Below, piece by piece: positions 1 to 57,328 of a stretch of 57,328 nucleotides of DNA. The DNA lies in the NCBI GenBank assembly GCA_018241325.1, contig JAFEEB010000041.1, positions 23,020-80,347 on the forward strand. The letters run 5' to 3'. The notes under the pieces are model-generated. The model did no database searches, was not told the origin of the DNA, and saw only the letters and a program-made list of their open reading frames with translations. Position 1 is the first letter of the stretch; each line of letters begins with the position of its first letter. The position numbers were made by a program, and so were the translations under genes. Source of the stretch: Pseudomonadota bacterium (GTDB lineage Bacteria > Pseudomonadota > Gammaproteobacteria > Burkholderiales > Burkholderiaceae_C).

Positions 1-638
1 GCGATCACCGCCGGGTTGCGCGGGTCGTCCTCGGGGATGCCGGCCTCGACCTTGCCCACCAGGTCAGCGCCCACGTCGGCGCCCTTGGTGAAGATGCCGC
101 CGCCCAGCCGGGCAAAGATGGAGATCAGCGACGAGCCGAAGGCAAAGCCGATCAGCGGGTTGAGCGCGTGCGCATCGGCCGCCGTGCCACCCAGAAACCA
201 GTAAAAGCCCGTCACGCCCAGCAGGCCCAGGCCCACCACCAGCATGCCGGTGATGGCGCCGCCCCTGAAGGCCACGTCCAGCGCCGGGCCGATGCCCCGG
301 GTGGCCGCCTGCGCCGTGCGCACGTTGGCGCGCACCGACACGTTCATGCCGATGAAGCCGCAGGCGCCCGAGAGCACCGCGCCGACGATGAAGCCAACGG
401 CCGTCTTCACGTCCAGAAAGACGCCGATCAGGATGGCCAGCACCACGCCCACGATGGCGATGGTGCGGTATTGCCGCGCCAGGTAGGCGGCCGCGCCAGT
501 CTGGATGGCCGCCGATATCTCCTGCATGCGGGCGTTGCCGGCGTCTTGCGCCAGGATCCAGCCGCGCGCCCAGAACCCGTAGATCACGGCAATCAAGCCG
601 CAGACAAGCGCCAGAACCAGCGCTGCATTTCCTGTCAT
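1..638 (-). CDS. hppA: Membrane-bound proton-translocating pyrophosphatase, N-terminal part (truncated by window edge)
   Basis: This is the first 212 codons of an H+-pumping inorganic pyrophosphatase, an integral inner-membrane enzyme that couples PPi hydrolysis to ion export. The visible part starts [15 protein letters not shown], followed by the [13 protein letters not shown] motif, several hydrophobic helices, and the conserved stretches [10 protein letters not shown] and [32 protein letters not shown]; the last includes the [10 protein letters not shown] substrate-binding loop typical of the family. The start is set by a good ribosome binding site (GAGGAG, about 8 nt upstream). The C-terminal two thirds lie beyond base 1. 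It diverges from the soluble pyrophosphatase gene at 870 across a 231-bp shared promoter region, so both ways of removing PPi are encoded side by side. Confidence 0.95.
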
Positions 639-869
639 GAAAGCATCTCCTCGAAAGTCGCCATTGCGCATCGGAGGAGCCGGCCACGTGCTGGGAAGGT
701 CAACGCAGCTGGCTTCTCCACCGCGTTGCTTCCTCGCGTTCGTTGCGAACGCCGATTGGCCAACCCCCCAAATTTAGCGCGAAACCGGGCGCGCCGCCGC
801 CCAAACCGTAAAATCGAGTCCGATTTCAGCCTGCCCCGCAAGGGCATTTTTTTGCAAAAAAGCCACATC

Positions 870-1397
870 ATGTCCCTCGATAGCGTCTCCCCCGGCAAAA
901 ACGCCCCCGCCGAATTCAACGTGATCATCGAAATCCCGATGAACTCCGACCCCATCAAGTACGAGGTGGACAAGGCCACCGGCACCTTGTTCGTCGACCG
1001 CTTCATGACCACGGCCATGTACTACCCGGCCAACTACGGCTACGTGCCGCAAACCCTGTCGGGCGACGGCGACCCGGTGGATGTGCTGGTCATCACGCCC
1101 TATCCGCTGCAGCCGGGCGTGGGCGTCACCTGCCGGCCGCTGGGGATTTTGAAGATGGAAGACGAAGCCGGCATCGACGGCAAGGTGCTGGCCGTGCCCA
1201 TCGACAAGATCCTGCCCATCTACAGCCACTGGAAGAAGGTGGACGACATCAACCCCATGCGCCTGCAGGCCATCAGCCACTTCTTCGAGCACTACAAGGA
1301 CCTGGAAGCCGGCAAGTGGGTCAAGGTGCTGGGCTGGGAGGGCGTGGAAGCCGCCCACAAGGAAATCATCGACGGCATCGCCGCCTACAAGAAGTAA
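870..1397 (+). CDS. ppa: Soluble inorganic pyrophosphatase (family I)
   Basis: A 175-residue cytoplasmic family I pyrophosphatase, which hydrolyses PPi to two phosphates and drives biosynthetic reactions forward. The family signature D66-G-D-P-V-D71-V carries the Mg-binding aspartates; the [12 protein letters not shown] stretch before it and the [10 protein letters not shown] stretch near the end are also characteristic. The length is the normal bacterial one (about 175). The reading frame is open far upstream, but the family alignment begins at MSLDSVSP, so the ATG at 870 is chosen. It diverges from hppA. The intergenic stretch 639-869 has an A/T-rich patch just before the start and nothing else I can name. 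Confidence 0.96.
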
Positions 1398-1403
1398 GGC
1401 GTT

Positions 1404-2348
1404 TCAGCCGTCAGAGCGGCGCCCGCCCAGCCGCTCGGCCACCGCAATGCCGCCCAGCACCATGGCCAGGCCCAGCACGTGGTAGGGCCGCAGCGGCTCG
1501 CCCAGCAGCAGCACCGCCAGCGCGGGGCCGAACACGGGGGTGAGGTTGTAGAACACGCCGGCGCGCGCCGGGCCGATCAGCTCGACCGCGCGGATGTAGG
1601 TGATCTGCGACACAAACGAGGGCAGCAGCCCCACGTACACGATGATCCACCAGCCGCGCGGCGTGGGCCAGAAGAAGTCGCCCGCCGCCACCTCCCAGGC
1701 CAGCAGCGGCAGCGAGGCCAGCGCCGCCACGGCCGCGACGACGGCAAAAAACGCCAGCGGCGACACCGCCGGCTTGGCGCGCAGCCCCAGCGTGTAGCCC
1801 GCGTACAGCACGCAGGCCAGCAGCACGCCGAGGTCGCCCACGTTCAGGTCCAGCGCGCGCAGCACCGACCACTGCCCGCGCGCGGCCACCACCACCACCC
1901 CCGCCAGCGTCAGCAGAACGCCCAGCGCCTGCAGCGCGCCGACCCGCAGGCGAAGCACCGCGGCCGCGCCCAGCAGCACCAGCACCACGCCCTGGATGAT
2001 GGCCAGGTTGACCGCGCTGGTGTGGTGCGCGGCGGTGTAGTACAGCGCGTTGAAGCCCGTGAAGCCGGCCACGCCCATCGCCGTCAGGTAGCGCCAGCGC
2101 GGGCGCAGCAGCGGCCAGGCGGCCAGTACCTGCCGCCGCGCCACCAGCCACAGCGCGATGCAGGCCACCGACCAGCGCGCGGTGGTCAGCATCATGGGCG
2201 ACACGTGGCCCACGGCCAGGCGCGCCGCCACCACGTTGCTGCCCCAGACCAGCGTGGTGAAGATGAGCAGCAGCGCCGGCTGGCGGTCGAGCCACGCGCG
2301 CCATGCGGCTGTCGAGGGCAGGGTGGACGAGGCGGGCGGCGCGGGCAT
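1404..2348 (-). CDS. DMT superfamily (EamA-type) transporter
   Basis: A 314-residue protein with about ten hydrophobic segments arranged as two EamA repeats (LLLIFTTLVWGSNVVAARLAV near the N-terminus; GPARAGVFYNLTPVFGPALAV in the second half). EamA proteins are inner-membrane exporters of amino acids or other metabolites; the substrate cannot be told from sequence. The frame stays open to 2432, but the extra 28 residues are polar and not family-like, and neither start has a clear ribosome binding site, so the start is uncertain. The gene ends 6 bp from the convergent ppa stop. Confidence 0.85.
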   Translation of the reverse strand: MPAPPASSTLPSTAAWRAWLDRQPALLLIFTTLVWGSNVVAARLAVGHVSPMMLTTARWSVACIALWLVARRQVLAAWPLLRPRWRYLTAMGVAGFTGFNALYYTAAHHTSAVNLAIIQGVVLVLLGAAAVLRLRVGALQALGVLLTLAGVVVVAARGQWSVLRALDLNVGDLGVLLACVLYAGYTLGLRAKPAVSPLAFFAVVAAVAALASLPLLAWEVAAGDFFWPTPRGWWIIVYVGLLPSFVSQITYIRAVELIGPARAGVFYNLTPVFGPALAVLLLGEPLRPYHVLGLAMVLGGIAVAERLGGRRSDG

Positions 2349-2481
2349 GGCGTCGAGGGTAGCAGCGCGGCGCTGGCGAGTGCGTAGCGCTGTCACCCCA
2401 CGGGTGAGGGGCAACGAAGCCATCGAAGTCAATGTCCATGCGGCGCGCGCGAAGGTCGAAAGCGGTCAACTGTCGTTTCTA

Positions 2482-2544
2482 GGTTCAAGTCAAATCGCGG
2501 TGCAGCCGGCGGTGATCAAGCGCAAGCAGCTATCGAAACAATAG
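2482..2544. repeat. Short interspersed palindromic repeat, copy A (intergenic)
   Basis: About 63 bp containing the core ATCAAGCGCAAGCAGCTATC followed by an A-rich end, preceded by a TCAAATCG-like opposite end. The same layout (TTTTGA-like end, GC-rich middle with GCGCAAGCAGCTAT, A-rich end) recurs at 3972, 6319, 8121 and 33309. I recognise it as a repeat scattered through Comamonadaceae genomes. This copy lies between the divergent transporter gene and the DUF2868 gene. Confidence 0.65.
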
Positions 2545-2609
2545 TCGGTGCGCGGTGGGAGGTCGGCGCCCAAGCGCGGCGATCGGGCAAGGATAATGAG
2601 CCGCGACCC

Positions 2610-4055
2610 ATGATGCCGACCGACCCGCCCTCCGCATTCGAGCACGCCAGCCCGCTGGCGCGGGCGCTGGTGACCGCGGCCGTGCAGCGCATCGAGACGG
2701 CCGGTGCGCTCGATGATGCGGCCGAGTTGCGCCAGGCCTTCGCCGCCCAGCCCACGCGCGCCGCGCAGGTGCAGGCGCGCGCCTGGCTGCTGGGCCAGCG
2801 CCTGGGCCTGCCGCAGGAGCTGGCGCGCTGGCGCCTGTGGGGCGGCTGGGTGGCGCTGGCGCTGGCGGTGTTGGTCGCGCTGGCGGGCCTGGCCGCGGGG
2901 CGCAGCGTGCTGGCGCCCGACCGCAGCATCAACGCCGTGGCGGCCTTCGTCAGCCTGCTGGGGCTGCACGCGCTCACGCTCACCGTCTGGCTGCTGGGGC
3001 TGCTGGCCACGCTGGCGGGGCTGCACGTGCGGCTGGGCGACTGGTCGCTGGGCCGGCTGGCGCTGGGGCTGGTGGCGCGCTGGCCCCTGGACCGCGGCCC
3101 GCATGCGCTGGAGCTGTGGCGCAGCTTTGGCGCGGTGATGCAGCGCCAGCGCCTGTGGCCCTGGCTCACGGGGCTGCTCAGCCACGGCATCTGGACGGTG
3201 GCCTTCGCGCTGACGCTGGCGGTGCTGGCCTTCGGCTTTGCCTTCCAGACCTATCGGCTGAGCTGGCAGACCACCATCCTGAGCACCGAGTTCTTCCAGC
3301 ACTTCGTGCGCGTCACCGGCGCGCTGCCCGCCCTGCTGGGTTTTGCCGTGCCCGACGCCCAGGCCGTGGCCCAGGTGGGGCGCGCCGGCGCGGGCTTTGC
3401 GCCGCAGGCGCCGGGCCAGCGCGAATGGGCCTGGTGGCTGATGGGCTGCGTGGCCGTGTATGGCCTGCTGCCGCGCGCGCTGCTGGCCCTCGTCAGCGGC
3501 TGGCGCTGGCGCGCCGGCCTGGCACGCCTGGGCGGCGTGGACATGGCCGACCCCGAGGTGCAGCGCGTGGTGCGCCGACTGGACGCGCTGGAGCCGCCGC
3601 CGGCGGTGATCGACGCCGAGCACCCCGGCGGCACTGACGCGGCCCCGGCGTGGCCGCCGGCCGCGCCCGGTGCACCGGATTCGCGCTTGGTGATCGGTTT
3701 CGAGCTGCCGTCCGACGTGCCCTGGCCGCTGCCCGACGACCCCGCCGCCCCGCCACTGCGCATCAGCGGCAGCCAGGCCGAGCGCCAGCGCGCCCTGCAG
3801 CAACTGGCCGCCGCGCGCCCGCGGTCGCTGCTGCTGCTGGTGCATGGCGCGGCCAGCCCCGACCGGGGCACCGCGCGCTTCCTGCGCGAGGTCGCACCCC
3901 TGGCGCAGCGCGTGGCGCTGTGGCCTGTGGGCGACGACGGCGACGCGCGCTGGCGCGAATGGCTGAAATCCGAAGGTTTTGATGCTGTAGCGCTTGTCCA
4001 ATCAGCGCAAGCAGCTCTTGATTGGATAGCAACGAGCGAGGCGACCGATGCCTGA
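2610..4055 (+). CDS. DUF2868 domain membrane protein
   Basis: A 481-residue protein with at least four hydrophobic segments (around residues 80-105, 110-140, 190-215 and 275-300) in the pattern of DUF2868. Its biochemical role is unknown. It overlaps the next gene, a GTPase with DUF3482, by 8 bp; these two families usually occur as a pair and probably work together at the membrane. The last 30 or so residues are encoded by a copy of the interspersed repeat (3972-4033), so the C-terminus seems to have been extended or rewritten by the repeat. The start ATGATG at 2610 gives MMPTDPP; the second ATG is equally possible. Confidence 0.88.
   Translation: MMPTDPPSAFEHASPLARALVTAAVQRIETAGALDDAAELRQAFAAQPTRAAQVQARAWLLGQRLGLPQELARWRLWGGWVALALAVLVALAGLAAGRSVLAPDRSINAVAAFVSLLGLHALTLTVWLLGLLATLAGLHVRLGDWSLGRLALGLVARWPLDRGPHALELWRSFGAVMQRQRLWPWLTGLLSHGIWTVAFALTLAVLAFGFAFQTYRLSWQTTILSTEFFQHFVRVTGALPALLGFAVPDAQAVAQVGRAGAGFAPQAPGQREWAWWLMGCVAVYGLLPRALLALVSGWRWRAGLARLGGVDMADPEVQRVVRRLDALEPPPAVIDAEHPGGTDAAPAWPPAAPGAPDSRLVIGFELPSDVPWPLPDDPAAPPLRISGSQAERQRALQQLAAARPRSLLLLVHGAASPDRGTARFLREVAPLAQRVALWPVGDDGDARWREWLKSEGFDAVALVQSAQAALDWIATSEATDA
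3972..4033. repeat. Short interspersed palindromic repeat, copy B (inside the DUF2868 gene)
   Basis: The sequence TAGCGCTTGTCCAATCAGCG followed by CAAGCAGCTCTTGATTGGATAGC matches the interspersed repeat. It is read in frame as part of the C-terminus of the DUF2868 protein and ends about 15 bp before the start of the downstream GTPase. Confidence 0.6.
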
Positions 4056-5469
4056 GCCGCTGGTCATTGCCGTGGTGGGCCACACCAATGCGGGCAAGAC
4101 CTCGCTGCTGCGCACGCTCACGCGGCAGGTGGATTTTGGCGAGGTGTCGGCACGCCCCGGCACCACGCGCCACGCCCAGGCGCTGGCGCTGCGGCTGGAT
4201 GGCCAGGTGGCCGCGCGCTTCATCGACACGCCGGGGCTGGAAGATTCGGTCGCGCTGCTGGACTTTTTGGCGCGCCAGCCGGGCGAGACGCGCACCGAGC
4301 GCGTGCGCGCCTTCCTGGCCGGGCCCGAGGCGCGCGCCGCCTTCGAGCAGGAGGCCAAGGTGCTGCGCGCGCTGCTGGAGGGCGCCGACTGCGCCATGCT
4401 GGTGATCGACACGCGCCAGCCGGTGCTGCCCAAGTACCGCGCCGAGATCGAAATCCTGGTGGCCTGCGCCAAGCCCATCATGCCGGTGCTCAACTTCGTG
4501 CGCGATGGCGCCAGCCGCGTGGCCGACTGGCACACCGCGCTGCAAGAAGCCGGGCTGCACGCGCGCGCCGAGTTCGACGTGGTGGCGCCCTTCGTCGGCA
4601 GCGAGCGCGAGCTGTACACCGACTTGGCCAGCCTGCTGCCGCAGCGGCGCGCGCAACTGGCCGGCATGGTCGATGCGCTGGCGCTGCAAGCGCGCGATCG
4701 ACAGCAGGCGGCCGCCCGCATCGTCGCCAGCCATCTGATCGACGTGGCCGCCATGCGCCGCGCCCTGCCGGCGGATGACTTCGCCGACCCACTGCGGCAA
4801 AAGGCCTTCGTGCGCGCCTTCCAGGACGACGTGCGCGGCCATGCACGCCATGGCGTGGCCGAGCTGCTGGCGCTGTTCGGCTTTCGTCCGGGCGACGCCG
4901 AGCTGGCCGACTTGCCCGAGCAGGCCGCGCGCTGGGAGGACGACCTGTTCAACCCCGAGCTGCTCAAACGCGCCGGCACCCGCCTGGGCCTGGGCGCCAT
5001 GATCGGCGCCGGCGTGGGCGTGGTGGCCGACGTGGCGCTGGCCGGCATGTCGCTGGGCGCGGCCAGCGCGCTGGGCGCCACGGTGGGCGGGGCGCTGTCG
5101 GGCGGCTGGCGACCGCTGTGGCGCAAGGCCAAGAACCGCCTGGACGGCGTGCAGGAGTTAACGGCCGACGACGCGCTGCTGCTGTTGCTGGCCGAGCACC
5201 TGACGGCGCTGGCGGGCGCGCTGGCCCGGCGCGGCCACGCGGCGCAGCAGCGCCTGACCGTCAGCACCACCATCGCCCCCGCCGGGGAGGCGCGCGCAAG
5301 CGTGTCGCAGGCCGTGCTGGCGGCCGTGCAAGCGCTGGCGCCGGCGCGCGGGCATCCGCAGTGGGAGCGCGGCGCGCGTGGCGCCCGCGACAATGAGGAG
5401 CGCGCCGAACTGCAAGAGCGCGTGGCGCGGCTGCTGCCGCATGAACCGGAGGAGGAACAGGCAGCATGA
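4048..5469 (+). CDS. GTPase with C-terminal DUF3482 domain
   Basis: A 473-residue protein with an N-terminal Era/Obg-like GTP-binding domain: P-loop GHTNAGKTS (residues 11-19), switch region PGTTRH, and DTPGLED for the G3 motif. The middle and C-terminal parts (from about residue 150) match DUF3482, including a glycine-rich hydrophobic stretch around 315-350 (GAMIGAGVGVVADVALAGMSLGAA) that may touch the membrane. The cellular role is not known. The 8-bp overlap with the DUF2868 gene implies translational coupling. Confidence 0.9.
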   Translation: MPEPLVIAVVGHTNAGKTSLLRTLTRQVDFGEVSARPGTTRHAQALALRLDGQVAARFIDTPGLEDSVALLDFLARQPGETRTERVRAFLAGPEARAAFEQEAKVLRALLEGADCAMLVIDTRQPVLPKYRAEIEILVACAKPIMPVLNFVRDGASRVADWHTALQEAGLHARAEFDVVAPFVGSERELYTDLASLLPQRRAQLAGMVDALALQARDRQQAAARIVASHLIDVAAMRRALPADDFADPLRQKAFVRAFQDDVRGHARHGVAELLALFGFRPGDAELADLPEQAARWEDDLFNPELLKRAGTRLGLGAMIGAGVGVVADVALAGMSLGAASALGATVGGALSGGWRPLWRKAKNRLDGVQELTADDALLLLLAEHLTALAGALARRGHAAQQRLTVSTTIAPAGEARASVSQAVLAAVQALAPARGHPQWERGARGARDNEERAELQERVARLLPHEPEEEQAA

Positions 5470-5620
5470 CTTCAAGTTCTCGCCCATCCGGGCGAAGGGC
5501 GATGATTTGTCGCGCTTTCACGGCACCAACGAGCGCCTGGCTGTGACAAATTACGCCGATGCGATCCGTTTCTATCACCGCCTGATCGGGCAGATGGCGG
5601 CCGCGCGCAGCCAATCTTGA
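5465..5620 (+). pseudogene. Remnant: C-terminal end of an M20-family (CPS1-like) carboxypeptidase
   Basis: The frame reads HDFKFSPIRAKGDDLSRFHG, then TNERLAVTNYADAIRFYHRL, ending in a stop at 5620. This is the conserved C-terminal tail of M20-family carboxypeptidases, in which the FHGTNER motif supplies a metal/substrate histidine. The remaining ~430 residues of such an enzyme are absent: upstream is the end of the GTPase gene. So this is a 52-codon relic left by a deletion whose breakpoint lies at about 5462, right against the GTPase stop codon. Confidence 0.65.
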
Positions 5621-5666
5621 TAGGGTAGGGCTTGTTGCCGCTCCGGTTCCCATCAACAATACGCAC

Positions 5667-6005
5667 ATGACCACCATCGCATCCAAGCTCTCGCTGGCCA
5701 CCTTGGCCCTGATGGCCGCCGCCGGCGCCCAGGCCGGTTGCTACACCGTACTGAACGCCAAGGGCGACATCGTGTCGCAAACGTCCACGCCCCCGGTGGA
5801 CATGGCGCGGCAACTCGACCAGACCGTGCCCCAGCGCTACGGCGCCGGCGCCGACATGGTGTTCGGCATTGCCGACGCCGACTGCGGCCCGCCGGCCGAG
5901 CCTTACGAGGCCCTGCTGACCCCGGTGGTCAGCCAGTCCGCCGCGCCGGCCAGGGCATCCGCCCGGCGCACGCTGCGGCGCGCGCCCAAGGCCGATCGCG
6001 GCTGA
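5667..6005 (+). CDS. Small exported protein of unknown function
   Basis: A 112-residue protein with a clear Sec signal peptide (MTTIASKLSLATLALMAAAGAQAG, predicted cleavage after AQA at about residue 23). The mature part has two cysteines (GCYTV just after cleavage and DADCGPP), which could form a disulfide, and a basic C-terminal tail (ARRTLRRAPKADR). The sequence YTVLNAKGDIVSQTSTPPVDM looks like a small periplasmic fold, but I do not recognise the family. It sits alone, convergent with the acyltransferase gene at 6012. Confidence 0.7.
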   Translation: MTTIASKLSLATLALMAAAGAQAGCYTVLNAKGDIVSQTSTPPVDMARQLDQTVPQRYGAGADMVFGIADADCGPPAEPYEALLTPVVSQSAAPARASARRTLRRAPKADRG

Positions 6006-6011
6006 TCGCCT

Positions 6012-7301
6012 TCACGGCTCGTGCCGCAAGGGGGTGCGCGTGCGCAGGTGCTCCAGGTACTGCGCCACGCCCTGATCCTCGCGCGCCAGAAAGCGCCCCA
6101 CCGCATCGGCAAAGGCCGGGTGCGCCAGCCAGTGGCTGCTGGTGGTCGCAACCGGCAGCAGGGCGCGCGCCATCTTGTGCTCGCCCTGCGCGCCACCTTC
6201 GAAGCGCGCCATGCCGTGCGCAATGCACCACGCGATCGGCTGGTAGTAGCAGGCCTCGAAGTGCAGGCAGTCCACGCGCTCCAGCGCGCCCCAGTAGCGG
6301 CCGTAGGCCACGGTTTCTGAGCCATTTTGGCCGCCAGCGCTTGCTGGATCGGCGCTGACAGCTATCAAACTGCAAGCAATCGAGGCGCCGTCGCGCTCGG
6401 CGACAAACAGCACCCAGTGCGCCGCCATGTCGCGCGCCATGGCGTCGAAGAAGGCCGGGCTCAGGTAGGGCGCGTTGCCGTGCTCCAGATAGGTGCGCTT
6501 GTAGCAACGGTAGAAAAACGCCCAGTCCGCCGGCGTGATGTCGGCGCCGCGCGCCCAGCGAAAGCGCACGCCGGCCTCCAGAACCTTGCGCCGCTCCTGC
6601 CGAATTTTCTTGCGCTTGTCCTGCGTCAGCGCGGCCAGGAAGTCGTCGAAATCACGCAATGGCCGATGAGGCGCTTCCGAGCCGCCGCCGGGCCGCCCCA
6701 AGGCGGCGAGCGCCCCCTCGGGGGGCAGCGGACCATGCGGAGCAGGGGAGCGTGGGGGGACTCGATTCTTCCAGTGAAATTGAACTTGGTGGCGCGGCAT
6801 CAGCCCGGCTTCTTCGCAAGCCGTCAGGTCGTCGCTGTCGCCAAACAACACGTGCAGCGACGACAGCTTGCGCTGCTCGCACCACGCGATCAGCGCCTGC
6901 ACCAGCGCTGCCCGCGCCGCGTCGCCGCGTGCCAGCAGGCGCGAGCCCGGCACGGGCGTGAAGGGCACGCAGACGACCGCCTTGGGGTAGTAGCGCAGGC
7001 CGTGCTCGGCGTAGGCATTGGCCCAGGCCCAGTCGAACACGTACTCGCCATACGAATGCGCCTTGACGTACAGCGGGCAGGCCGCGGCCAGCTCGGCGCC
7101 GTCCCACAGCAGCACGAAGCGCGGCGTCCAGCCCGTCTCGGGCACCGCGCTGCCGCTGGCATGCAGCGCGGCCAGGTATTCGTGCCGCATGAACGGCGTG
7201 GGCGCGCGCTGGCGCGCCAGCAGGGCGTTCCAGGCCGCGGCGTCGATGGCGCCGGGGTCGGTGACGATCTGCTGGCGAAGGGGGGCGGTGGCTTGGAGCA
7301 A
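6012..7301 (-). CDS. GNAT family (DUF482/peptidogalycan-type) N-acyltransferase, carrying two in-frame repeat insertions
   Basis: A 429-residue protein of the DUF482 family, two GNAT-like domains related to FemAB-type transferases; typical landmarks are PFMRHEYLAAL near residue 37, DKRKKIRQERRKV around 228, and the C-terminal GARFEGGAQGEHKMARALLP-like stretch (here MARFEGGAQGEHK). Members are about 380-390 residues; this one is longer because two short repeats are inserted without breaking the frame: residues about 178-204 (PPRSPAPHGPLPPEGALAAL) from the 79-bp repeat at 6690-6768, and residues about 310-328 (IAVSADPASAGGQNGS) from the palindromic repeat at 6319-6372. The acyl substrate is unknown. 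No strong ribosome binding site; the start MLQATAPL is the best family match. Confidence 0.88.
   Translation of the reverse strand: MLQATAPLRQQIVTDPGAIDAAAWNALLARQRAPTPFMRHEYLAALHASGSAVPETGWTPRFVLLWDGAELAAACPLYVKAHSYGEYVFDWAWANAYAEHGLRYYPKAVVCVPFTPVPGSRLLARGDAARAALVQALIAWCEQRKLSSLHVLFGDSDDLTACEEAGLMPRHQVQFHWKNRVPPRSPAPHGPLPPEGALAALGRPGGGSEAPHRPLRDFDDFLAALTQDKRKKIRQERRKVLEAGVRFRWARGADITPADWAFFYRCYKRTYLEHGNAPYLSPAFFDAMARDMAAHWVLFVAERDGASIACSLIAVSADPASAGGQNGSETVAYGRYWGALERVDCLHFEACYYQPIAWCIAHGMARFEGGAQGEHKMARALLPVATTSSHWLAHPAFADAVGRFLAREDQGVAQYLEHLRTRTPLRHEP
6319..6372. repeat. Short interspersed palindromic repeat, copy C (inside the DUF482 gene)
   Basis: GAGCCATTTTGGCCGCCAGC followed by GCTTGCTGGATCGGCGCTGA and CAGCTATCAAACTG matches the interspersed repeat. 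Read on the minus strand it adds about 18 residues, rich in Ala, Ser and Gly, between two conserved strands of the acyltransferase. Confidence 0.65.
6690..6768. repeat. 79-bp GC-rich repeat, copy 1 (inside the DUF482 gene)
   Basis: Contains the imperfect palindrome CCCCCTCGGGGGG followed by CAGCGGACCATGCGGAGCAG and GGGAGCGTGGGGGGA. A second copy of the same length at 19226-19304 differs at only about a fifth of positions, and the central 50 bp are nearly identical. Here the repeat is read from the opposite strand compared with copy 2. Confidence 0.75.
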
Positions 7302-7400
7302 GGCGGTGTGGCGAAGCGGTGTCGATCGATTATTGGGGAGATCATGGCTTGGCGCCTGTTCGCTACCATTCGCCCCTGACGCTCATCTTCCCGCATCGAC

Positions 7401-9424
<2,024 letters not shown>

Positions 9425-9537
9425 GCGCCCAGCCCCTGGCTGCGCGGACTTCGTTGCACTTCGCCCGCCAATGCGGGCCGCCGGCAGCAACCGCTTGATC
9501 CCTCACGTCCCGCTGGGCTGCCGGTCACGCGCATCGC

Positions 9538-9564
9538 GGCCACCGGTCGCCTGAGCCGGTGGCC
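9538..9564. terminator. Hairpin between convergent glnB and the IPTL-CTERM gene
   Basis: A perfect 9-bp inverted repeat, GGCCACCGG and CCGGTGGCC, around a 9-nt loop. There is no run of T after it on either strand, so it is either an atypical bidirectional terminator or simply an RNA stem. The rest of 9425-9582 shows no gene. Confidence 0.45.
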
Positions 9565-9582
9565 GGTGCCGGAACGACGGTG

Positions 9583-10659
9583 TCAGCGGCGCCGGCTGCG
9601 CCGGGCGTGCAGGCCCACGGCACCTGCCGCCAGCAGCGACAGCAGCGCCAGACTCCATTGGGACAGCGTCGGCACAGGCGTCGCTGCTGCCGGGGCCGCC
9701 GCTGCGTAGCAGATCCGGACCATGCCGTTGCCGGCGCGCACGCCGTTGCTGCTGGCAAAACCCGCCAGCGCGCCGGCTGCGCCCGAAGTGCCGCCGGCGC
9801 CGCCACCGCCCGCGCCCACGCTGTTGCCGCTGCACCCCGTGGTGCCGGCCGAGCCGCCACCGCCGCCGCCGCCCAGCACCACGCCGCCGCCGCCGCCGCC
9901 GGCGCTGCCGGTGCGCGAACCGAACACGCCGCCTGCGCCGCTGCCGCCGACCCCTGCGGCCGTGCCGGGGGAACCCAGGAAGCCGGCGCAGCCGGCGCCC
10001 GCAGCGCCACCGGCGCCCGAAGTGCCGCCCTGGCCGCCACCGGCGTTCCCGCCGTTGGTCGCGACGTTCGCGCCCGCGCCACCCGCACCACCGCCGCCAG
10101 CGCCGCCAGCGCCACCGGCGCCACCGGGTGTAGGAGCCGGCTGCGTGCCAGTGTCCGAACCCGCGCCCATGGCGCCACCACCGCCGCCGCCGCCGGCGGT
10201 CAACACGCGGTTGCCGACGGCACCGGGCGCTACCCGCACGTCGGATGCACCACCACCTGCGGCAGCGGCGTTGTTGGTTCCCCCCGCGCCGCCACCGTTG
10301 AAGGCGTTGGCCTGGCCACCCACGGCAATGGTCAGCACGTCACCGGCCGTCACAGCCAGCGTGCCCGATGCCAGCGCCCCGAGGCCGCCCACGCCGCCCT
10401 GTGCGCCGACGCCGGTTCCGCCCTGGCCGCCCAAGGCCTGCAGCGACACCTGTGTCACGCCGTTCGGCACGGTGAAGGTCTGGGTGGCTCCGGTATAGGC
10501 GAAGTCGGCCGTGGTCTGGCCGGCGCCACAGGCCGACTGGGCCAAGGATCCGGATGCAAATGCCAACAGGCTGGCACCGGCCAACAGCGTGAGCGCCACA
10601 CCGTGGCGCTGTTTCGTGTTCTGGCGAGTCGCGCGACTCGTCACCATTTCTTTCATCAT
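9583..10659 (-). CDS. Glycine-rich secreted protein with IPTL-CTERM sorting signal
   Basis: About 358 residues. The N-terminus is a long signal peptide (basic start, then VALTLLAGASLLAFASGSLAQ). The mature protein is dominated by Gly/Ala runs (for example AGGAGGAGGGGAGGAGANVA) after a domain containing FAYTGATQTFTVPNGVTQV, a pattern seen in glycine-rich adhesin-like proteins. The C-terminus is PVPTLSQWSLALLSLLAAGA then a short arginine tail: the IPTL-CTERM tripartite signal, thought to be processed by an exosortase of the XrtH type, whose gene is not in this window. The frame opens 15 bases earlier, but GAGGA lies 8 nt before the ATG at 10659, so that start is preferred. The coding strand is extremely biased to GGC/GCC codons. 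Confidence 0.82.
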   Translation of the reverse strand: MMKEMVTSRATRQNTKQRHGVALTLLAGASLLAFASGSLAQSACGAGQTTADFAYTGATQTFTVPNGVTQVSLQALGGQGGTGVGAQGGVGGLGALASGTLAVTAGDVLTIAVGGQANAFNGGGAGGTNNAAAAGGGASDVRVAPGAVGNRVLTAGGGGGGGAMGAGSDTGTQPAPTPGGAGGAGGAGGGGAGGAGANVATNGGNAGGGQGGTSGAGGAAGAGCAGFLGSPGTAAGVGGSGAGGVFGSRTGSAGGGGGGVVLGGGGGGGSAGTTGCSGNSVGAGGGGAGGTSGAAGALAGFASSNGVRAGNGMVRICYAAAAPAAATPVPTLSQWSLALLSLLAAGAVGLHARRSRRR

Positions 10660-10943
10660 GGCGTTGTTCCTCATCCAATTAAAAATGACCCCTCTACTGC
10701 GAGGTGAATTCTATTTCTTGGACTCTGATCTGTGCCGCTCGGGCGACCCCGGGTTTTCCCTGTGTTTCAACGGGTGGCAGTCCCCCTCATCGGTTGCTCG
10801 ATTCGACGGTTTGTGCGGGCTGAGCGGGTATTTTGGGGTGGCGTGCGATCCCGATCGGGCTCGATGGCGCAGCGGTCCGCTGCGAGACTGCAACCCGGAT
10901 TTCTGTGCGCTAGCATGATCTCCGGTACACGTCGGAGACACCC

Positions 10944-12632
10944 ATGCAAGCGCACTACAAGTTCTGGCCCAAGCGCCTGCCGCACGCCATCACGCCGCCC
11001 GCTACCTCGCTGTGGCACAACCTGGCCGTCAGCGCGCTGCGCTATCCGGACAAGCCGGCCACGGTGTTCTTCGGCTCGGTGCTGACCTGGGCGCAGCTGA
11101 AGGCCGCGGCCGAGCGGCTGGCCGCGCAGTTGCAGGCGCTGGGCGTGGGCAAGGGCGACCGGGTGCTGCTGAACCTGCAGAACTCGCCGCAACTCATCGT
11201 GGCGCACTTCGCCATCCTGCGCGCCGACGCGGTGGTGGTGCCCGTCAACCCGATGAACCGCGCCGAGGAGCTCAAGCACTACATCCTTGACCCCGACGCC
11301 AGGGTCGCCATCACCAGTGCCGACCTGGCCGGCGAGCTGGCCGCGGCCTCCGACGCGCTGCCCCCGGCCGATCGCCTGGCGCACCTGATCGTCACGCAGT
11401 ACACCGACGCGTTCGACGCCGCCGTGCAGGGCGAGGACGCGCCGCCCGAGGTCTGGCGCGACTGGCTGCTGCCGCGCCGCCCGCTGCCCACGTTGCAGGG
11501 CGGCCAGGTGCACGCCTGGGCCGATGCCTTGGCCTTTGACGGCCCGCTGGCAGCCACCACCGCCGGCCCGCAGGATTTGAGCGTGCTGCCCTACACCAGC
11601 GGCACGACCGGGCTGCCCAAGGGCTGCATGCACACCCACGCCAGCCTGATGCACAACGCCGTGGCCTGCACGCTGTGGGGCAACGGCACGGCCGAGACGG
11701 TGACGCTGGTGGTGGTGCCCATGTTCCACATCACCGGCATGGTGGCGGTGATGCAGGCGGCGGTGTATGCCGGCGCCACCATGGTGCTGATGCCGCGCTG
11801 GGACCGCGAGCTGGCCGGGCGCCTGATCTCGCGCTGGAAGGTCACCGCCTGGGCCAACATCCCCACCATGGTGATCGACCTGCTGGCCAGCCCCAATTTC
11901 GCCCGCTTCGACCTGTCCAGCCTCCGGACCATCAGCGGCGGCGGCGCGGCCATGCCGCAGGCGGTGGCGCAGCGGCTGGAGGATGTCTATGGCCTGAAGT
12001 ACGCCGAGGGCTACGGCCTGACCGAGACCGCCGCACCCTCGCACCAGAACCCGGTGGACGCGCCCAAGCAGCAGTGCCTGGGCATTCCCTTCATGAGCAC
12101 CGACGCGCGCATCGTCGATCCCGAAACGTGCAAGGAGGTGCCCCAGGGCGAGACCGGGGAGATCGTGGTGCACGGCCCCGAGGTGTTTTCCGGCTACTGG
12201 AAGTGTCCCGAGGCCACGGCGGCGGCCTTCTTCGAGCTGGAGGGCAAGCGCTTTTTCCGCACCGGCGATCTGGGCCGGGTGGACGAGGACGGCTACTTCT
12301 TCATCACCGACCGCCTCAAGCGCATGATCAACGCCAGCGGCTTCAAGGTGTGGCCGGCCGAGGTCGAGGCGCTGATGTTCAAACACCCCGCGATCCAGGA
12401 GGCCTGCGTCATCGGCACCCGGGACGCCTATCGCGGCGAATCCGTCAAGGCCGTGGTGGTGCTGCGCGCCGAGCACAAGGGCAAGGTGAGCGAGCAGGAG
12501 GTGATCGACTGGTGCCGCGAGCACATGGCCGCCTACAAGGTGCCGCGCGCGGTGCAGTTCGTCGATGCCCTGCCCAAGAGCGGCAGCGGCAAGGTCATGT
12601 GGCGCTTGTTGCAGGAAGCCGAAAAAGCGTGA
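10944..12632 (+). CDS. AMP-forming acyl-CoA ligase (long-chain-fatty-acid--CoA ligase type)
   Basis: A 562-residue member of the ANL superfamily, which activates a carboxylic acid with ATP and then CoA. Visible motifs are the P-loop YTSGTTGLPKGCMHTH (around residue 213), EGYGLTET (around 353), TGDLGRVDEDGYFFITDR (hinge region, around 440), SGFKVWPAEVE, and the catalytic lysine in SGSGKVMWRLL at the C-terminus. Substrate chain length cannot be read from sequence; medium or long chain is usual for this subgroup. The start ATG has GGAG 8-10 nt upstream. The 284-bp stretch 10660-10943 before it, shared with the divergent IPTL-CTERM gene, contains an A/T-rich patch (around 10678-10725) but no operator I can name. 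Confidence 0.92.
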   Translation: MQAHYKFWPKRLPHAITPPATSLWHNLAVSALRYPDKPATVFFGSVLTWAQLKAAAERLAAQLQALGVGKGDRVLLNLQNSPQLIVAHFAILRADAVVVPVNPMNRAEELKHYILDPDARVAITSADLAGELAAASDALPPADRLAHLIVTQYTDAFDAAVQGEDAPPEVWRDWLLPRRPLPTLQGGQVHAWADALAFDGPLAATTAGPQDLSVLPYTSGTTGLPKGCMHTHASLMHNAVACTLWGNGTAETVTLVVVPMFHITGMVAVMQAAVYAGATMVLMPRWDRELAGRLISRWKVTAWANIPTMVIDLLASPNFARFDLSSLRTISGGGAAMPQAVAQRLEDVYGLKYAEGYGLTETAAPSHQNPVDAPKQQCLGIPFMSTDARIVDPETCKEVPQGETGEIVVHGPEVFSGYWKCPEATAAAFFELEGKRFFRTGDLGRVDEDGYFFITDRLKRMINASGFKVWPAEVEALMFKHPAIQEACVIGTRDAYRGESVKAVVVLRAEHKGKVSEQEVIDWCREHMAAYKVPRAVQFVDALPKSGSGKVMWRLLQEAEKA

Positions 12633-12635
12633 GCC

Positions 12636-13259
12636 TCAGGGCGCGCGCAGATAAAGGCGATCGGACCAGGTCGCCAGCCACTGCGGCCTGAAGGCCACGC
12701 ACACGGCGGTGACCATGCCGGTCATGATGGCGTCGCCCCAGGCCATCAGCCAGCGCGCGACCAGGGCCAGTTCGGGCTCGACGGCGACGTTCAATGCGTG
12801 GCCCGTCCACTGGGCCAGCGCGCCGGTGGCGAACAGGCATGCCGCCGTGCCCAGAAAGGCGCGCCCCAGGATGTAGACGAACAGGTTGTGCGGCAGCGCG
12901 CGGCGCAGCACCCAGCCCAGGCCCAGCGCCAGCGTGGCAGGCACCACGCCCAGCCACAAGGCCATGTCCAGCTGCTCGGCCGGCGTGACGGGCGCGATCC
13001 ACCCGGTGGCCAGCGCCACCACACCGAACACCAGCATCGCCAGCGGCCAGCCCAGCGCCAGCAGGACCAGGCAGGCGCCCGACAATTGCAGCTGAATCGG
13101 CATGTGATGCAACCAGGGCAGGGCCCACAGCCAGGGCGTGATGACCAGCGCGGCCAGCAGGGGCGAAAGCAGCGCGCCGCCCGCCAGTTGCCGCCAGGGC
13201 CGAAAGACCAGGGCCACCAGCAGGGCGGCCGAGACGAGCGACAGATTCAACAAGGTCAT
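12636..13259 (-). CDS. CbiM-like energy-coupling factor transporter permease
   Basis: A 207-residue protein with five or six membrane helices and the CbiM-family C-terminal features GDAIMTGMVTAVCVAFRP and WSDRLYL. CbiM-type proteins are the substrate-binding membrane parts of cobalt/nickel ECF importers, but this short version is an orphan: no ATPase, CbiQ or CbiN gene lies nearby, and its actual substrate is unknown. It ends 3 bp from the convergent acyl-CoA ligase stop codon. Confidence 0.75.
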   Translation of the reverse strand: MTLLNLSLVSAALLVALVFRPWRQLAGGALLSPLLAALVITPWLWALPWLHHMPIQLQLSGACLVLLALGWPLAMLVFGVVALATGWIAPVTPAEQLDMALWLGVVPATLALGLGWVLRRALPHNLFVYILGRAFLGTAACLFATGALAQWTGHALNVAVEPELALVARWLMAWGDAIMTGMVTAVCVAFRPQWLATWSDRLYLRAP

Positions 13260-13327
13260 GGCAACGGCAGCGCCAGCGCGGGCGCGGCGGCGATTATCCT
13301 TGGCTCATCACGGATCTCCGGGCCGCC

Positions 13328-14065
13328 ATGTTTTCGCCTCCGTTCACCACTGCCGATCACTGCCTGGCCGCACTGCGCGAGAGCGGCTTTGCCGTGCTGG
13401 ACGCCGCTGCCGTGCGCGCGCTGACGGGGGCGTCCGCAGACTCGCTGAAGACGCTGGCGCACGCCTGGGACGACCTGGCGCCGGACGAATACCTGAAGGA
13501 CGGCGGGCGCTATCGCCGTCGCCGCCACGCTTCTTTCATCGCCCAGGGGGGCGAGCTGCACGACGTGCCGCATCGCCCGCACTGGCAGCCGCTGGCCTAC
13601 AACGCGCTGCACGGCGGCATGCAGCGGTGGTTCGCACCGGTCGATGCGGCCACGCGCGCGCGCGGCGACTGGCGCGCCCTGCTGGCCTGGCTGGCGCAGG
13701 TGGCCGACGCGCTGTGGGGCGCGCAGCCTTGGTGCGGCGAGGCCCACGCGTTTCGCATCGACACCGAAGGCGGCATCGGCCGCCCCACACCCGAAGGCGC
13801 GCACCGCGACGGCGTGGACCTGGTGGCGGTGTTCCTGGTGACGCGCGCGGGCATCAAGGGCGGCGAAACCCGGGTGTTCGAGATCGACGGCCCGCGCGGC
13901 CAGCGCTTCACGCTGGACGAACCCTGGGCGGTGCTGCTGCTGGACGACCACAAGGTGATTCACGAGACCACGCCAGTCCAGCCGCTGGTTGCCGGCGCGC
14001 CGGGCCACCGCGACACGCTGGTCATCACCTTGCGCGCGCAGGGCTTTTTGGCGCCGACGACTTGA
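13328..14065 (+). CDS. 2-oxoglutarate/Fe(II) dioxygenase family protein (BsmA/IDO-like)
   Basis: A 245-residue protein resembling the 2OG-Fe dioxygenase family that includes free amino acid hydroxylases. The iron ligands are the HxD pair in GAHRDGVD (about residues 158-160) and the distal histidine in DHKVIHETTPV (about residue 217), followed by the 2OG-binding arginine in GHRDTLVITLR. All catalytic residues are present, so it should be active; the substrate is unknown. The upstream sequence lacks a strong Shine-Dalgarno. It is in the same direction as the universal stress protein gene, 73 bp further on. Confidence 0.85.
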   Translation: MFSPPFTTADHCLAALRESGFAVLDAAAVRALTGASADSLKTLAHAWDDLAPDEYLKDGGRYRRRRHASFIAQGGELHDVPHRPHWQPLAYNALHGGMQRWFAPVDAATRARGDWRALLAWLAQVADALWGAQPWCGEAHAFRIDTEGGIGRPTPEGAHRDGVDLVAVFLVTRAGIKGGETRVFEIDGPRGQRFTLDEPWAVLLLDDHKVIHETTPVQPLVAGAPGHRDTLVITLRAQGFLAPTT

Positions 14066-14138
14066 TGCAGGTCATGACAGGGCGCCGGGTTTGCGCCCAT
14101 ACTGGGCTTATCGACGATTGACGCGAAAGGGGTGGTTC

Positions 14139-14588
14139 ATGTTCAAGCACATTCTGGCTCCCGTTGACGGCTCCGAAACCTCGATGGCCGCGGTCGTCAA
14201 GGCGGCCGAACTGGCCAAGGCCTTTGGCGCCGCGGTCACCGCGGTGTACGTGATTGACCCGTACCCCTTCACCGGCGTGGGGGGCGAATTCGCCTATGGG
14301 CAAGACCAGTACCTCAATGCCGCGCGCGCCGAGGCCCGCACTGCCATGGAAGGCGCGGCCCAGCGCCTGCAGGCTGCCGGCGTGCAGGCCGAGACGCGCG
14401 TGACCGAGTCGCACACGGCCTGGCGCGGCATCATCGACGCCATCGACGCTTGCGGTGCCGACCTGGTGGTGATGGGCTCGCACGGCCGCCGTGGCCTGGA
14501 GCGCCTGGTGCTGGGCAGCGTGACCCAAAGCGTGCTCTCGCACAGCAAGGTCAGCACGCTGGTGGTGCGCACGCCCGGCGCCGACTGA
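14139..14588 (+). CDS. Universal stress protein (UspA family)
   Basis: A 149-residue single-domain Usp: N-terminal FKHILAPVDGSETS, and the ATP-binding signature GSHGRRGLERLVLGSVTQSV (about residues 113-132) followed by VLVVR-like strand STLVVRTPG. The complete G2xG9GS/T motif suggests the ATP-binding subclass. The frame is open upstream, but the family match and the purine-rich stretch GAAAGGGG upstream support the ATG at 14139. It ends 4 bp from the convergent ArsR gene. Confidence 0.93.
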   Translation: MFKHILAPVDGSETSMAAVVKAAELAKAFGAAVTAVYVIDPYPFTGVGGEFAYGQDQYLNAARAEARTAMEGAAQRLQAAGVQAETRVTESHTAWRGIIDAIDACGADLVVMGSHGRRGLERLVLGSVTQSVLSHSKVSTLVVRTPGAD

Positions 14589-14592
14589 CGCG

Positions 14593-14967
14593 CTATTTCT
14601 TGCGGCTGGCCGGCACCTTGCGCGCCGGCGCCGTGAAGGCCGCGCGCGCCACCGCGGCCGCATCGAAGCGGCGCGCAATGCTGCCGCAGACCAGATTGCA
14701 CAGATCGTGCACGGCCGGATCGGCGATGCGGTAGTACACGCTGGTGCCGTGATGCTCGCGCGCCACCAGGCCGTGGCGCGCCATCTGCGCGAGGTGGCGC
14801 GAGACGTTGGCGTCGCTTGAATCGACCTGCTGGGCGATCTCGCCCACGCTGAGCTCACCCGTGCCCAGCACGTTGAGGATGCGCAGCCGCGTGGGCTCGG
14901 ACAGGGTGCGAAAGTACTGCGCCACGTGGTCCAGCGCGGCGGGGGGCAGGTCGGTCAGGGCATTCAT
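14593..14967 (-). CDS. ArsR family transcriptional repressor
   Basis: A 124-residue winged-helix regulator. The HTH runs from about residue 19 to 80: FRTLSEPTRLRILNVL, the recognition helix SSDANVSRHLAQMARHGLV, and the wing EHHGTSVYYRIAD. After the wing are two cysteines, Cys90 and Cys94 (DLCNLVCGS), on the last helix; the ELCVC metal motif of classical ArsR and the first cysteine of the BigR/SqrR pair are not present. Divergent from the RND/SQR operon with a perfect inverted repeat between them, so it is very likely the operon's repressor. Given the SQR gene it controls, a sulfide or persulfide signal sensed by Cys90/Cys94 is an inference. Start ATG at 14967 is chosen because the residues upstream in frame are not family-like. 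Confidence 0.92.
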   Translation of the reverse strand: MNALTDLPPAALDHVAQYFRTLSEPTRLRILNVLGTGELSVGEIAQQVDSSDANVSRHLAQMARHGLVAREHHGTSVYYRIADPAVHDLCNLVCGSIARRFDAAAVARAAFTAPARKVPASRKK

Positions 14968-15045
14968 CGGCAGGCACGTGGGGTGCAGCGGGTCGATGCG
15001 CAGTCTAACGCTTGACGGAAGAAATCGATCGATTACACTATTGCG

Positions 15046-15067
15046 TATTTGCATGATTGCGCAAATA
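15046..15067. promoter_or_regulatory. Perfect inverted repeat, probable ArsR-type operator
   Basis: TATTTGC-N8-GCAAATA, a 7-bp perfect dyad inside the promoter region between the divergent ArsR gene and the RND adaptor gene. Its right arm ends 9 bp before the adaptor start codon, so a bound repressor would block transcription or ribosome access. A/T-rich dyads of this kind are typical ArsR operators. The assignment to this regulator is inferred from position. Confidence 0.65.
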
Positions 15068-15075
15068 ATAAAGCA

Positions 15076-16187
15076 ATGAACCATTCGAATCAAGTCATCG
15101 CCTTGGCAAGGGGCCGGCTGCTCGGTCCGGCAGGTCGGCGCTTGCGCATGGCGGGGCTGGCGTGTGCGCTGGCCTTGCTGGGCGTGCCGGGTGGGGCGGC
15201 GACGCCGGCCGTGCGCTTGCCCGTGGCGCCGGTGCAGGCCGAAGCGCTGGCATCCACCCGCACCGACGATGGGCAGGTCCAGGCCTTGCGCCAGGCCACG
15301 GTGGCGGCGCAGGTGGCGGGCACGGTGCTGGAGTTGAACGTGCGCGCCGGCGATGCCGTGCGCGCCGGGCAGGTGCTGCTGCGCATCGACGCCCGTGCGG
15401 CCGAGCAGGGCGCCGCGGCCAGCACGGCGCAGGTGGCGGCCGCGCAGGCCGCACTGGATGCGGCCACCAGCGAGCTGGCGCGAAAGCGTCAGCTGGCCGA
15501 CAAGAAATACATCAGCCAGGGCGCGCTGGAGCAGGCCGAAAGCCAGTATCGCAGCGCGCAGGCGCAAGTCAGGGCGCTGGCGGCGCAGGCCGGCGCGGCG
15601 CGCACGCAAACCGGCCTGCACGTGCTGCGCGCGCCGTTCGACGGCGTGGTGGCGCAGTTGGGCGTCGAGCGCGGCGACATGGCCATGCCGGGGCGCCCGC
15701 TGCTCACGGTGTACGACCCCGCGGCCCTGCGCGTGGCCGCCGACGTGCCGGCCAGCGCGCTGCGCGGCCAGCCGTTGCGGCCCGGCGCCGTGCGCGTGCT
15801 GCTGGCCGGGGCTGCGGTGGCGCCGGTGCGCGTGCAGATCTTGCCCACGGTCGATCCGCAGACCCTGACGCAAACCGTGCGCGTCGATCTGCCGCCCGCA
15901 ACCCAGGCGGTGCCCGGTCAGTTTGCCCGCCTGCAATGGACCGATGGCGGTGGCGCGACGCCGCGCATCCACATCCCGGCCAGCGCGGTGGTGCGCCGCG
16001 CCGACGTGACCGCCGTCTATGTGATGGGCGAGGGCCAGCAGCCGCAACTGCGCCAGGTGCGCCTGGGCCCCGTGCACGGCGAGCGTGTGGAGGTGCTGGC
16101 CGGTCTCGATGCCGGCGAGCCGCTGATCACGGACCCGCAGGCCGCGACCCGCGCCGTGGCCGGCACGCCAGCGGGAGCGGGCCGGTG

Positions 16188-16188
<1 letters not shown>
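15076..16188 (+). CDS. RND efflux periplasmic adaptor subunit (HlyD/MFP family)
   Basis: A 370-residue membrane fusion protein. It has an N-terminal hydrophobic signal (MAGLACALALLGVPGGAATP), a first barrel-sandwich half (VQALRQATVAAQVAGTVLEL), a coiled-coil hairpin (about residues 105-175, ending QTGLHVLRAP), the second lipoyl half FDGVVAQLGVERGDMAMPG, then beta-barrel and membrane-proximal domains. It links the RND permease to the outer-membrane channel. The ATG at 15076 begins MNHSNQV. Its stop overlaps the permease start by one base (TGATG), so translation is coupled. Confidence 0.93.
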
Positions 16189-20865
<4,677 letters not shown>

Positions 20866-20924
20866 CCCATAGCAAGGCGCGCAATGCCCTTGCCGGCAAC
20901 AATCATTTTTGAAGGAGAAACGAC

Positions 20925-21164
20925 ATGACATCCTGGCAAATCACCCGCATGGTCGGCGGCACGTTCATCCTGCTGTCACTCGCGCTGGGCGCACCGGGCA
21001 GCCCGATCTTCCACAGCGCCAACTGGCTGTGGTTCACCGCCTTCGTCGGCGCCAACTTCCTGCAAAGCGGCTTCAGCAAGTGGTGCCTGATGGAGGTCGT
21101 CATGCGCAAGCTGGGCGCGCGCCCCGGCGAGTGCCAGGCGCAAGACCGAAGGAGCGCGACATGA
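20925..21164 (+). CDS. DUF2892 (YgaP-like) small membrane protein
   Basis: A 79-residue protein with two hydrophobic segments (GGTFILLSLALGAPGSPIF and WFTAFVGANFLQSGFS) and the cysteine in FSKWCLMEVVM, matching DUF2892, the membrane part of YgaP. Such proteins often accompany rhodanese or sulfide-oxidation genes, which fits the preceding sqr gene. A GAAGGAG site sits just upstream of the ATG. It overlaps the next gene by 4 bp (ATGA). Confidence 0.85.
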   Translation: MTSWQITRMVGGTFILLSLALGAPGSPIFHSANWLWFTAFVGANFLQSGFSKWCLMEVVMRKLGARPGECQAQDRRSAT

Positions 21165-21517
21165 ATGAAAGCTACAAGGACCTGATTGCCGCCGTCTCCA
21201 CCAAGACCGCGCAGATGCGCCAGGGCATTCCCGAAGTGATGCAGGGCTTCAACGCCATGGCGCAGGCCGCCGGCAAGTCCGGCGCGCTGGACGCCAAGAC
21301 CAAGGAGCTGATCGCCATGGCGCTGTCGGTGGGTTCGCGCTGCGACCCCTGCATCGGCTTTCATGGCAAGGCCTTGGTGAAGCTGGGTGCCACCCGCGCC
21401 GAGGTGCAGGAGATGCTGGGCATGTGCGTGTACATGGGCGGCGGGCCTTCGCTGATGTATGCGGCGGCGGCGCTGGCCGCGTACGAGGAATTCGGCGGGG
21501 AAAAGGCGGTGCCATGA
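21161..21517 (+). CDS. Carboxymuconolactone decarboxylase (AhpD-like) family protein
   Basis: A 118-residue all-helical AhpD-like protein with the redox motif SRCDPCIGFHGKAL (CxxC followed by His), preceded by the conserved KELIAMALSV. Proteins of this group can reduce peroxides or act as thiol oxidoreductases; in an operon with SQR a role in handling persulfides is an inference. GGAG lies about 6 nt upstream of the ATG. It overlaps the DUF2892 gene before it and the TolC-like gene after it by 4 bp each. Confidence 0.9.
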   Translation: MNESYKDLIAAVSTKTAQMRQGIPEVMQGFNAMAQAAGKSGALDAKTKELIAMALSVGSRCDPCIGFHGKALVKLGATRAEVQEMLGMCVYMGGGPSLMYAAAALAAYEEFGGEKAVP

Positions 21518-22899
21518 GACTGCGGCCCCTGGTCCTGGCTTGCGCGCTGGCTGCCACGCTGCCGGCCGACGTGCGGGCGCAGGACTTGCTGACGGTCTGG
21601 CGCGCCGCGGCCGGGCACGACCGCCAGCTGGCCGTGGCGCGCGCCGAGCACGGCGCCACCCAGACCTTGCGCGAGCAGGCCGACGCGCTGTGGCGCCCGG
21701 GCGTGTCGCTGGCGCTGGGCGCGGGCCTGGGCGCGCAGGACACCAGCATGCGCGGCGCGCGCTTTTCGGCGCCGGGCATGGGGCAGATGGACGAGGCACG
21801 CTTTGCCACCTCGGTCGACGCCGGCCTGGCCACGCGCGTGGCTATCATCGCGCAGCAGCCGCTGGTCAATGCCGGGCGCGATGCCCAGCGCGCGCAGTTG
21901 CGCCTGGGCGCCGACATGGGCGACACCGCCTGGCGCAGCGCGCAGGCTGACCTGATGCTGCGCACCGCCGAGCGCTACCTGGCGCTGGCGCTGGCCGAGG
22001 AGCGCGTGCGCGTGCTCGGCCAGCAAGTGCGTGCGCTCGAGCACGCGCGCGACGAAGCGCACGACCGCTACAAGATCGGTTCGTCGCCCGTCACGGATAC
22101 GCACGAGGCCGACGCCGCCCTGGCCGGCGCGCGCGCCCAGCAGTCGGCCGCCGCGCTGGAGGCCGGCACCCGCCGCCAGGCCCTGGCCGACAGCACCGGC
22201 CTGGCCGGACCGACGGCGCGGCTGCCGGCGCTGCCGCTGGCGCCGGTGGCCGACGGCCCCGGCTGGGAGCAGGCCGCGCAGGCCGACAACCCGCGCCTGC
22301 GCCTGTCGATGCAGGCCGTGGCCGTGGCCGAGCAGAAGCTGCGCCAGCAAGGCGCCGCAGGCCGCGCCACCGTCGATCTGGTGGCGCAGGCCAGCCACGA
22401 CCGCATTGCCGGCCACGGCGACTTCGGCAGCGCGCGCAATCGCAACTTGAACGCCATGGTCGGCGTGCAGCTCAACATCCCGATCTATGCCGGCGGCATG
22501 ATCCAGGCGCAGGAGCGCGAGGCCGCCGAGCGCCTGGCCAAGGCGCGCGCCGAACTGGATCTGGCGCGCGAGGAGGTCGGCCAGCAGACGCGCAGCGCCT
22601 GGCAGGGCTTGCAGACCGGCGCCGAGCGCATCGCCGCGCTGCAGCAGGCGCAGACCGCGAGCAGCGCCCGGCTGGACGCCACGCGCCTGGGCCGCGAGGT
22701 GGGCGACCGCACCCTGCTGGACGTGCTGGGCGCCGAGAACGACCACGCGCAGACCGTGCTGGCGCTGGCCCAGGCGCGCGCGGACCAGGTGCTCACGCGC
22801 CTGAGGCTGGCGGCGCTGGCCGATCGACTGGATGAAGACCTGCTGGCACAGGTGAGCGCCACACTGAACACCGAAGTCGCGCAGGAGCCCAAGCCATGA
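21514..22899 (+). CDS. TolC family outer membrane channel protein
   Basis: A 461-residue outer membrane efflux protein with a signal peptide (LRPLVLACALAATLPADVRAQ) and two OEP repeats of long helices: LMLRTAERYLALALAEERVR in the first, EEVGQQTRSAWQGLQTGAER in the second, plus NIPIYAGGMIQAQEREA before the second hairpin. The channel completes the RND tripartite pump encoded just upstream. ATGA overlaps at both ends (21514 and 22896) show tight coupling. Confidence 0.92.
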   Translation: MRLRPLVLACALAATLPADVRAQDLLTVWRAAAGHDRQLAVARAEHGATQTLREQADALWRPGVSLALGAGLGAQDTSMRGARFSAPGMGQMDEARFATSVDAGLATRVAIIAQQPLVNAGRDAQRAQLRLGADMGDTAWRSAQADLMLRTAERYLALALAEERVRVLGQQVRALEHARDEAHDRYKIGSSPVTDTHEADAALAGARAQQSAAALEAGTRRQALADSTGLAGPTARLPALPLAPVADGPGWEQAAQADNPRLRLSMQAVAVAEQKLRQQGAAGRATVDLVAQASHDRIAGHGDFGSARNRNLNAMVGVQLNIPIYAGGMIQAQEREAAERLAKARAELDLAREEVGQQTRSAWQGLQTGAERIAALQQAQTASSARLDATRLGREVGDRTLLDVLGAENDHAQTVLALAQARADQVLTRLRLAALADRLDEDLLAQVSATLNTEVAQEPKP

Positions 22900-23594
22900 G
22901 TGCCGAGCCCCGCGTCGAGCGCGACGAGTTGATCGTCCTGAATCGGTTGGTGCCGCTGGCGGCGCAGGACATCATCGAGCTGGGTTGCGGCGCCGCCCGC
23001 CTGGCGCGCGAACTGCTGGCGCGCTACCCGGCAACGCGGGTCACAGGCCTGGAGGTCGATGCCATCCAGCATGCCAGGAACCTGGCCGCGCCTGCCGAGC
23101 GGCTGCGCTTCATCGCTGCCGGCGCCCAGGCCATTCCGCTGCCGGATGCGCAATTCGATATGGCGCTGATGCTCAAGTCCTTGCACCACGTGCCGCAGTC
23201 CATCATGGACCAGGCGCTGGCCGAGGTGCATCGCGTGCTGCGCCCCGGCGGCCATCTGTACGTGTCCGAGCCGGTGTTTGCCGGCGCCCTCAACGAGATC
23301 ACGCGCCTGTTCAACGACGAGCAGGCGGTGCGCGCCGCCGCGCAGGCCGCGCTGGACCGGGCGCTTGCCACGGGGGCCTGGGCGCAGGTGGCCGAGCGCC
23401 GCTTCGACATGCCCGCGCACTTTGCCGACTTTGCCGCGTTCGAGCGTCGCATGCTGGATGTGACGTTTGCCGAGCGCCACCTGGACGGCGAGCTGCGCGA
23501 GCGCGTGCGCGCGCGCTTTGAATCCCATGTGGGAATCGGGGGCGCCCACTTCGAGCGTCCCATGCATGTGCGCCTGCTGCGCAAACCCGGCTGA
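22896..23594 (+). CDS. Class I SAM-dependent methyltransferase
   Basis: A 232-residue methyltransferase with motif I IIELGCGAARLARELL (about residue 28), acidic residue at the end of strand 2 (VTGLEVDA), motif II-like FDMALMLKSLHHV and motif III LRPGGHLYVSEPV. This is the Methyltransf_11/25 fold. The acceptor is unknown; its place at the end of an RND-SQR operon suggests it modifies either a pump substrate or a sulfur compound, but that is inference. Confidence 0.88.
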   Translation: MSAEPRVERDELIVLNRLVPLAAQDIIELGCGAARLARELLARYPATRVTGLEVDAIQHARNLAAPAERLRFIAAGAQAIPLPDAQFDMALMLKSLHHVPQSIMDQALAEVHRVLRPGGHLYVSEPVFAGALNEITRLFNDEQAVRAAAQAALDRALATGAWAQVAERRFDMPAHFADFAAFERRMLDVTFAERHLDGELRERVRARFESHVGIGGAHFERPMHVRLLRKPG

Positions 23595-23662
23595 TGCGCG
23601 AGATCGCTTGCGGATCGGCCGGGGTTCACCTTCGTTTTTTTCACGTCAACAAGGAGCCTTCC

Positions 23663-23860
23663 ATGAATCGCAACGTCGGCGGCATCGACCGCATTCTTCG
23701 CATCGTCGTCGGTCTGGTGCTGATCGCGCTGGCCGCCACCGGCACCGTGGGCTGGTGGGGCTGGATCGGCGTGGTGCCGCTGCTCACCGGCCTGGCGGGC
23801 ACCTGCCCCGCGTACAAGCTGCTGGGCATGAGTACCTGTCCCATGAAGTCGCCCAAGTAA
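23663..23860 (+). CDS. DUF2892 family small membrane protein
   Basis: A 65-residue protein: MNRNVGGIDRILRIVVGLVL start, two hydrophobic helices (IVVGLVLIALAATG and IGVVPLLTGLAG) and two cysteines, Cys48 and Cys59 (GTCPAYKLLGMSTCPMK), the classical DUF2892 pattern. AAGGAG precedes the ATG at 23663. Second DUF2892 protein of the cluster; 68 bp after the methyltransferase gene. Confidence 0.9.
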   Translation: MNRNVGGIDRILRIVVGLVLIALAATGTVGWWGWIGVVPLLTGLAGTCPAYKLLGMSTCPMKSPK

Positions 23861-23950
23861 GCGCGGCCGGCCGTTTCAACGGCGGGCATGGCCGCGCTGG
23901 ACGATGCCGGCCCGTGGGCGCGACGACGGCCGTTTCTTGATCTGATGCAA

Positions 23951-23977
23951 TCTTAACGAGAATGATTCTTATTAAGA
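23951..23977. promoter_or_regulatory. Fur-box-like operator upstream of the TonB receptor gene
   Basis: TCTTAACGAGAATGATTC followed by TTATTAAGA contains the Fur-like core GAGAATGATTCTTATT with outer arms TCTTAA/TTAAGA forming a dyad. It is about 30 bp upstream of the TonB-dependent receptor start, the expected place for iron-dependent repression. The surrounding gap 23861-24005 has no gene. Confidence 0.75.
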
Positions 23978-24005
23978 TCGACTCCTCTCAAAAAGGTCGG
24001 TCTTC

Positions 24006-26156
24006 ATGTGTCACTTTGCATCGTCAGCGGCTGCCAACACGCGCGCCAGGGCTCGTTCTTCACCGGGCGGGGTGTTCCGCCTGCCGGTGCTCGCGGCCAC
24101 GCTGTTGACGGCCTTGCAGGCGGCGCATGGGCAGGTGCAGGCCGGGAATGCCGATGGCACAGGCCAGTCCGGCGCGCTGCCCGAGGTCAGCGTGACCGCC
24201 AAGGGCTATGCCGCGTCCGACGCCGAGACACCGATCGCGACCACGGTGCTCACCGCCGATGACCTGGCGCGCAAGCAGGCGCAGAACCTGGGCGAGGCCT
24301 TGCGCGGCGAAGCGGGGCTGTCCGTCAGCCTGGACGGCGCGCAGGGTCAGAACCCCGTCATCCGCGGCCTGCAGAAAGACAGCATCGTGCTGATGGTCGA
24401 TGGCGTGCGTCTCAATGCGGCGCAGCCGGCTGGTGCCATTGCATCCTTCATGTCGCTCGGGCTGGCCGAGCGGGTCGAGGTGGTCAAGGGTCCGGCTTCG
24501 GTGCTCTACGGCACCGGCGCCCTGGGTGGCGCCATCAACGTGCGTTTGCCGCAGGCGCGCTTCGAGACGGGAACGCACCTGCGCACGCAGCTGGGCTACG
24601 ACTCGGCCAGCCGCGGGCCCAGCGGCGCAGCGGTCGCCAACTTCAGCGGCGGCGACCACGCGCTGATGCTGGGCGCGTCGCTGGCGCGTCCGCGCGACTA
24701 CGACGCGCCGGGCGGCCGCGTGGCGCGCACCGGCTACGACTCGGACGCGCTGATCGGGCAGTACCGTTATCGCCTTGATGCCGACCAGCAGCTGCGCCTG
24801 TCCTTTCAGCGGCAGCAGGACAGCGACGTGTGGTATCCCGGCTCGACGCGGCCGCACCCGGTGCCGGCGGTCGGCAGCCTCACGATTCATTCGCCCACGC
24901 AGGCGCGCACCCTGTACGAGCTGGGCTACAACCGGCGCGGCAGCGGCGCGCAGCCAGTGACCTTGGACGTACGGGTGTACCGCCAGACCCTGCAACGCCA
25001 GGTCAACGGCTGGGCCAACGGCCTGGGGCGCGACATCTCGCTGACGGACGTCGGTTTTGCCACCGATGGGCTGGACGCCAAGGCCGAATGGCTGGTGCAT
25101 CCGCGGCACCTGCTGTCGCTGGGCCTGAACGCGTGGCAAATGAAGGCCGACCCGGACAGCTTGGCCGCGGCGCCGCCGCAGTTCAACAGCTTGCAGCCCA
25201 ACCAACCGTTTACCGATGGTCGCCTGCGCGCGCTGGGCTTTTACGTCCAGGACGACATGCAGTTCGGTGCCTGGAAGGTGTTGGCCGGCCTGCGCCATGA
25301 CACCGTGGCCGGACGCGCCGCGGCGATGAACAACGGCAGCGTCACCTCGGGCATCGATCGCAGCGATGGCGCGGTCTCGGGCAGCGTGGGCGTGCTGTAT
25401 GAGGTCTCGCCGCTGCTGCGTCCCTACGTCAACGTGGCGCGCGGCTTTCGCGCCGCCGACCTGCGCGAGCGCTACCAGAACGGCCCGCGCCAGGACGGCT
25501 TCTACTGGGCCGGCAGCCCGCAGATCCAGCCCGAAAAGGCCACCCAGTTCGAGCTGGGGCTGAAGGGCGAGTCGGGCACGCTCGAATACGGCCTGGCGCT
25601 GTGGCGCAACCGCATCAGCCACTACATCACCGGCATGCAGCTGACCGGCGCTGCTGCGGTCGCGGCCTGCGGCGCGGGGCAGGCGAGCGCCTGCAAGCAA
25701 ACGGTGAACCTGGGCCATGCCACGCTGAGCGGCATCGACGCCAGTCTGCGCTGGCGCGTTCATCCCGAGCACTGGATCAGCGCCTCGTATTCGCGCGTGC
25801 GCGGCACCAACGGCGACCTGAACGAGCCGCTGTTCCAGATGCCGGCCGACACCCTGGCGCTGGGCTGGGAGGGCCGCATCACGCGCCGTTGGTCGCTGGA
25901 TGCGCGCGCGCTGATGGTGCGCCGGCAAGACCGCGTGGCCAGCACCTTCACGCGCGGCAGCGAAGACCCCACCGCCGGCTACGGTGTGCTCGATGTCGGC
26001 GCGAGCTGGCGCATCAACAAGGACAATACACTGCGCTTGGCGATTCACAACGTGGGCGACAAGCGCTATCACGAACACCTGAGCGAAGGCTTGCGGGGGC
26101 GCGAAGTCATTGCGCCCGGCCGCAGCGTGCGGGTGTCGTGGCAAGGACGATTCTGA
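24006..26156 (+). CDS. TonB-dependent outer membrane receptor
   Basis: A 716-residue receptor. It has a signal region (FRLPVLAATLLTALQAAHGQ), a plug domain (LPEVSVTAKG near the TonB box, then IRGLQKDSIVLMVDGVRLN and VEVVKGPASVLYGTGALGGAINV) and a beta-barrel ending in the aromatic residue Phe (VRVSWQGRF), the usual outer-membrane signature. Features such as YVNVARGFRAADLRERYQNG and HNVGDKRYHEHLSEG resemble haem/siderophore receptors (HmuR/HutA-like). A Fur-box-like site upstream suggests an iron-related ligand. It is followed within 2 bp by an ABC importer operon. Confidence 0.92.
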   Translation: MCHFASSAAANTRARARSSPGGVFRLPVLAATLLTALQAAHGQVQAGNADGTGQSGALPEVSVTAKGYAASDAETPIATTVLTADDLARKQAQNLGEALRGEAGLSVSLDGAQGQNPVIRGLQKDSIVLMVDGVRLNAAQPAGAIASFMSLGLAERVEVVKGPASVLYGTGALGGAINVRLPQARFETGTHLRTQLGYDSASRGPSGAAVANFSGGDHALMLGASLARPRDYDAPGGRVARTGYDSDALIGQYRYRLDADQQLRLSFQRQQDSDVWYPGSTRPHPVPAVGSLTIHSPTQARTLYELGYNRRGSGAQPVTLDVRVYRQTLQRQVNGWANGLGRDISLTDVGFATDGLDAKAEWLVHPRHLLSLGLNAWQMKADPDSLAAAPPQFNSLQPNQPFTDGRLRALGFYVQDDMQFGAWKVLAGLRHDTVAGRAAAMNNGSVTSGIDRSDGAVSGSVGVLYEVSPLLRPYVNVARGFRAADLRERYQNGPRQDGFYWAGSPQIQPEKATQFELGLKGESGTLEYGLALWRNRISHYITGMQLTGAAAVAACGAGQASACKQTVNLGHATLSGIDASLRWRVHPEHWISASYSRVRGTNGDLNEPLFQMPADTLALGWEGRITRRWSLDARALMVRRQDRVASTFTRGSEDPTAGYGVLDVGASWRINKDNTLRLAIHNVGDKRYHEHLSEGLRGREVIAPGRSVRVSWQGRF

Positions 26157-26158
26157 CC

Positions 26159-27187
26159 ATGGCCCATCCATTGCCTCTCGATGCAGGGCGCCGCCACGTG
26201 CTCGCCGCCGGTGCTGCGCTGGTGCTGGGCGCGGTGCCCGCCGCGCAGGCGCAGCCAGCATCCGTCAAACGGCCCAAACTGGTGCTCGCGGGCCCCTTTG
26301 CCCTCGTGTCCTATCCGCTCATGCGCATCGCCGACAGCGGCGCGCTGAGGGACGTGGCCGAGCAGGTCGAGTTCACCACCTGGAAGAACCCCGACCAGTT
26401 GCGGGCGCTGGCGATCCAGTCCTCGGCCGACCTGGTGGCCATGCCCAGCAACGTGGCGGCCAACCTATACAACCGCGGCGTGCCGCTCAAGCTGCTCGAC
26501 ATCACCACCTGGGGCCTGCTGTGGATGGTCTCGCGCGACCAGGGCCTGCGCACGCTGGCGGACTTTCGCGGCAAGGAGGTGGTGATGCCCTTTCGCGGTG
26601 ACATGCCCGACATCATCTTTCGCCTGCTGGCCGAGCACGAGGGCCTGGCCGTCGGCAAGGACATCACGCTGCGCTACGTGGCCTCGCCGATCGACGCCAT
26701 GCAGCTGCTCATCACGCGCCGCGCCGACCACGCGCTGCTGGCCGAGCCGGCGGTGTCGATGGGACTGCGCAAGACGCACTCGTTTCCGGTCAGCGTCATC
26801 GCGCCCGAGTTGTACCGCAGCGTCGATCTGCAAGAGGAATGGGGCCGGGTGCTGAAGCGCCCGCCGCGCATTCCGCAGGCCGGCATCGCCGCGCTGGGCG
26901 GTGTGCAAGGCGATGGCGCGCTGCTGGCGCGCTTCGAGCAGGAACACGCCAAGGCGCTGGCCTGGTGCCAGGCCAATCCCGAGGCCTGCGGCGCGATGGC
27001 GGCGCGCCATGTGGACATGCTGACGCCCGAGGGGGTGGCCGACGCCATCCGCGCCACGCGCTCGACCATGCAGTGGGTGGATGGCGCCGCGGCCCGCCCC
27101 GAGCTGGAGTTCTTCTACCAGCAATTGCTGGACCGGCAGCCGGGCCTGGTGGGCGGCAAGCTGCCTGCCGCCGGGTTTTACGGCTAG
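26159..27187 (+). CDS. ABC transporter substrate-binding protein (NMT1/SsuA-like)
   Basis: A 342-residue periplasmic protein with a signal peptide containing a twin-arginine-like start (GRRHVLAAGAALVLGAVPAAQAQ). The mature part has the NMT1/NitT-TauT pattern: LVAMPSNVAANLYNRG, LKLLDITTWGLLWMVS, LADFRGKEVVMPFRGDMPD, and ADHALLAEPAVS. Ligand unknown. Begins 2 bp after the TonB receptor stop and is followed by permease and ATPase genes, so the four genes probably form an outer-to-inner-membrane uptake route. Confidence 0.9.
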   Translation: MAHPLPLDAGRRHVLAAGAALVLGAVPAAQAQPASVKRPKLVLAGPFALVSYPLMRIADSGALRDVAEQVEFTTWKNPDQLRALAIQSSADLVAMPSNVAANLYNRGVPLKLLDITTWGLLWMVSRDQGLRTLADFRGKEVVMPFRGDMPDIIFRLLAEHEGLAVGKDITLRYVASPIDAMQLLITRRADHALLAEPAVSMGLRKTHSFPVSVIAPELYRSVDLQEEWGRVLKRPPRIPQAGIAALGGVQGDGALLARFEQEHAKALAWCQANPEACGAMAARHVDMLTPEGVADAIRATRSTMQWVDGAAARPELEFFYQQLLDRQPGLVGGKLPAAGFYG

Positions 27188-27190
27188 CCG

Positions 27191-28003
27191 ATGGCCTGGC
27201 TGCGACGCGGGCTGCCGGGTTTTGCGCGCTACCTGTGGGGCGGCTGGGGCGCCATCGCCAGTCTGCTGATGGGGGTGGCGCTGTGGGAGACGCTGGCCGC
27301 CGCCTACGGCCCGCTGGTGCTGCCCACGCCGCTGCAGACGGCGCATACGCTGGCGCAGTGGATGGGGCGCGGCGGCGAGTTGTGGCCCACGCTGGCCATC
27401 ACCGCGCGGCGCGCCTTCATCGGCCTGGCGCTGGCGGTGGCGGCCGGCAGCGCGCTGGGCGTGGCCGCGGGCGTGTCGATGACGGCCTCGATGCTGGCGC
27501 GCCCCTGGGTCACCGTGCTGCTGGGCACGCCGCCCATCGCCTGGCTGGTGCTGGCCATGCTGTGGTTTGGCACGGGCGACGGCACGCCGGTGTTCACCGT
27601 CTTCATCGCCTGCTTTCCCATCGTTTTCGTCGGCGGCATGCAGGGCGCGCGCACGCTGGAGCGCCACTGGCGCGACCTGGCGCGCGCCTACCAGTTGCCC
27701 TGGCGCATGCGCGTGCTCGACGTGTATTTGCCGCACGTCGTGTCCTACCTGTTTCCGGCCTGGATCGTGGCGCTGGGCAGCAGCTGGAAGGTGGTGGTGA
27801 TGGCCGAGCTGCTGTCGTCCGACACCGGCGTCGGCGCCATGCTGGCCACCAGCCGCGCGCAGCTCGACATGCCGGCCACGCTGGCCTGGATCGGCGCCGT
27901 GGTGTTGATCCTGCTGGCGCTGGAATACCTGCTGCTGGAGCCGATCAAGCGCGAGATCGAACGCTGGCGCGAGCCGAGCGGTGCGAGCGGAGGCGTGGCA
28001 TGA
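27191..28003 (+). CDS. ABC transporter permease (NitT/TauT type)
   Basis: A 270-residue inner membrane permease with about six helices. The cytoplasmic EAA loop is at residues 150-185 (HWRDLARAYQLPWRMRVLDV then YLPHVVSYLFP), and the characteristic GSSWKVVVMAELLSSDTGVGAML follows. It starts 3 bp after the binding-protein stop and overlaps the ATPase gene by 4 bp. Confidence 0.92.
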   Translation: MAWLRRGLPGFARYLWGGWGAIASLLMGVALWETLAAAYGPLVLPTPLQTAHTLAQWMGRGGELWPTLAITARRAFIGLALAVAAGSALGVAAGVSMTASMLARPWVTVLLGTPPIAWLVLAMLWFGTGDGTPVFTVFIACFPIVFVGGMQGARTLERHWRDLARAYQLPWRMRVLDVYLPHVVSYLFPAWIVALGSSWKVVVMAELLSSDTGVGAMLATSRAQLDMPATLAWIGAVVLILLALEYLLLEPIKREIERWREPSGASGGVA

Positions 28004-28851
28004 CTTCAAGCCTGCGCATCGAAGCCCTGTCGCACGCCTTCGGCCCGCGCGCGGTTCTGGAGGACATTGATCTGGCGCTGCCCGCCGGCCGCACGCTGGC
28101 GCTGGTCGGCCCCTCGGGCAGCGGCAAGAGCACGCTGCTGCACCTGTGCGCCGGCCTGCTGACGGTGCGCGACGGCCAGATTGAAAACGGCTTTGCCCGC
28201 ACCACCATGCTGTTCCAGCAGCCGCACCTGCTGCCCTGGAAGAGCGCGCTGGACAACATCGCCTTGGGCCTGAAGGCGCAGGGGATGAAGCACGCCGAGC
28301 GCGTGGCGGCGGCGCGCGCCATGGGGCGCGCCATGGGTCTGGACGATCTGGCGCTGGCGCAGTTTCCGCCGCAGCTGTCGGGCGGCATGCAAAGCCGCGC
28401 CGCGCTGGCGCGCGCGCTGGTGCTGCGACCCGATCTGCTGCTGCTGGACGAGCCGTTCTCGGCGCTGGACATCGGCATGAAGCAGCAGATGCACCGCCTG
28501 CTGCTGGCCGAGCAGGCGCGCCGCCCGCTGGCTGTGCTGATGATCACGCACGACGTGATGGAGGCCGTGGCCTTGGCCGACACGGTGCTGGTACTGGCGG
28601 GTGCGCCGGCAACGATACGCTGGCGGCTCGACCTGAGCGTGCCCGCCCGTCGCCGCGATGACGCCTGGGTGCACCATCAGACGGCGCTGCTGCTGGCGCA
28701 AGGGCCCGTGCGCCAGGCCTTCGATTTGCCGCCGCTGGTGCCTGCGGCGCCATCGACGCCCGATGAGAGCGACCGCTCGAGCCTGAGCGCCGGCCAGGCC
28801 GTGGCCACCATCGAGCACGCCCCGCGCGACGGCTGCGAGGTGGTGTTGTGA
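28000..28851 (+). CDS. ABC transporter ATP-binding protein (NitT/TauT type)
   Basis: A 283-residue ATPase: Walker A GPSGSGKST (about residue 38), Q-loop MLFQQPHLLPW, signature LSGGMQSRAALARAL, Walker B LLLLDEPFSALD and H-loop ITHDVMEA. The C-terminal ~60 residues (after VPARRRDDAWVHHQ) are an extension of low complexity. It overlaps the NnrS gene by GTGA. Confidence 0.94.
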   Translation: MTSSLRIEALSHAFGPRAVLEDIDLALPAGRTLALVGPSGSGKSTLLHLCAGLLTVRDGQIENGFARTTMLFQQPHLLPWKSALDNIALGLKAQGMKHAERVAAARAMGRAMGLDDLALAQFPPQLSGGMQSRAALARALVLRPDLLLLDEPFSALDIGMKQQMHRLLLAEQARRPLAVLMITHDVMEAVALADTVLVLAGAPATIRWRLDLSVPARRRDDAWVHHQTALLLAQGPVRQAFDLPPLVPAAPSTPDESDRSSLSAGQAVATIEHAPRDGCEVVL

Positions 28852-30155
28852 GCATCGCGGCACCCGCGGCCACGTTGCCCCGCGTGGCGCCCTGGTCGCT
28901 CGCACATCCGCTGTGGCTGTGCCCGTTCCGCTCCTTCTTCACGCTCGCGCTCATCGTCGGCTGGGCGCTGATGGGCTTGTGGGGCGGCTTTTTGCTGCTG
29001 GGCTGGCCGCTGCCTGCCGTGCCCGGCGGTCCCTTCGTATGGCACGCGCACGAGCTGCTGCTGGGCGTTGTGCTGGCGGGCGCCGCGGGCTTCGTGCTGA
29101 CCTCGGTGCCCGAGTTCACGCGCACGCCGTCCTTCGATGCACGGGCGGTGCGGGCCCTGGTGGCGCTGTGGCTGCTGGGGCGGCTGGGCTTGTGGTGCAG
29201 CGGCTGGTGGCCCCGCGCGGGTTTGGCCGTGGCGGCGCTGGCGCACCTGGGCCTCATCGGTGGCCTGATGGTCTTGCTGGCCCCGCGTCTGCTGCGCGAT
29301 CCCGAGCGTCGCCACGTCTCCTTCCTGTGGGCGCTGGCGTTACTGGCTGTCGTGGCCGCGGGCTTTTACGCCGATGCTCTGCGCGGCGCCGCGCCCACGC
29401 GCTGGCTGCATGCGCTGGTGGGGGCGTGGATGGCGTTGATCGTGATCGCAATGAGCCGCATCTCGATGAGCATCGTCAACGCCAGCATCGACGCGCAGGT
29501 GGCGGCCGACGGCCAGGCGCGCGAGCCGTACCTGGCGCGCCCGCCGCGGCGCAACCTGGCGCTGCTGGCGATCGGCTTGTACACGCTGGCCGAGTTCTGG
29601 CAGCCGGGCGGCCCCGTCAGCGCCTGGCTGGCGCTGGCAGCCGCTGCGGCGGCACTCAACCTGTTGAACGACTGGCACGTGGGCCGCCCGCTCATGCAGC
29701 GCTGGTCGCTCATGCTCTATGCGGTCTACGCGCTGATGGCCTTGGGCTACGCGCTCATCGGCGTGGCGCTGCTGGGCGGCGCCTTCAGCCCCAACGCCGG
29801 GCTGCACATGCTGACCACCGGCGTGATCGGCCTGAACATCTATCTGGTGATTTGCATCGCGGGCTACACGCACAGCGGGCTGGAGAAGGCCGGCCGACCC
29901 TGGGTGCCGTGGGGCGCCGCGCTGCTGGTGGCCGCCGCGCTGCTGCGCGCCAGCGCCTATGGGATGGCGCCTGCGGCACTGATGGGCGGCGCGGCGCTGC
30001 TGTGGTGCACCGCCTTCATGATGCAAAGCGTGCACATGCTGCCGGTGTTTTGGCGCCCGCGCGCCGATGGCGCTGGGGGCTGCGACGGCCTGCTGCCGCG
30101 CTCGCCGCAAGCTCAATCGACCTTGGCGCCCGAGGCTTTGACCACCGACTCGTAG
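28848..30155 (+). CDS. nnrS: NnrS family membrane protein
   Basis: A 435-residue protein with about twelve membrane helices and the NnrS landmarks CPFRSFFTLAL, FVWHAHELLLGVVLAGAAGF and, further on, MLTTGVIGLNIYLVICIAGYTHSG. NnrS proteins bind haem and copper and protect against nitrosative stress. It starts with GTG, overlapping the ABC ATPase stop, so it is the last gene of the putative iron-regulated operon. Its last 14 codons overlap the convergent Bug-protein gene by 43 bp, which is unusual. Confidence 0.88.
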   Translation: MSIAAPAATLPRVAPWSLAHPLWLCPFRSFFTLALIVGWALMGLWGGFLLLGWPLPAVPGGPFVWHAHELLLGVVLAGAAGFVLTSVPEFTRTPSFDARAVRALVALWLLGRLGLWCSGWWPRAGLAVAALAHLGLIGGLMVLLAPRLLRDPERRHVSFLWALALLAVVAAGFYADALRGAAPTRWLHALVGAWMALIVIAMSRISMSIVNASIDAQVAADGQAREPYLARPPRRNLALLAIGLYTLAEFWQPGGPVSAWLALAAAAAALNLLNDWHVGRPLMQRWSLMLYAVYALMALGYALIGVALLGGAFSPNAGLHMLTTGVIGLNIYLVICIAGYTHSGLEKAGRPWVPWGAALLVAAALLRASAYGMAPAALMGGAALLWCTAFMMQSVHMLPVFWRPRADGAGGCDGLLPRSPQAQSTLAPEALTTDS

Positions 30156-31075
30156 CGCATCCGCTCGCGCGTCATCAGCTGGCCGAACTGCTCGGGCGTG
30201 GTCGGCACGGGCTCCGCCATCAACAAGGCGAAGCGCTCGCGCGTGGCCGGCGTGCGCAGGGCTTCGGTGAAGGCGGCGTTCAACTTGGCGATCACGTCGG
30301 GCGGCGTGCCGGCCGGGGCGACCAGGCCCCACCAGGTGTCGATGGCAAAGCCGGGGATGGTGCTGGCAATGGTCGGCACGCCGGGCAGCAGCGGCGAGGG
30401 CTGGGCGGTCGTCACCGCCAGCGCAAGGGTCTTGCCGGCCTTGATGTTGGGCGCGGCGGTGGCCAGGTTGTCGATGTTGAAGTCCACCTGCCCGGCCAGC
30501 AGCGCCAACTGCGCCGGGTTGCCGCCGTTGTACGGAATGTGCACGGCAAAGATGCCGGCGCCGTGCTTGAACATCTCGCCCGCCAGGTGCCCGGCCGAGC
30601 CGTTGCCGCCCGAGCCGTAGTTGAGCTTGCCGGGGTTCTTCTTGGCGTAGGCAATCAAATCCGCCAGCGTCTTGATGTGCAGGCGCGCAGCGGCATCGGC
30701 GTTCATCACCAGCACGTTGGGCACGCGCACCATTTGCGTGATGGGGGCGAAGTCCTTGGCGGGGTCGAACGGCAGCTTGCTGAACAGCCACGGGTTGATG
30801 GCGCGCGTGGCCACGGCGGCGATGCCGATGGTCAGGCCGTCGGGCGGGGCCTTGGCCACCAGGTCCGAGCCGATGTTGCCGCCGGCGCCGGGCTTGTTGT
30901 CCACGATCACGGTGCCCAGCTTGCCCTGCACCTGCTCGGCCAGCGCGCGCGCCGTGATGTCCAGCGGCCCGCCCGGCGCGTAGGGCACGATCAGGCGAAT
31001 GGGCTTGCCGCCCTGGGCGAAGGCGGGGGCGGCGACCAGCGCGAGGGTGGAGGAGAGCAGGGTGCGTCGTTTCAT
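30113..31075 (-). CDS. Bug/TctC family tripartite tricarboxylate transporter substrate-binding protein
   Basis: A 320-residue periplasmic protein with a signal peptide (KRRTLLSSTLALVAAPAFAQ) and the TctC/Bug pattern: IRLIVPYAPGGPLDITAR, VIVDNKPGAGGNIGSDLVAK, YGSGGNGSAGHLAGEMFK and LPGVPTIAST. These bind carboxylates or related small molecules. No TctA/TctB membrane genes lie nearby, as is usual for the many orphan Bug proteins of Burkholderiales. It has a 43-bp tail overlap with nnrS. Confidence 0.92.
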   Translation of the reverse strand: MKRRTLLSSTLALVAAPAFAQGGKPIRLIVPYAPGGPLDITARALAEQVQGKLGTVIVDNKPGAGGNIGSDLVAKAPPDGLTIGIAAVATRAINPWLFSKLPFDPAKDFAPITQMVRVPNVLVMNADAAARLHIKTLADLIAYAKKNPGKLNYGSGGNGSAGHLAGEMFKHGAGIFAVHIPYNGGNPAQLALLAGQVDFNIDNLATAAPNIKAGKTLALAVTTAQPSPLLPGVPTIASTIPGFAIDTWWGLVAPAGTPPDVIAKLNAAFTEALRTPATRERFALLMAEPVPTTPEQFGQLMTRERMRYESVVKASGAKVD

Positions 31076-31119
31076 GGGGTGTGGGACAAGGTTGATGTGG
31101 GGAAAATCGAAGCGGTCAA

Positions 31120-31295
31120 AACAGCCGAACGCAGAGGATGCAGAGATCGCGCAAAGAACGCAAAAAAGTCAAAGAAATGGGTGGCTCGCTGTTCGATCGT
31201 TGGGCGCGCGTCGTCGTCCAAGAATCGCGAGGAGAATTTTCATGTTTTCTTTTGCGCCCCTTGCGAACCCTTTGCGACCTCTGCGTTCGGCTGTT
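31120..31295. repeat. MITE-like inverted-repeat element, copy 1
   Basis: A 176-bp element bounded by a perfect 18-bp terminal inverted repeat, AACAGCCGAACGCAGAGG at 31120-31137 and its complement at 31278-31295. Inside the arms are further GCAAAG/ACGCA motifs spaced about 11 bp apart. It contains no gene. It occupies most of the gap 31076-31312 between the Bug-protein gene and the reductase gene. A second copy lies at 34743-34914. Confidence 0.75.
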
Positions 31296-31312
31296 GGGAC
31301 CTGTGCGCGGCG

Positions 31313-32359
31313 TCAACCCTCATGCGCCTTGTCCGCCTCGCTGGTAAAGGCGTCGGCGTAGAAGGCGTAGTCGGGCAAGCCGGCCTGCTGCACGAAGTCG
31401 CGCCGCGCGGCGTCGACCATGGCCGGTGCGCCGCAGGCGTAGACCTGATGGCCCGACAGGTCGGGCAAGTCTTCGAGCACGGCCTGGTGCACGAAGCCGG
31501 TGCGGCCGCGCCATTCGTCCTCGGGCAGCGCGTCGGACACCACGGACACGTACTTCAGGTGCGGCAGCTCCAGCAGCTTGCCGCGCACCCAGGCGTCCAT
31601 GTACAAATCCTGCGGGCGCCGGCCGCCCCAATACAGCACGGCCTCGCGGGTGATGCCCATGAACTGCATGTGCTCGATGATGGCCTTGATGGGCGCAAAG
31701 CCGGTGCCCGAGGCCAGGAAGACGATGGGGTTGGGGCTGTCGTCCTGCAGGTGAAAGCTGCCGTAAGGCCCTTCGATGCGCAGGATTTCCTTGGCTTTCA
31801 TGGCGCCGAACACATGGTCGGTGAACTTGCCGCCGGGCATGTGGCGCAGGTGCAAATCGACCATGGGCGCGCCGCTGGCGACCAGCGTGTGCGGCGCGCC
31901 GGCCATGCTGTAGCTGCGGCGGCTGCCATCGCGCAGGATGATCTCGATGTACTGCCCCGCGTGGTACTGGATGACGTCGTTGGCCGGCAGTTGCAGGCGC
32001 ACGCGCATCACATCCGTCGTCAGGCGTTCCAGCTCGGCCACGCGCGCGGGCATCTTCTTGATCGGGAAGGCCCCCGCGTGCGTGACCTGGCGCGACTCCA
32101 GCACCACGTCGCTTTCGGGCACGCCGCAGCAGGTCAGCACGTAGCCGGCGGCTTCTTCGTCGGCGCTCAATGCTTTGCTCTGGTGCGGGCCGTGCCGGAC
32201 CTGGCCCGAAACTTTCTTGCACTTGCATGAGCCGCAGGCGCCGTCCTTGCAGCCATAAGGCAGGCCGATGCCCTGGCGGATGCCGGCCACGAGCATCGGC
32301 TCGCCGGCCTCGGCCTCGAAAGTGCGCCCGCTGGGCTGCACGGTGATGGTGTAGGGCAT
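31313..32359 (-). CDS. Ferredoxin-domain flavin reductase (CDP-6-deoxy-delta-3,4-glucoseen reductase-like)
   Basis: A 348-residue electron-transfer protein with three domains. An N-terminal plant-type 2Fe-2S domain has CKDGACGSCKCKK (Cys37, Cys42, Cys45) and the fourth cysteine in YVLTCC. An FAD domain has RRSYSMAGAP and GGKFTDHVF. An NAD(P) domain has LASGTGFAPIKAIIEHM and VYACGAPAMVDAAR. The family is named after the AscD reductase, but in Burkholderiales such stand-alone copies have no sugar genes around them and probably serve another partner, as here. Starts at ATG 32359. Confidence 0.9.
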   Translation of the reverse strand: MPYTITVQPSGRTFEAEAGEPMLVAGIRQGIGLPYGCKDGACGSCKCKKVSGQVRHGPHQSKALSADEEAAGYVLTCCGVPESDVVLESRQVTHAGAFPIKKMPARVAELERLTTDVMRVRLQLPANDVIQYHAGQYIEIILRDGSRRSYSMAGAPHTLVASGAPMVDLHLRHMPGGKFTDHVFGAMKAKEILRIEGPYGSFHLQDDSPNPIVFLASGTGFAPIKAIIEHMQFMGITREAVLYWGGRRPQDLYMDAWVRGKLLELPHLKYVSVVSDALPEDEWRGRTGFVHQAVLEDLPDLSGHQVYACGAPAMVDAARRDFVQQAGLPDYAFYADAFTSEADKAHEG

Positions 32360-32406
32360 GGGCCTCGGTATCCTTGCGCAGGTCTTAACTTGCTTCCTGT
32401 TTTATT

Positions 32407-33318
32407 TTGCCCTCAAACCAAAGCCCTCTCGGCGCGCTGCCCGCGCGCTTTCGGCGTCCGCGCGTGCTCATCGTCGGCTGCGGCGACGTGGGCACGCGCA
32501 CGGCCCGCTTGCTGCTGCCGCGGGTGCGCGTGCTGGCGCTCGTGCGCTCGGGCGGCGACGCGGCCGCCTTGCGCGGACTGGGCATCACGCCGCTGGCGGG
32601 CGATCTGGATCAGGCGGCCAGCCTGCAACGCCTGGCCGGCCTGGCCCCCCGCGTGCTGCACCTGGCGCCGCCGCCGCGCGGCGGGGCGGACGACCCACGC
32701 ACCCGCGCCCTGCTGCACGCGCTGGCGCGGCGCAGCGCGCCGCAGGCGCTGGTGTATGGATCGACCACGGGCGTGTACGGCGACTGCGCCGGCGCCTTGG
32801 TGCGCGAGACACGGCCCATTCGCCCGCAGACGGTGCGCGCCCAAGCGCGTGCGGCGGCCGAAGGCGAGGTGCGTGCCCATGGCCGCCGCAGCGGCACGCG
32901 CGCCAGCATCTTGCGCATCCCGGGCATCTACGCACCCGACCGAGCGGGCGGCGCGCGCGAGCGCCTGGGCAAGGGCACGCCGGTGCTGGCGCCCGAGGAC
33001 GACGTGTACAGCAGCCACATCCACGCCGACGACCTGGCGCGCGCCTGCGCGCTGGCGCTGTGGCGCGGGCGGCCCCAGCGCGTGACCCACGTGGCCGACG
33101 ACAGCCGCCTGAAGATGGGCGAGTACTTCGATCGGGCCGCCGACCTGTACGGCCTGCCGCGCCCGCCGCGCGTCACCCGGGCTGCCGCGCGCGAGGCGCT
33201 GTCGCCGCTGTTGCTGAGCTTCATGAGCGAGTCGCGCCGCATCGACAACACGCGCCTGAAGCGCGAACTGCGCCTGCGCTTGCGACATCCGCGTCCGGAC
33301 ACGGGTTTACTATCATAA
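32407..33318 (+). CDS. NAD-dependent epimerase/SDR family protein
   Basis: A 303-residue Rossmann-fold protein with VLIVGCGDVGTRTARLL as dinucleotide motif (residue 20 onward), VYGSTTGVYGD as the Ser/Tyr active-site region, and ILRIPGIYAPDR and HIHADDLARAC as substrate-side motifs of atypical extended SDRs (YeeZ-like). The proposed start is TTG at 32407; no ATG is available close by, so the start is uncertain. The last codons (TTA CTA TCA TAA) come from a copy of the interspersed repeat, which provides the stop codon. Confidence 0.82.
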   Translation: MPSNQSPLGALPARFRRPRVLIVGCGDVGTRTARLLLPRVRVLALVRSGGDAAALRGLGITPLAGDLDQAASLQRLAGLAPRVLHLAPPPRGGADDPRTRALLHALARRSAPQALVYGSTTGVYGDCAGALVRETRPIRPQTVRAQARAAAEGEVRAHGRRSGTRASILRIPGIYAPDRAGGARERLGKGTPVLAPEDDVYSSHIHADDLARACALALWRGRPQRVTHVADDSRLKMGEYFDRAADLYGLPRPPRVTRAAAREALSPLLLSFMSESRRIDNTRLKRELRLRLRHPRPDTGLLS

Positions 33319-33373
33319 AGAGAGCTGTTAGCGCCGATGGGCAGGGCGCTGCGAGCCCGTTTCGCTCAAAAAA
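33309..33373. repeat. Short interspersed palindromic repeat, copy E (overlaps SDR stop codon)
   Basis: CTATCATAAAGAGAGCTGTT then AGCGCCGATGGGCAGGGCGC and finally TTTCGCTCAAAAAAT matches the inverse orientation of copies A and D. The repeat begins inside the SDR gene, supplies its stop codon and extends into the gap before the acyl-CoA dehydrogenase gene. Confidence 0.6.
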
Positions 33374-33449
33374 TCGGTCCGATCGAGCGCTGTCCCCCAC
33401 GCATCCGGGTTTGACCTGGCGCAGAGGCACCGGGCCTTACAGTGCCACC

Positions 33450-34724
33450 ATGGACTTTGCCCCTTCACCGCGCGCGCTGGCGCTGCAAGAGCCGTTGCGG
33501 CGCTTCATGCAGGACCTGGTGCTGCCCTCGCACGGCGACTGGTTGCGCTGGGCCGACGCCGGCGCCTACCCGCTGGACGTGATCGAGCCGCTCAAGGCGC
33601 AGGCCCGCGCCGCCGGCCTGTGGAATCTGTTCTTGCCCGAGCTGCGCGCGGACGAGCCCGGCACGCGCCTGGCCAATGGCGACTACGCGCCGCTGGCCGA
33701 GCTGATGGGCCGCGTGCCCTGGGCCAGCGAGGTGTTCAACTGCAGCGCGCCCGACACCGGCAACATGGAGCTGCTGCACCGCTTTGCCACGCCCGCGCAG
33801 CGCCAGCGGTGGCTGCTGCCGCTGCTGGAGGGGCGCATGCGCTCGTGCTTTGCCATGAGCGAGCCCGACGTGGCCTCGTCCGACCCGACCAACCTGGGCA
33901 CGCGCATCGTGCGCGAGGGCGATGCCTACGTGCTGAACGGCCGCAAGTGGTTCACCACCGGCGCGGCGCACCCCCACTGCCGCCTGGCCATCGTGATGGG
34001 CGTGTCCAACGCCGCCCCCGACGCGCCTGCGCACCAGCGCCACAGCCTGCTCTTGGTGCCCATGGATGCGCCAGGCGTGCAGGTGGTGCGCAACATCCCG
34101 GTGATGGCGCACCAGGCCATCGAGGGGCATTGCGAGATCGTGTTCCAGGGCGTGCGCGTGAGCGCCGACCACCTGCTGGGCGGCGAGGGCGAGGGCTTTG
34201 CCATGGCGCAGGCGCGGCTGGGGCCGGGGCGCGTGCACCACGCCATGCGCACCATCGGCCAGTGCGAGCTGGCGCTGGAGCTGATGGCCGAGCGCGCGCT
34301 CGAGCGCATGGCCTTCGGCAAGCACCTGTCCGACTTCACCAACGTGCAGGACTGGATCGCCTGGAGCCGCGTGGAGATTGACCAGGCGCGCCTGCTGGTG
34401 CTGCACGCCGCCTGGCGCATGGACGTGGAGGGCAATGCCGCCGCCCGCACGGAGGTGTCGGCCATCAAACTGGTGACGGCGCAGCTGCAAACGCGCGTGC
34501 TCGATCGCGCCATGCAGGTGTTCGGCGCCGCCGGCCTGACGCCCGACACGCCGCTGGCCAGCCTGTGGAGCTGGGGCCGCGCGCTGCGCTTCATGGACGG
34601 GCCCGACGAGGTGCACCTGCGCGCCATCGCGCGGCAGGAGCTGGTGCGCAGCCGCGCGCACCGAGGCGAGAACGTTCTGCACTTGCGCCGCTGGATGCCG
34701 CCCGAGGGGGGTATCGACGGCTGA
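33450..34724 (+). CDS. Acyl-CoA dehydrogenase (ACAD10/11-like)
   Basis: A 424-residue flavoenzyme with the acyl-CoA dehydrogenase fold: FAMSEPDVASSDPTNL (FAD/substrate), GRKWFTTGAAHPHCRLAIVMG, and GEGEGFAMAQARLGPGRVHH. At the catalytic-base position it has RFMDGPDEVHLR, that is Asp in the DGPDEVH motif typical of ACAD10/11-type enzymes instead of the EGT motif of the standard family. Substrate unknown; long or branched/hydroxylated acyl-CoAs are handled by relatives. The ATG at 33450 follows a gap without clear regulatory sites. The frame is open further upstream but overlaps the SDR gene. Confidence 0.9.
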   Translation: MDFAPSPRALALQEPLRRFMQDLVLPSHGDWLRWADAGAYPLDVIEPLKAQARAAGLWNLFLPELRADEPGTRLANGDYAPLAELMGRVPWASEVFNCSAPDTGNMELLHRFATPAQRQRWLLPLLEGRMRSCFAMSEPDVASSDPTNLGTRIVREGDAYVLNGRKWFTTGAAHPHCRLAIVMGVSNAAPDAPAHQRHSLLLVPMDAPGVQVVRNIPVMAHQAIEGHCEIVFQGVRVSADHLLGGEGEGFAMAQARLGPGRVHHAMRTIGQCELALELMAERALERMAFGKHLSDFTNVQDWIAWSRVEIDQARLLVLHAAWRMDVEGNAAARTEVSAIKLVTAQLQTRVLDRAMQVFGAAGLTPDTPLASLWSWGRALRFMDGPDEVHLRAIARQELVRSRAHRGENVLHLRRWMPPEGGIDG

Positions 34725-34742
34725 AACTGCCGCAACAGCCCA

Positions 34743-34914
34743 AACAGCCGAACGCAGAGGACGCGAAGGAATCGCAAAGGACGCAGAAAAAGAATGAAAA
34801 ACTCATGTTGTCGGAATCGGGCAAGGCATCTGCTTGACGAACGTCGCGCCCATTCATTTTTTTGATTCCTTTTTGCGCCCTCTGCGCGATCTTTGCGTCC
34901 TCTGCGTTCGGCTG
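34743..34914. repeat. MITE-like inverted-repeat element, copy 2
   Basis: Terminal inverted repeat CAGCCGAACGCAGAGG at 34745-34760 and its complement at 34899-34914 (16 bp perfect); imperfect complementarity continues for about 45 bp inward. The interior resembles copy 1 (31120-31295) in reverse orientation, e.g. the GGGCGCG-CGT-GTC segment. It fills most of the gap 34725-34985 between the acyl-CoA dehydrogenase and doxX genes. Confidence 0.75.
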
Positions 34915-34985
34915 CTGTCGGGTTGCCATGCACGCCGCGGGTTCATACACTGACCTGATGTTCATCATCCAACCGGAGCGTGCTC

Positions 34986-35363
34986 ATGGCCTTCAGTGAT
35001 TCGGGTTCGTCCACCTTGCGCCCCTGGGCGCTCATGCTGCTGCGCGTGGCCGCAGCCTACATGTTCCTGCTGCACGGCTGGGGCAAGTTCCAGGGGGGCA
35101 CGCCCGTGATGTCGCTCATGGGGCTGGCCATGGCGCTGGAGCTGGTGGGCAGCGCGCTGCTGGTGCTGGGGCTGTTCGTGCGGCCGGTGGCCTTCATCCT
35201 GTCGGGCGAGATGGCCTTTGCCTACTGGATGGCGCATGCCTCGGCCGGCAATTGGTGGCTGCCCATCAAAAACCACGGCGAGTCGGCCGCGCTGTTCTGC
35301 TTCATCTTTCTGTATCTGGCCGCGGCCGGCGGCGGGGCCCTGGCCCTGGGCCGGCGGCGCTGA
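34986..35363 (+). CDS. DoxX family membrane protein
   Basis: A 125-residue protein with four hydrophobic helices: LLRVAAAYMFLLHGWGKFQG, ALELVGSALLVLGLFVRP, FILSGEMAFAYWMAHA and AALFCFIFLYLAAAGGGALAL. This matches the DoxX family, whose bacterial members are linked to redox homeostasis. The ATG at 34986 has GGAG 9 nt upstream; a GTG two codons earlier is less likely. It ends 12 bp before the truncated AhpD-like gene that marks the left edge of the island. Confidence 0.88.
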   Translation: MAFSDSGSSTLRPWALMLLRVAAAYMFLLHGWGKFQGGTPVMSLMGLAMALELVGSALLVLGLFVRPVAFILSGEMAFAYWMAHASAGNWWLPIKNHGESAALFCFIFLYLAAAGGGALALGRRR

Positions 35364-35375
35364 ACGCGAGCGACA

Positions 35376-35563
35376 TCAACCGGGCTTCTTCTCGCGCGGC
35401 ACCCGCCCCATCAGATAGAACTCGGGGTTGGGCATCATGTTGCTGAACGAGGCGATGCGGTTTGAGAGGCCAAAAAAGCGCCGTGATGGCGGCGATGTCC
35501 CAGATGTCCACGTTGTGCAGGCAGTGCGCATGCATCGGCGCGGAGTCTTCCTCGCCCAACTCG
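35376..35563 (-). pseudogene. Truncated, frameshifted AhpD-like gene: left boundary of the island
   Basis: About 188 bp closely similar to the 3' end of the intact gene at 55481-56077 (same orientation). In translation it reads HNVDIWDIAAITA, then a frameshift at an A-rich run (35472-35477, one extra base), then FFGLSNRIASFSNMMPNPEF and YLMGRVPREKKPG to a stop. Similarity stops abruptly at about 35563, ten bases before the stop codon of the Bug-protein gene. The two copies differ at roughly one base in eight, so the duplication is not recent or the copies have different origins. Confidence 0.85.
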
Positions 35564-35572
35564 GCCCGTTTC

Positions 35573-36547
35573 TCACGTCAGCTTGACATTGGCCTTGCGA
35601 ATGATGTTTCCCCACTTCTCGAACTCGGCCCGTGCGTAGCTTTGTGCTGTCGCCGGCGTGGAATTCGGTGTCGGCTCGAGGCCGGACTCGATCATCTTGC
35701 TTCGCATGATGGGTTCCAGTTGGCTCTTGTTGAGTTCGACGGCAAGTCGGTCAACGATGGCCTGTGGCGTTCCCCGCGGTACGGCGAATGCGGCCCATGC
35801 AGTGGCATCAAAACCTGGATAGAACTCTGCAACGGTGGGTACGTCTGGCAATTGCGAGTACCGTGCCGGCGAGCTCACGGCCAGCGCGCGCAACTGGCCG
35901 CTGCGGACGTACCGCAACGCTGCCGACGTGGTTTCGAACATGGTCTGGATTTGGCCGCCCATCAGGTCGGTCAGCGCCGGCGCGGCGCCCTTGTAAGGTA
36001 CGTGCAGCAGCCGTGCTCCCGAAATGAGCTTGAACATTTCCATCGCCAGGTGATTCGTCACGCCGTTGCCGCCCGAGCCGCAGGCCAATTCTTTCTGCTT
36101 GGCGGCCGTCACCAGATCGGGCAGAGTCTTGATTGCGGAATCCGACCGCACCAGCAAAATCAGCGGCGAGCGACCGACCAAGGCCATGGTATTGAGATCG
36201 TTCATCGGATCAAAGCCGAGACTGGCGTACAGGTGTGGCGCGATGGTGAGCGGGCCACTGGATGTAAACAGCAAGCTATAGCCGTCTGGAGCAGATTTGG
36301 CAACGTCGCGCGCGGCGAGCGTGGCTCCGGCCCCAGGTCGGTTGTCCACCACGAAGGGCTGACCGAACGCCTTGTTGAGGTCATCGGCATAGAGACGCGC
36401 CGCCACGTCACTGCCTTGGCCGGGAGGAAACCCCAGGATGATCTTGACGGCCCGTTGCGGCCATTCGCCTGCGCTGCCCTGTGCCCACGCTGAGTGGCAA
36501 AGCGCACCGAGTGCCGCACTGGCGAGCAAAAGCCTGCGGTTGAACAT
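35573..36547 (-). CDS. Bug/TctC family substrate-binding protein (island)
   Basis: A 324-residue periplasmic binding protein. Signal peptide NRRLLLASAALGALCHSAWAQ; mature motifs VKIILGFPPGQGSDVAARLY, FVVDNRPGAGATLAARDVAK, ACGSGGNGVTNHLAMEMFK and LPDVPTVAEF. The start at 36547 has an AAAAGGAGA site; the frame extends upstream without family similarity. It diverges from the CitE-like gene across a 208-bp region with two copies of the island palindrome, so it is probably under the same control as the catabolic genes and may bring in their carboxylate substrate. Confidence 0.92.
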   Translation of the reverse strand: MFNRRLLLASAALGALCHSAWAQGSAGEWPQRAVKIILGFPPGQGSDVAARLYADDLNKAFGQPFVVDNRPGAGATLAARDVAKSAPDGYSLLFTSSGPLTIAPHLYASLGFDPMNDLNTMALVGRSPLILLVRSDSAIKTLPDLVTAAKQKELACGSGGNGVTNHLAMEMFKLISGARLLHVPYKGAAPALTDLMGGQIQTMFETTSAALRYVRSGQLRALAVSSPARYSQLPDVPTVAEFYPGFDATAWAAFAVPRGTPQAIVDRLAVELNKSQLEPIMRSKMIESGLEPTPNSTPATAQSYARAEFEKWGNIIRKANVKLT

Positions 36548-36664
36548 GCGGGTCTCCTTTTGATCCATTTCACGTTTCGCACGCAATGCAACCGTGCTTT
36601 GGTGATCCATTACAGAGGGCAGCGCCACAAAGGGCAAGAGGGATGACCATCGCCGGCGCCAAGC

Positions 36665-36678
36665 ATCATGGACGTGAT
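36665..36678. promoter_or_regulatory. Island palindrome, site 1 (one mismatch)
   Basis: ATCATGGACGTGAT matches ATCAC-N4-GTGAT with one mismatch. It lies between the divergent Bug-protein and CitE-like genes, 25 bp from site 2 (start to start). Confidence 0.5.
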
Positions 36679-36689
36679 GAATCCCAGCC

Positions 36690-36703
36690 ATCAGAAGTGT
36701 GAT
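36690..36703. promoter_or_regulatory. Island palindrome, site 2 (one mismatch)
   Basis: ATCAGAAGTGTGAT, one mismatch to ATCAC-N4-GTGAT, about 52 bp upstream of the CitE-like gene at 36756. Pairs with site 1 at 36665. Confidence 0.5.
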
Positions 36704-36755
36704 GAATGCGGTTGCTGGTGCCCGTTTTGCGTGTTGTTTTGCACAATGGTGAGCT

Positions 36756-37643
36756 ATGGAACCCATTCATCTTCGTCGCAGCGCGCTGTACACGCCTGGC
36801 TCGAATCCGGCCGTCTTGCTGAAGGCCGCCCAGTCCGATGCCGATGTGTTGATCTTCGATCTCGAAGACGCTGTTGCGCCGGAAGCCAAAGCCACGGCCC
36901 GCGACGCAGTGATCCGCGCATTGGCCGAGGCGGGTGTTGCCCGGCGAACGGTGGTTGTCCGTGTCAACGCCATCGATTCGCCCTGGTGTGAGGGCGACGT
37001 ACGCGCCGTGGCGTCGCTTCCACTCGCCGGCATCCTGTTTCCGAAGATCAGCACGCCTGCTGACGTGATGCGCGCGCAAGCGATGTTGAACTCTTGTGGT
37101 GCACCAGCCAGCACGACGCTGTGGTGCATGATCGAGACGCCGCTGGCCATCGTCAACGCGCGAGCGATTGCGCAAGTCGCGCTGGATCCGGATGCCCGAA
37201 TGTCGACCTGGGTTCTGGGCACCAACGACCTGGTCATGGACCTGCGCGGGCGGCATACGCCCATGCGAGAAGGCCTGGTGCCGATATTGGCCATTGCGTT
37301 GCTCGCTGCGCGTGCCCATGGACTATGCGTGTTCGACGGCGTGCACAACGACATCCGGGATACGGCGAGTTTTGCGGCGACGTGTGAGCAGGGGCGGCAA
37401 ATGGGTTTCGACGGGCGCACGCTGATTCATCCAGCGCAGATCGAGGTCTGCCACCGCGCCTACTCACCCAGTGCACAGGAGGTGGACGAAGCCCGTGCGG
37501 TGGTGGAGGCCTTCGCACTACCCGGGAACCAGGGCAAAGGCGTGCTGAAGGTAGACGGGCGAATGGTGGAGCTGATGCATGCAGAGATCGCGCGTCAGAC
37601 GCTGGCGATTGACGAGGCCATCAAACGGGCGAAGCGGGGATGA
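36756..37643 (+). CDS. CoA ester lyase (HpcH/HpaI aldolase, CitE-like)
   Basis: A 295-residue TIM-barrel lyase of the CitE/malyl-CoA lyase family: RSALYTPGSNPAVLLKAAQ, the Mg-binding VLIFDLEDAVAPEAK, VVVRVNAIDSPWCEGDV, MIETPLAIVNA (acidic ligand) and FDGRTLIHPAQIEVCHRAY. Such enzymes split 3-hydroxy-acyl-CoA esters (malyl-, citramalyl-, beta-methylmalyl-CoA) into acetyl- or propionyl-CoA plus an oxoacid. It is one of two CitE-like proteins in the island; the other is at 51538. It stands alone, divergent from the Bug-protein gene. Confidence 0.9.
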   Translation: MEPIHLRRSALYTPGSNPAVLLKAAQSDADVLIFDLEDAVAPEAKATARDAVIRALAEAGVARRTVVVRVNAIDSPWCEGDVRAVASLPLAGILFPKISTPADVMRAQAMLNSCGAPASTTLWCMIETPLAIVNARAIAQVALDPDARMSTWVLGTNDLVMDLRGRHTPMREGLVPILAIALLAARAHGLCVFDGVHNDIRDTASFAATCEQGRQMGFDGRTLIHPAQIEVCHRAYSPSAQEVDEARAVVEAFALPGNQGKGVLKVDGRMVELMHAEIARQTLAIDEAIKRAKRG

Positions 37644-37679
37644 CGATCAAGTGCGGACAGGCAGGGGATCCACGCCGCT

Positions 37680-39113
37680 TCAGAGCCGCACCGTGATGCA
37701 CTTGACGTGCGTGTAGTGGTGCAATGCTTCCAGCCCCTTTTCGCGTCCATAACCGCTCAGCTTGTAGCCGCCCAGTGGGGTTTCCACGCCGCCCGCCATG
37801 TATTCGTTGACGTAGACCTGCCCCGCTTCCAGCTGGGCCGCCACGCGGTGCGCACGCGCCAAGTCCCTTGTCCAGATACCGGCAGCGAGGCCGTAGTCGG
37901 TGTCGTTCGCGATGGCTATGGCGTGCGCTTCGTCGTCGAAGGGTATGACGCAACCGACCGGACCGAAAACTTCCTCACGCGCGATGCGCATGTGGTTGTC
38001 GACGCCGGTATAGAGCGTGGGCGAAACGTACCAGCCGCCTGCCAGTGCCGGGTCGTCGGGCAGCCGGCCACCGACTTCGGCGACGGCGCCTTCCGCCTGC
38101 GCGATGGCGTAATAGGCCTGAACTTTTTCGTACTGCGCGCGAGTGGTCATGGGGCCGACAGTGCCGTCTGCCGCACCGACGCGGTACGCCGCCATGGCCT
38201 GCTTGGTCGCAGCGACAAACTCGTCGTGGATCGAGCACTCGACCAGGATGCGCGTGCCCGCCAGGCAAACTTGGCCCGCGTGCGTGAGAAAGCCCTTGAG
38301 CACGCCCGGTGCGGCCAGTGTGAGGTCGGCGTCCGCGAACACGATGTCCGGCGACTTGCCACCCAGCTCCAGCGTCAGCGGCAGCACGCGGTCGGCAGCG
38401 ATGCGGCCGATCTCCTGACCTGCGCGCAGCGAACCGGTGAAGGCGATCTTGCGCACACCTGGATGGCGCACCAGCGCCTCGCCGGCCTCGGGGCCGATGC
38501 CGGTGACCACGTTGAACACGCCCGCTGGCACGCCGCAGCCTATCAAGAGGCGCGCCAGCGCAAGCACCGAGCTGGAGGTTGCCTCTGACGGTTTGACAAC
38601 CACGGTGTTGCCGGCAGCCAGCGCCGGCGCACATCCGCGGGCGCTTTGGTTCAGCGGCGCGTTCCACGGGACGATCACGCCCACCACGCCATAGGGTTCG
38701 CGCCTTGTGTAGGCGTGATAGCCAGCCCCAAGGCCGATGGTTTCACCCTGCAGCGCGGTGGCCAGACCGCCATACAGTTCAAAGTACTGCGCGACGCCCT
38801 CGATCTCGCCCAATGCCTGCGGAGACGACTTGCCGGTTTCCCGTGATTCCAGTGCCGCCAATTCGCGCGCTTGTGCGCGAATGGCTTGCGCAGCCTGTGT
38901 CAGCAACCGGCCGCGCGCCAGCGGCCGCATGGCACTCCACGAGGCAAACGCGCGCTGCGCCGCAGCCACTGCGAGGGCAACGTCGTCCTGGTCTCCGCGT
39001 GCCACCTGACTGATGACTTGGCCCGTGCGCGGATTGAAGCCGTCGACGTAACGGCCACGGATCGGCGTGTGCTCTTCGCCGCCAATGAAATGGTTAAGCG
39101 TGTACTGCGTCAT
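37680..39113 (-). CDS. Aldehyde dehydrogenase (NAD-dependent)
   Basis: A 477-residue ALDH superfamily enzyme: PWNAPLNQSARGCAPALAAG (NAD-binding loop), KPSEATSSSVL, FTGSLRAGQEIGR, the catalytic Glu in LELGGKSPDIVF and the nucleophile Cys in GQVCLAGTRIL, and EVFGPVGCVIPF. It converts an aldehyde to the acid. AGGAGAGG precedes the ATG at 39113. It overlaps the GMC oxidoreductase gene by 20 bp, so alcohol and aldehyde oxidation are encoded as a pair at the end of the Liv-transporter operon. Confidence 0.94.
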   Translation of the reverse strand: MTQYTLNHFIGGEEHTPIRGRYVDGFNPRTGQVISQVARGDQDDVALAVAAAQRAFASWSAMRPLARGRLLTQAAQAIRAQARELAALESRETGKSSPQALGEIEGVAQYFELYGGLATALQGETIGLGAGYHAYTRREPYGVVGVIVPWNAPLNQSARGCAPALAAGNTVVVKPSEATSSSVLALARLLIGCGVPAGVFNVVTGIGPEAGEALVRHPGVRKIAFTGSLRAGQEIGRIAADRVLPLTLELGGKSPDIVFADADLTLAAPGVLKGFLTHAGQVCLAGTRILVECSIHDEFVAATKQAMAAYRVGAADGTVGPMTTRAQYEKVQAYYAIAQAEGAVAEVGGRLPDDPALAGGWYVSPTLYTGVDNHMRIAREEVFGPVGCVIPFDDEAHAIAIANDTDYGLAAGIWTRDLARAHRVAAQLEAGQVYVNEYMAGGVETPLGGYKLSGYGREKGLEALHHYTHVKCITVRL

Positions 39114-40764
39114 CTCGAACCTCTCCTGAAACCGGCCGCGTCTCGTGCTGGAAATCCTCAAAAATCATGTCGGCGGCCTTCTCGGCGATCATGACGGTGG
39201 GCGCGTTGACGTTGCCGCGCACGATCTGCGGGATGACGGACGCATCAACCACGCGCAATCGCGGCACCCCATGCACGCGCAACCTGGCATCGACGACCGC
39301 CTGCGGCCCCGTTCCCATGGCGCAGGTGCCCACCGGGTGATACAGCGACTGACTGCTGCGGCGCACGAAGTCAATGACCTCGTCATCGCCGTTTACCTTG
39401 TCACCTGGCAGGTCTTCGCGCACGATGAGATCAGCCAGTGGCTGCGCCGATGCGATGCTCCGAATCCAGCGCATGGCGGCAATCATGACGCGCTCATCCT
39501 CGGGCTCGGCCAGATAGTTCGCGTAAATCATCGGCGGGACCTGCGGATCGGCCGAACGCAATGCGATGTGCCCGCGCGAGCGCGGCTGCAGCATGGCGCT
39601 GGCAAATTGGATGCCCGGGAAGGGGTGCATGCGCAAATGGTTGTTCGAATCGAAGGCGAAGCTCAGTGGCCGAAAGCTGACTTGGATATCGGGCAGTGCC
39701 ATCAGCACACCACTGCGCACGAAAGCCACCGCGTGCGAGGTGCCCATGGCCAACGGGCCGCGATGGTGCAGCAAATATGACGCGCCTTGCACGTACTTGC
39801 GCCAACCCGACAGTGCGGCGTTCAGCGACGCGCCCGCACGCACCTCATAGCCCGCGTTGATGACCAGGTGGTCATGCAAATTGGCACCCACACCCGGAAG
39901 TGCCCGAACCATCGGGATGCCGTGAGTTTGCAATTGCTCCGGGGCACCGATGCCTGACAGCATCAGCAATTGCGGCGATCCCATGGCCCCGGCGCAGATC
40001 AAGACCTCGCGCCGGGCGTGCGCCGTGTGACTGACGCCGCCCTGGCTGAATTCCACTCCGATGGCGCTCCCATTTTCAAATCGAATCCGGGTCGCCAGGG
40101 CGCCACCAACGACGCGCAGGTTGAACCGGCTGCGCGCAGGCGCCAAATAGGCGCGCGCCGTGGTCGAGCGCCGGCCGTCGCCGATGGTGTGCTGGAGGTA
40201 ACCCGCGCCATCCAACGTGGCTCCAGCGATGTCCGGATTCCGCGGGATGCCTGCGGCAATGCAGGCCTGCACAAAAGCATCCGTGGTCGGATGCTGATGA
40301 TCGGGGAGCGACACGCGCAACGGCCCCTCATGGCCACGCCAGGCGCTGTCGCCGTTGTCGCTGGTTTCTGCGCGCCGAAAGTACGGCAGCACGTCTTGCC
40401 AAGACCAGCCACGGTTGCCCATCGCCTGCCAGCGGTCGTAGTCACTCGCGCAACCGCGCACGTAGGCCATGCCGTTGATGGCGCTGGAGCCGCCGATGAT
40501 CTTGCCGCGCGGCCAATAGATGCGCCGGCCTGCAAGATGAGGCTCGGGTTCGGTGAGGGATTTCCAGTTGATGCGCTCGTCGAAAAACACGTTGCCGACG
40601 CCGGCCGGCGTGCGTACCCAGAATGGTTCGGAATCGGGGCCTGCTTCCAGCAGCAGCACGCTGGCACCCGGCTGTGCGCTGAGGCGATTGGCCAACACGC
40701 AACCGGCCGAGCCGCCCCCCACGACGATGTAGTCGTGTTCAAGCGCGAGATTCGAAGCGTTCAT
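39094..40764 (-). CDS. GMC family FAD-dependent alcohol dehydrogenase/oxidoreductase
   Basis: A 556-residue choline-dehydrogenase-like flavoprotein. FAD-binding motif DYIVVGGGSAGCVLANRLS at the N-terminus, then LLLEAG, PRGKIIGGSSAINGMAYVRG, and the C-terminal active-site pair His in SLYHPVGTCAMG and Asn in RGNVNAPTVMIAEKAADMI. It oxidises a primary alcohol to an aldehyde, probably passing electrons to a quinone or another carrier, with the adjacent ALDH finishing the step to the acid. Relatives with ALDH partners act on polyethylene glycols and branched diols, so those are candidate substrate types. Confidence 0.93.
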   Translation of the reverse strand: MNASNLALEHDYIVVGGGSAGCVLANRLSAQPGASVLLLEAGPDSEPFWVRTPAGVGNVFFDERINWKSLTEPEPHLAGRRIYWPRGKIIGGSSAINGMAYVRGCASDYDRWQAMGNRGWSWQDVLPYFRRAETSDNGDSAWRGHEGPLRVSLPDHQHPTTDAFVQACIAAGIPRNPDIAGATLDGAGYLQHTIGDGRRSTTARAYLAPARSRFNLRVVGGALATRIRFENGSAIGVEFSQGGVSHTAHARREVLICAGAMGSPQLLMLSGIGAPEQLQTHGIPMVRALPGVGANLHDHLVINAGYEVRAGASLNAALSGWRKYVQGASYLLHHRGPLAMGTSHAVAFVRSGVLMALPDIQVSFRPLSFAFDSNNHLRMHPFPGIQFASAMLQPRSRGHIALRSADPQVPPMIYANYLAEPEDERVMIAAMRWIRSIASAQPLADLIVREDLPGDKVNGDDEVIDFVRRSSQSLYHPVGTCAMGTGPQAVVDARLRVHGVPRLRVVDASVIPQIVRGNVNAPTVMIAEKAADMIFEDFQHETRPVSGEVRDDAVHA

Positions 40765-40783
40765 GACGGGTCATCCGGATTAA

Positions 40784-41506
40784 TCAGACCGCGAGGTAGC
40801 GGCTGGCAACCTCGGGGTTGTTGCGAAATTCCTGCAAGCTCCCGGTGAATACGATGCCGCCGTGATCCACAACGGCCACGCTGGAGGCGATCTCCATGCA
40901 AAACCGCATGTTCTGCTCGGCCACCAGCAAGGTGACTCCCTGGGCGCGCAACTGCAGGATCAGCGCCTGGATCTGGTCCATGATCACCGGTGCCAGGCCC
41001 TCGCTGGGCTCGTCGAGCAGCAGCAACTCCGGGTTGCCCGCCAGCGCTCGGGCGATCGCCAACATCTGCTGTTGCCCACCGGACAGCAGACCGGCCGATT
41101 TGCCGCGTGCCTCGGCCAACAAGGGGAACAGGCCGTACAGACGCTCCAACGGCCACTCGTCCTGACCTTCGGGGCCGCGCTTCATGCCCAGGCGCAAGTT
41201 GCCCTCCACCGTTTGCAGCTTGAAGATCTGGCGATCCTCGGGCACGTAACCCAAGCCAAGATTGGCAACCTGGTCGGGGCGCAGCCGCTCCACATCGCGT
41301 CCCATCGCCTGCACGGTGCCGCGCCGTGCAGGCAAGATGCGCATGATGGATTTCATGGTGGTGCTCTTGCCCGCGCCGTTGCGCCCCAGCAGCGCCATCG
41401 ACTCGCCGCGCGCGACGCTCAGCGTCAGGCCGAAAAGCACTTGGCTCCGACCGTAAAAGGTGTCCAGCCCGTTCACGTTCAACAGCAACTGCGGAGTTGA
41501 GGTCAT
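40784..41506 (-). CDS. Branched-chain amino acid-type ABC transporter ATP-binding protein (LivF type)
   Basis: A 240-residue ATPase: Walker A GRNGAGKST, Q-loop LGYVPEDRQIFKLQTVEGNL, signature LLSGGQQQMLAIARAL, Walker B LLLLDEPSEGLAPVI, H-loop AEQNMRF. The PEDR...LTVEENL-like region is typical of LivF. The frame opens earlier, but AGGAGACGCA directly before the ATG at 41506 fixes the start. Lies between LivG-type and GMC genes in the same operon. Confidence 0.93.
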   Translation of the reverse strand: MTSTPQLLLNVNGLDTFYGRSQVLFGLTLSVARGESMALLGRNGAGKSTTMKSIMRILPARRGTVQAMGRDVERLRPDQVANLGLGYVPEDRQIFKLQTVEGNLRLGMKRGPEGQDEWPLERLYGLFPLLAEARGKSAGLLSGGQQQMLAIARALAGNPELLLLDEPSEGLAPVIMDQIQALILQLRAQGVTLLVAEQNMRFCMEIASSVAVVDHGGIVFTGSLQEFRNNPEVASRYLAV

Positions 41507-41570
41507 TGCGTCTCCTCGCGCAGAAGCGCACTTCGCAACGGCTTCCACTGACGCTCGGGTCGGGTCAAGG

Positions 41571-42316
<746 letters not shown>

Positions 42317-42323
<7 letters not shown>

Positions 42324-43351
42324 GAACGCACCTCGGTCGCCTTGTCCAAAGCGGCGGGGTTGCCATCAGCGTCTCTGGCTGAGTGCACCGGCCCCACCTT
42401 GCGCGCCTGCCACCAATCGTTGAGCCGGTCCACCGGGCCTTTGCGCACCAGCAGCACGATCACCAGAATGATCGCACCCAGCACCAGACTGGTGTTGCCG
42501 GTGTAGCGCGTGGTGCCGTCCACCAGTACGCGCCATAGCAGTGCGCCGGCAAGCGGGCCATAAAACACGCGCGAGCCGCCCAGCAAAATCGCGAAAATGG
42601 CGTCGGCCGACGTGGTCCAGAACGCCATGGTTGGGAAGGCACCGGACACCAGCAAGGTGCCCATGACGCCGGCAATGGCGCCAAAGAATCCCGCCACGAC
42701 AAACGCCGCCAACTTGGTCAAATAGACGTTGACACCGAGATGGATACAGCGCTGCTCGTTGTCGCGCACCATGCGCAGCGTGGCGCCAAACGAAGACCGG
42801 ATCAGCGCATACATCGCGAAGGCCGAAACGCAAAACACGGCGGCAATGAACTGATAGCGTCCGATTCCACCGGACACGCCAACACCCCACAGCGTGGCTT
42901 GACCCATCATCCCGGTCAACCCCTGGTCGGCGCCGGTCACTGGCGTCCAGATCTCGATCACGTTGTAGAGCAACATGGCCAGCGCGAGCGTGATGAACGA
43001 AAAGTAGATTTCCTGCAGGCGCACGCTCAAGGCACCCACCACGCAGGCCAGCAAAGCGGACGAGCCGATGGCACCCAGCATCGCCGGGATCAATCCCCAA
43101 CCCGCCTGCAACAGCAGGCAGAACCCATAGGCGCCGACCGCAAAAAACATGGCGTGCCCAAAGGAAACCAGGCCGGTATAGCCCACCAGCAGGTTCAACG
43201 ACATGGCGAACAGTCCGTACACCAGCACGAAGGAAATCAAGTCCAGCGTGCCGCCAGCATGTGTGAACCACGGCACGACGAACAGCAGCACGGGAGCCAG
43301 GTGCAGCAGTGGTAACCAACGGGCCGATCGGGGTGAGGCAATGCGGTTCAT
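42317..43351 (-). CDS. Branched-chain amino acid-type ABC transporter permease (LivM type)
   Basis: A 344-residue permease with eight to nine hydrophobic helices and LivM landmarks: VYGLFAMSLNLLVGYTGLVSFGHAMFFAVGAYGF, QEIYFSFITLALAMLLYNV and MRDNEQRC-type cytoplasmic loop (here MVRDNEQRCIHLGVN). The C-terminal ~25 residues after VRKGPVDRLNDWW are hydrophilic. Overlaps the LivG-type gene. Confidence 0.9.
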
Positions 43352-43363
43352 GAAAACCTCCGC

Positions 43364-44272
43364 TCACTGGGCACGCGACGCGCGCGCGAACAAGCCTTCG
43401 GGCCGGAAAATCAGCACGATCACCATGAAAAGGAACATCAGGCCCTCGGTGAACAGCGGAAACCCGATGGATCCGAACGAGCGGGTGAAACCGAGCAGCA
43501 GCGCCGCCACCAGTGCACCCGGGATGGAGCCCATGCCGCCGATGACCACCACGACGAACGATTCGAGCAGGATCGACAGCCCGGTGCCGGGCATGATCGC
43601 GCGCATGGGCGCCGACAAGGCACCGGCCACGCCGGCAAGGCCGCAACCCAGCGCAAGCACCGCGCTGGCATAGCGGTTGACATTCTTGCCCAGCGCCGAA
43701 GCCATGGACGGCAACTCGGCCACGGCGCGCATGGTCAAGCCAAAACGCGTGCGCGCGATCAGCCACCAGATCGCCAACCCGATGCCCGCGGACAAGCCCA
43801 TGAGCACCAGATAAAACACCGGCACCACGCCGCCATGAAACTGCAGCGGCGGCACCCGCATCGACGCCGGAACGCCCAGCGAAATCGCGGCCGGCCCCCA
43901 GATGAGCTTGGACGCGTCGTCAATCATCAGCACGAGCGCGAAGCACGCAACCAGTTGCATCAACATGTCCGTGCCGTGCAGCGGGCGCACGATCCAGCGT
44001 TCAAACACCGCGCCGCACGCCGCAGCGAACAGCGCCGCCGCCGCAACCGCCAGCAAATAGCTGCCCGTGTTGCCGTACACGGTGTAGGCCATGTAGGCGC
44101 CCAGCATGTAGAAGGCGCCATGCGCGAAGTTGGCGACCTTCAAGACACCGAACACAAGGGTCAAGCCCGATGCCGCGAGAAACATCAGCAAGCCGATGAC
44201 CAGCCCGCCGGTCGCCTGCGTGACGACGCATGGGGTGGACGCGAAGCACTCGAGCAATGCATTGAAGTCCAT
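43364..44272 (-). CDS. Branched-chain amino acid-type ABC transporter permease (LivH type)
   Basis: A 302-residue permease: GLVIGLLMFLAASGLTLVFGVLKVANFAHGAFYMLGAY is the hallmark LivH start; RAVAELPSMASALGKNVNRY is the cytoplasmic loop and VVVIGGMGSIPGALVAALLLG follows. Located 12 bp before the LivM-type gene and 33 bp after the LivK-type gene. Confidence 0.93.
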   Translation of the reverse strand: MDFNALLECFASTPCVVTQATGGLVIGLLMFLAASGLTLVFGVLKVANFAHGAFYMLGAYMAYTVYGNTGSYLLAVAAAALFAAACGAVFERWIVRPLHGTDMLMQLVACFALVLMIDDASKLIWGPAAISLGVPASMRVPPLQFHGGVVPVFYLVLMGLSAGIGLAIWWLIARTRFGLTMRAVAELPSMASALGKNVNRYASAVLALGCGLAGVAGALSAPMRAIMPGTGLSILLESFVVVVIGGMGSIPGALVAALLLGFTRSFGSIGFPLFTEGLMFLFMVIVLIFRPEGLFARASRAQ

Positions 44273-44305
44273 GGGAGCCCTCTCGAAACTCGGACGACCG
44301 GGCGT

Positions 44306-45583
44306 TCAGGCGTAACCCTGCTTTTTCTTCCAGGCCGCTTCCTGCTCAAGAATCAGGCCCCAGTCCGCGGCGACCCAGTCCTTGACATAAGGCGCCGCCG
44401 CGATGGAGGTGCCGAACGCGATCGGATAGTTGATCAACGTGTTGTCTTCCGCGCGCAGGGTGACCTTGCCATTCAAGCCGAACGGCACCTCGGCCGTGCT
44501 GCCGCGGATCGCCGCCGCGACTTTGACCGGGTCAGTGTCGCCCTTGGTGGCGCGCAAGCCGTTGACAATGAACTGCGCGGCCGCGCTGGTTTGCCACGAC
44601 CAATTGGTTGGCTTGGAGCCGCCGCTGAGTTTGAGAAAGTCCTGGTACCAAGTGCGGTTGGCGACCGTATTTGGGTAGCCCTCGTTGTAGCGGTTTTCGA
44701 CCAGCACGCCCGCGAGCGGCTGCTTCACGACGTCGATCACACCGTAGTCCGAGTACTGCGGAATTACCGCCAGCTTGTTCTGGAACAAACCGTACAGACT
44801 GCCTTGCTCGATCAGCGAGATCAGGTCGCCCCCCAGGCACAGCGAATAGATCGCCTGCGGATTGGCCGACAACAGGCGCGTCACCACGTCGGTGAAGTCA
44901 GGTGTGCCAAACTTTGGCCACGCCTGGACCGCCACGTCCATCGTGCCGCCGAAATGGCGGAAGTAGTCGATGAACTGCTGCGTGGTTTCACGGCCGAACG
45001 AGTAATCCGGTGATGCGGTGGCCCAACGCTTGATGCCCTTGCCCTTGACTAACTGGGAAACGGTCGCGCCGCTGGCGATGGCATCGTGAATGCCCTGGCG
45101 GGCGACACGAAACACCAGTGGATTGAATTTCTTCGGATCGGCCGTGAGCGAGGACGCTTCGGAATTCACCTGGAAGCAGGCCGCCGCAGTGGAGCCGCGC
45201 AGGCCGTCGTTGATGGCCGCAGCCGCGGACGACGATTCGCCGCTGATGATGAGCGTGCAATGTTCCGAATCGATCAAACTGTGGATGTTCTTGACCGCCT
45301 GCTCGGGCAGGTTGCGCGAATCGCGAACCACGAGTTCCAGTTTGCGTCCGCCGATGCCGCCCGACGCATTCACCTGGTCGAACAGCATGCGCACCGCCAC
45401 GACCTGGCTCAGCCCCGCATAGGCGAAGCGCCCCGTCGTGACTGCGCTGATGCCGATCTTGATGCTGTCCGACTGCGCGCGCACCAGCGCCGGGAACCCG
45501 GCCACCGCGGCAACCGCAGTGGCGCCGCGAAGCAAATCGCGACGCGTGGGGCGACTGGAGCCGGATCCGATCTGACGATTCAT
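44306..45583 (-). CDS. Branched-chain amino acid-type ABC transporter substrate-binding protein (LivK type, probably Tat-exported)
   Basis: A 425-residue periplasmic protein of the type I binding fold (Peripla_BP_6): SIKIGISAVTTGRFAYAGLSQV, ASGGIGGRKLELVVRDSRNLPEQA and VNSEASSLTADPKKFNPLVFRV. The signal region SSRPTRRDLLRGATAVAAV contains a twin-arginine motif, suggesting Tat export. AAGGAG before the ATG at 45583 fixes the start; the longer upstream frame is not family-like. Substrates of this subgroup include aromatic and aliphatic acids as well as amino acids. First gene of the minus-strand operon, downstream of two island palindromes. Confidence 0.92.
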   Translation of the reverse strand: MNRQIGSGSSRPTRRDLLRGATAVAAVAGFPALVRAQSDSIKIGISAVTTGRFAYAGLSQVVAVRMLFDQVNASGGIGGRKLELVVRDSRNLPEQAVKNIHSLIDSEHCTLIISGESSSAAAAINDGLRGSTAAACFQVNSEASSLTADPKKFNPLVFRVARQGIHDAIASGATVSQLVKGKGIKRWATASPDYSFGRETTQQFIDYFRHFGGTMDVAVQAWPKFGTPDFTDVVTRLLSANPQAIYSLCLGGDLISLIEQGSLYGLFQNKLAVIPQYSDYGVIDVVKQPLAGVLVENRYNEGYPNTVANRTWYQDFLKLSGGSKPTNWSWQTSAAAQFIVNGLRATKGDTDPVKVAAAIRGSTAEVPFGLNGKVTLRAEDNTLINYPIAFGTSIAAAPYVKDWVAADWGLILEQEAAWKKKQGYA

Positions 45584-45697
45584 GGTGGGTGTCTCCTTGT
45601 TGCGATGAATCCTTCGAGGGGCGCTTGTGCCGCGCACCTGATGCGATCGCCATACTCGGACCGGCGTGCCGGGTTGTAAAGCGTTCCGCACTGCAAG

Positions 45698-45711
45698 ATC
45701 ACAGATGTGAT
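45698..45711. promoter_or_regulatory. Island palindrome, site 3 (perfect)
   Basis: ATCACAGATGTGAT, matching ATCAC-N4-GTGAT exactly; the dyad extends to GATCACAGATGTGATC. Located in the divergent promoter region between the LivK-type gene (start 45583) and the DJ-1-like gene (start 45861). Confidence 0.65.
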
Positions 45712-45727
45712 CTCCTCCGTGGCGTTC

Positions 45728-45741
45728 ATCACATATGTGCT
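45728..45741. promoter_or_regulatory. Island palindrome, site 4 (one mismatch)
   Basis: ATCACATATGTGCT, one mismatch to ATCAC-N4-GTGAT, with CACATATGTG as a perfect centre. Thirty bases from site 3, in the same divergent promoter region. Confidence 0.55.
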
Positions 45742-45860
45742 GTTCTAGCCGTCCGGTCTACCCATTCGCATTTTTTCGTCGCATAGTGAATCCGGCCGGC
45801 GGCGACACCTGAAGAACCGCGCCAGCCGCACCGTTTTGATCACTCAGGAGAACCTGGCAC

Positions 45861-46616
45861 ATGGCCGCATCCGACCTCAAGCTGGAAACCCGAATCGGCG
45901 TGAAACACAAGCCGCGCCGGATCCTGTCGATCGTTTCCAACACCACCCAGCTCAAGGGCTTCCCGGTCGGCTTCTTTGCCGAGGAAATGACCCGTGCCTT
46001 CCTGATGTTCCTGGAGGCTGGGCACCATGTCGATCTCGCTTCTCCCGACGGTGGCAAGGTGATGTTCGACACCCACAGCGACCCCCGAACTCCGAATGGT
46101 GCCTATTCCGACGACCTCATCAGCCTCGGGTTCGTGCACCATCAAAAATTCGGCGCGCTGCTGGAGAACACACTTTCCATCAGCAATGTTTCGATCAATG
46201 ACTATGACGCGGTTTGGGTTGCCGGTGGCGGCGGCCCGCTTTTGACGTTTCGGGACAACAGGTCACTGCACCACCTGATCGCCCAGTTCTATGAAAACGG
46301 CAAGATTGTCGCGTTGATCTGCCACGGCTCTTCGTTGCTGCTGTGGACACGGTTGTCCGACGGAAAACTCCTGGCTGAAGGAAAAAATTGGACTGGATTT
46401 ACGGACGAAGAAGAAGACGAGGTCAATACCGCCTTCGGCATGAAGCTCAACGAATACACGATCCAGAGCGAAGCGGCTGGCATGGGCGACACCCGGTTCA
46501 TCTGCGGCGCCGCCAACCAGCCGTTTGCCATCCGGGATGGGCGTCTGATCACAGGGCAACAGCAATACAGCAGCGCCCTGACGGCTGCGCTGGTGATTGA
46601 AGCCTTGGACGAATGA
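45861..46616 (+). CDS. Type 1 glutamine amidotransferase domain protein (DJ-1/PfpI, Hsp31-like)
   Basis: A 251-residue DJ-1/PfpI-fold protein. VGFFAEEMTRAFLMFLEAGH contains the conserved acidic residue, and VALICHGSSLLLWTRL has the nucleophilic Cys with the following His; YDAVWVAGGGGPLLTF precedes it. This resembles Hsp31-type glyoxalase III enzymes, which detoxify reactive aldehydes. As the first gene of the plus-strand catabolic operon, a role in removing aldehyde by-products is plausible but inferred. Confidence 0.87.
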   Translation: MAASDLKLETRIGVKHKPRRILSIVSNTTQLKGFPVGFFAEEMTRAFLMFLEAGHHVDLASPDGGKVMFDTHSDPRTPNGAYSDDLISLGFVHHQKFGALLENTLSISNVSINDYDAVWVAGGGGPLLTFRDNRSLHHLIAQFYENGKIVALICHGSSLLLWTRLSDGKLLAEGKNWTGFTDEEEDEVNTAFGMKLNEYTIQSEAAGMGDTRFICGAANQPFAIRDGRLITGQQQYSSALTAALVIEALDE

Positions 46617-46678
46617 CTCGAGCCTGACCCGATCCACACCCATCTCTTGCCGGTCGTGCCCAGCCGCCCGCGAGGGCC

Positions 46679-48097
46679 GTGAATCAAGAAACCGTCATGC
46701 AACGCGCACTCCAAACCGCACCGAAATCGTCCGCTGCCGATTCGCTCACGGCGGCGCTGGTGGCGCACGCCAGTGCGCTGGCGCGGGGCCCGTTGGACGC
46801 GGACACCATCGAGCGGGCGCGCCAGTGCGTGCTTGACTGGAGCGGCGCGGCGCTGGCGGGATCAAGCGAACCGCTCGCGCAAATCCTCTTGGCCCAGGCG
46901 CATGTGGATGGCGGCAAGCCGATCGCTTCCATCGTCCAGGGCGGGTGCCGACTGAGCATCCGGCAGGCGGCGCTCATCAACGGCGCGGCCGGCCATGCGC
47001 TGGACTACGACGACGCCAACGTGGCGGCTCAGGGTCATGTGACCGCCGCAGTGCTGCCGGCCGCCATGGCGGTTGCCGAAGCGCGCGGCGCGAGCGGCGC
47101 CGCGCTGCTGCGTGCATTTGTCGCCGGCTACGAGATGGCCGGTCGAGTCGGTCAATACCTGGGGCGCGCGCATTACGACCGCGGATTTCACGGAACCGTC
47201 ACGATCGGCAGCTTCGGCGCGGCGTGCGCCGCGTCGATGCTGATGGATCTGGACAACGCCACAACCGCGGTGGCGCTGGGCATTGCCGGCACCCAGGCGG
47301 GCGGCGTGAAAGCCCAGTTCGGCACCATGTGCAAGCCGCTGCACGCGGGAAAGGCCGGCGAGAACGGCGTCACCGGCGCACAGCTTGCCGCGCGTGGCTT
47401 CACCGGCTGCGCCGATTTACTGGAAGCGGTGCAGGGCTATGGCGCTGCGATGAGCCCGAGTGTCGACACGCAAGCTGCCTTGGCAAGACCTTCGGGCGGC
47501 AGCCATCTGCACAATAACCTCTTCAAATATCACGCGGCCTGTTTCGGTACGCACGCCTCTATTGAAGCGGTGCGTGCGCTGTGCGAAACGCACCACTTGA
47601 CGCCGTCCGACATCGAAAGGATCGTTCTCGAAGTGGAACCCGATGCGCAACGCATGTGTGACATTGCGCGGCCCGCCACGGGATTGCAGGCCAAGTTCAG
47701 CTTGCGGCTGAATGCCGCGCTCGCGGTGTTCGACGAAAACACGGCTGCGCCGCAGACCTACAGCGACGCCACCGCGGGCCGCACGGACCTGGCGGCGTTG
47801 CGGGATCGGGTCCAGGTGCGTTTCATGCCCCAGGACTGGCCGCGCATGACGGCAGCGGTGCACATCACGACGCGCGACGGACGCACGCTGGAAGGCCGCC
47901 ACGACAGCAGCGTGCCCGACACCGATCTGAAGCATCAGCGCGAACGGCTGGAGCAGAAATTCAAGGCGTTGGCCGAGCCCCAGGTCGGCGCCCGCCGTGC
48001 TGCGGAAATCATGCGTGCCATCGGTGCGCTGGAACACATGAAGGACGTCGGAGAGCTGATGTCCCTGCTTCGCCAGTCCCGGAGGACCGTTTCATGA
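46679..48097 (+). CDS. MmgE/PrpD family protein
   Basis: A 472-residue member of the 2-methylcitrate dehydratase/cis-aconitate decarboxylase family: INGAAGHALDYDDANVAAQGHVTAAVLPAAMAVAEARG is the conserved active-site region, with QFGTMCKPLHAGKAGENGV and HNNLFKYHAACFGTH further on. Family members dehydrate or decarboxylate tricarboxylates, or racemise dicarboxylates. The start used is GTG 46679; ATG at 46697 is an alternative. Its neighbours resemble the itaconate degradation region of Pseudomonas aeruginosa, which as I recall also contains an MmgE/PrpD gene. Confidence 0.9.
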   Translation: MNQETVMQRALQTAPKSSAADSLTAALVAHASALARGPLDADTIERARQCVLDWSGAALAGSSEPLAQILLAQAHVDGGKPIASIVQGGCRLSIRQAALINGAAGHALDYDDANVAAQGHVTAAVLPAAMAVAEARGASGAALLRAFVAGYEMAGRVGQYLGRAHYDRGFHGTVTIGSFGAACAASMLMDLDNATTAVALGIAGTQAGGVKAQFGTMCKPLHAGKAGENGVTGAQLAARGFTGCADLLEAVQGYGAAMSPSVDTQAALARPSGGSHLHNNLFKYHAACFGTHASIEAVRALCETHHLTPSDIERIVLEVEPDAQRMCDIARPATGLQAKFSLRLNAALAVFDENTAAPQTYSDATAGRTDLAALRDRVQVRFMPQDWPRMTAAVHITTRDGRTLEGRHDSSVPDTDLKHQRERLEQKFKALAEPQVGARRAAEIMRAIGALEHMKDVGELMSLLRQSRRTVS

Positions 48098-48585
48098 GTC
48101 AAGACGTCATCGCCCGCGCCCAGCCGCGCGACAAGGGCCACTGGTACGAGGATTTCGAGCCTGGGCGCGTATTCGTGCACCACTGGGGCCGCACCCTCTC
48201 GCAGGCCGAAAATGCGCTGTTTACCACGTTGACGCTGCACTTCAACCCGCAGTACACCAACGTGGAAGTGGCGCGTGCCATGGGCCACCCGGATACACCC
48301 GTCAATCCGCTGCTGGTGTTCAACACGGTGTTCGGTCTGTCGGTGCAGGACCTGAGCGAGCATGGAACGGCCTTTCTCGGCGTCGATGAGCTGCGCTATC
48401 CGCGCGCCTTTTATCCGGGCGACACCCTGTTTGCGCGTTCCACGGTATTGGATCGGCGTTTGTCCACGAGCCGCAAGAATTTGGGCATTGTGGGTTGGCA
48501 CACACAGGGCTTCAATCAGCGGGATGAATTGGTGTGCGAGTTTCATCGCTCCAACCTGGTGTTTCTGCGCGGAGATGCCGCATGA
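48094..48585 (+). CDS. MaoC family dehydratase (first copy)
   Basis: A 163-residue hot-dog fold protein: GRVFVHHWGRTLSQAENALF (N-terminal), NPLLVFNTVFGLSVQDLSEHGTAFLG and YPRAFYPGDTLFARSTVLDRR. This resembles hydratases of mesaconyl/itaconyl-CoA type, which add water across the double bond of unsaturated dicarboxylyl-CoA esters. Overlaps the MmgE/PrpD gene before it (ATGA) and the acyl-CoA dehydrogenase gene after it. Confidence 0.88.
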   Translation: MSQDVIARAQPRDKGHWYEDFEPGRVFVHHWGRTLSQAENALFTTLTLHFNPQYTNVEVARAMGHPDTPVNPLLVFNTVFGLSVQDLSEHGTAFLGVDELRYPRAFYPGDTLFARSTVLDRRLSTSRKNLGIVGWHTQGFNQRDELVCEFHRSNLVFLRGDAA

Positions 48586-49739
48586 ACGGTTCGTACATGA
48601 CCGAGGATCGCCGCATGATCCAGGAGCAGGCGCGCGAATTCACGATGCGCGAGGTGCTCCCGGTGGCGAACAAGCTGGACCCGGAGAAGGGCGACATTCC
48701 CATGTCGCTGCGCGAGAAGATGGCCGAGATGGGCTACTTCGGCATCCTCATCGACGAGGAATACGGCGGTCTGGGCTTGGGGGTGTTCGAGTACTGCCTC
48801 GTGACCGAGGAGTTGGCGCGCGGCTGGATGAGCGTGGCTTCGCTGCTCGCGCGCGCCAATGGCTTGCCGGGCATGGAAAAGCTATCGCCCGAACGCCGCG
48901 CCGAGCTGCTGCCGCGCGTCGCGCGCGGTGAGTGTCTGGGTGCTTTCGCGCTGTCGGAGCCCAGCGCGGGTTCGGATGTGGCCAACATCAGCTGCCGCGC
49001 GCGCCGCGATGGCGATGGGTGGGTGATCCACGGCAACAAGTACTGGTGCACCTTTGCTGACGGCGCCGACTACCTGATCGTGATCGCGCGCACCAGCGCG
49101 CCTGTGCCCGAAAAGAGGCACAAGGGTTTGTCGGCTTTCATGATCCCCAAGCAACGCGGCGGGTTGCCCCCGGGCCTGCACGGCGCACCCATCCCCAAGA
49201 TCGGCTATTTCGGCTGGAAGACGTGGGAGCTGTCATTCGACGAGTTTCGCGTGCCGGCCGATGCGCTGCTGGGCGAGGAGGGCGAGGGCTTTTATCTGGC
49301 CACGCAGGGGCTGGAGAAGGCGCGTGCCCACACGGCCGCGCGCGCCATCGGTCTGGCGCGCGGTGCCTTCGAGGACGCGTTGGCCTACGCGCAGGAGCGC
49401 GAGCAATTTGGTGCACCCATTGCGCAGTTCCAGGCCATCCGTTTCAAGCTGGCGCAGATGGCGACCGAGATTGAAGCCGCACGCCAACTCAACTACCACG
49501 TGTGCACGCAGATCGACAGCGGCGGACGCTGCGACCTGGAGGCTTCGATGACCAAGCTGTTCGCCACCGAGATGGCCGAGCGCGTGACCAGCGAGGGCCT
49601 GCAGATTCACGGCGGTGCGGGCTACACAACGCTGCACGCGGCCGAGCGCTACTGGCGCGACGCGCGTTTGACGAAGATTTTCGAGGGCACGTCCGAGATT
49701 CAGCAACGGATCATCTCGGACCGCCTTCTCGGCAAGTGA
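48582..49739 (+). CDS. Acyl-CoA dehydrogenase (island)
   Basis: A 385-residue flavoenzyme of the standard acyl-CoA dehydrogenase family: FALSEPSAGSDVANISCRAR, WVIHGNKYWCTFADGADYLIV, GEGFYLATQGLEKARAHTAA and the catalytic Glu368 in KIFEGTSEIQQRI. It introduces the alpha-beta double bond into a short-chain acyl-CoA, feeding the MaoC hydratases on either side. ATGA overlap with the first MaoC gene; the longer upstream frame is inside that gene. Confidence 0.94.
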   Translation: MNGSYMTEDRRMIQEQAREFTMREVLPVANKLDPEKGDIPMSLREKMAEMGYFGILIDEEYGGLGLGVFEYCLVTEELARGWMSVASLLARANGLPGMEKLSPERRAELLPRVARGECLGAFALSEPSAGSDVANISCRARRDGDGWVIHGNKYWCTFADGADYLIVIARTSAPVPEKRHKGLSAFMIPKQRGGLPPGLHGAPIPKIGYFGWKTWELSFDEFRVPADALLGEEGEGFYLATQGLEKARAHTAARAIGLARGAFEDALAYAQEREQFGAPIAQFQAIRFKLAQMATEIEAARQLNYHVCTQIDSGGRCDLEASMTKLFATEMAERVTSEGLQIHGGAGYTTLHAAERYWRDARLTKIFEGTSEIQQRIISDRLLGK

Positions 49740-49774
49740 TGGACCAGTGAAAAGCCGATGACAAGGAGCGGGCC

Positions 49775-50254
49775 ATGCAACTCAATCAGCTGACCGAGCG
49801 CGACAACTACTTCGAGGATTTCGTCGTCGGCGACGTGATGAAACACGTGCGCTCCAAGACGCTGGAGCCGCTGGAGCAGGTGCTGATCACCAACATGGTG
49901 ATGAACACCGCCTCGGGTCACTTCGACGAGGAGGTGATGAAGTCGCACCCCATGGGCAAGCGCCTGTCATTCGGTGGCGTGAACATCGCGATGTTCGTGG
50001 GCATGGCCAGCCAGGACACGGCGGAGAACGCCATTGCCGAACTGGGCATGGACAAGATTCGACTGCAGGGACCGGTTTTTCATGGCGACACGCTCACGGC
50101 CTATACCGAAGTGCTGGAGGTGGGCCCTGCCGAGCGCGAGGATGCAGGCATCGTGCGGTTCAGACACATTGGCACCAAACAGGACGGCAGCATCGTGTTC
50201 GAGGGTGAGCGTACCGTGCTCATCAAGCGGCGTTCGCACTGGGGAGCGCGTTGA
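49775..50254 (+). CDS. MaoC family dehydratase (second copy)
   Basis: A 159-residue hot-dog protein: NYFEDFVVGDVMKHVRSKTL, NTASGHFDEEVMKSHPMGKRL, and IRLQGPVFHGDTLTAYTEVLEVG. The HGDTL motif is typical of MaoC-type hydratases. AAGGAGCGGGCC lies before the ATG. It is only distantly similar to the first MaoC protein, so the two may act as a heteromer or on different intermediates. Overlaps the CoA transferase gene. Confidence 0.9.
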   Translation: MQLNQLTERDNYFEDFVVGDVMKHVRSKTLEPLEQVLITNMVMNTASGHFDEEVMKSHPMGKRLSFGGVNIAMFVGMASQDTAENAIAELGMDKIRLQGPVFHGDTLTAYTEVLEVGPAEREDAGIVRFRHIGTKQDGSIVFEGERTVLIKRRSHWGAR

Positions 50255-51477
50255 TGGCTGCCGCCGGTTTTGGCGCGCTGCATGGCGTACGCGTCATCGA
50301 CTTCACGCAGATGCTGGCTGGGCCGTTCTGTACTCAGCTGCTGGCAGATCAGGGTGCTGACGTTGTCAAGGTTGAGCCATTGAAGGGCGATGACTGCCGC
50401 ATTGCCGGGCCTTACCACCCGGACGACAGCCTGCGTGCGTTCGGGGGGTATTTCGCTTCAGTGAATCGCAACAAGCGCTCGATTTGTTTGGATCTCAAGG
50501 ATTCGGACGCCCGCGAAGTCGTGCTTGACCTGGTTCAGGATGCCGACGTCGTTGTGGAGAATTTCCGCGCCGGTGTGATGGAGCGGTTGGGCCTTGGATA
50601 CGAGACGCTGCGCGAGCGCAATCCGAAGTTGGTGTATGCGGCCATCCGTGGTTTTGGCGATCCGCGTACGGGTAAAAGCCCATACTCTGAATGGCCTGCC
50701 TACGACGTGATCGCGCAGGCCATGGGCGGACTCATGCAGATCAATGGTCCAGATTCTCAGACGCCGTTGAAGGTGGGCCCCGGCGTGGGTGACCTCTATC
50801 CCGCCACGCTATGTGCTTTCGGCATCACGGCCGCGTTGCTGCACGCCGGGCGTACGGGACAGGGTCAGTTTCTGGACGTGGCGATGGTGGATGCGGTATT
50901 GGCGCTGTGCGAACGCACCATATATCAAAATGCCTATCAGGGATTGGTGCCCCACCCTGACGGCAACCGACATCCGTTGTTGTCACCGTTTGGGTTGTTC
51001 AAGGCCAAGGATGGTTTCGTCACGCTCGCTGCACACTTTGACGCTTGGTGGGCCAAGCTGTGCGAGCTGATTGGTCGACCAGATCTGGTGAGGGATCCGC
51101 GCTGTGCCACGGCTGAAGCCCGTGTGGCCAACCGTGACTTTGTGTATGGCCAGTTGGAGCTGTTTACGGCGGCTCACACCAAGGCCGAATTGGCCAGCTT
51201 GTTGGGCGGCCAAATTCCTTTCGGCCCCGTGAATAACGTCGCCGAAATCGTGGCTGACCCGCACTTTGCCATACGCGAGATGGTGGTCGAGGTCGAGCAC
51301 CCCGGCGTGGTGCAACCCATGCGCGTCGCTGGCATCCCGGTGAAGATGACCGACACACCCGGCCGCGTGGTGCGCCGTGCGCCACTGGCGGGTGAGCAAA
51401 CGGACGAAATCCTGCGTGAGGTTGGCCTGAACGAATCACGGATCACAGATTTGCACGCACGCCACGTAGTCCGCTGA
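50254..51477 (+). CDS. CoA transferase, CaiB/BaiF family (class III)
   Basis: A 407-residue class III CoA transferase: GVRVIDFTQMLAGPFCTQLLADQGADVVKVE is the conserved N-terminus, NRNKRSICLDLKD follows, and GVGDLYPATLCAFGITAAL contains the predicted catalytic aspartate. It moves CoA between an acyl-CoA donor and a carboxylic acid, e.g. from succinyl-CoA to itaconate, mesaconate or a similar acid. The ATG overlaps the previous stop codon (TTGATG). Confidence 0.93.
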   Translation: MAAAGFGALHGVRVIDFTQMLAGPFCTQLLADQGADVVKVEPLKGDDCRIAGPYHPDDSLRAFGGYFASVNRNKRSICLDLKDSDAREVVLDLVQDADVVVENFRAGVMERLGLGYETLRERNPKLVYAAIRGFGDPRTGKSPYSEWPAYDVIAQAMGGLMQINGPDSQTPLKVGPGVGDLYPATLCAFGITAALLHAGRTGQGQFLDVAMVDAVLALCERTIYQNAYQGLVPHPDGNRHPLLSPFGLFKAKDGFVTLAAHFDAWWAKLCELIGRPDLVRDPRCATAEARVANRDFVYGQLELFTAAHTKAELASLLGGQIPFGPVNNVAEIVADPHFAIREMVVEVEHPGVVQPMRVAGIPVKMTDTPGRVVRRAPLAGEQTDEILREVGLNESRITDLHARHVVR

Positions 51478-51537
51478 CGCGCACTCGCGCGTAATCCGAC
51501 GGCAAGATTCATCAACCAGCAACAGGGCTTTTCAAGC

Positions 51538-52458
51538 ATGTCCAACACCCGTCCACGACGCGCGCGGCGCGTGCAGCTTTCCACCCCCGGTTCGTCCGAG
51601 AAAATGATGACCAAGGCAGCGGCGAGCGCGGCCGATCATGTGTTTCTGGACCTGGAGGACGCGGTCGCCCCCAATCAAAAGGTGGCTGCGCGCAGCAAGA
51701 TCGTCGAAGCGCTCAATACGTTGGACTGGACGGGCAAGGTTCGGTGCGTGCGCATCAATGACCTGTCGACCCAGTACGCCTACGAGGACATCATCGAAGT
51801 GGTCGAAGGGGCAGGTGCCAATCTTGACACCATCATGATGACCAAGGTCACCAGCGCTGCGGACATCCTGTTTGCGGATCGCTTGCTGGGCATGATGGAA
51901 AAAAAACTCAAACTGCCGCGTCGGATCGGGCTGGAGGCGCTGATTGAAGAAGTGGAGGGCATGCAGAATATCGAATCGATTGCCCGTGCGTCGGATCGGC
52001 TGGAGTGCCTGGTTTTTGGGATGGGCGATTTTTCGGCATCGATGGGCATCAGCCTGGACGCGGTGATCGGCAGCGATGGCGGCTATCCTGGCGACATGTG
52101 GCATTACGCGCGTTTCAGGTTGGTGATGGCCTGTCGCGCGGCCGGGTTGGACCCGGTGGACGGCCCCTATGCGGATTTTCGCAACGAGGCGGGTTACCGC
52201 GAAGAGTGCCGCCGCGCTGGCACCTTGGGCATGGTCGGCAAGTGGGCCATCCACCCAAGCCAGATCGTCGTGGCGCGCGACGCCTTCAGCCCCGATCCGG
52301 CACGTGTGGCCAGTGCGCGCCGGGTGGTCAGTGCCTATGCCGAAGCGGAGGCCGCAGGGGCGGGCTCTATCAACGTTGATGGCGTGATGGTGGATGTGGC
52401 CACCGTGCGGCTGCTGCGCAACGGGATTTTGCGCAAGGCCGAGCTGTACGGGATATAG
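51538..52458 (+). CDS. CoA ester lyase (HpcH/HpaI, malyl/citramalyl-CoA lyase-like)
   Basis: A 306-residue TIM-barrel lyase: RVQLSTPGSSEKMMTKAAAS, DHVFLDLEDAVAPNQKVAAR (Mg ligands), RIGLEALIEEVEGMQNIESIA, FGMGDFSASMGI and KWAIHPSQIVVARDAFSP. This subgroup includes L-malyl-CoA/beta-methylmalyl-CoA and citramalyl-CoA lyases, the last step of the proposed pathway. Follows the CoA transferase and is only 3 bp from the IclR regulator gene. Confidence 0.92.
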   Translation: MSNTRPRRARRVQLSTPGSSEKMMTKAAASAADHVFLDLEDAVAPNQKVAARSKIVEALNTLDWTGKVRCVRINDLSTQYAYEDIIEVVEGAGANLDTIMMTKVTSAADILFADRLLGMMEKKLKLPRRIGLEALIEEVEGMQNIESIARASDRLECLVFGMGDFSASMGISLDAVIGSDGGYPGDMWHYARFRLVMACRAAGLDPVDGPYADFRNEAGYREECRRAGTLGMVGKWAIHPSQIVVARDAFSPDPARVASARRVVSAYAEAEAAGAGSINVDGVMVDVATVRLLRNGILRKAELYGI

Positions 52459-52461
52459 GCA

Positions 52462-53283
52462 ATGGCGGCGGAAAGCAAACCAGCAAAACGCGTGTCCGGC
52501 GCGTCGGCTCGTGAGTTTGAGGGCGTCATCAAGTCCGCCAAGAGGGTGCTCGAACTCTTTGAGTATTTTGCCGAATGCCGCCGCCCCTTGTCCGTGACGG
52601 ATCTGGTGCGCGGCTTGGACTATCCGCAGTCGAGTGCCTCGGTTCTGCTCAAAAGTCTGACGCGACTGGGCTATCTGGACTACGACCGACAAAAGCGCCT
52701 GTATAGGCCCACTTTGCGTGTGGCCTTGCTTGGAGGTTGGGTACACGATCAGTTGTTCAGCCACGCAAGCCTGTCGCACTTGATCGATGACTTGCACCTT
52801 GTCAGCGGAGGTGAGGCCGTGATTTTGGGGATGCAGAACGACATTTATGTCCAATACATCCACCTCGTTCAGTCGCGGCACCAGCAGGTTGCATCGTGGT
52901 ACATCAAGCCGGGGTCGTTGCGCCCGTTGTGCCGATCGGCCGTCGGCCGTATTTTGCTGAGCCGCAAGCCCGATGTGGAAGTGCAGCAGTTGCTGTGGCG
53001 CATCAATGCGGAGGAGGAGCCGCATCTGCGCATGCACGTGGGTGACCTTCTGAAGGAGCTCGACCGTATCCGTCGAGACGGCTACGCTTACACCGAGGGC
53101 ACCGTGAATTCTGAGGTGGGCGTGCTGGCCGTGGAGATGCCTACGCCGGCCAGCCAGCCGTCGATGGCCTTGGGAATCGGCGGCCAGATTCAGACCTTGC
53201 GCCACGAGCGCGAGCGCTACCTTGCGTTGCTTCGCGAGGCTTTACAACCCTATCGGGCAAGCACGAGTTCCGGAAATACATGA
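52462..53283 (+). CDS. IclR family transcriptional regulator
   Basis: A 273-residue regulator with an N-terminal winged helix (SAKRVLELFEYFAECRRPLS then VTDLVRGLDYPQSSASVLLKSLTRLGYLDYD, about residues 22-75) and a C-terminal effector domain (YIKPGSLRPLCRSAVGRILLS; RIRRDGYAYTEGTVNSEVGVLAVEMP). IclR proteins act as repressors or activators of catabolic genes. It is encoded in the middle of the island, at the end of the plus-strand operon, making it the best candidate reader of the five ATCAC-N4-GTGAT sites. Confidence 0.93.
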   Translation: MAAESKPAKRVSGASAREFEGVIKSAKRVLELFEYFAECRRPLSVTDLVRGLDYPQSSASVLLKSLTRLGYLDYDRQKRLYRPTLRVALLGGWVHDQLFSHASLSHLIDDLHLVSGGEAVILGMQNDIYVQYIHLVQSRHQQVASWYIKPGSLRPLCRSAVGRILLSRKPDVEVQQLLWRINAEEEPHLRMHVGDLLKELDRIRRDGYAYTEGTVNSEVGVLAVEMPTPASQPSMALGIGGQIQTLRHERERYLALLREALQPYRASTSSGNT

Positions 53284-53322
53284 ATCGCCCGCCTGCAGGA
53301 TTGGTTGTTTGATTGGCGCCCT

Positions 53323-53337
53323 TCCGGCCTTGCCGGA
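53323..53337. terminator. Hairpin between convergent IclR and acyl-CoA ligase genes
   Basis: TCCGGCCTTGCCGGA, a 6-bp perfect stem with a 3-nt loop, placed between the two convergent stop codons (53283 and 53339). It lacks a T run, so it is a weak candidate bidirectional terminator. Confidence 0.35.
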
Positions 53338-53338
53338 T

Positions 53339-54967
53339 TCATATCTTGCGTGCATGCCCAGCCCAATAACCATCGCGGATTTCACGTTTGAGCGCCTTGC
53401 CGACGGGACTGCGCGGAAGCTGCTTGCGAAACTCCACACTCTTGGGCGTCTTCACGCCGCCAAGACGAGGCCGGCATGCGGCAATGACGTCGCTCTCCGT
53501 CAAAGATGTGCCAGGTTTGATTTGCACCACGGCGTGCACGGCCTCGCCCCACTTCTCGTCGGGCACGCCGATCACGACGCAGTCTTGCACTTGGGGTAGC
53601 GCTAGGATCACCTGCTCGACTTCCGCCGAATAAACATTGAAGCCTCCCGTGACGATCATGTCTTTCTTGCGGTCGACGATTTGCAGGTATCCGTTGACAT
53701 CGAGACGGCCGATGTCGCCGGTATGGTGCCAGCCGTGCTGCGATACCTCGGCGGTGGCCTCCGGGTTCTTGTAGTACCCCTTCATCACGAAGTCGCCCCG
53801 CACGACGATCTCGCCGACCTGACCTTGCGCCAGGAGGTGGCCCGCATCGTCCATGATCCCAATCTTCGAAAACGGCGTCGCTCTGCCGCAACTCGACAAC
53901 CGCTCGTCGTCCGCGATTTCGCCTCCCAGCTTGCCGTCCTTAAAGTGATCCTCGCGCGACAAGTACGCAATCAGCATCGGCGCCTCGGTCTGACCGTAGC
54001 CCTGGGTCATGACCGGCCCGAACACCGTGATCGCCTCTTTGAGCTTGTATACCGACATTGGGGCCCCGCCGTAAGTGAAGTACTTGAGCGAGGAATAGTC
54101 GACGTCACGGACATTCGGCTGCATGAGCAGGGTGTAGATCGCAGTCGGCGGCAGAAACATGCGCGAGACGCGGTATTTCGAAATGGCCGCAAGAATCGCC
54201 TGTGGTTCGGCACTGCCCAGGATCACCACCGTGCCGCCCCGGCGCATGACCGGAAAGCAAAATCGCCCCCCCACATGCGTCATCGGTGCCGCAGCCAGAT
54301 ACACGGGCTCGCGATCGTCCGCAAACTGCCACTCGACTCCATCGCAGAACGTGATGAAGTTCTTGTGTGTCAGCATCACGCCTTTGGGCTGCCCGGTGGT
54401 GCCTCCGGTCGCGCTCATGATGGCCACGGCGTCGGGGCTCAGTGCAGGCGTCGCGAAATGGGCAGAAAACCTCGCCGCCCACGCGAGCAGATCGGGAGCA
54501 TCGTCCCACGGACGGTCAATGCAAATAGCGCGACGTATGCTGGGCGCCTGCGCGCGCAGTTCGGCCACGACGCCCGAGAACGCATGGTGGAAGAACAGCA
54601 CGTCGCAGTCGAAGTCGCGCAGGGTGCGCGAAGTCTCGTCAGTCGCATTGCGCGCGTTGAGCGACAGCCAGACGCCGCCGGCACGCAGGATGCCGAGCAC
54701 GCAGACAAAGGCGTACGGGTGATTGGTGCTGAGCACCGCGGCATGCGCGCCGAGCCCGAATCCTTCGGCCTCGAGTCCTGCTGCAATTTGGTTTGTCAGT
54801 GCCTGGACTTCGGAGTAGTTCAGGCTGTGCTCGCCGTCCTGCAGGCAAGTGCGTTGCGGATAGCGATCGGCCCCTTCGTCGAAGATGTCGATGGCACACG
54901 CTGCTCGCGGACTCGCGGTGCTGTACGCTGGCCCGGTGTTTTCACTCACGCCGAACTCCTGATGCAT
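53339..54967 (-). CDS. AMP-forming acyl-CoA ligase (island)
   Basis: A 542-residue ANL superfamily ligase: IMSATGGTTGQPKGVMLTHK (P-loop, about residue 185), TQGYGQTEAPM, HTGDIGRLDVNGYLQIVDRK and GGFNVYSAEVEQVI, and the catalytic Lys in SPVGKALKREI near the C-terminus. It converts a free acid, probably the product of the GMC/ALDH pair, to its CoA ester. It is transcribed toward the IclR gene. One perfect island palindrome lies about 210 bp upstream of its start (55179). Confidence 0.93.
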   Translation of the reverse strand: MHQEFGVSENTGPAYSTASPRAACAIDIFDEGADRYPQRTCLQDGEHSLNYSEVQALTNQIAAGLEAEGFGLGAHAAVLSTNHPYAFVCVLGILRAGGVWLSLNARNATDETSRTLRDFDCDVLFFHHAFSGVVAELRAQAPSIRRAICIDRPWDDAPDLLAWAARFSAHFATPALSPDAVAIMSATGGTTGQPKGVMLTHKNFITFCDGVEWQFADDREPVYLAAAPMTHVGGRFCFPVMRRGGTVVILGSAEPQAILAAISKYRVSRMFLPPTAIYTLLMQPNVRDVDYSSLKYFTYGGAPMSVYKLKEAITVFGPVMTQGYGQTEAPMLIAYLSREDHFKDGKLGGEIADDERLSSCGRATPFSKIGIMDDAGHLLAQGQVGEIVVRGDFVMKGYYKNPEATAEVSQHGWHHTGDIGRLDVNGYLQIVDRKKDMIVTGGFNVYSAEVEQVILALPQVQDCVVIGVPDEKWGEAVHAVVQIKPGTSLTESDVIAACRPRLGGVKTPKSVEFRKQLPRSPVGKALKREIRDGYWAGHARKI

Positions 54968-55480
54968 TCACGCGAGGCCCGAACGATCGGTCAGACCGTC
55001 TTGTGAGCCGATTGGAGGAGCTTGTTGAACGCATGAAAACTCGCTGCTCTGCAATGCGTTGGGTTGCACGTGGGCGCAGTTTTGGCGCGTGCAAAACGCG
55101 TGCGACGGTGACAGTATGGACTGCATCGCGTCCGATGTGGATCACCTGGCCGACTGCAAGAACCTGGATGCTTCAGTTATCACGCATGTGATGCAGGAGG
55201 AGGCGAGTCGCATCCGCGAGGCGTTGCTTGAGGCCATGCGGCACAAGCCCTCCCGCGCGCCGCATCCCAGGCCGGTGGCGGCTTGCGGCGTTGAAAATCA
55301 CCGCGCTATCCTGGAATCGCTGCGGCCTTCGACTTGCAGCCCATACCGATCCACGGCGCGTCGCATCACAAAAATTCATTCGGCGCCGTTTGGATAAAGT
55401 CAACCGCCAGAGCGTGTCAGACATGCGCGAGACGCTATGCAAAAAGTAGTATCTCGGGGCTGCAATGCTCCGGCCTTCAA
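54968..55480. other. 513-bp gap at the right end of the island
   Basis: This gap lies between the acyl-CoA ligase start and the end of the intact AhpD-like gene. It contains one perfect ATCAC-N4-GTGAT site. An open frame at 55059-55397 (112 codons, including MDCIASDVDHLADCKNLDAS and a helical stretch) resembles nothing I know and lacks a good ribosome binding site. The last ~80 bases before 55481 adjoin the direct repeat. Likely a promoter region plus relic DNA from the integration event. Confidence 0.4.
55179..55192. promoter_or_regulatory. Island palindrome, site 5 (perfect)
   Basis: ATCACGCATGTGAT, exact match to ATCAC-N4-GTGAT with a GCATGT-containing centre. Upstream of the acyl-CoA ligase gene, the only transcription unit that starts here. 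Confidence 0.55.
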
Positions 55481-56077
55481 TCAACCGGCCTTCTTCTCGC
55501 GCGGCACCCGCCCCATCAAGTAAAACTCGGGGTTGGGCATCATGCTGCTGAACGAGGCGATGCGGTTGGACAGGCCGAAAAACGCCGTGATGGCGGCGAT
55601 GTCCCAGATGTCCTCGTCGTCAAAGCCGTGCGCGTGCAGCGGGGCAAAGTCTTCCTCGCCCAGTTCGTGCGAGCGCTGGCAGACCTTCATCGCAAAGTCG
55701 AGCATGGCCTTCTGGCGCGGCGTGATGTCGGCCTTGCGGTAGTTGGTGGCCACCTGGTCGGTCACCAGCGGCTTTTTCTCGTAGATGCGCAAGAGCGCGC
55801 CGTGCGCCACCACGCAATACAGGCAGCCGTTGGCGCTGCTGGTGGTGGTGACGATCATCTCGCGGTCACCCTTGCTCAGCTTGCTGGTGCGGCCCACGCT
55901 TTCGGGCTCCATCAGCGCGTCGTGATAGGCGAAGAAGGCGCGCCACTCCGCCGGGCGGCGTGCCAGGCCCAGAAACACGTTGGGGATGAAGCCGGCCTTT
56001 TCCTGCACCGCCAAGATCTTGGCCTTGATGTCCTCGGGCAGGCTGTTCAGCTCGGGCAGGGGGTAGCGGGTACTCAT
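55481..56077 (-). CDS. AhpD-like peroxidase-related protein (carboxymuconolactone decarboxylase family)
   Basis: A 198-residue protein with the motif NGCLYCVVAHGALLRIYEKK (CxxC plus His) preceded by KGDREMIVTTTSSA, the active site of AhpD-like peroxidase-related enzymes. Opening: YPLPELNSLPEDIKAKILAV; closing: FFGLSNRIASFSSMMPNPEF then YLMGRVPREKKAG. AAGGAG precedes the ATG at 56077. The last ~62 codons are duplicated, truncated and frameshifted at 35376-35563, so this gene forms the right arm of the direct repeat that flanks the island. Confidence 0.9.
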   Translation of the reverse strand: MSTRYPLPELNSLPEDIKAKILAVQEKAGFIPNVFLGLARRPAEWRAFFAYHDALMEPESVGRTSKLSKGDREMIVTTTSSANGCLYCVVAHGALLRIYEKKPLVTDQVATNYRKADITPRQKAMLDFAMKVCQRSHELGEEDFAPLHAHGFDDEDIWDIAAITAFFGLSNRIASFSSMMPNPEFYLMGRVPREKKAG

Positions 56078-56198
56078 GGCGATGGCTCCTTCGTGGTGGA
56101 CCGGGGGTTGATCACGGCTTTGTACCACCGGCGGCCGGCGGCACCCGTCGCGCAACCATAATCACGGCTTTGTTCAACGTCTTTGCAAGGATCATCGC

Positions 56199-56618
56199 GT
56201 GACTTCTTCCTGGATTCGAATCGGCAGCCTTGGCGCTGGCCTGCTGCTGGCCGCCGGCGCCTGCGCGGCCGCCCCCGTGACCACCGCCAGCGGCCTCGTC
56301 TATGAGTCGCTCACGGACGGCAGCGGCCCCAGCCCGACGGCGGCCGACGTGGTCAAGGTCAATTACCGGGGCACTTTTGCCGACGGCGGCAAGGAGTTCG
56401 ACAGCTCGTACAAGCGCGGCCAGCCCATCGAGTTTCCGCTGGGCGGCGTGATCAAGTGCTGGACCGAGGGCGTGCAAAAGATGAAGGTGGGCGGCAAGGC
56501 GCGCCTGACCTGCCCGCCCGCCATCGCCTACGGCAGCCAGGGCGCGGGCGGCGGGGTGATTCCGCCCAACGCCACGCTGGTCTTCGAGGTCGAGCTGCTG
56601 GGTATCAAAGGCAAGTAA
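56199..56618 (+). CDS. FKBP-type peptidyl-prolyl cis-trans isomerase (exported)
   Basis: A 139-residue protein with a signal peptide (IGSLGAGLLLAAGACAAAP) and one FKBP domain: VKVNYRGTFADGGKEFDSSYKRGQPIEFPLGGVIKCW, followed by KARLTCPPAIAYGSQGAGGGVIPPNATLVFEVELLGI. It accelerates proline isomerisation in proteins folding in the periplasm. The start is GTG 56199. The cysteine inside the signal region is not a clear lipobox. Confidence 0.92.
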   Translation: MTSSWIRIGSLGAGLLLAAGACAAAPVTTASGLVYESLTDGSGPSPTAADVVKVNYRGTFADGGKEFDSSYKRGQPIEFPLGGVIKCWTEGVQKMKVGGKARLTCPPAIAYGSQGAGGGVIPPNATLVFEVELLGIKGK

Positions 56619-56910
56619 ATTGGCTCACCCCCAGTCTCCACACGCTGCGCGTTGCTGCGCCTGGTGCTCGCCGCCAGAGGCGGCGGCCCTTCGGTCTGTC
56701 CAGACCTGCGCAGGCAGCTCTGGAGCCGCAGACCTCAGCCCCCTCAAGAGAGCATCGCCAGCGGCCGGGCCAAGCCCGTCCGCGGCGATCGCTGGCACGG
56801 CCTGCTCCGCGGCCATCTGAAGGTGAGCGAGCATCGGTGTATCGTTGGATTTGGATTGACGACAGAGTCCTGGGGCAGGGCTTCACAATACGCATAGGAG
56901 AAACCATTCC
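56619..56910. other. 292-bp gap with GC-rich degenerate repeat-like sequence
   Basis: The gap between the FKBP and CoA-transferase genes holds no convincing ORF. The stretch about 56630-56760 contains CACCCCCAGTCTCCACACGC and CAGCCCCCTC motifs that recall the 79-bp GC-rich repeat but are too diverged to call. The 3' part (56836-56905) is presumably the promoter region for the CoA-transferase operon. Confidence 0.3.
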
Positions 56911-57328
56911 GTGAAAAAAATCTATCCATCGGCCGACGCGGCGCTCAAAGGCGTCGTGAAAGACGGCCAGCTGATTGCCGTGGGCGGCTTCGGCCTGTGC
57001 GGCATCCCCGAGGCGCTGATCCAGGCCCTGCACGACAGCAAGGTGCACAACCTGACCTGTGTCTCCAACAACGCCGGCGTGGACGGCTTCGGCTTGGGCA
57101 AGCTGCTGGAGACGCGCCAGATCAAGAAGATGATCGCCAGCTACGTGGGCGAGAACAAGGAGTTCGAGCGCCAGTACCTGGCCGGCGAGCTGGAGCTGGA
57201 GTTCACGACCCAGGGCACGCTGGCCGAGAAGCTGCGCGCCGGCGGCGCCGGCATTCCGGCCTTCTTCACGCGCACCGGGGTCGGCACCCTGGTCGCCGAG
57301 GGCAAGGAGGTGCGCGAATTCGACGGGC
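56911..57328 (+). CDS. scoA: 3-oxoacid CoA-transferase subunit A (truncated by window edge)
   Basis: The first 139 codons of succinyl-CoA:3-ketoacid CoA-transferase subunit [20 protein letters not shown], the [14 protein letters not shown] stretch, [20 protein letters not shown] and [23 protein letters not shown] are the family hallmarks. It moves CoA from succinyl-CoA to acetoacetate in ketone body/poly-hydroxyalkanoate metabolism. The start is GTG, with AGGAG 10 nt upstream. Subunit B is expected just beyond the window. Confidence 0.95.

What the first reader, a model, noticed from the sequence alone, without database searches (positions are those of the whole stretch)
35376..56077. 20-kb catabolic island flanked by a direct repeat of an AhpD-like gene
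The 3' end of the AhpD-like gene (55481-55666) recurs in the same orientation at 35376-35563, truncated and frameshifted, immediately after doxX and 10 bp before the first island gene. Everything between (35573-about 55450) is a self-contained catabolic set with its own regulator. By eye its codon use is less extremely GC-biased than the flanks. The simplest reading is that the ancestral order was doxX - AhpD-like gene - FKBP - scoA, and that incoming DNA integrated at the AhpD-like gene, for example by recombination between two diverged alleles, leaving a broken copy on the left. No integrase or transposase is visible, which argues against a standard integrative element.
Basis: partly seen in the sequence, partly recalled or inferred. 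Interest (0 to 1): 0.75.

Follow-up and report, generated by a model that had tools for sequence, protein, structure and literature searches.

The report
Acquired catabolic gene island beside ahpD
A bacterium seems to have picked up a 20-kb set of genes for breaking down small organic acids, and the DNA went in at the end of a household gene, probably by ordinary recombination, leaving a decaying broken copy of that gene as a scar.

Summary
Window 35375-35558 and 55480-55662 form a 184-bp direct repeat, 89.1% identical. The left copy is a frameshifted, 5'-truncated 3' end of ahpD. Between them lie 18 open reading frames for catabolism, transport and regulation, lower in GC and GC3 than their surroundings. 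The congener nearest by ahpD, G025, shows the predicted empty order: doxX and ahpD convergent, 24 bp apart, no island; its FKBP-scoA lie beyond a transposon-like insert at a contig end. Among 28 other congeners searched, only G012 has the TctC-to-IclR block, collinear but not at ahpD. One module lies on a Variovorax megaplasmid. This is most likely acquired DNA.

Refinement: of 23 columns where the copies differ, 16 are changes only in the broken copy, so the copies need not have been diverged alleles at insertion. The layout fits one-sided homologous integration through about 190 bp of ahpD; an old site-specific insertion whose integrase is gone gives the same layout, and this is not settled. 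The core resembles the itaconate/methylsuccinate pathway but misses its family cut-offs. A good example of a known kind of event.

The parts
34986..35363 (+). doxX, native left neighbour
   Evidence: 82% aa to G025 doxX, which is convergent with ahpD there
35375..35558 (-). 5'-truncated, frameshifted 3' end of ahpD (left repeat copy)
   Evidence: 89.1% to 55480-55662; two out-of-frame pieces in protein search
35558..35633 (-). left junction: 12-bp word at 35558-35569 repeated at 35622-35633 inside TctC
   Evidence: background recurrence of a 12-mer within 20-100 bp is 582 of 593,847 positions
35573..36547 (-). TctC-type substrate-binding protein
   Evidence: PF03401; nucleotide homology to G012 ends at its stop codon
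36756..37643 (+). HpcH/HpaI (CitE-like) lyase 1
   Evidence: PF03328
37680..39113 (-). aldehyde dehydrogenase
   Evidence: PF00171; 87% aa on Variovorax megaplasmid
39094..40764 (-). GMC oxidoreductase (alcohol/choline dehydrogenase-like)
   Evidence: PF00732/PF05199
40784..41548 (-). LivF-type ABC ATPase
   Evidence: PF00005
41571..42323 (-). LivG-type ABC ATPase
   Evidence: PF00005/PF12399
42317..43351 (-). LivM-type permease
   Evidence: PF02653
43364..44272 (-). LivH-type permease
   Evidence: PF02653
44306..45583 (-). LivK-type binding protein
   Evidence: PF13458
45861..46616 (+). DJ-1/PfpI family protein (not found in the 58 kb fetched around the G012 copy)
   Evidence: PF01965
46679..48097 (+). 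MmgE/PrpD family protein
   Evidence: PF03972/PF19305; nearest solved chain by sequence IDS-epimerase
48094..48585 (+). MaoC 1, matches the N-terminal half of mesaconyl-CoA hydratase
   Evidence: PF19315 positions 10-167 of 353
48582..49739 (+). acyl-CoA dehydrogenase
49775..50254 (+). MaoC 2, matches the C-terminal half of mesaconyl-CoA hydratase
   Evidence: PF19315 positions 225-353 of 353
50251..51477 (+). class III CoA-transferase (CaiB)
   Evidence: PF02515; best NCBIfam succinyl-CoA:mesaconate CoA-transferase, 466 bits, cut-off 700
51538..52458 (+). HpcH/HpaI lyase 2 (malyl/beta-methylmalyl-CoA lyase-like)
52462..53283 (+). IclR-family regulator
   Evidence: PF09339/PF01614
53339..54967 (-). 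AMP-forming acyl-CoA ligase (not found in the 58 kb fetched around the G012 copy)
   Evidence: PF00501
55232..55367 (.). degenerate copy of a short interspersed repeat, next to the right edge
   Evidence: six matches in G025, no other in the own genome at E<=0.001
55481..56080 (-). full-length AhpD-like (CMD family) gene; its 3' end is the right repeat copy
   Evidence: PF02627; 91% aa to G025
56199..56618 (+). FKBP-type isomerase, native right neighbour
   Evidence: PF00254
56912..57328 (+). start of scoA-like CoA-transferase subunit; the contig ends here

Best explanation
A 20-kb catabolic island was acquired horizontally and inserted at the 3' end of a native ahpD gene that originally sat between doxX and FKBP-scoA. 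Shown: the repeat, the broken copy, the empty order in a relative (with one contig join resting on a repeat), atypical composition, and a collinear copy of most of the block elsewhere in the congener G012. Inferred: integration used one-sided homology. The incoming DNA carried the end of ahpD (about 190 bp, probably from a close relative) on its acyl-CoA-ligase side and joined ahpD by ordinary crossover; the other end (TctC) became joined to the interior of ahpD illegitimately, either on a circle before a single crossover or directly. This restores one full ahpD (native 5' end, incoming 3' end) and leaves the displaced 3' end beside doxX, where it has since decayed. The genes most likely take up a small acid or alcohol, activate it with CoA, dehydrogenate, hydrate and cleave it, as in degradation of branched C4/C5 dicarboxylates (itaconate, methylsuccinate, mesaconate); the substrate is unknown.
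For: Repeat and broken copy. Empty doxX-ahpD site in G025, with FKBP-scoA on contig C66, whose last about 116 bases recur at the start of the ahpD contig C48. ahpD within about 6 kb of scoA in 15 of 18 congener loci fetched. Of 28 other congeners (16 of them at least 90% complete and at most 5% contaminated), G012 has the collinear block, G002 a 4.1-kb part at 66%, and the other 26 showed no match longer than about 0.8 kb. Composition. ALDH-GMC-Liv module on a Variovorax megaplasmid, 78.6% identical, against 75.3% to the congener G012. Fragment-only changes are spread 7/2/7 over codon positions 1/2/3, while 7 of the 9 columns where G025 stands alone are third positions, as expected if the fragment is unconstrained. 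Precedent: in E. coli, a non-replicating plasmid homologous to the end of lacZ gave, in 56 of 60 Lac-negative clones, the PCR product of a partial lacZ duplication; 14 sequenced ones had 109-950 bp, attributed to single crossover (PMC3240628, passages).
Against: The repeat ends within 2 bp of the ahpD stop codon, which is also what a site-specific element carrying a replacement gene end would give. The donor with ahpD beside the acyl-CoA ligase was not found. Placement of a 189-column fragment is weak: four of the five alternative topologies are not rejected at 0.05, FastTree support for fragment + full is 0.64, and 2 polarised sites unite full with G025 against 4 uniting fragment with full. 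G012's copy is not beside its ahpD. Only one genome shows the doxX-ahpD empty site. 20 kb exceeds the roughly 1-kb inserts that PMC3240628 gives for natural transformation.
Confidence: 0.6

Rival explanations
1. Site-specific integrative element that targets the 3' end of ahpD and carries a replacement 3' end; its integrase was later lost.
For: One intact gene with a 3' fragment on the far side is the classical footprint (recalled); the repeat stops within 2 bp of the stop codon. A mobile island without its own recombinase and with imperfect repeats of 148 and 144 bp exists (H47 GI, PMC5426353, abstract and passages).
Against: No integrase among the 18 proteins. In the list of matches for 59 relatives no separate C-terminal ahpD fragment of 60% identity or more lies away from the main gene. 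The G012 copy of the block is not at ahpD.
Confidence: 0.2
2. The island and the duplication are ancestral to this species and G025, and G025 lost them by recombination between the repeats.
For: Recombination between the direct repeats would regenerate the G025 order.
Against: None of the 15 congener loci with at least 2.8 kb of sequence past ahpD has an island gene there at 40% aa or more. Fragment-only change (16 of 189 columns, 0.085) is about half of what half of the ahpD dS to G025 (0.307) would predict; polarised shared sites are 4 for fragment + full, 2 for full + G025, 1 for fragment + G025, a weak margin.
Confidence: 0.1
3. ahpD was first duplicated in part (for example by template switching at the 12-bp repeat) and the island came in later between the copies.
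For: 12-bp word at the left junction repeated 64 bp further on inside TctC.
Against: Needs two events; the word can be chance (about 1% for some ten junction positions at the rate) and lies partly in island sequence, so it may postdate the insertion.
Confidence: 0.06
4. Assembly artefact: the contig joins unrelated DNA at the repeat.
For: Draft genome of 93 contigs; the contig ends in scoA.
Against: Longest exact run shared by the two copies is 31 bp, short for an assembler's final word size (recalled); left junction continues into the doxX side and right junction into the FKBP side, as in relatives.
Confidence: 0.04

Closest known systems
Genomic islands and integrative elements inserted at the 3' end of a gene
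   Same: One intact gene plus a displaced 3' fragment; atypical composition; accessory catabolic cargo
   Different: No integrase among the 18 proteins and no tRNA in the window; repeat of 184 bp at 89%, not a short identical core
Single-crossover / homology-facilitated illegitimate recombination (PMC3240628)
   Same: Homology at one end only; duplication of part of the target gene (109-950 bp there); microhomology usual at the illegitimate end
   Different: The insert is 20 kb and natural; the event is inferred, not observed
Itaconate/methylsuccinate degradation cluster of Cupriavidus necator and Pseudomonas aeruginosa (PMC12290011)
   Same: Same five families: CoA-transferase, hydratase, acyl-CoA dehydrogenase, MmgE/PrpD, citramalyl-CoA lyase type; a TctC-type gene lies close by in C. 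necator
   Different: Two MaoC genes matching the two halves of mesaconyl-CoA hydratase, a lyase nearer to malyl/beta-methylmalyl-CoA lyase, a second lyase, IclR, alcohol and aldehyde oxidation; scores below the NCBIfam equivalog cut-offs

Membership tests
Genomic island (horizontally acquired block) | Absent from relatives at that site, empty site known | tested here: met
   G025 empty site; no match over about 0.8 kb in 26 of 28 congeners
Genomic island (horizontally acquired block) | Atypical composition | tested here: met
   GC and tetranucleotides more extreme than 31 of 32 own chunks
Integrative element (tyrosine/serine integrase) | Integrase gene at one end | tested here: not met
   No such domain in 18 proteins
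Integrative element (tyrosine/serine integrase) | Short identical att core repeats | tested here: inconclusive
   184 bp at 89%, longest exact run 31 bp
One-sided homologous integration | Target homology at one end, non-homologous join at the other | tested here: met
   Right copy full and continuous with FKBP; left copy cut next to the TctC stop
One-sided homologous integration | Donor molecule with ahpD next to the island end | tested here: inconclusive
   Not seen in 29 genus or 399 family genomes, own included, where only 1-10 first-look candidates per genome were scored
Itaconate/methylsuccinate cluster | Five gene families together | tested here: met
   definition from PMC12290011
Itaconate/methylsuccinate cluster | Equivalog scores for Ich (RipB) and Ccl (RipC) | tested here: not met
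   MaoC1 98 and MaoC2 87 against 340 bits; HpcH2 171 and HpcH1 139 against 375 bits
Itaconate/methylsuccinate cluster | Enzyme activities | not testable with these tools
   needs assays

The most novel reading that the evidence does not exclude
The 20-kb island is a natural case of integrase-free capture by a single crossover through about 190 bp of a household gene, can in principle be lost again through the same repeat, and carries a widespread, uncharacterised branched-dicarboxylate pathway with a split mesaconyl-CoA-type hydratase and a malyl-CoA-type lyase, distinct from the known itaconate/methylsuccinate route.
Probability: 0.3. Interest if true: 0.5.

Novelty: new member of a known kind. 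Interest (0 to 1): 0.38.

Why it matters
It gives a readable scar of how a large catabolic cluster can enter a chromosome without mobility genes of its own: an intact gene, its decaying displaced end and a relative with the empty site. It also points to a cassette (MmgE/PrpD - MaoC - ACAD - MaoC - CaiB - HpcH) seen in Cupriavidus, Hydrogenophaga, Polaromonas, Acidovorax and others whose substrate I could not find established.

Tried and rejected
Insertion through a tRNA gene: no tRNA in the window. Transposon target duplication: 184 bp is far too long (recalled). Whole island as a plasmid piece: the plasmid search gave 42 records with a match, none covering 80% of the query; the best is the ALDH-GMC-Liv module. 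Gene remnants between ligase and ahpD: six-frame reading by eye showed no clear gene; the stretch holds a short interspersed repeat. A tree run with bootstrap timed out and was replaced by a six-topology test with 1,000 replicates, which the program itself calls too few. Paper searches: (gene names of the cassette) found no paper with at least 4 of 6 terms; (catabolic islands, Comamonadaceae) listed 5 papers, none judged relevant from title and start of abstract; some searches gave the three papers cited; passages of PMC2884548 were seen but not used. Composition: three own-genome chunks under 15 kb (L213, L224, L225) were dropped before the count of 32. Family searches list absences with limits: only 1-2 first-look candidates per genome were scored, at E<=1e-40; up to 10, at E<=1e-20. 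(MmgE/PrpD in 299 family genomes, own included, 15 with a match at E<=1e-60) was used only for loci.

Full report
What is there. A 184-bp stretch at window 35375-35558 recurs in the same orientation at 55480-55662 with 89.1% identity, 19 mismatches and one gap. It is the strongest of four self-matches of the window at E<=1e-6, and the own genome holds no third copy beyond a 25-base match. The right copy is the 3' end of a complete AhpD-like gene of the CMD family (55481-56080). The left copy is its last 60-odd codons, frameshifted by one base, starting 11 bp beyond the stop of doxX and ending just before the stop codon of the first island gene.

Between the copies lie 18 open reading frames: TctC, HpcH lyase 1, aldehyde dehydrogenase, GMC oxidoreductase, five Liv-type transport genes, DJ-1/PfpI, MmgE/PrpD, MaoC1, acyl-CoA dehydrogenase, MaoC2, class III CoA-transferase, HpcH lyase 2, IclR and an AMP-forming ligase. 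None is an integrase or transposase.

Composition. Island GC is 0.629 against a mean of 0.680 (SD 0.017) over 32 own-genome chunks of at least 15 kb; one of the 32 is lower. Its tetranucleotide z-score correlation with the rest is 0.807 against a mean of 0.929, again lower in 1 of 32. GC3 is 0.777 against 0.886-0.94 for four flanking genes. The island does not clearly look like G012's genome either: z-score correlation 0.52, although by raw tetranucleotide distance it is slightly nearer to G012 (0.209) than to its own genome (0.237).

Empty site. Of 18 congener ahpD loci fetched, 15 show scoA within about 6 kb of ahpD, 3 show FKBP beside it and one, G025, shows doxX beside it. In G025 the doxX and ahpD stop codons are 24 bp apart with no island. 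The other side of the G025 gene is cut by a contig end. Its FKBP and scoA lie on contig C66, and the last about 116 bases of C66 recur as the first bases of the ahpD contig C48; the 3.5 kb between FKBP and that end begins and ends with the same word in inverted orientation. So G025 reads doxX - ahpD - transposon-like insert - FKBP - scoA, the predicted ancestral order, with the caution that the join of the two contigs rests on a possibly repeated end. For 15 of 17 loci measured at least 2.8 kb of sequence past ahpD was available; none of the 18 loci shows an island gene at 40% aa or more. What follows ahpD differs between groups of congeners, so the ahpD stop is a natural edge of conserved order.

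Where else the island occurs. In 29 genomes of the genus, own included, only G012 has the block from TctC to IclR, collinear at 74-78% nucleotide identity, on contig C5, while its ahpD is on C7. DJ-1/PfpI and the ligase were not found in the 58 kb fetched around it. G002 has a 4.1-kb part at 66%. The other 26 showed no match longer than about 0.8 kb; 16 of the 28 are at least 90% complete and at most 5% contaminated. In 399 family genomes, own included, no other single match exceeded about 4.2 kb, with only 1-2 candidates scored per genome. A Variovorax boronicumulans megaplasmid carries ALDH-GMC-LivFGMHK in the same order. For that module Variovorax is closer to this window (78.6%) than G012 is (75.3%), and closer still to G012 (80.5%), which does not fit descent within the genus alone, though base composition may contribute. 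Core enzymes recur together in many proteobacteria and two actinobacterial MAGs among the best 80 loci of a capped scan; the nearest is a groundwater MAG (L069) with six core genes at 75-90% aa and no MmgE/PrpD found.

How old and how it went in. In 189 aligned columns the fragment alone differs at 16, the full gene alone at 4, all three differ at 3, and fragment and full agree against G025 at 9. Polarised by seven congeners, 4 sites unite fragment and full, 2 full and G025, 1 fragment and G025. Fragment-only changes fall 7/2/7 over codon positions 1/2/3, as in an unconstrained sequence; 7 of the 9 columns where G025 stands alone are third positions. With ahpD dS of 0.307 to G025, 0.085 fragment changes per site put the loss of constraint very roughly halfway since the split from G025 (inference; counting error alone is about 25%). 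The best of six topologies joins fragment and full gene; fragment with G025 is rejected (AU 0.02), full with G025 is not (0.20), and three placements of the fragment further out are not (0.065-0.080), at only 1,000 replicates.

The layout (full gene with native upstream neighbour, cut 3' end with native downstream neighbour) is what a single crossover with a circle carrying only the gene's end gives, or a linear molecule with homology at one end. In E. coli, 56 of 60 Lac-negative clones gave the PCR product diagnostic of such a duplication, and 14 sequenced ones had 109-950 bp; 3-10 bp microhomology is described as usual at the illegitimate junction in HFIR (PMC3240628, passages seen). Here a 12-bp word at the left junction recurs 64 bp further on, inside TctC; background 12-mers recur within 20-100 bp at 582 of 593,847 positions, so about 1% for some ten junction positions, suggestive only. 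The same layout is also the footprint of a site-specific element; with no integrase present I rank that second.

Function. The core contains the five families of the C. necator itaconate/methylsuccinate cluster (PMC12290011; abstract, first of three parts of the results, distribution section and first of two parts of the discussion read). It differs: MaoC1 and MaoC2 match the N and C halves of mesaconyl-CoA hydratase, HpcH2 is nearest among solved chains to malyl/beta-methylmalyl-CoA lyase, and none of the ten island proteins scanned reaches an NCBIfam cut-off in the families shown. A related branched-dicarboxylate pathway fed by alcohol oxidation is the most likely role; the substrate is unknown.

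Noticed in passing
window 34740-34914: Palindromic interspersed repeat with many matches across the genus, where order with G025 breaks between the acyl-CoA dehydrogenase gene (G025 C33) and doxX (G025 C48); a second, inverted copy at 31122-31298.
   Followed up: partly
window 55232-55367: Short interspersed repeat with six matches in G025 and no other match in the own genome at E<=0.001.
   Followed up: partly
L222 (G000:C77:10001-30000): Only own-genome chunk of 32 with lower GC than the island (0.618) and the most atypical tetranucleotides: perhaps another island.
   Followed up: no
L273, about 8460-11982 (G025 C66 end): About 3.5-kb stretch with terminal inverted words between FKBP and the contig end that leads to ahpD in G025; by eye its first reading frame looks like a phage-integrase-type recombinase (recalled, not searched).
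   Followed up: partly
L044 10462-10536; L036 1422-1498: G020 has tRNA-Arg(CCT) about 110 bp past ahpD, G025 has tRNA-Val(GAC) beside doxX: tRNA genes border this variable site in these relatives but not in the window.
   Followed up: no
window 6683-6768 and 19219-19304: Second direct repeat of the window, 88 aligned bases at 83%.
   Followed up: no
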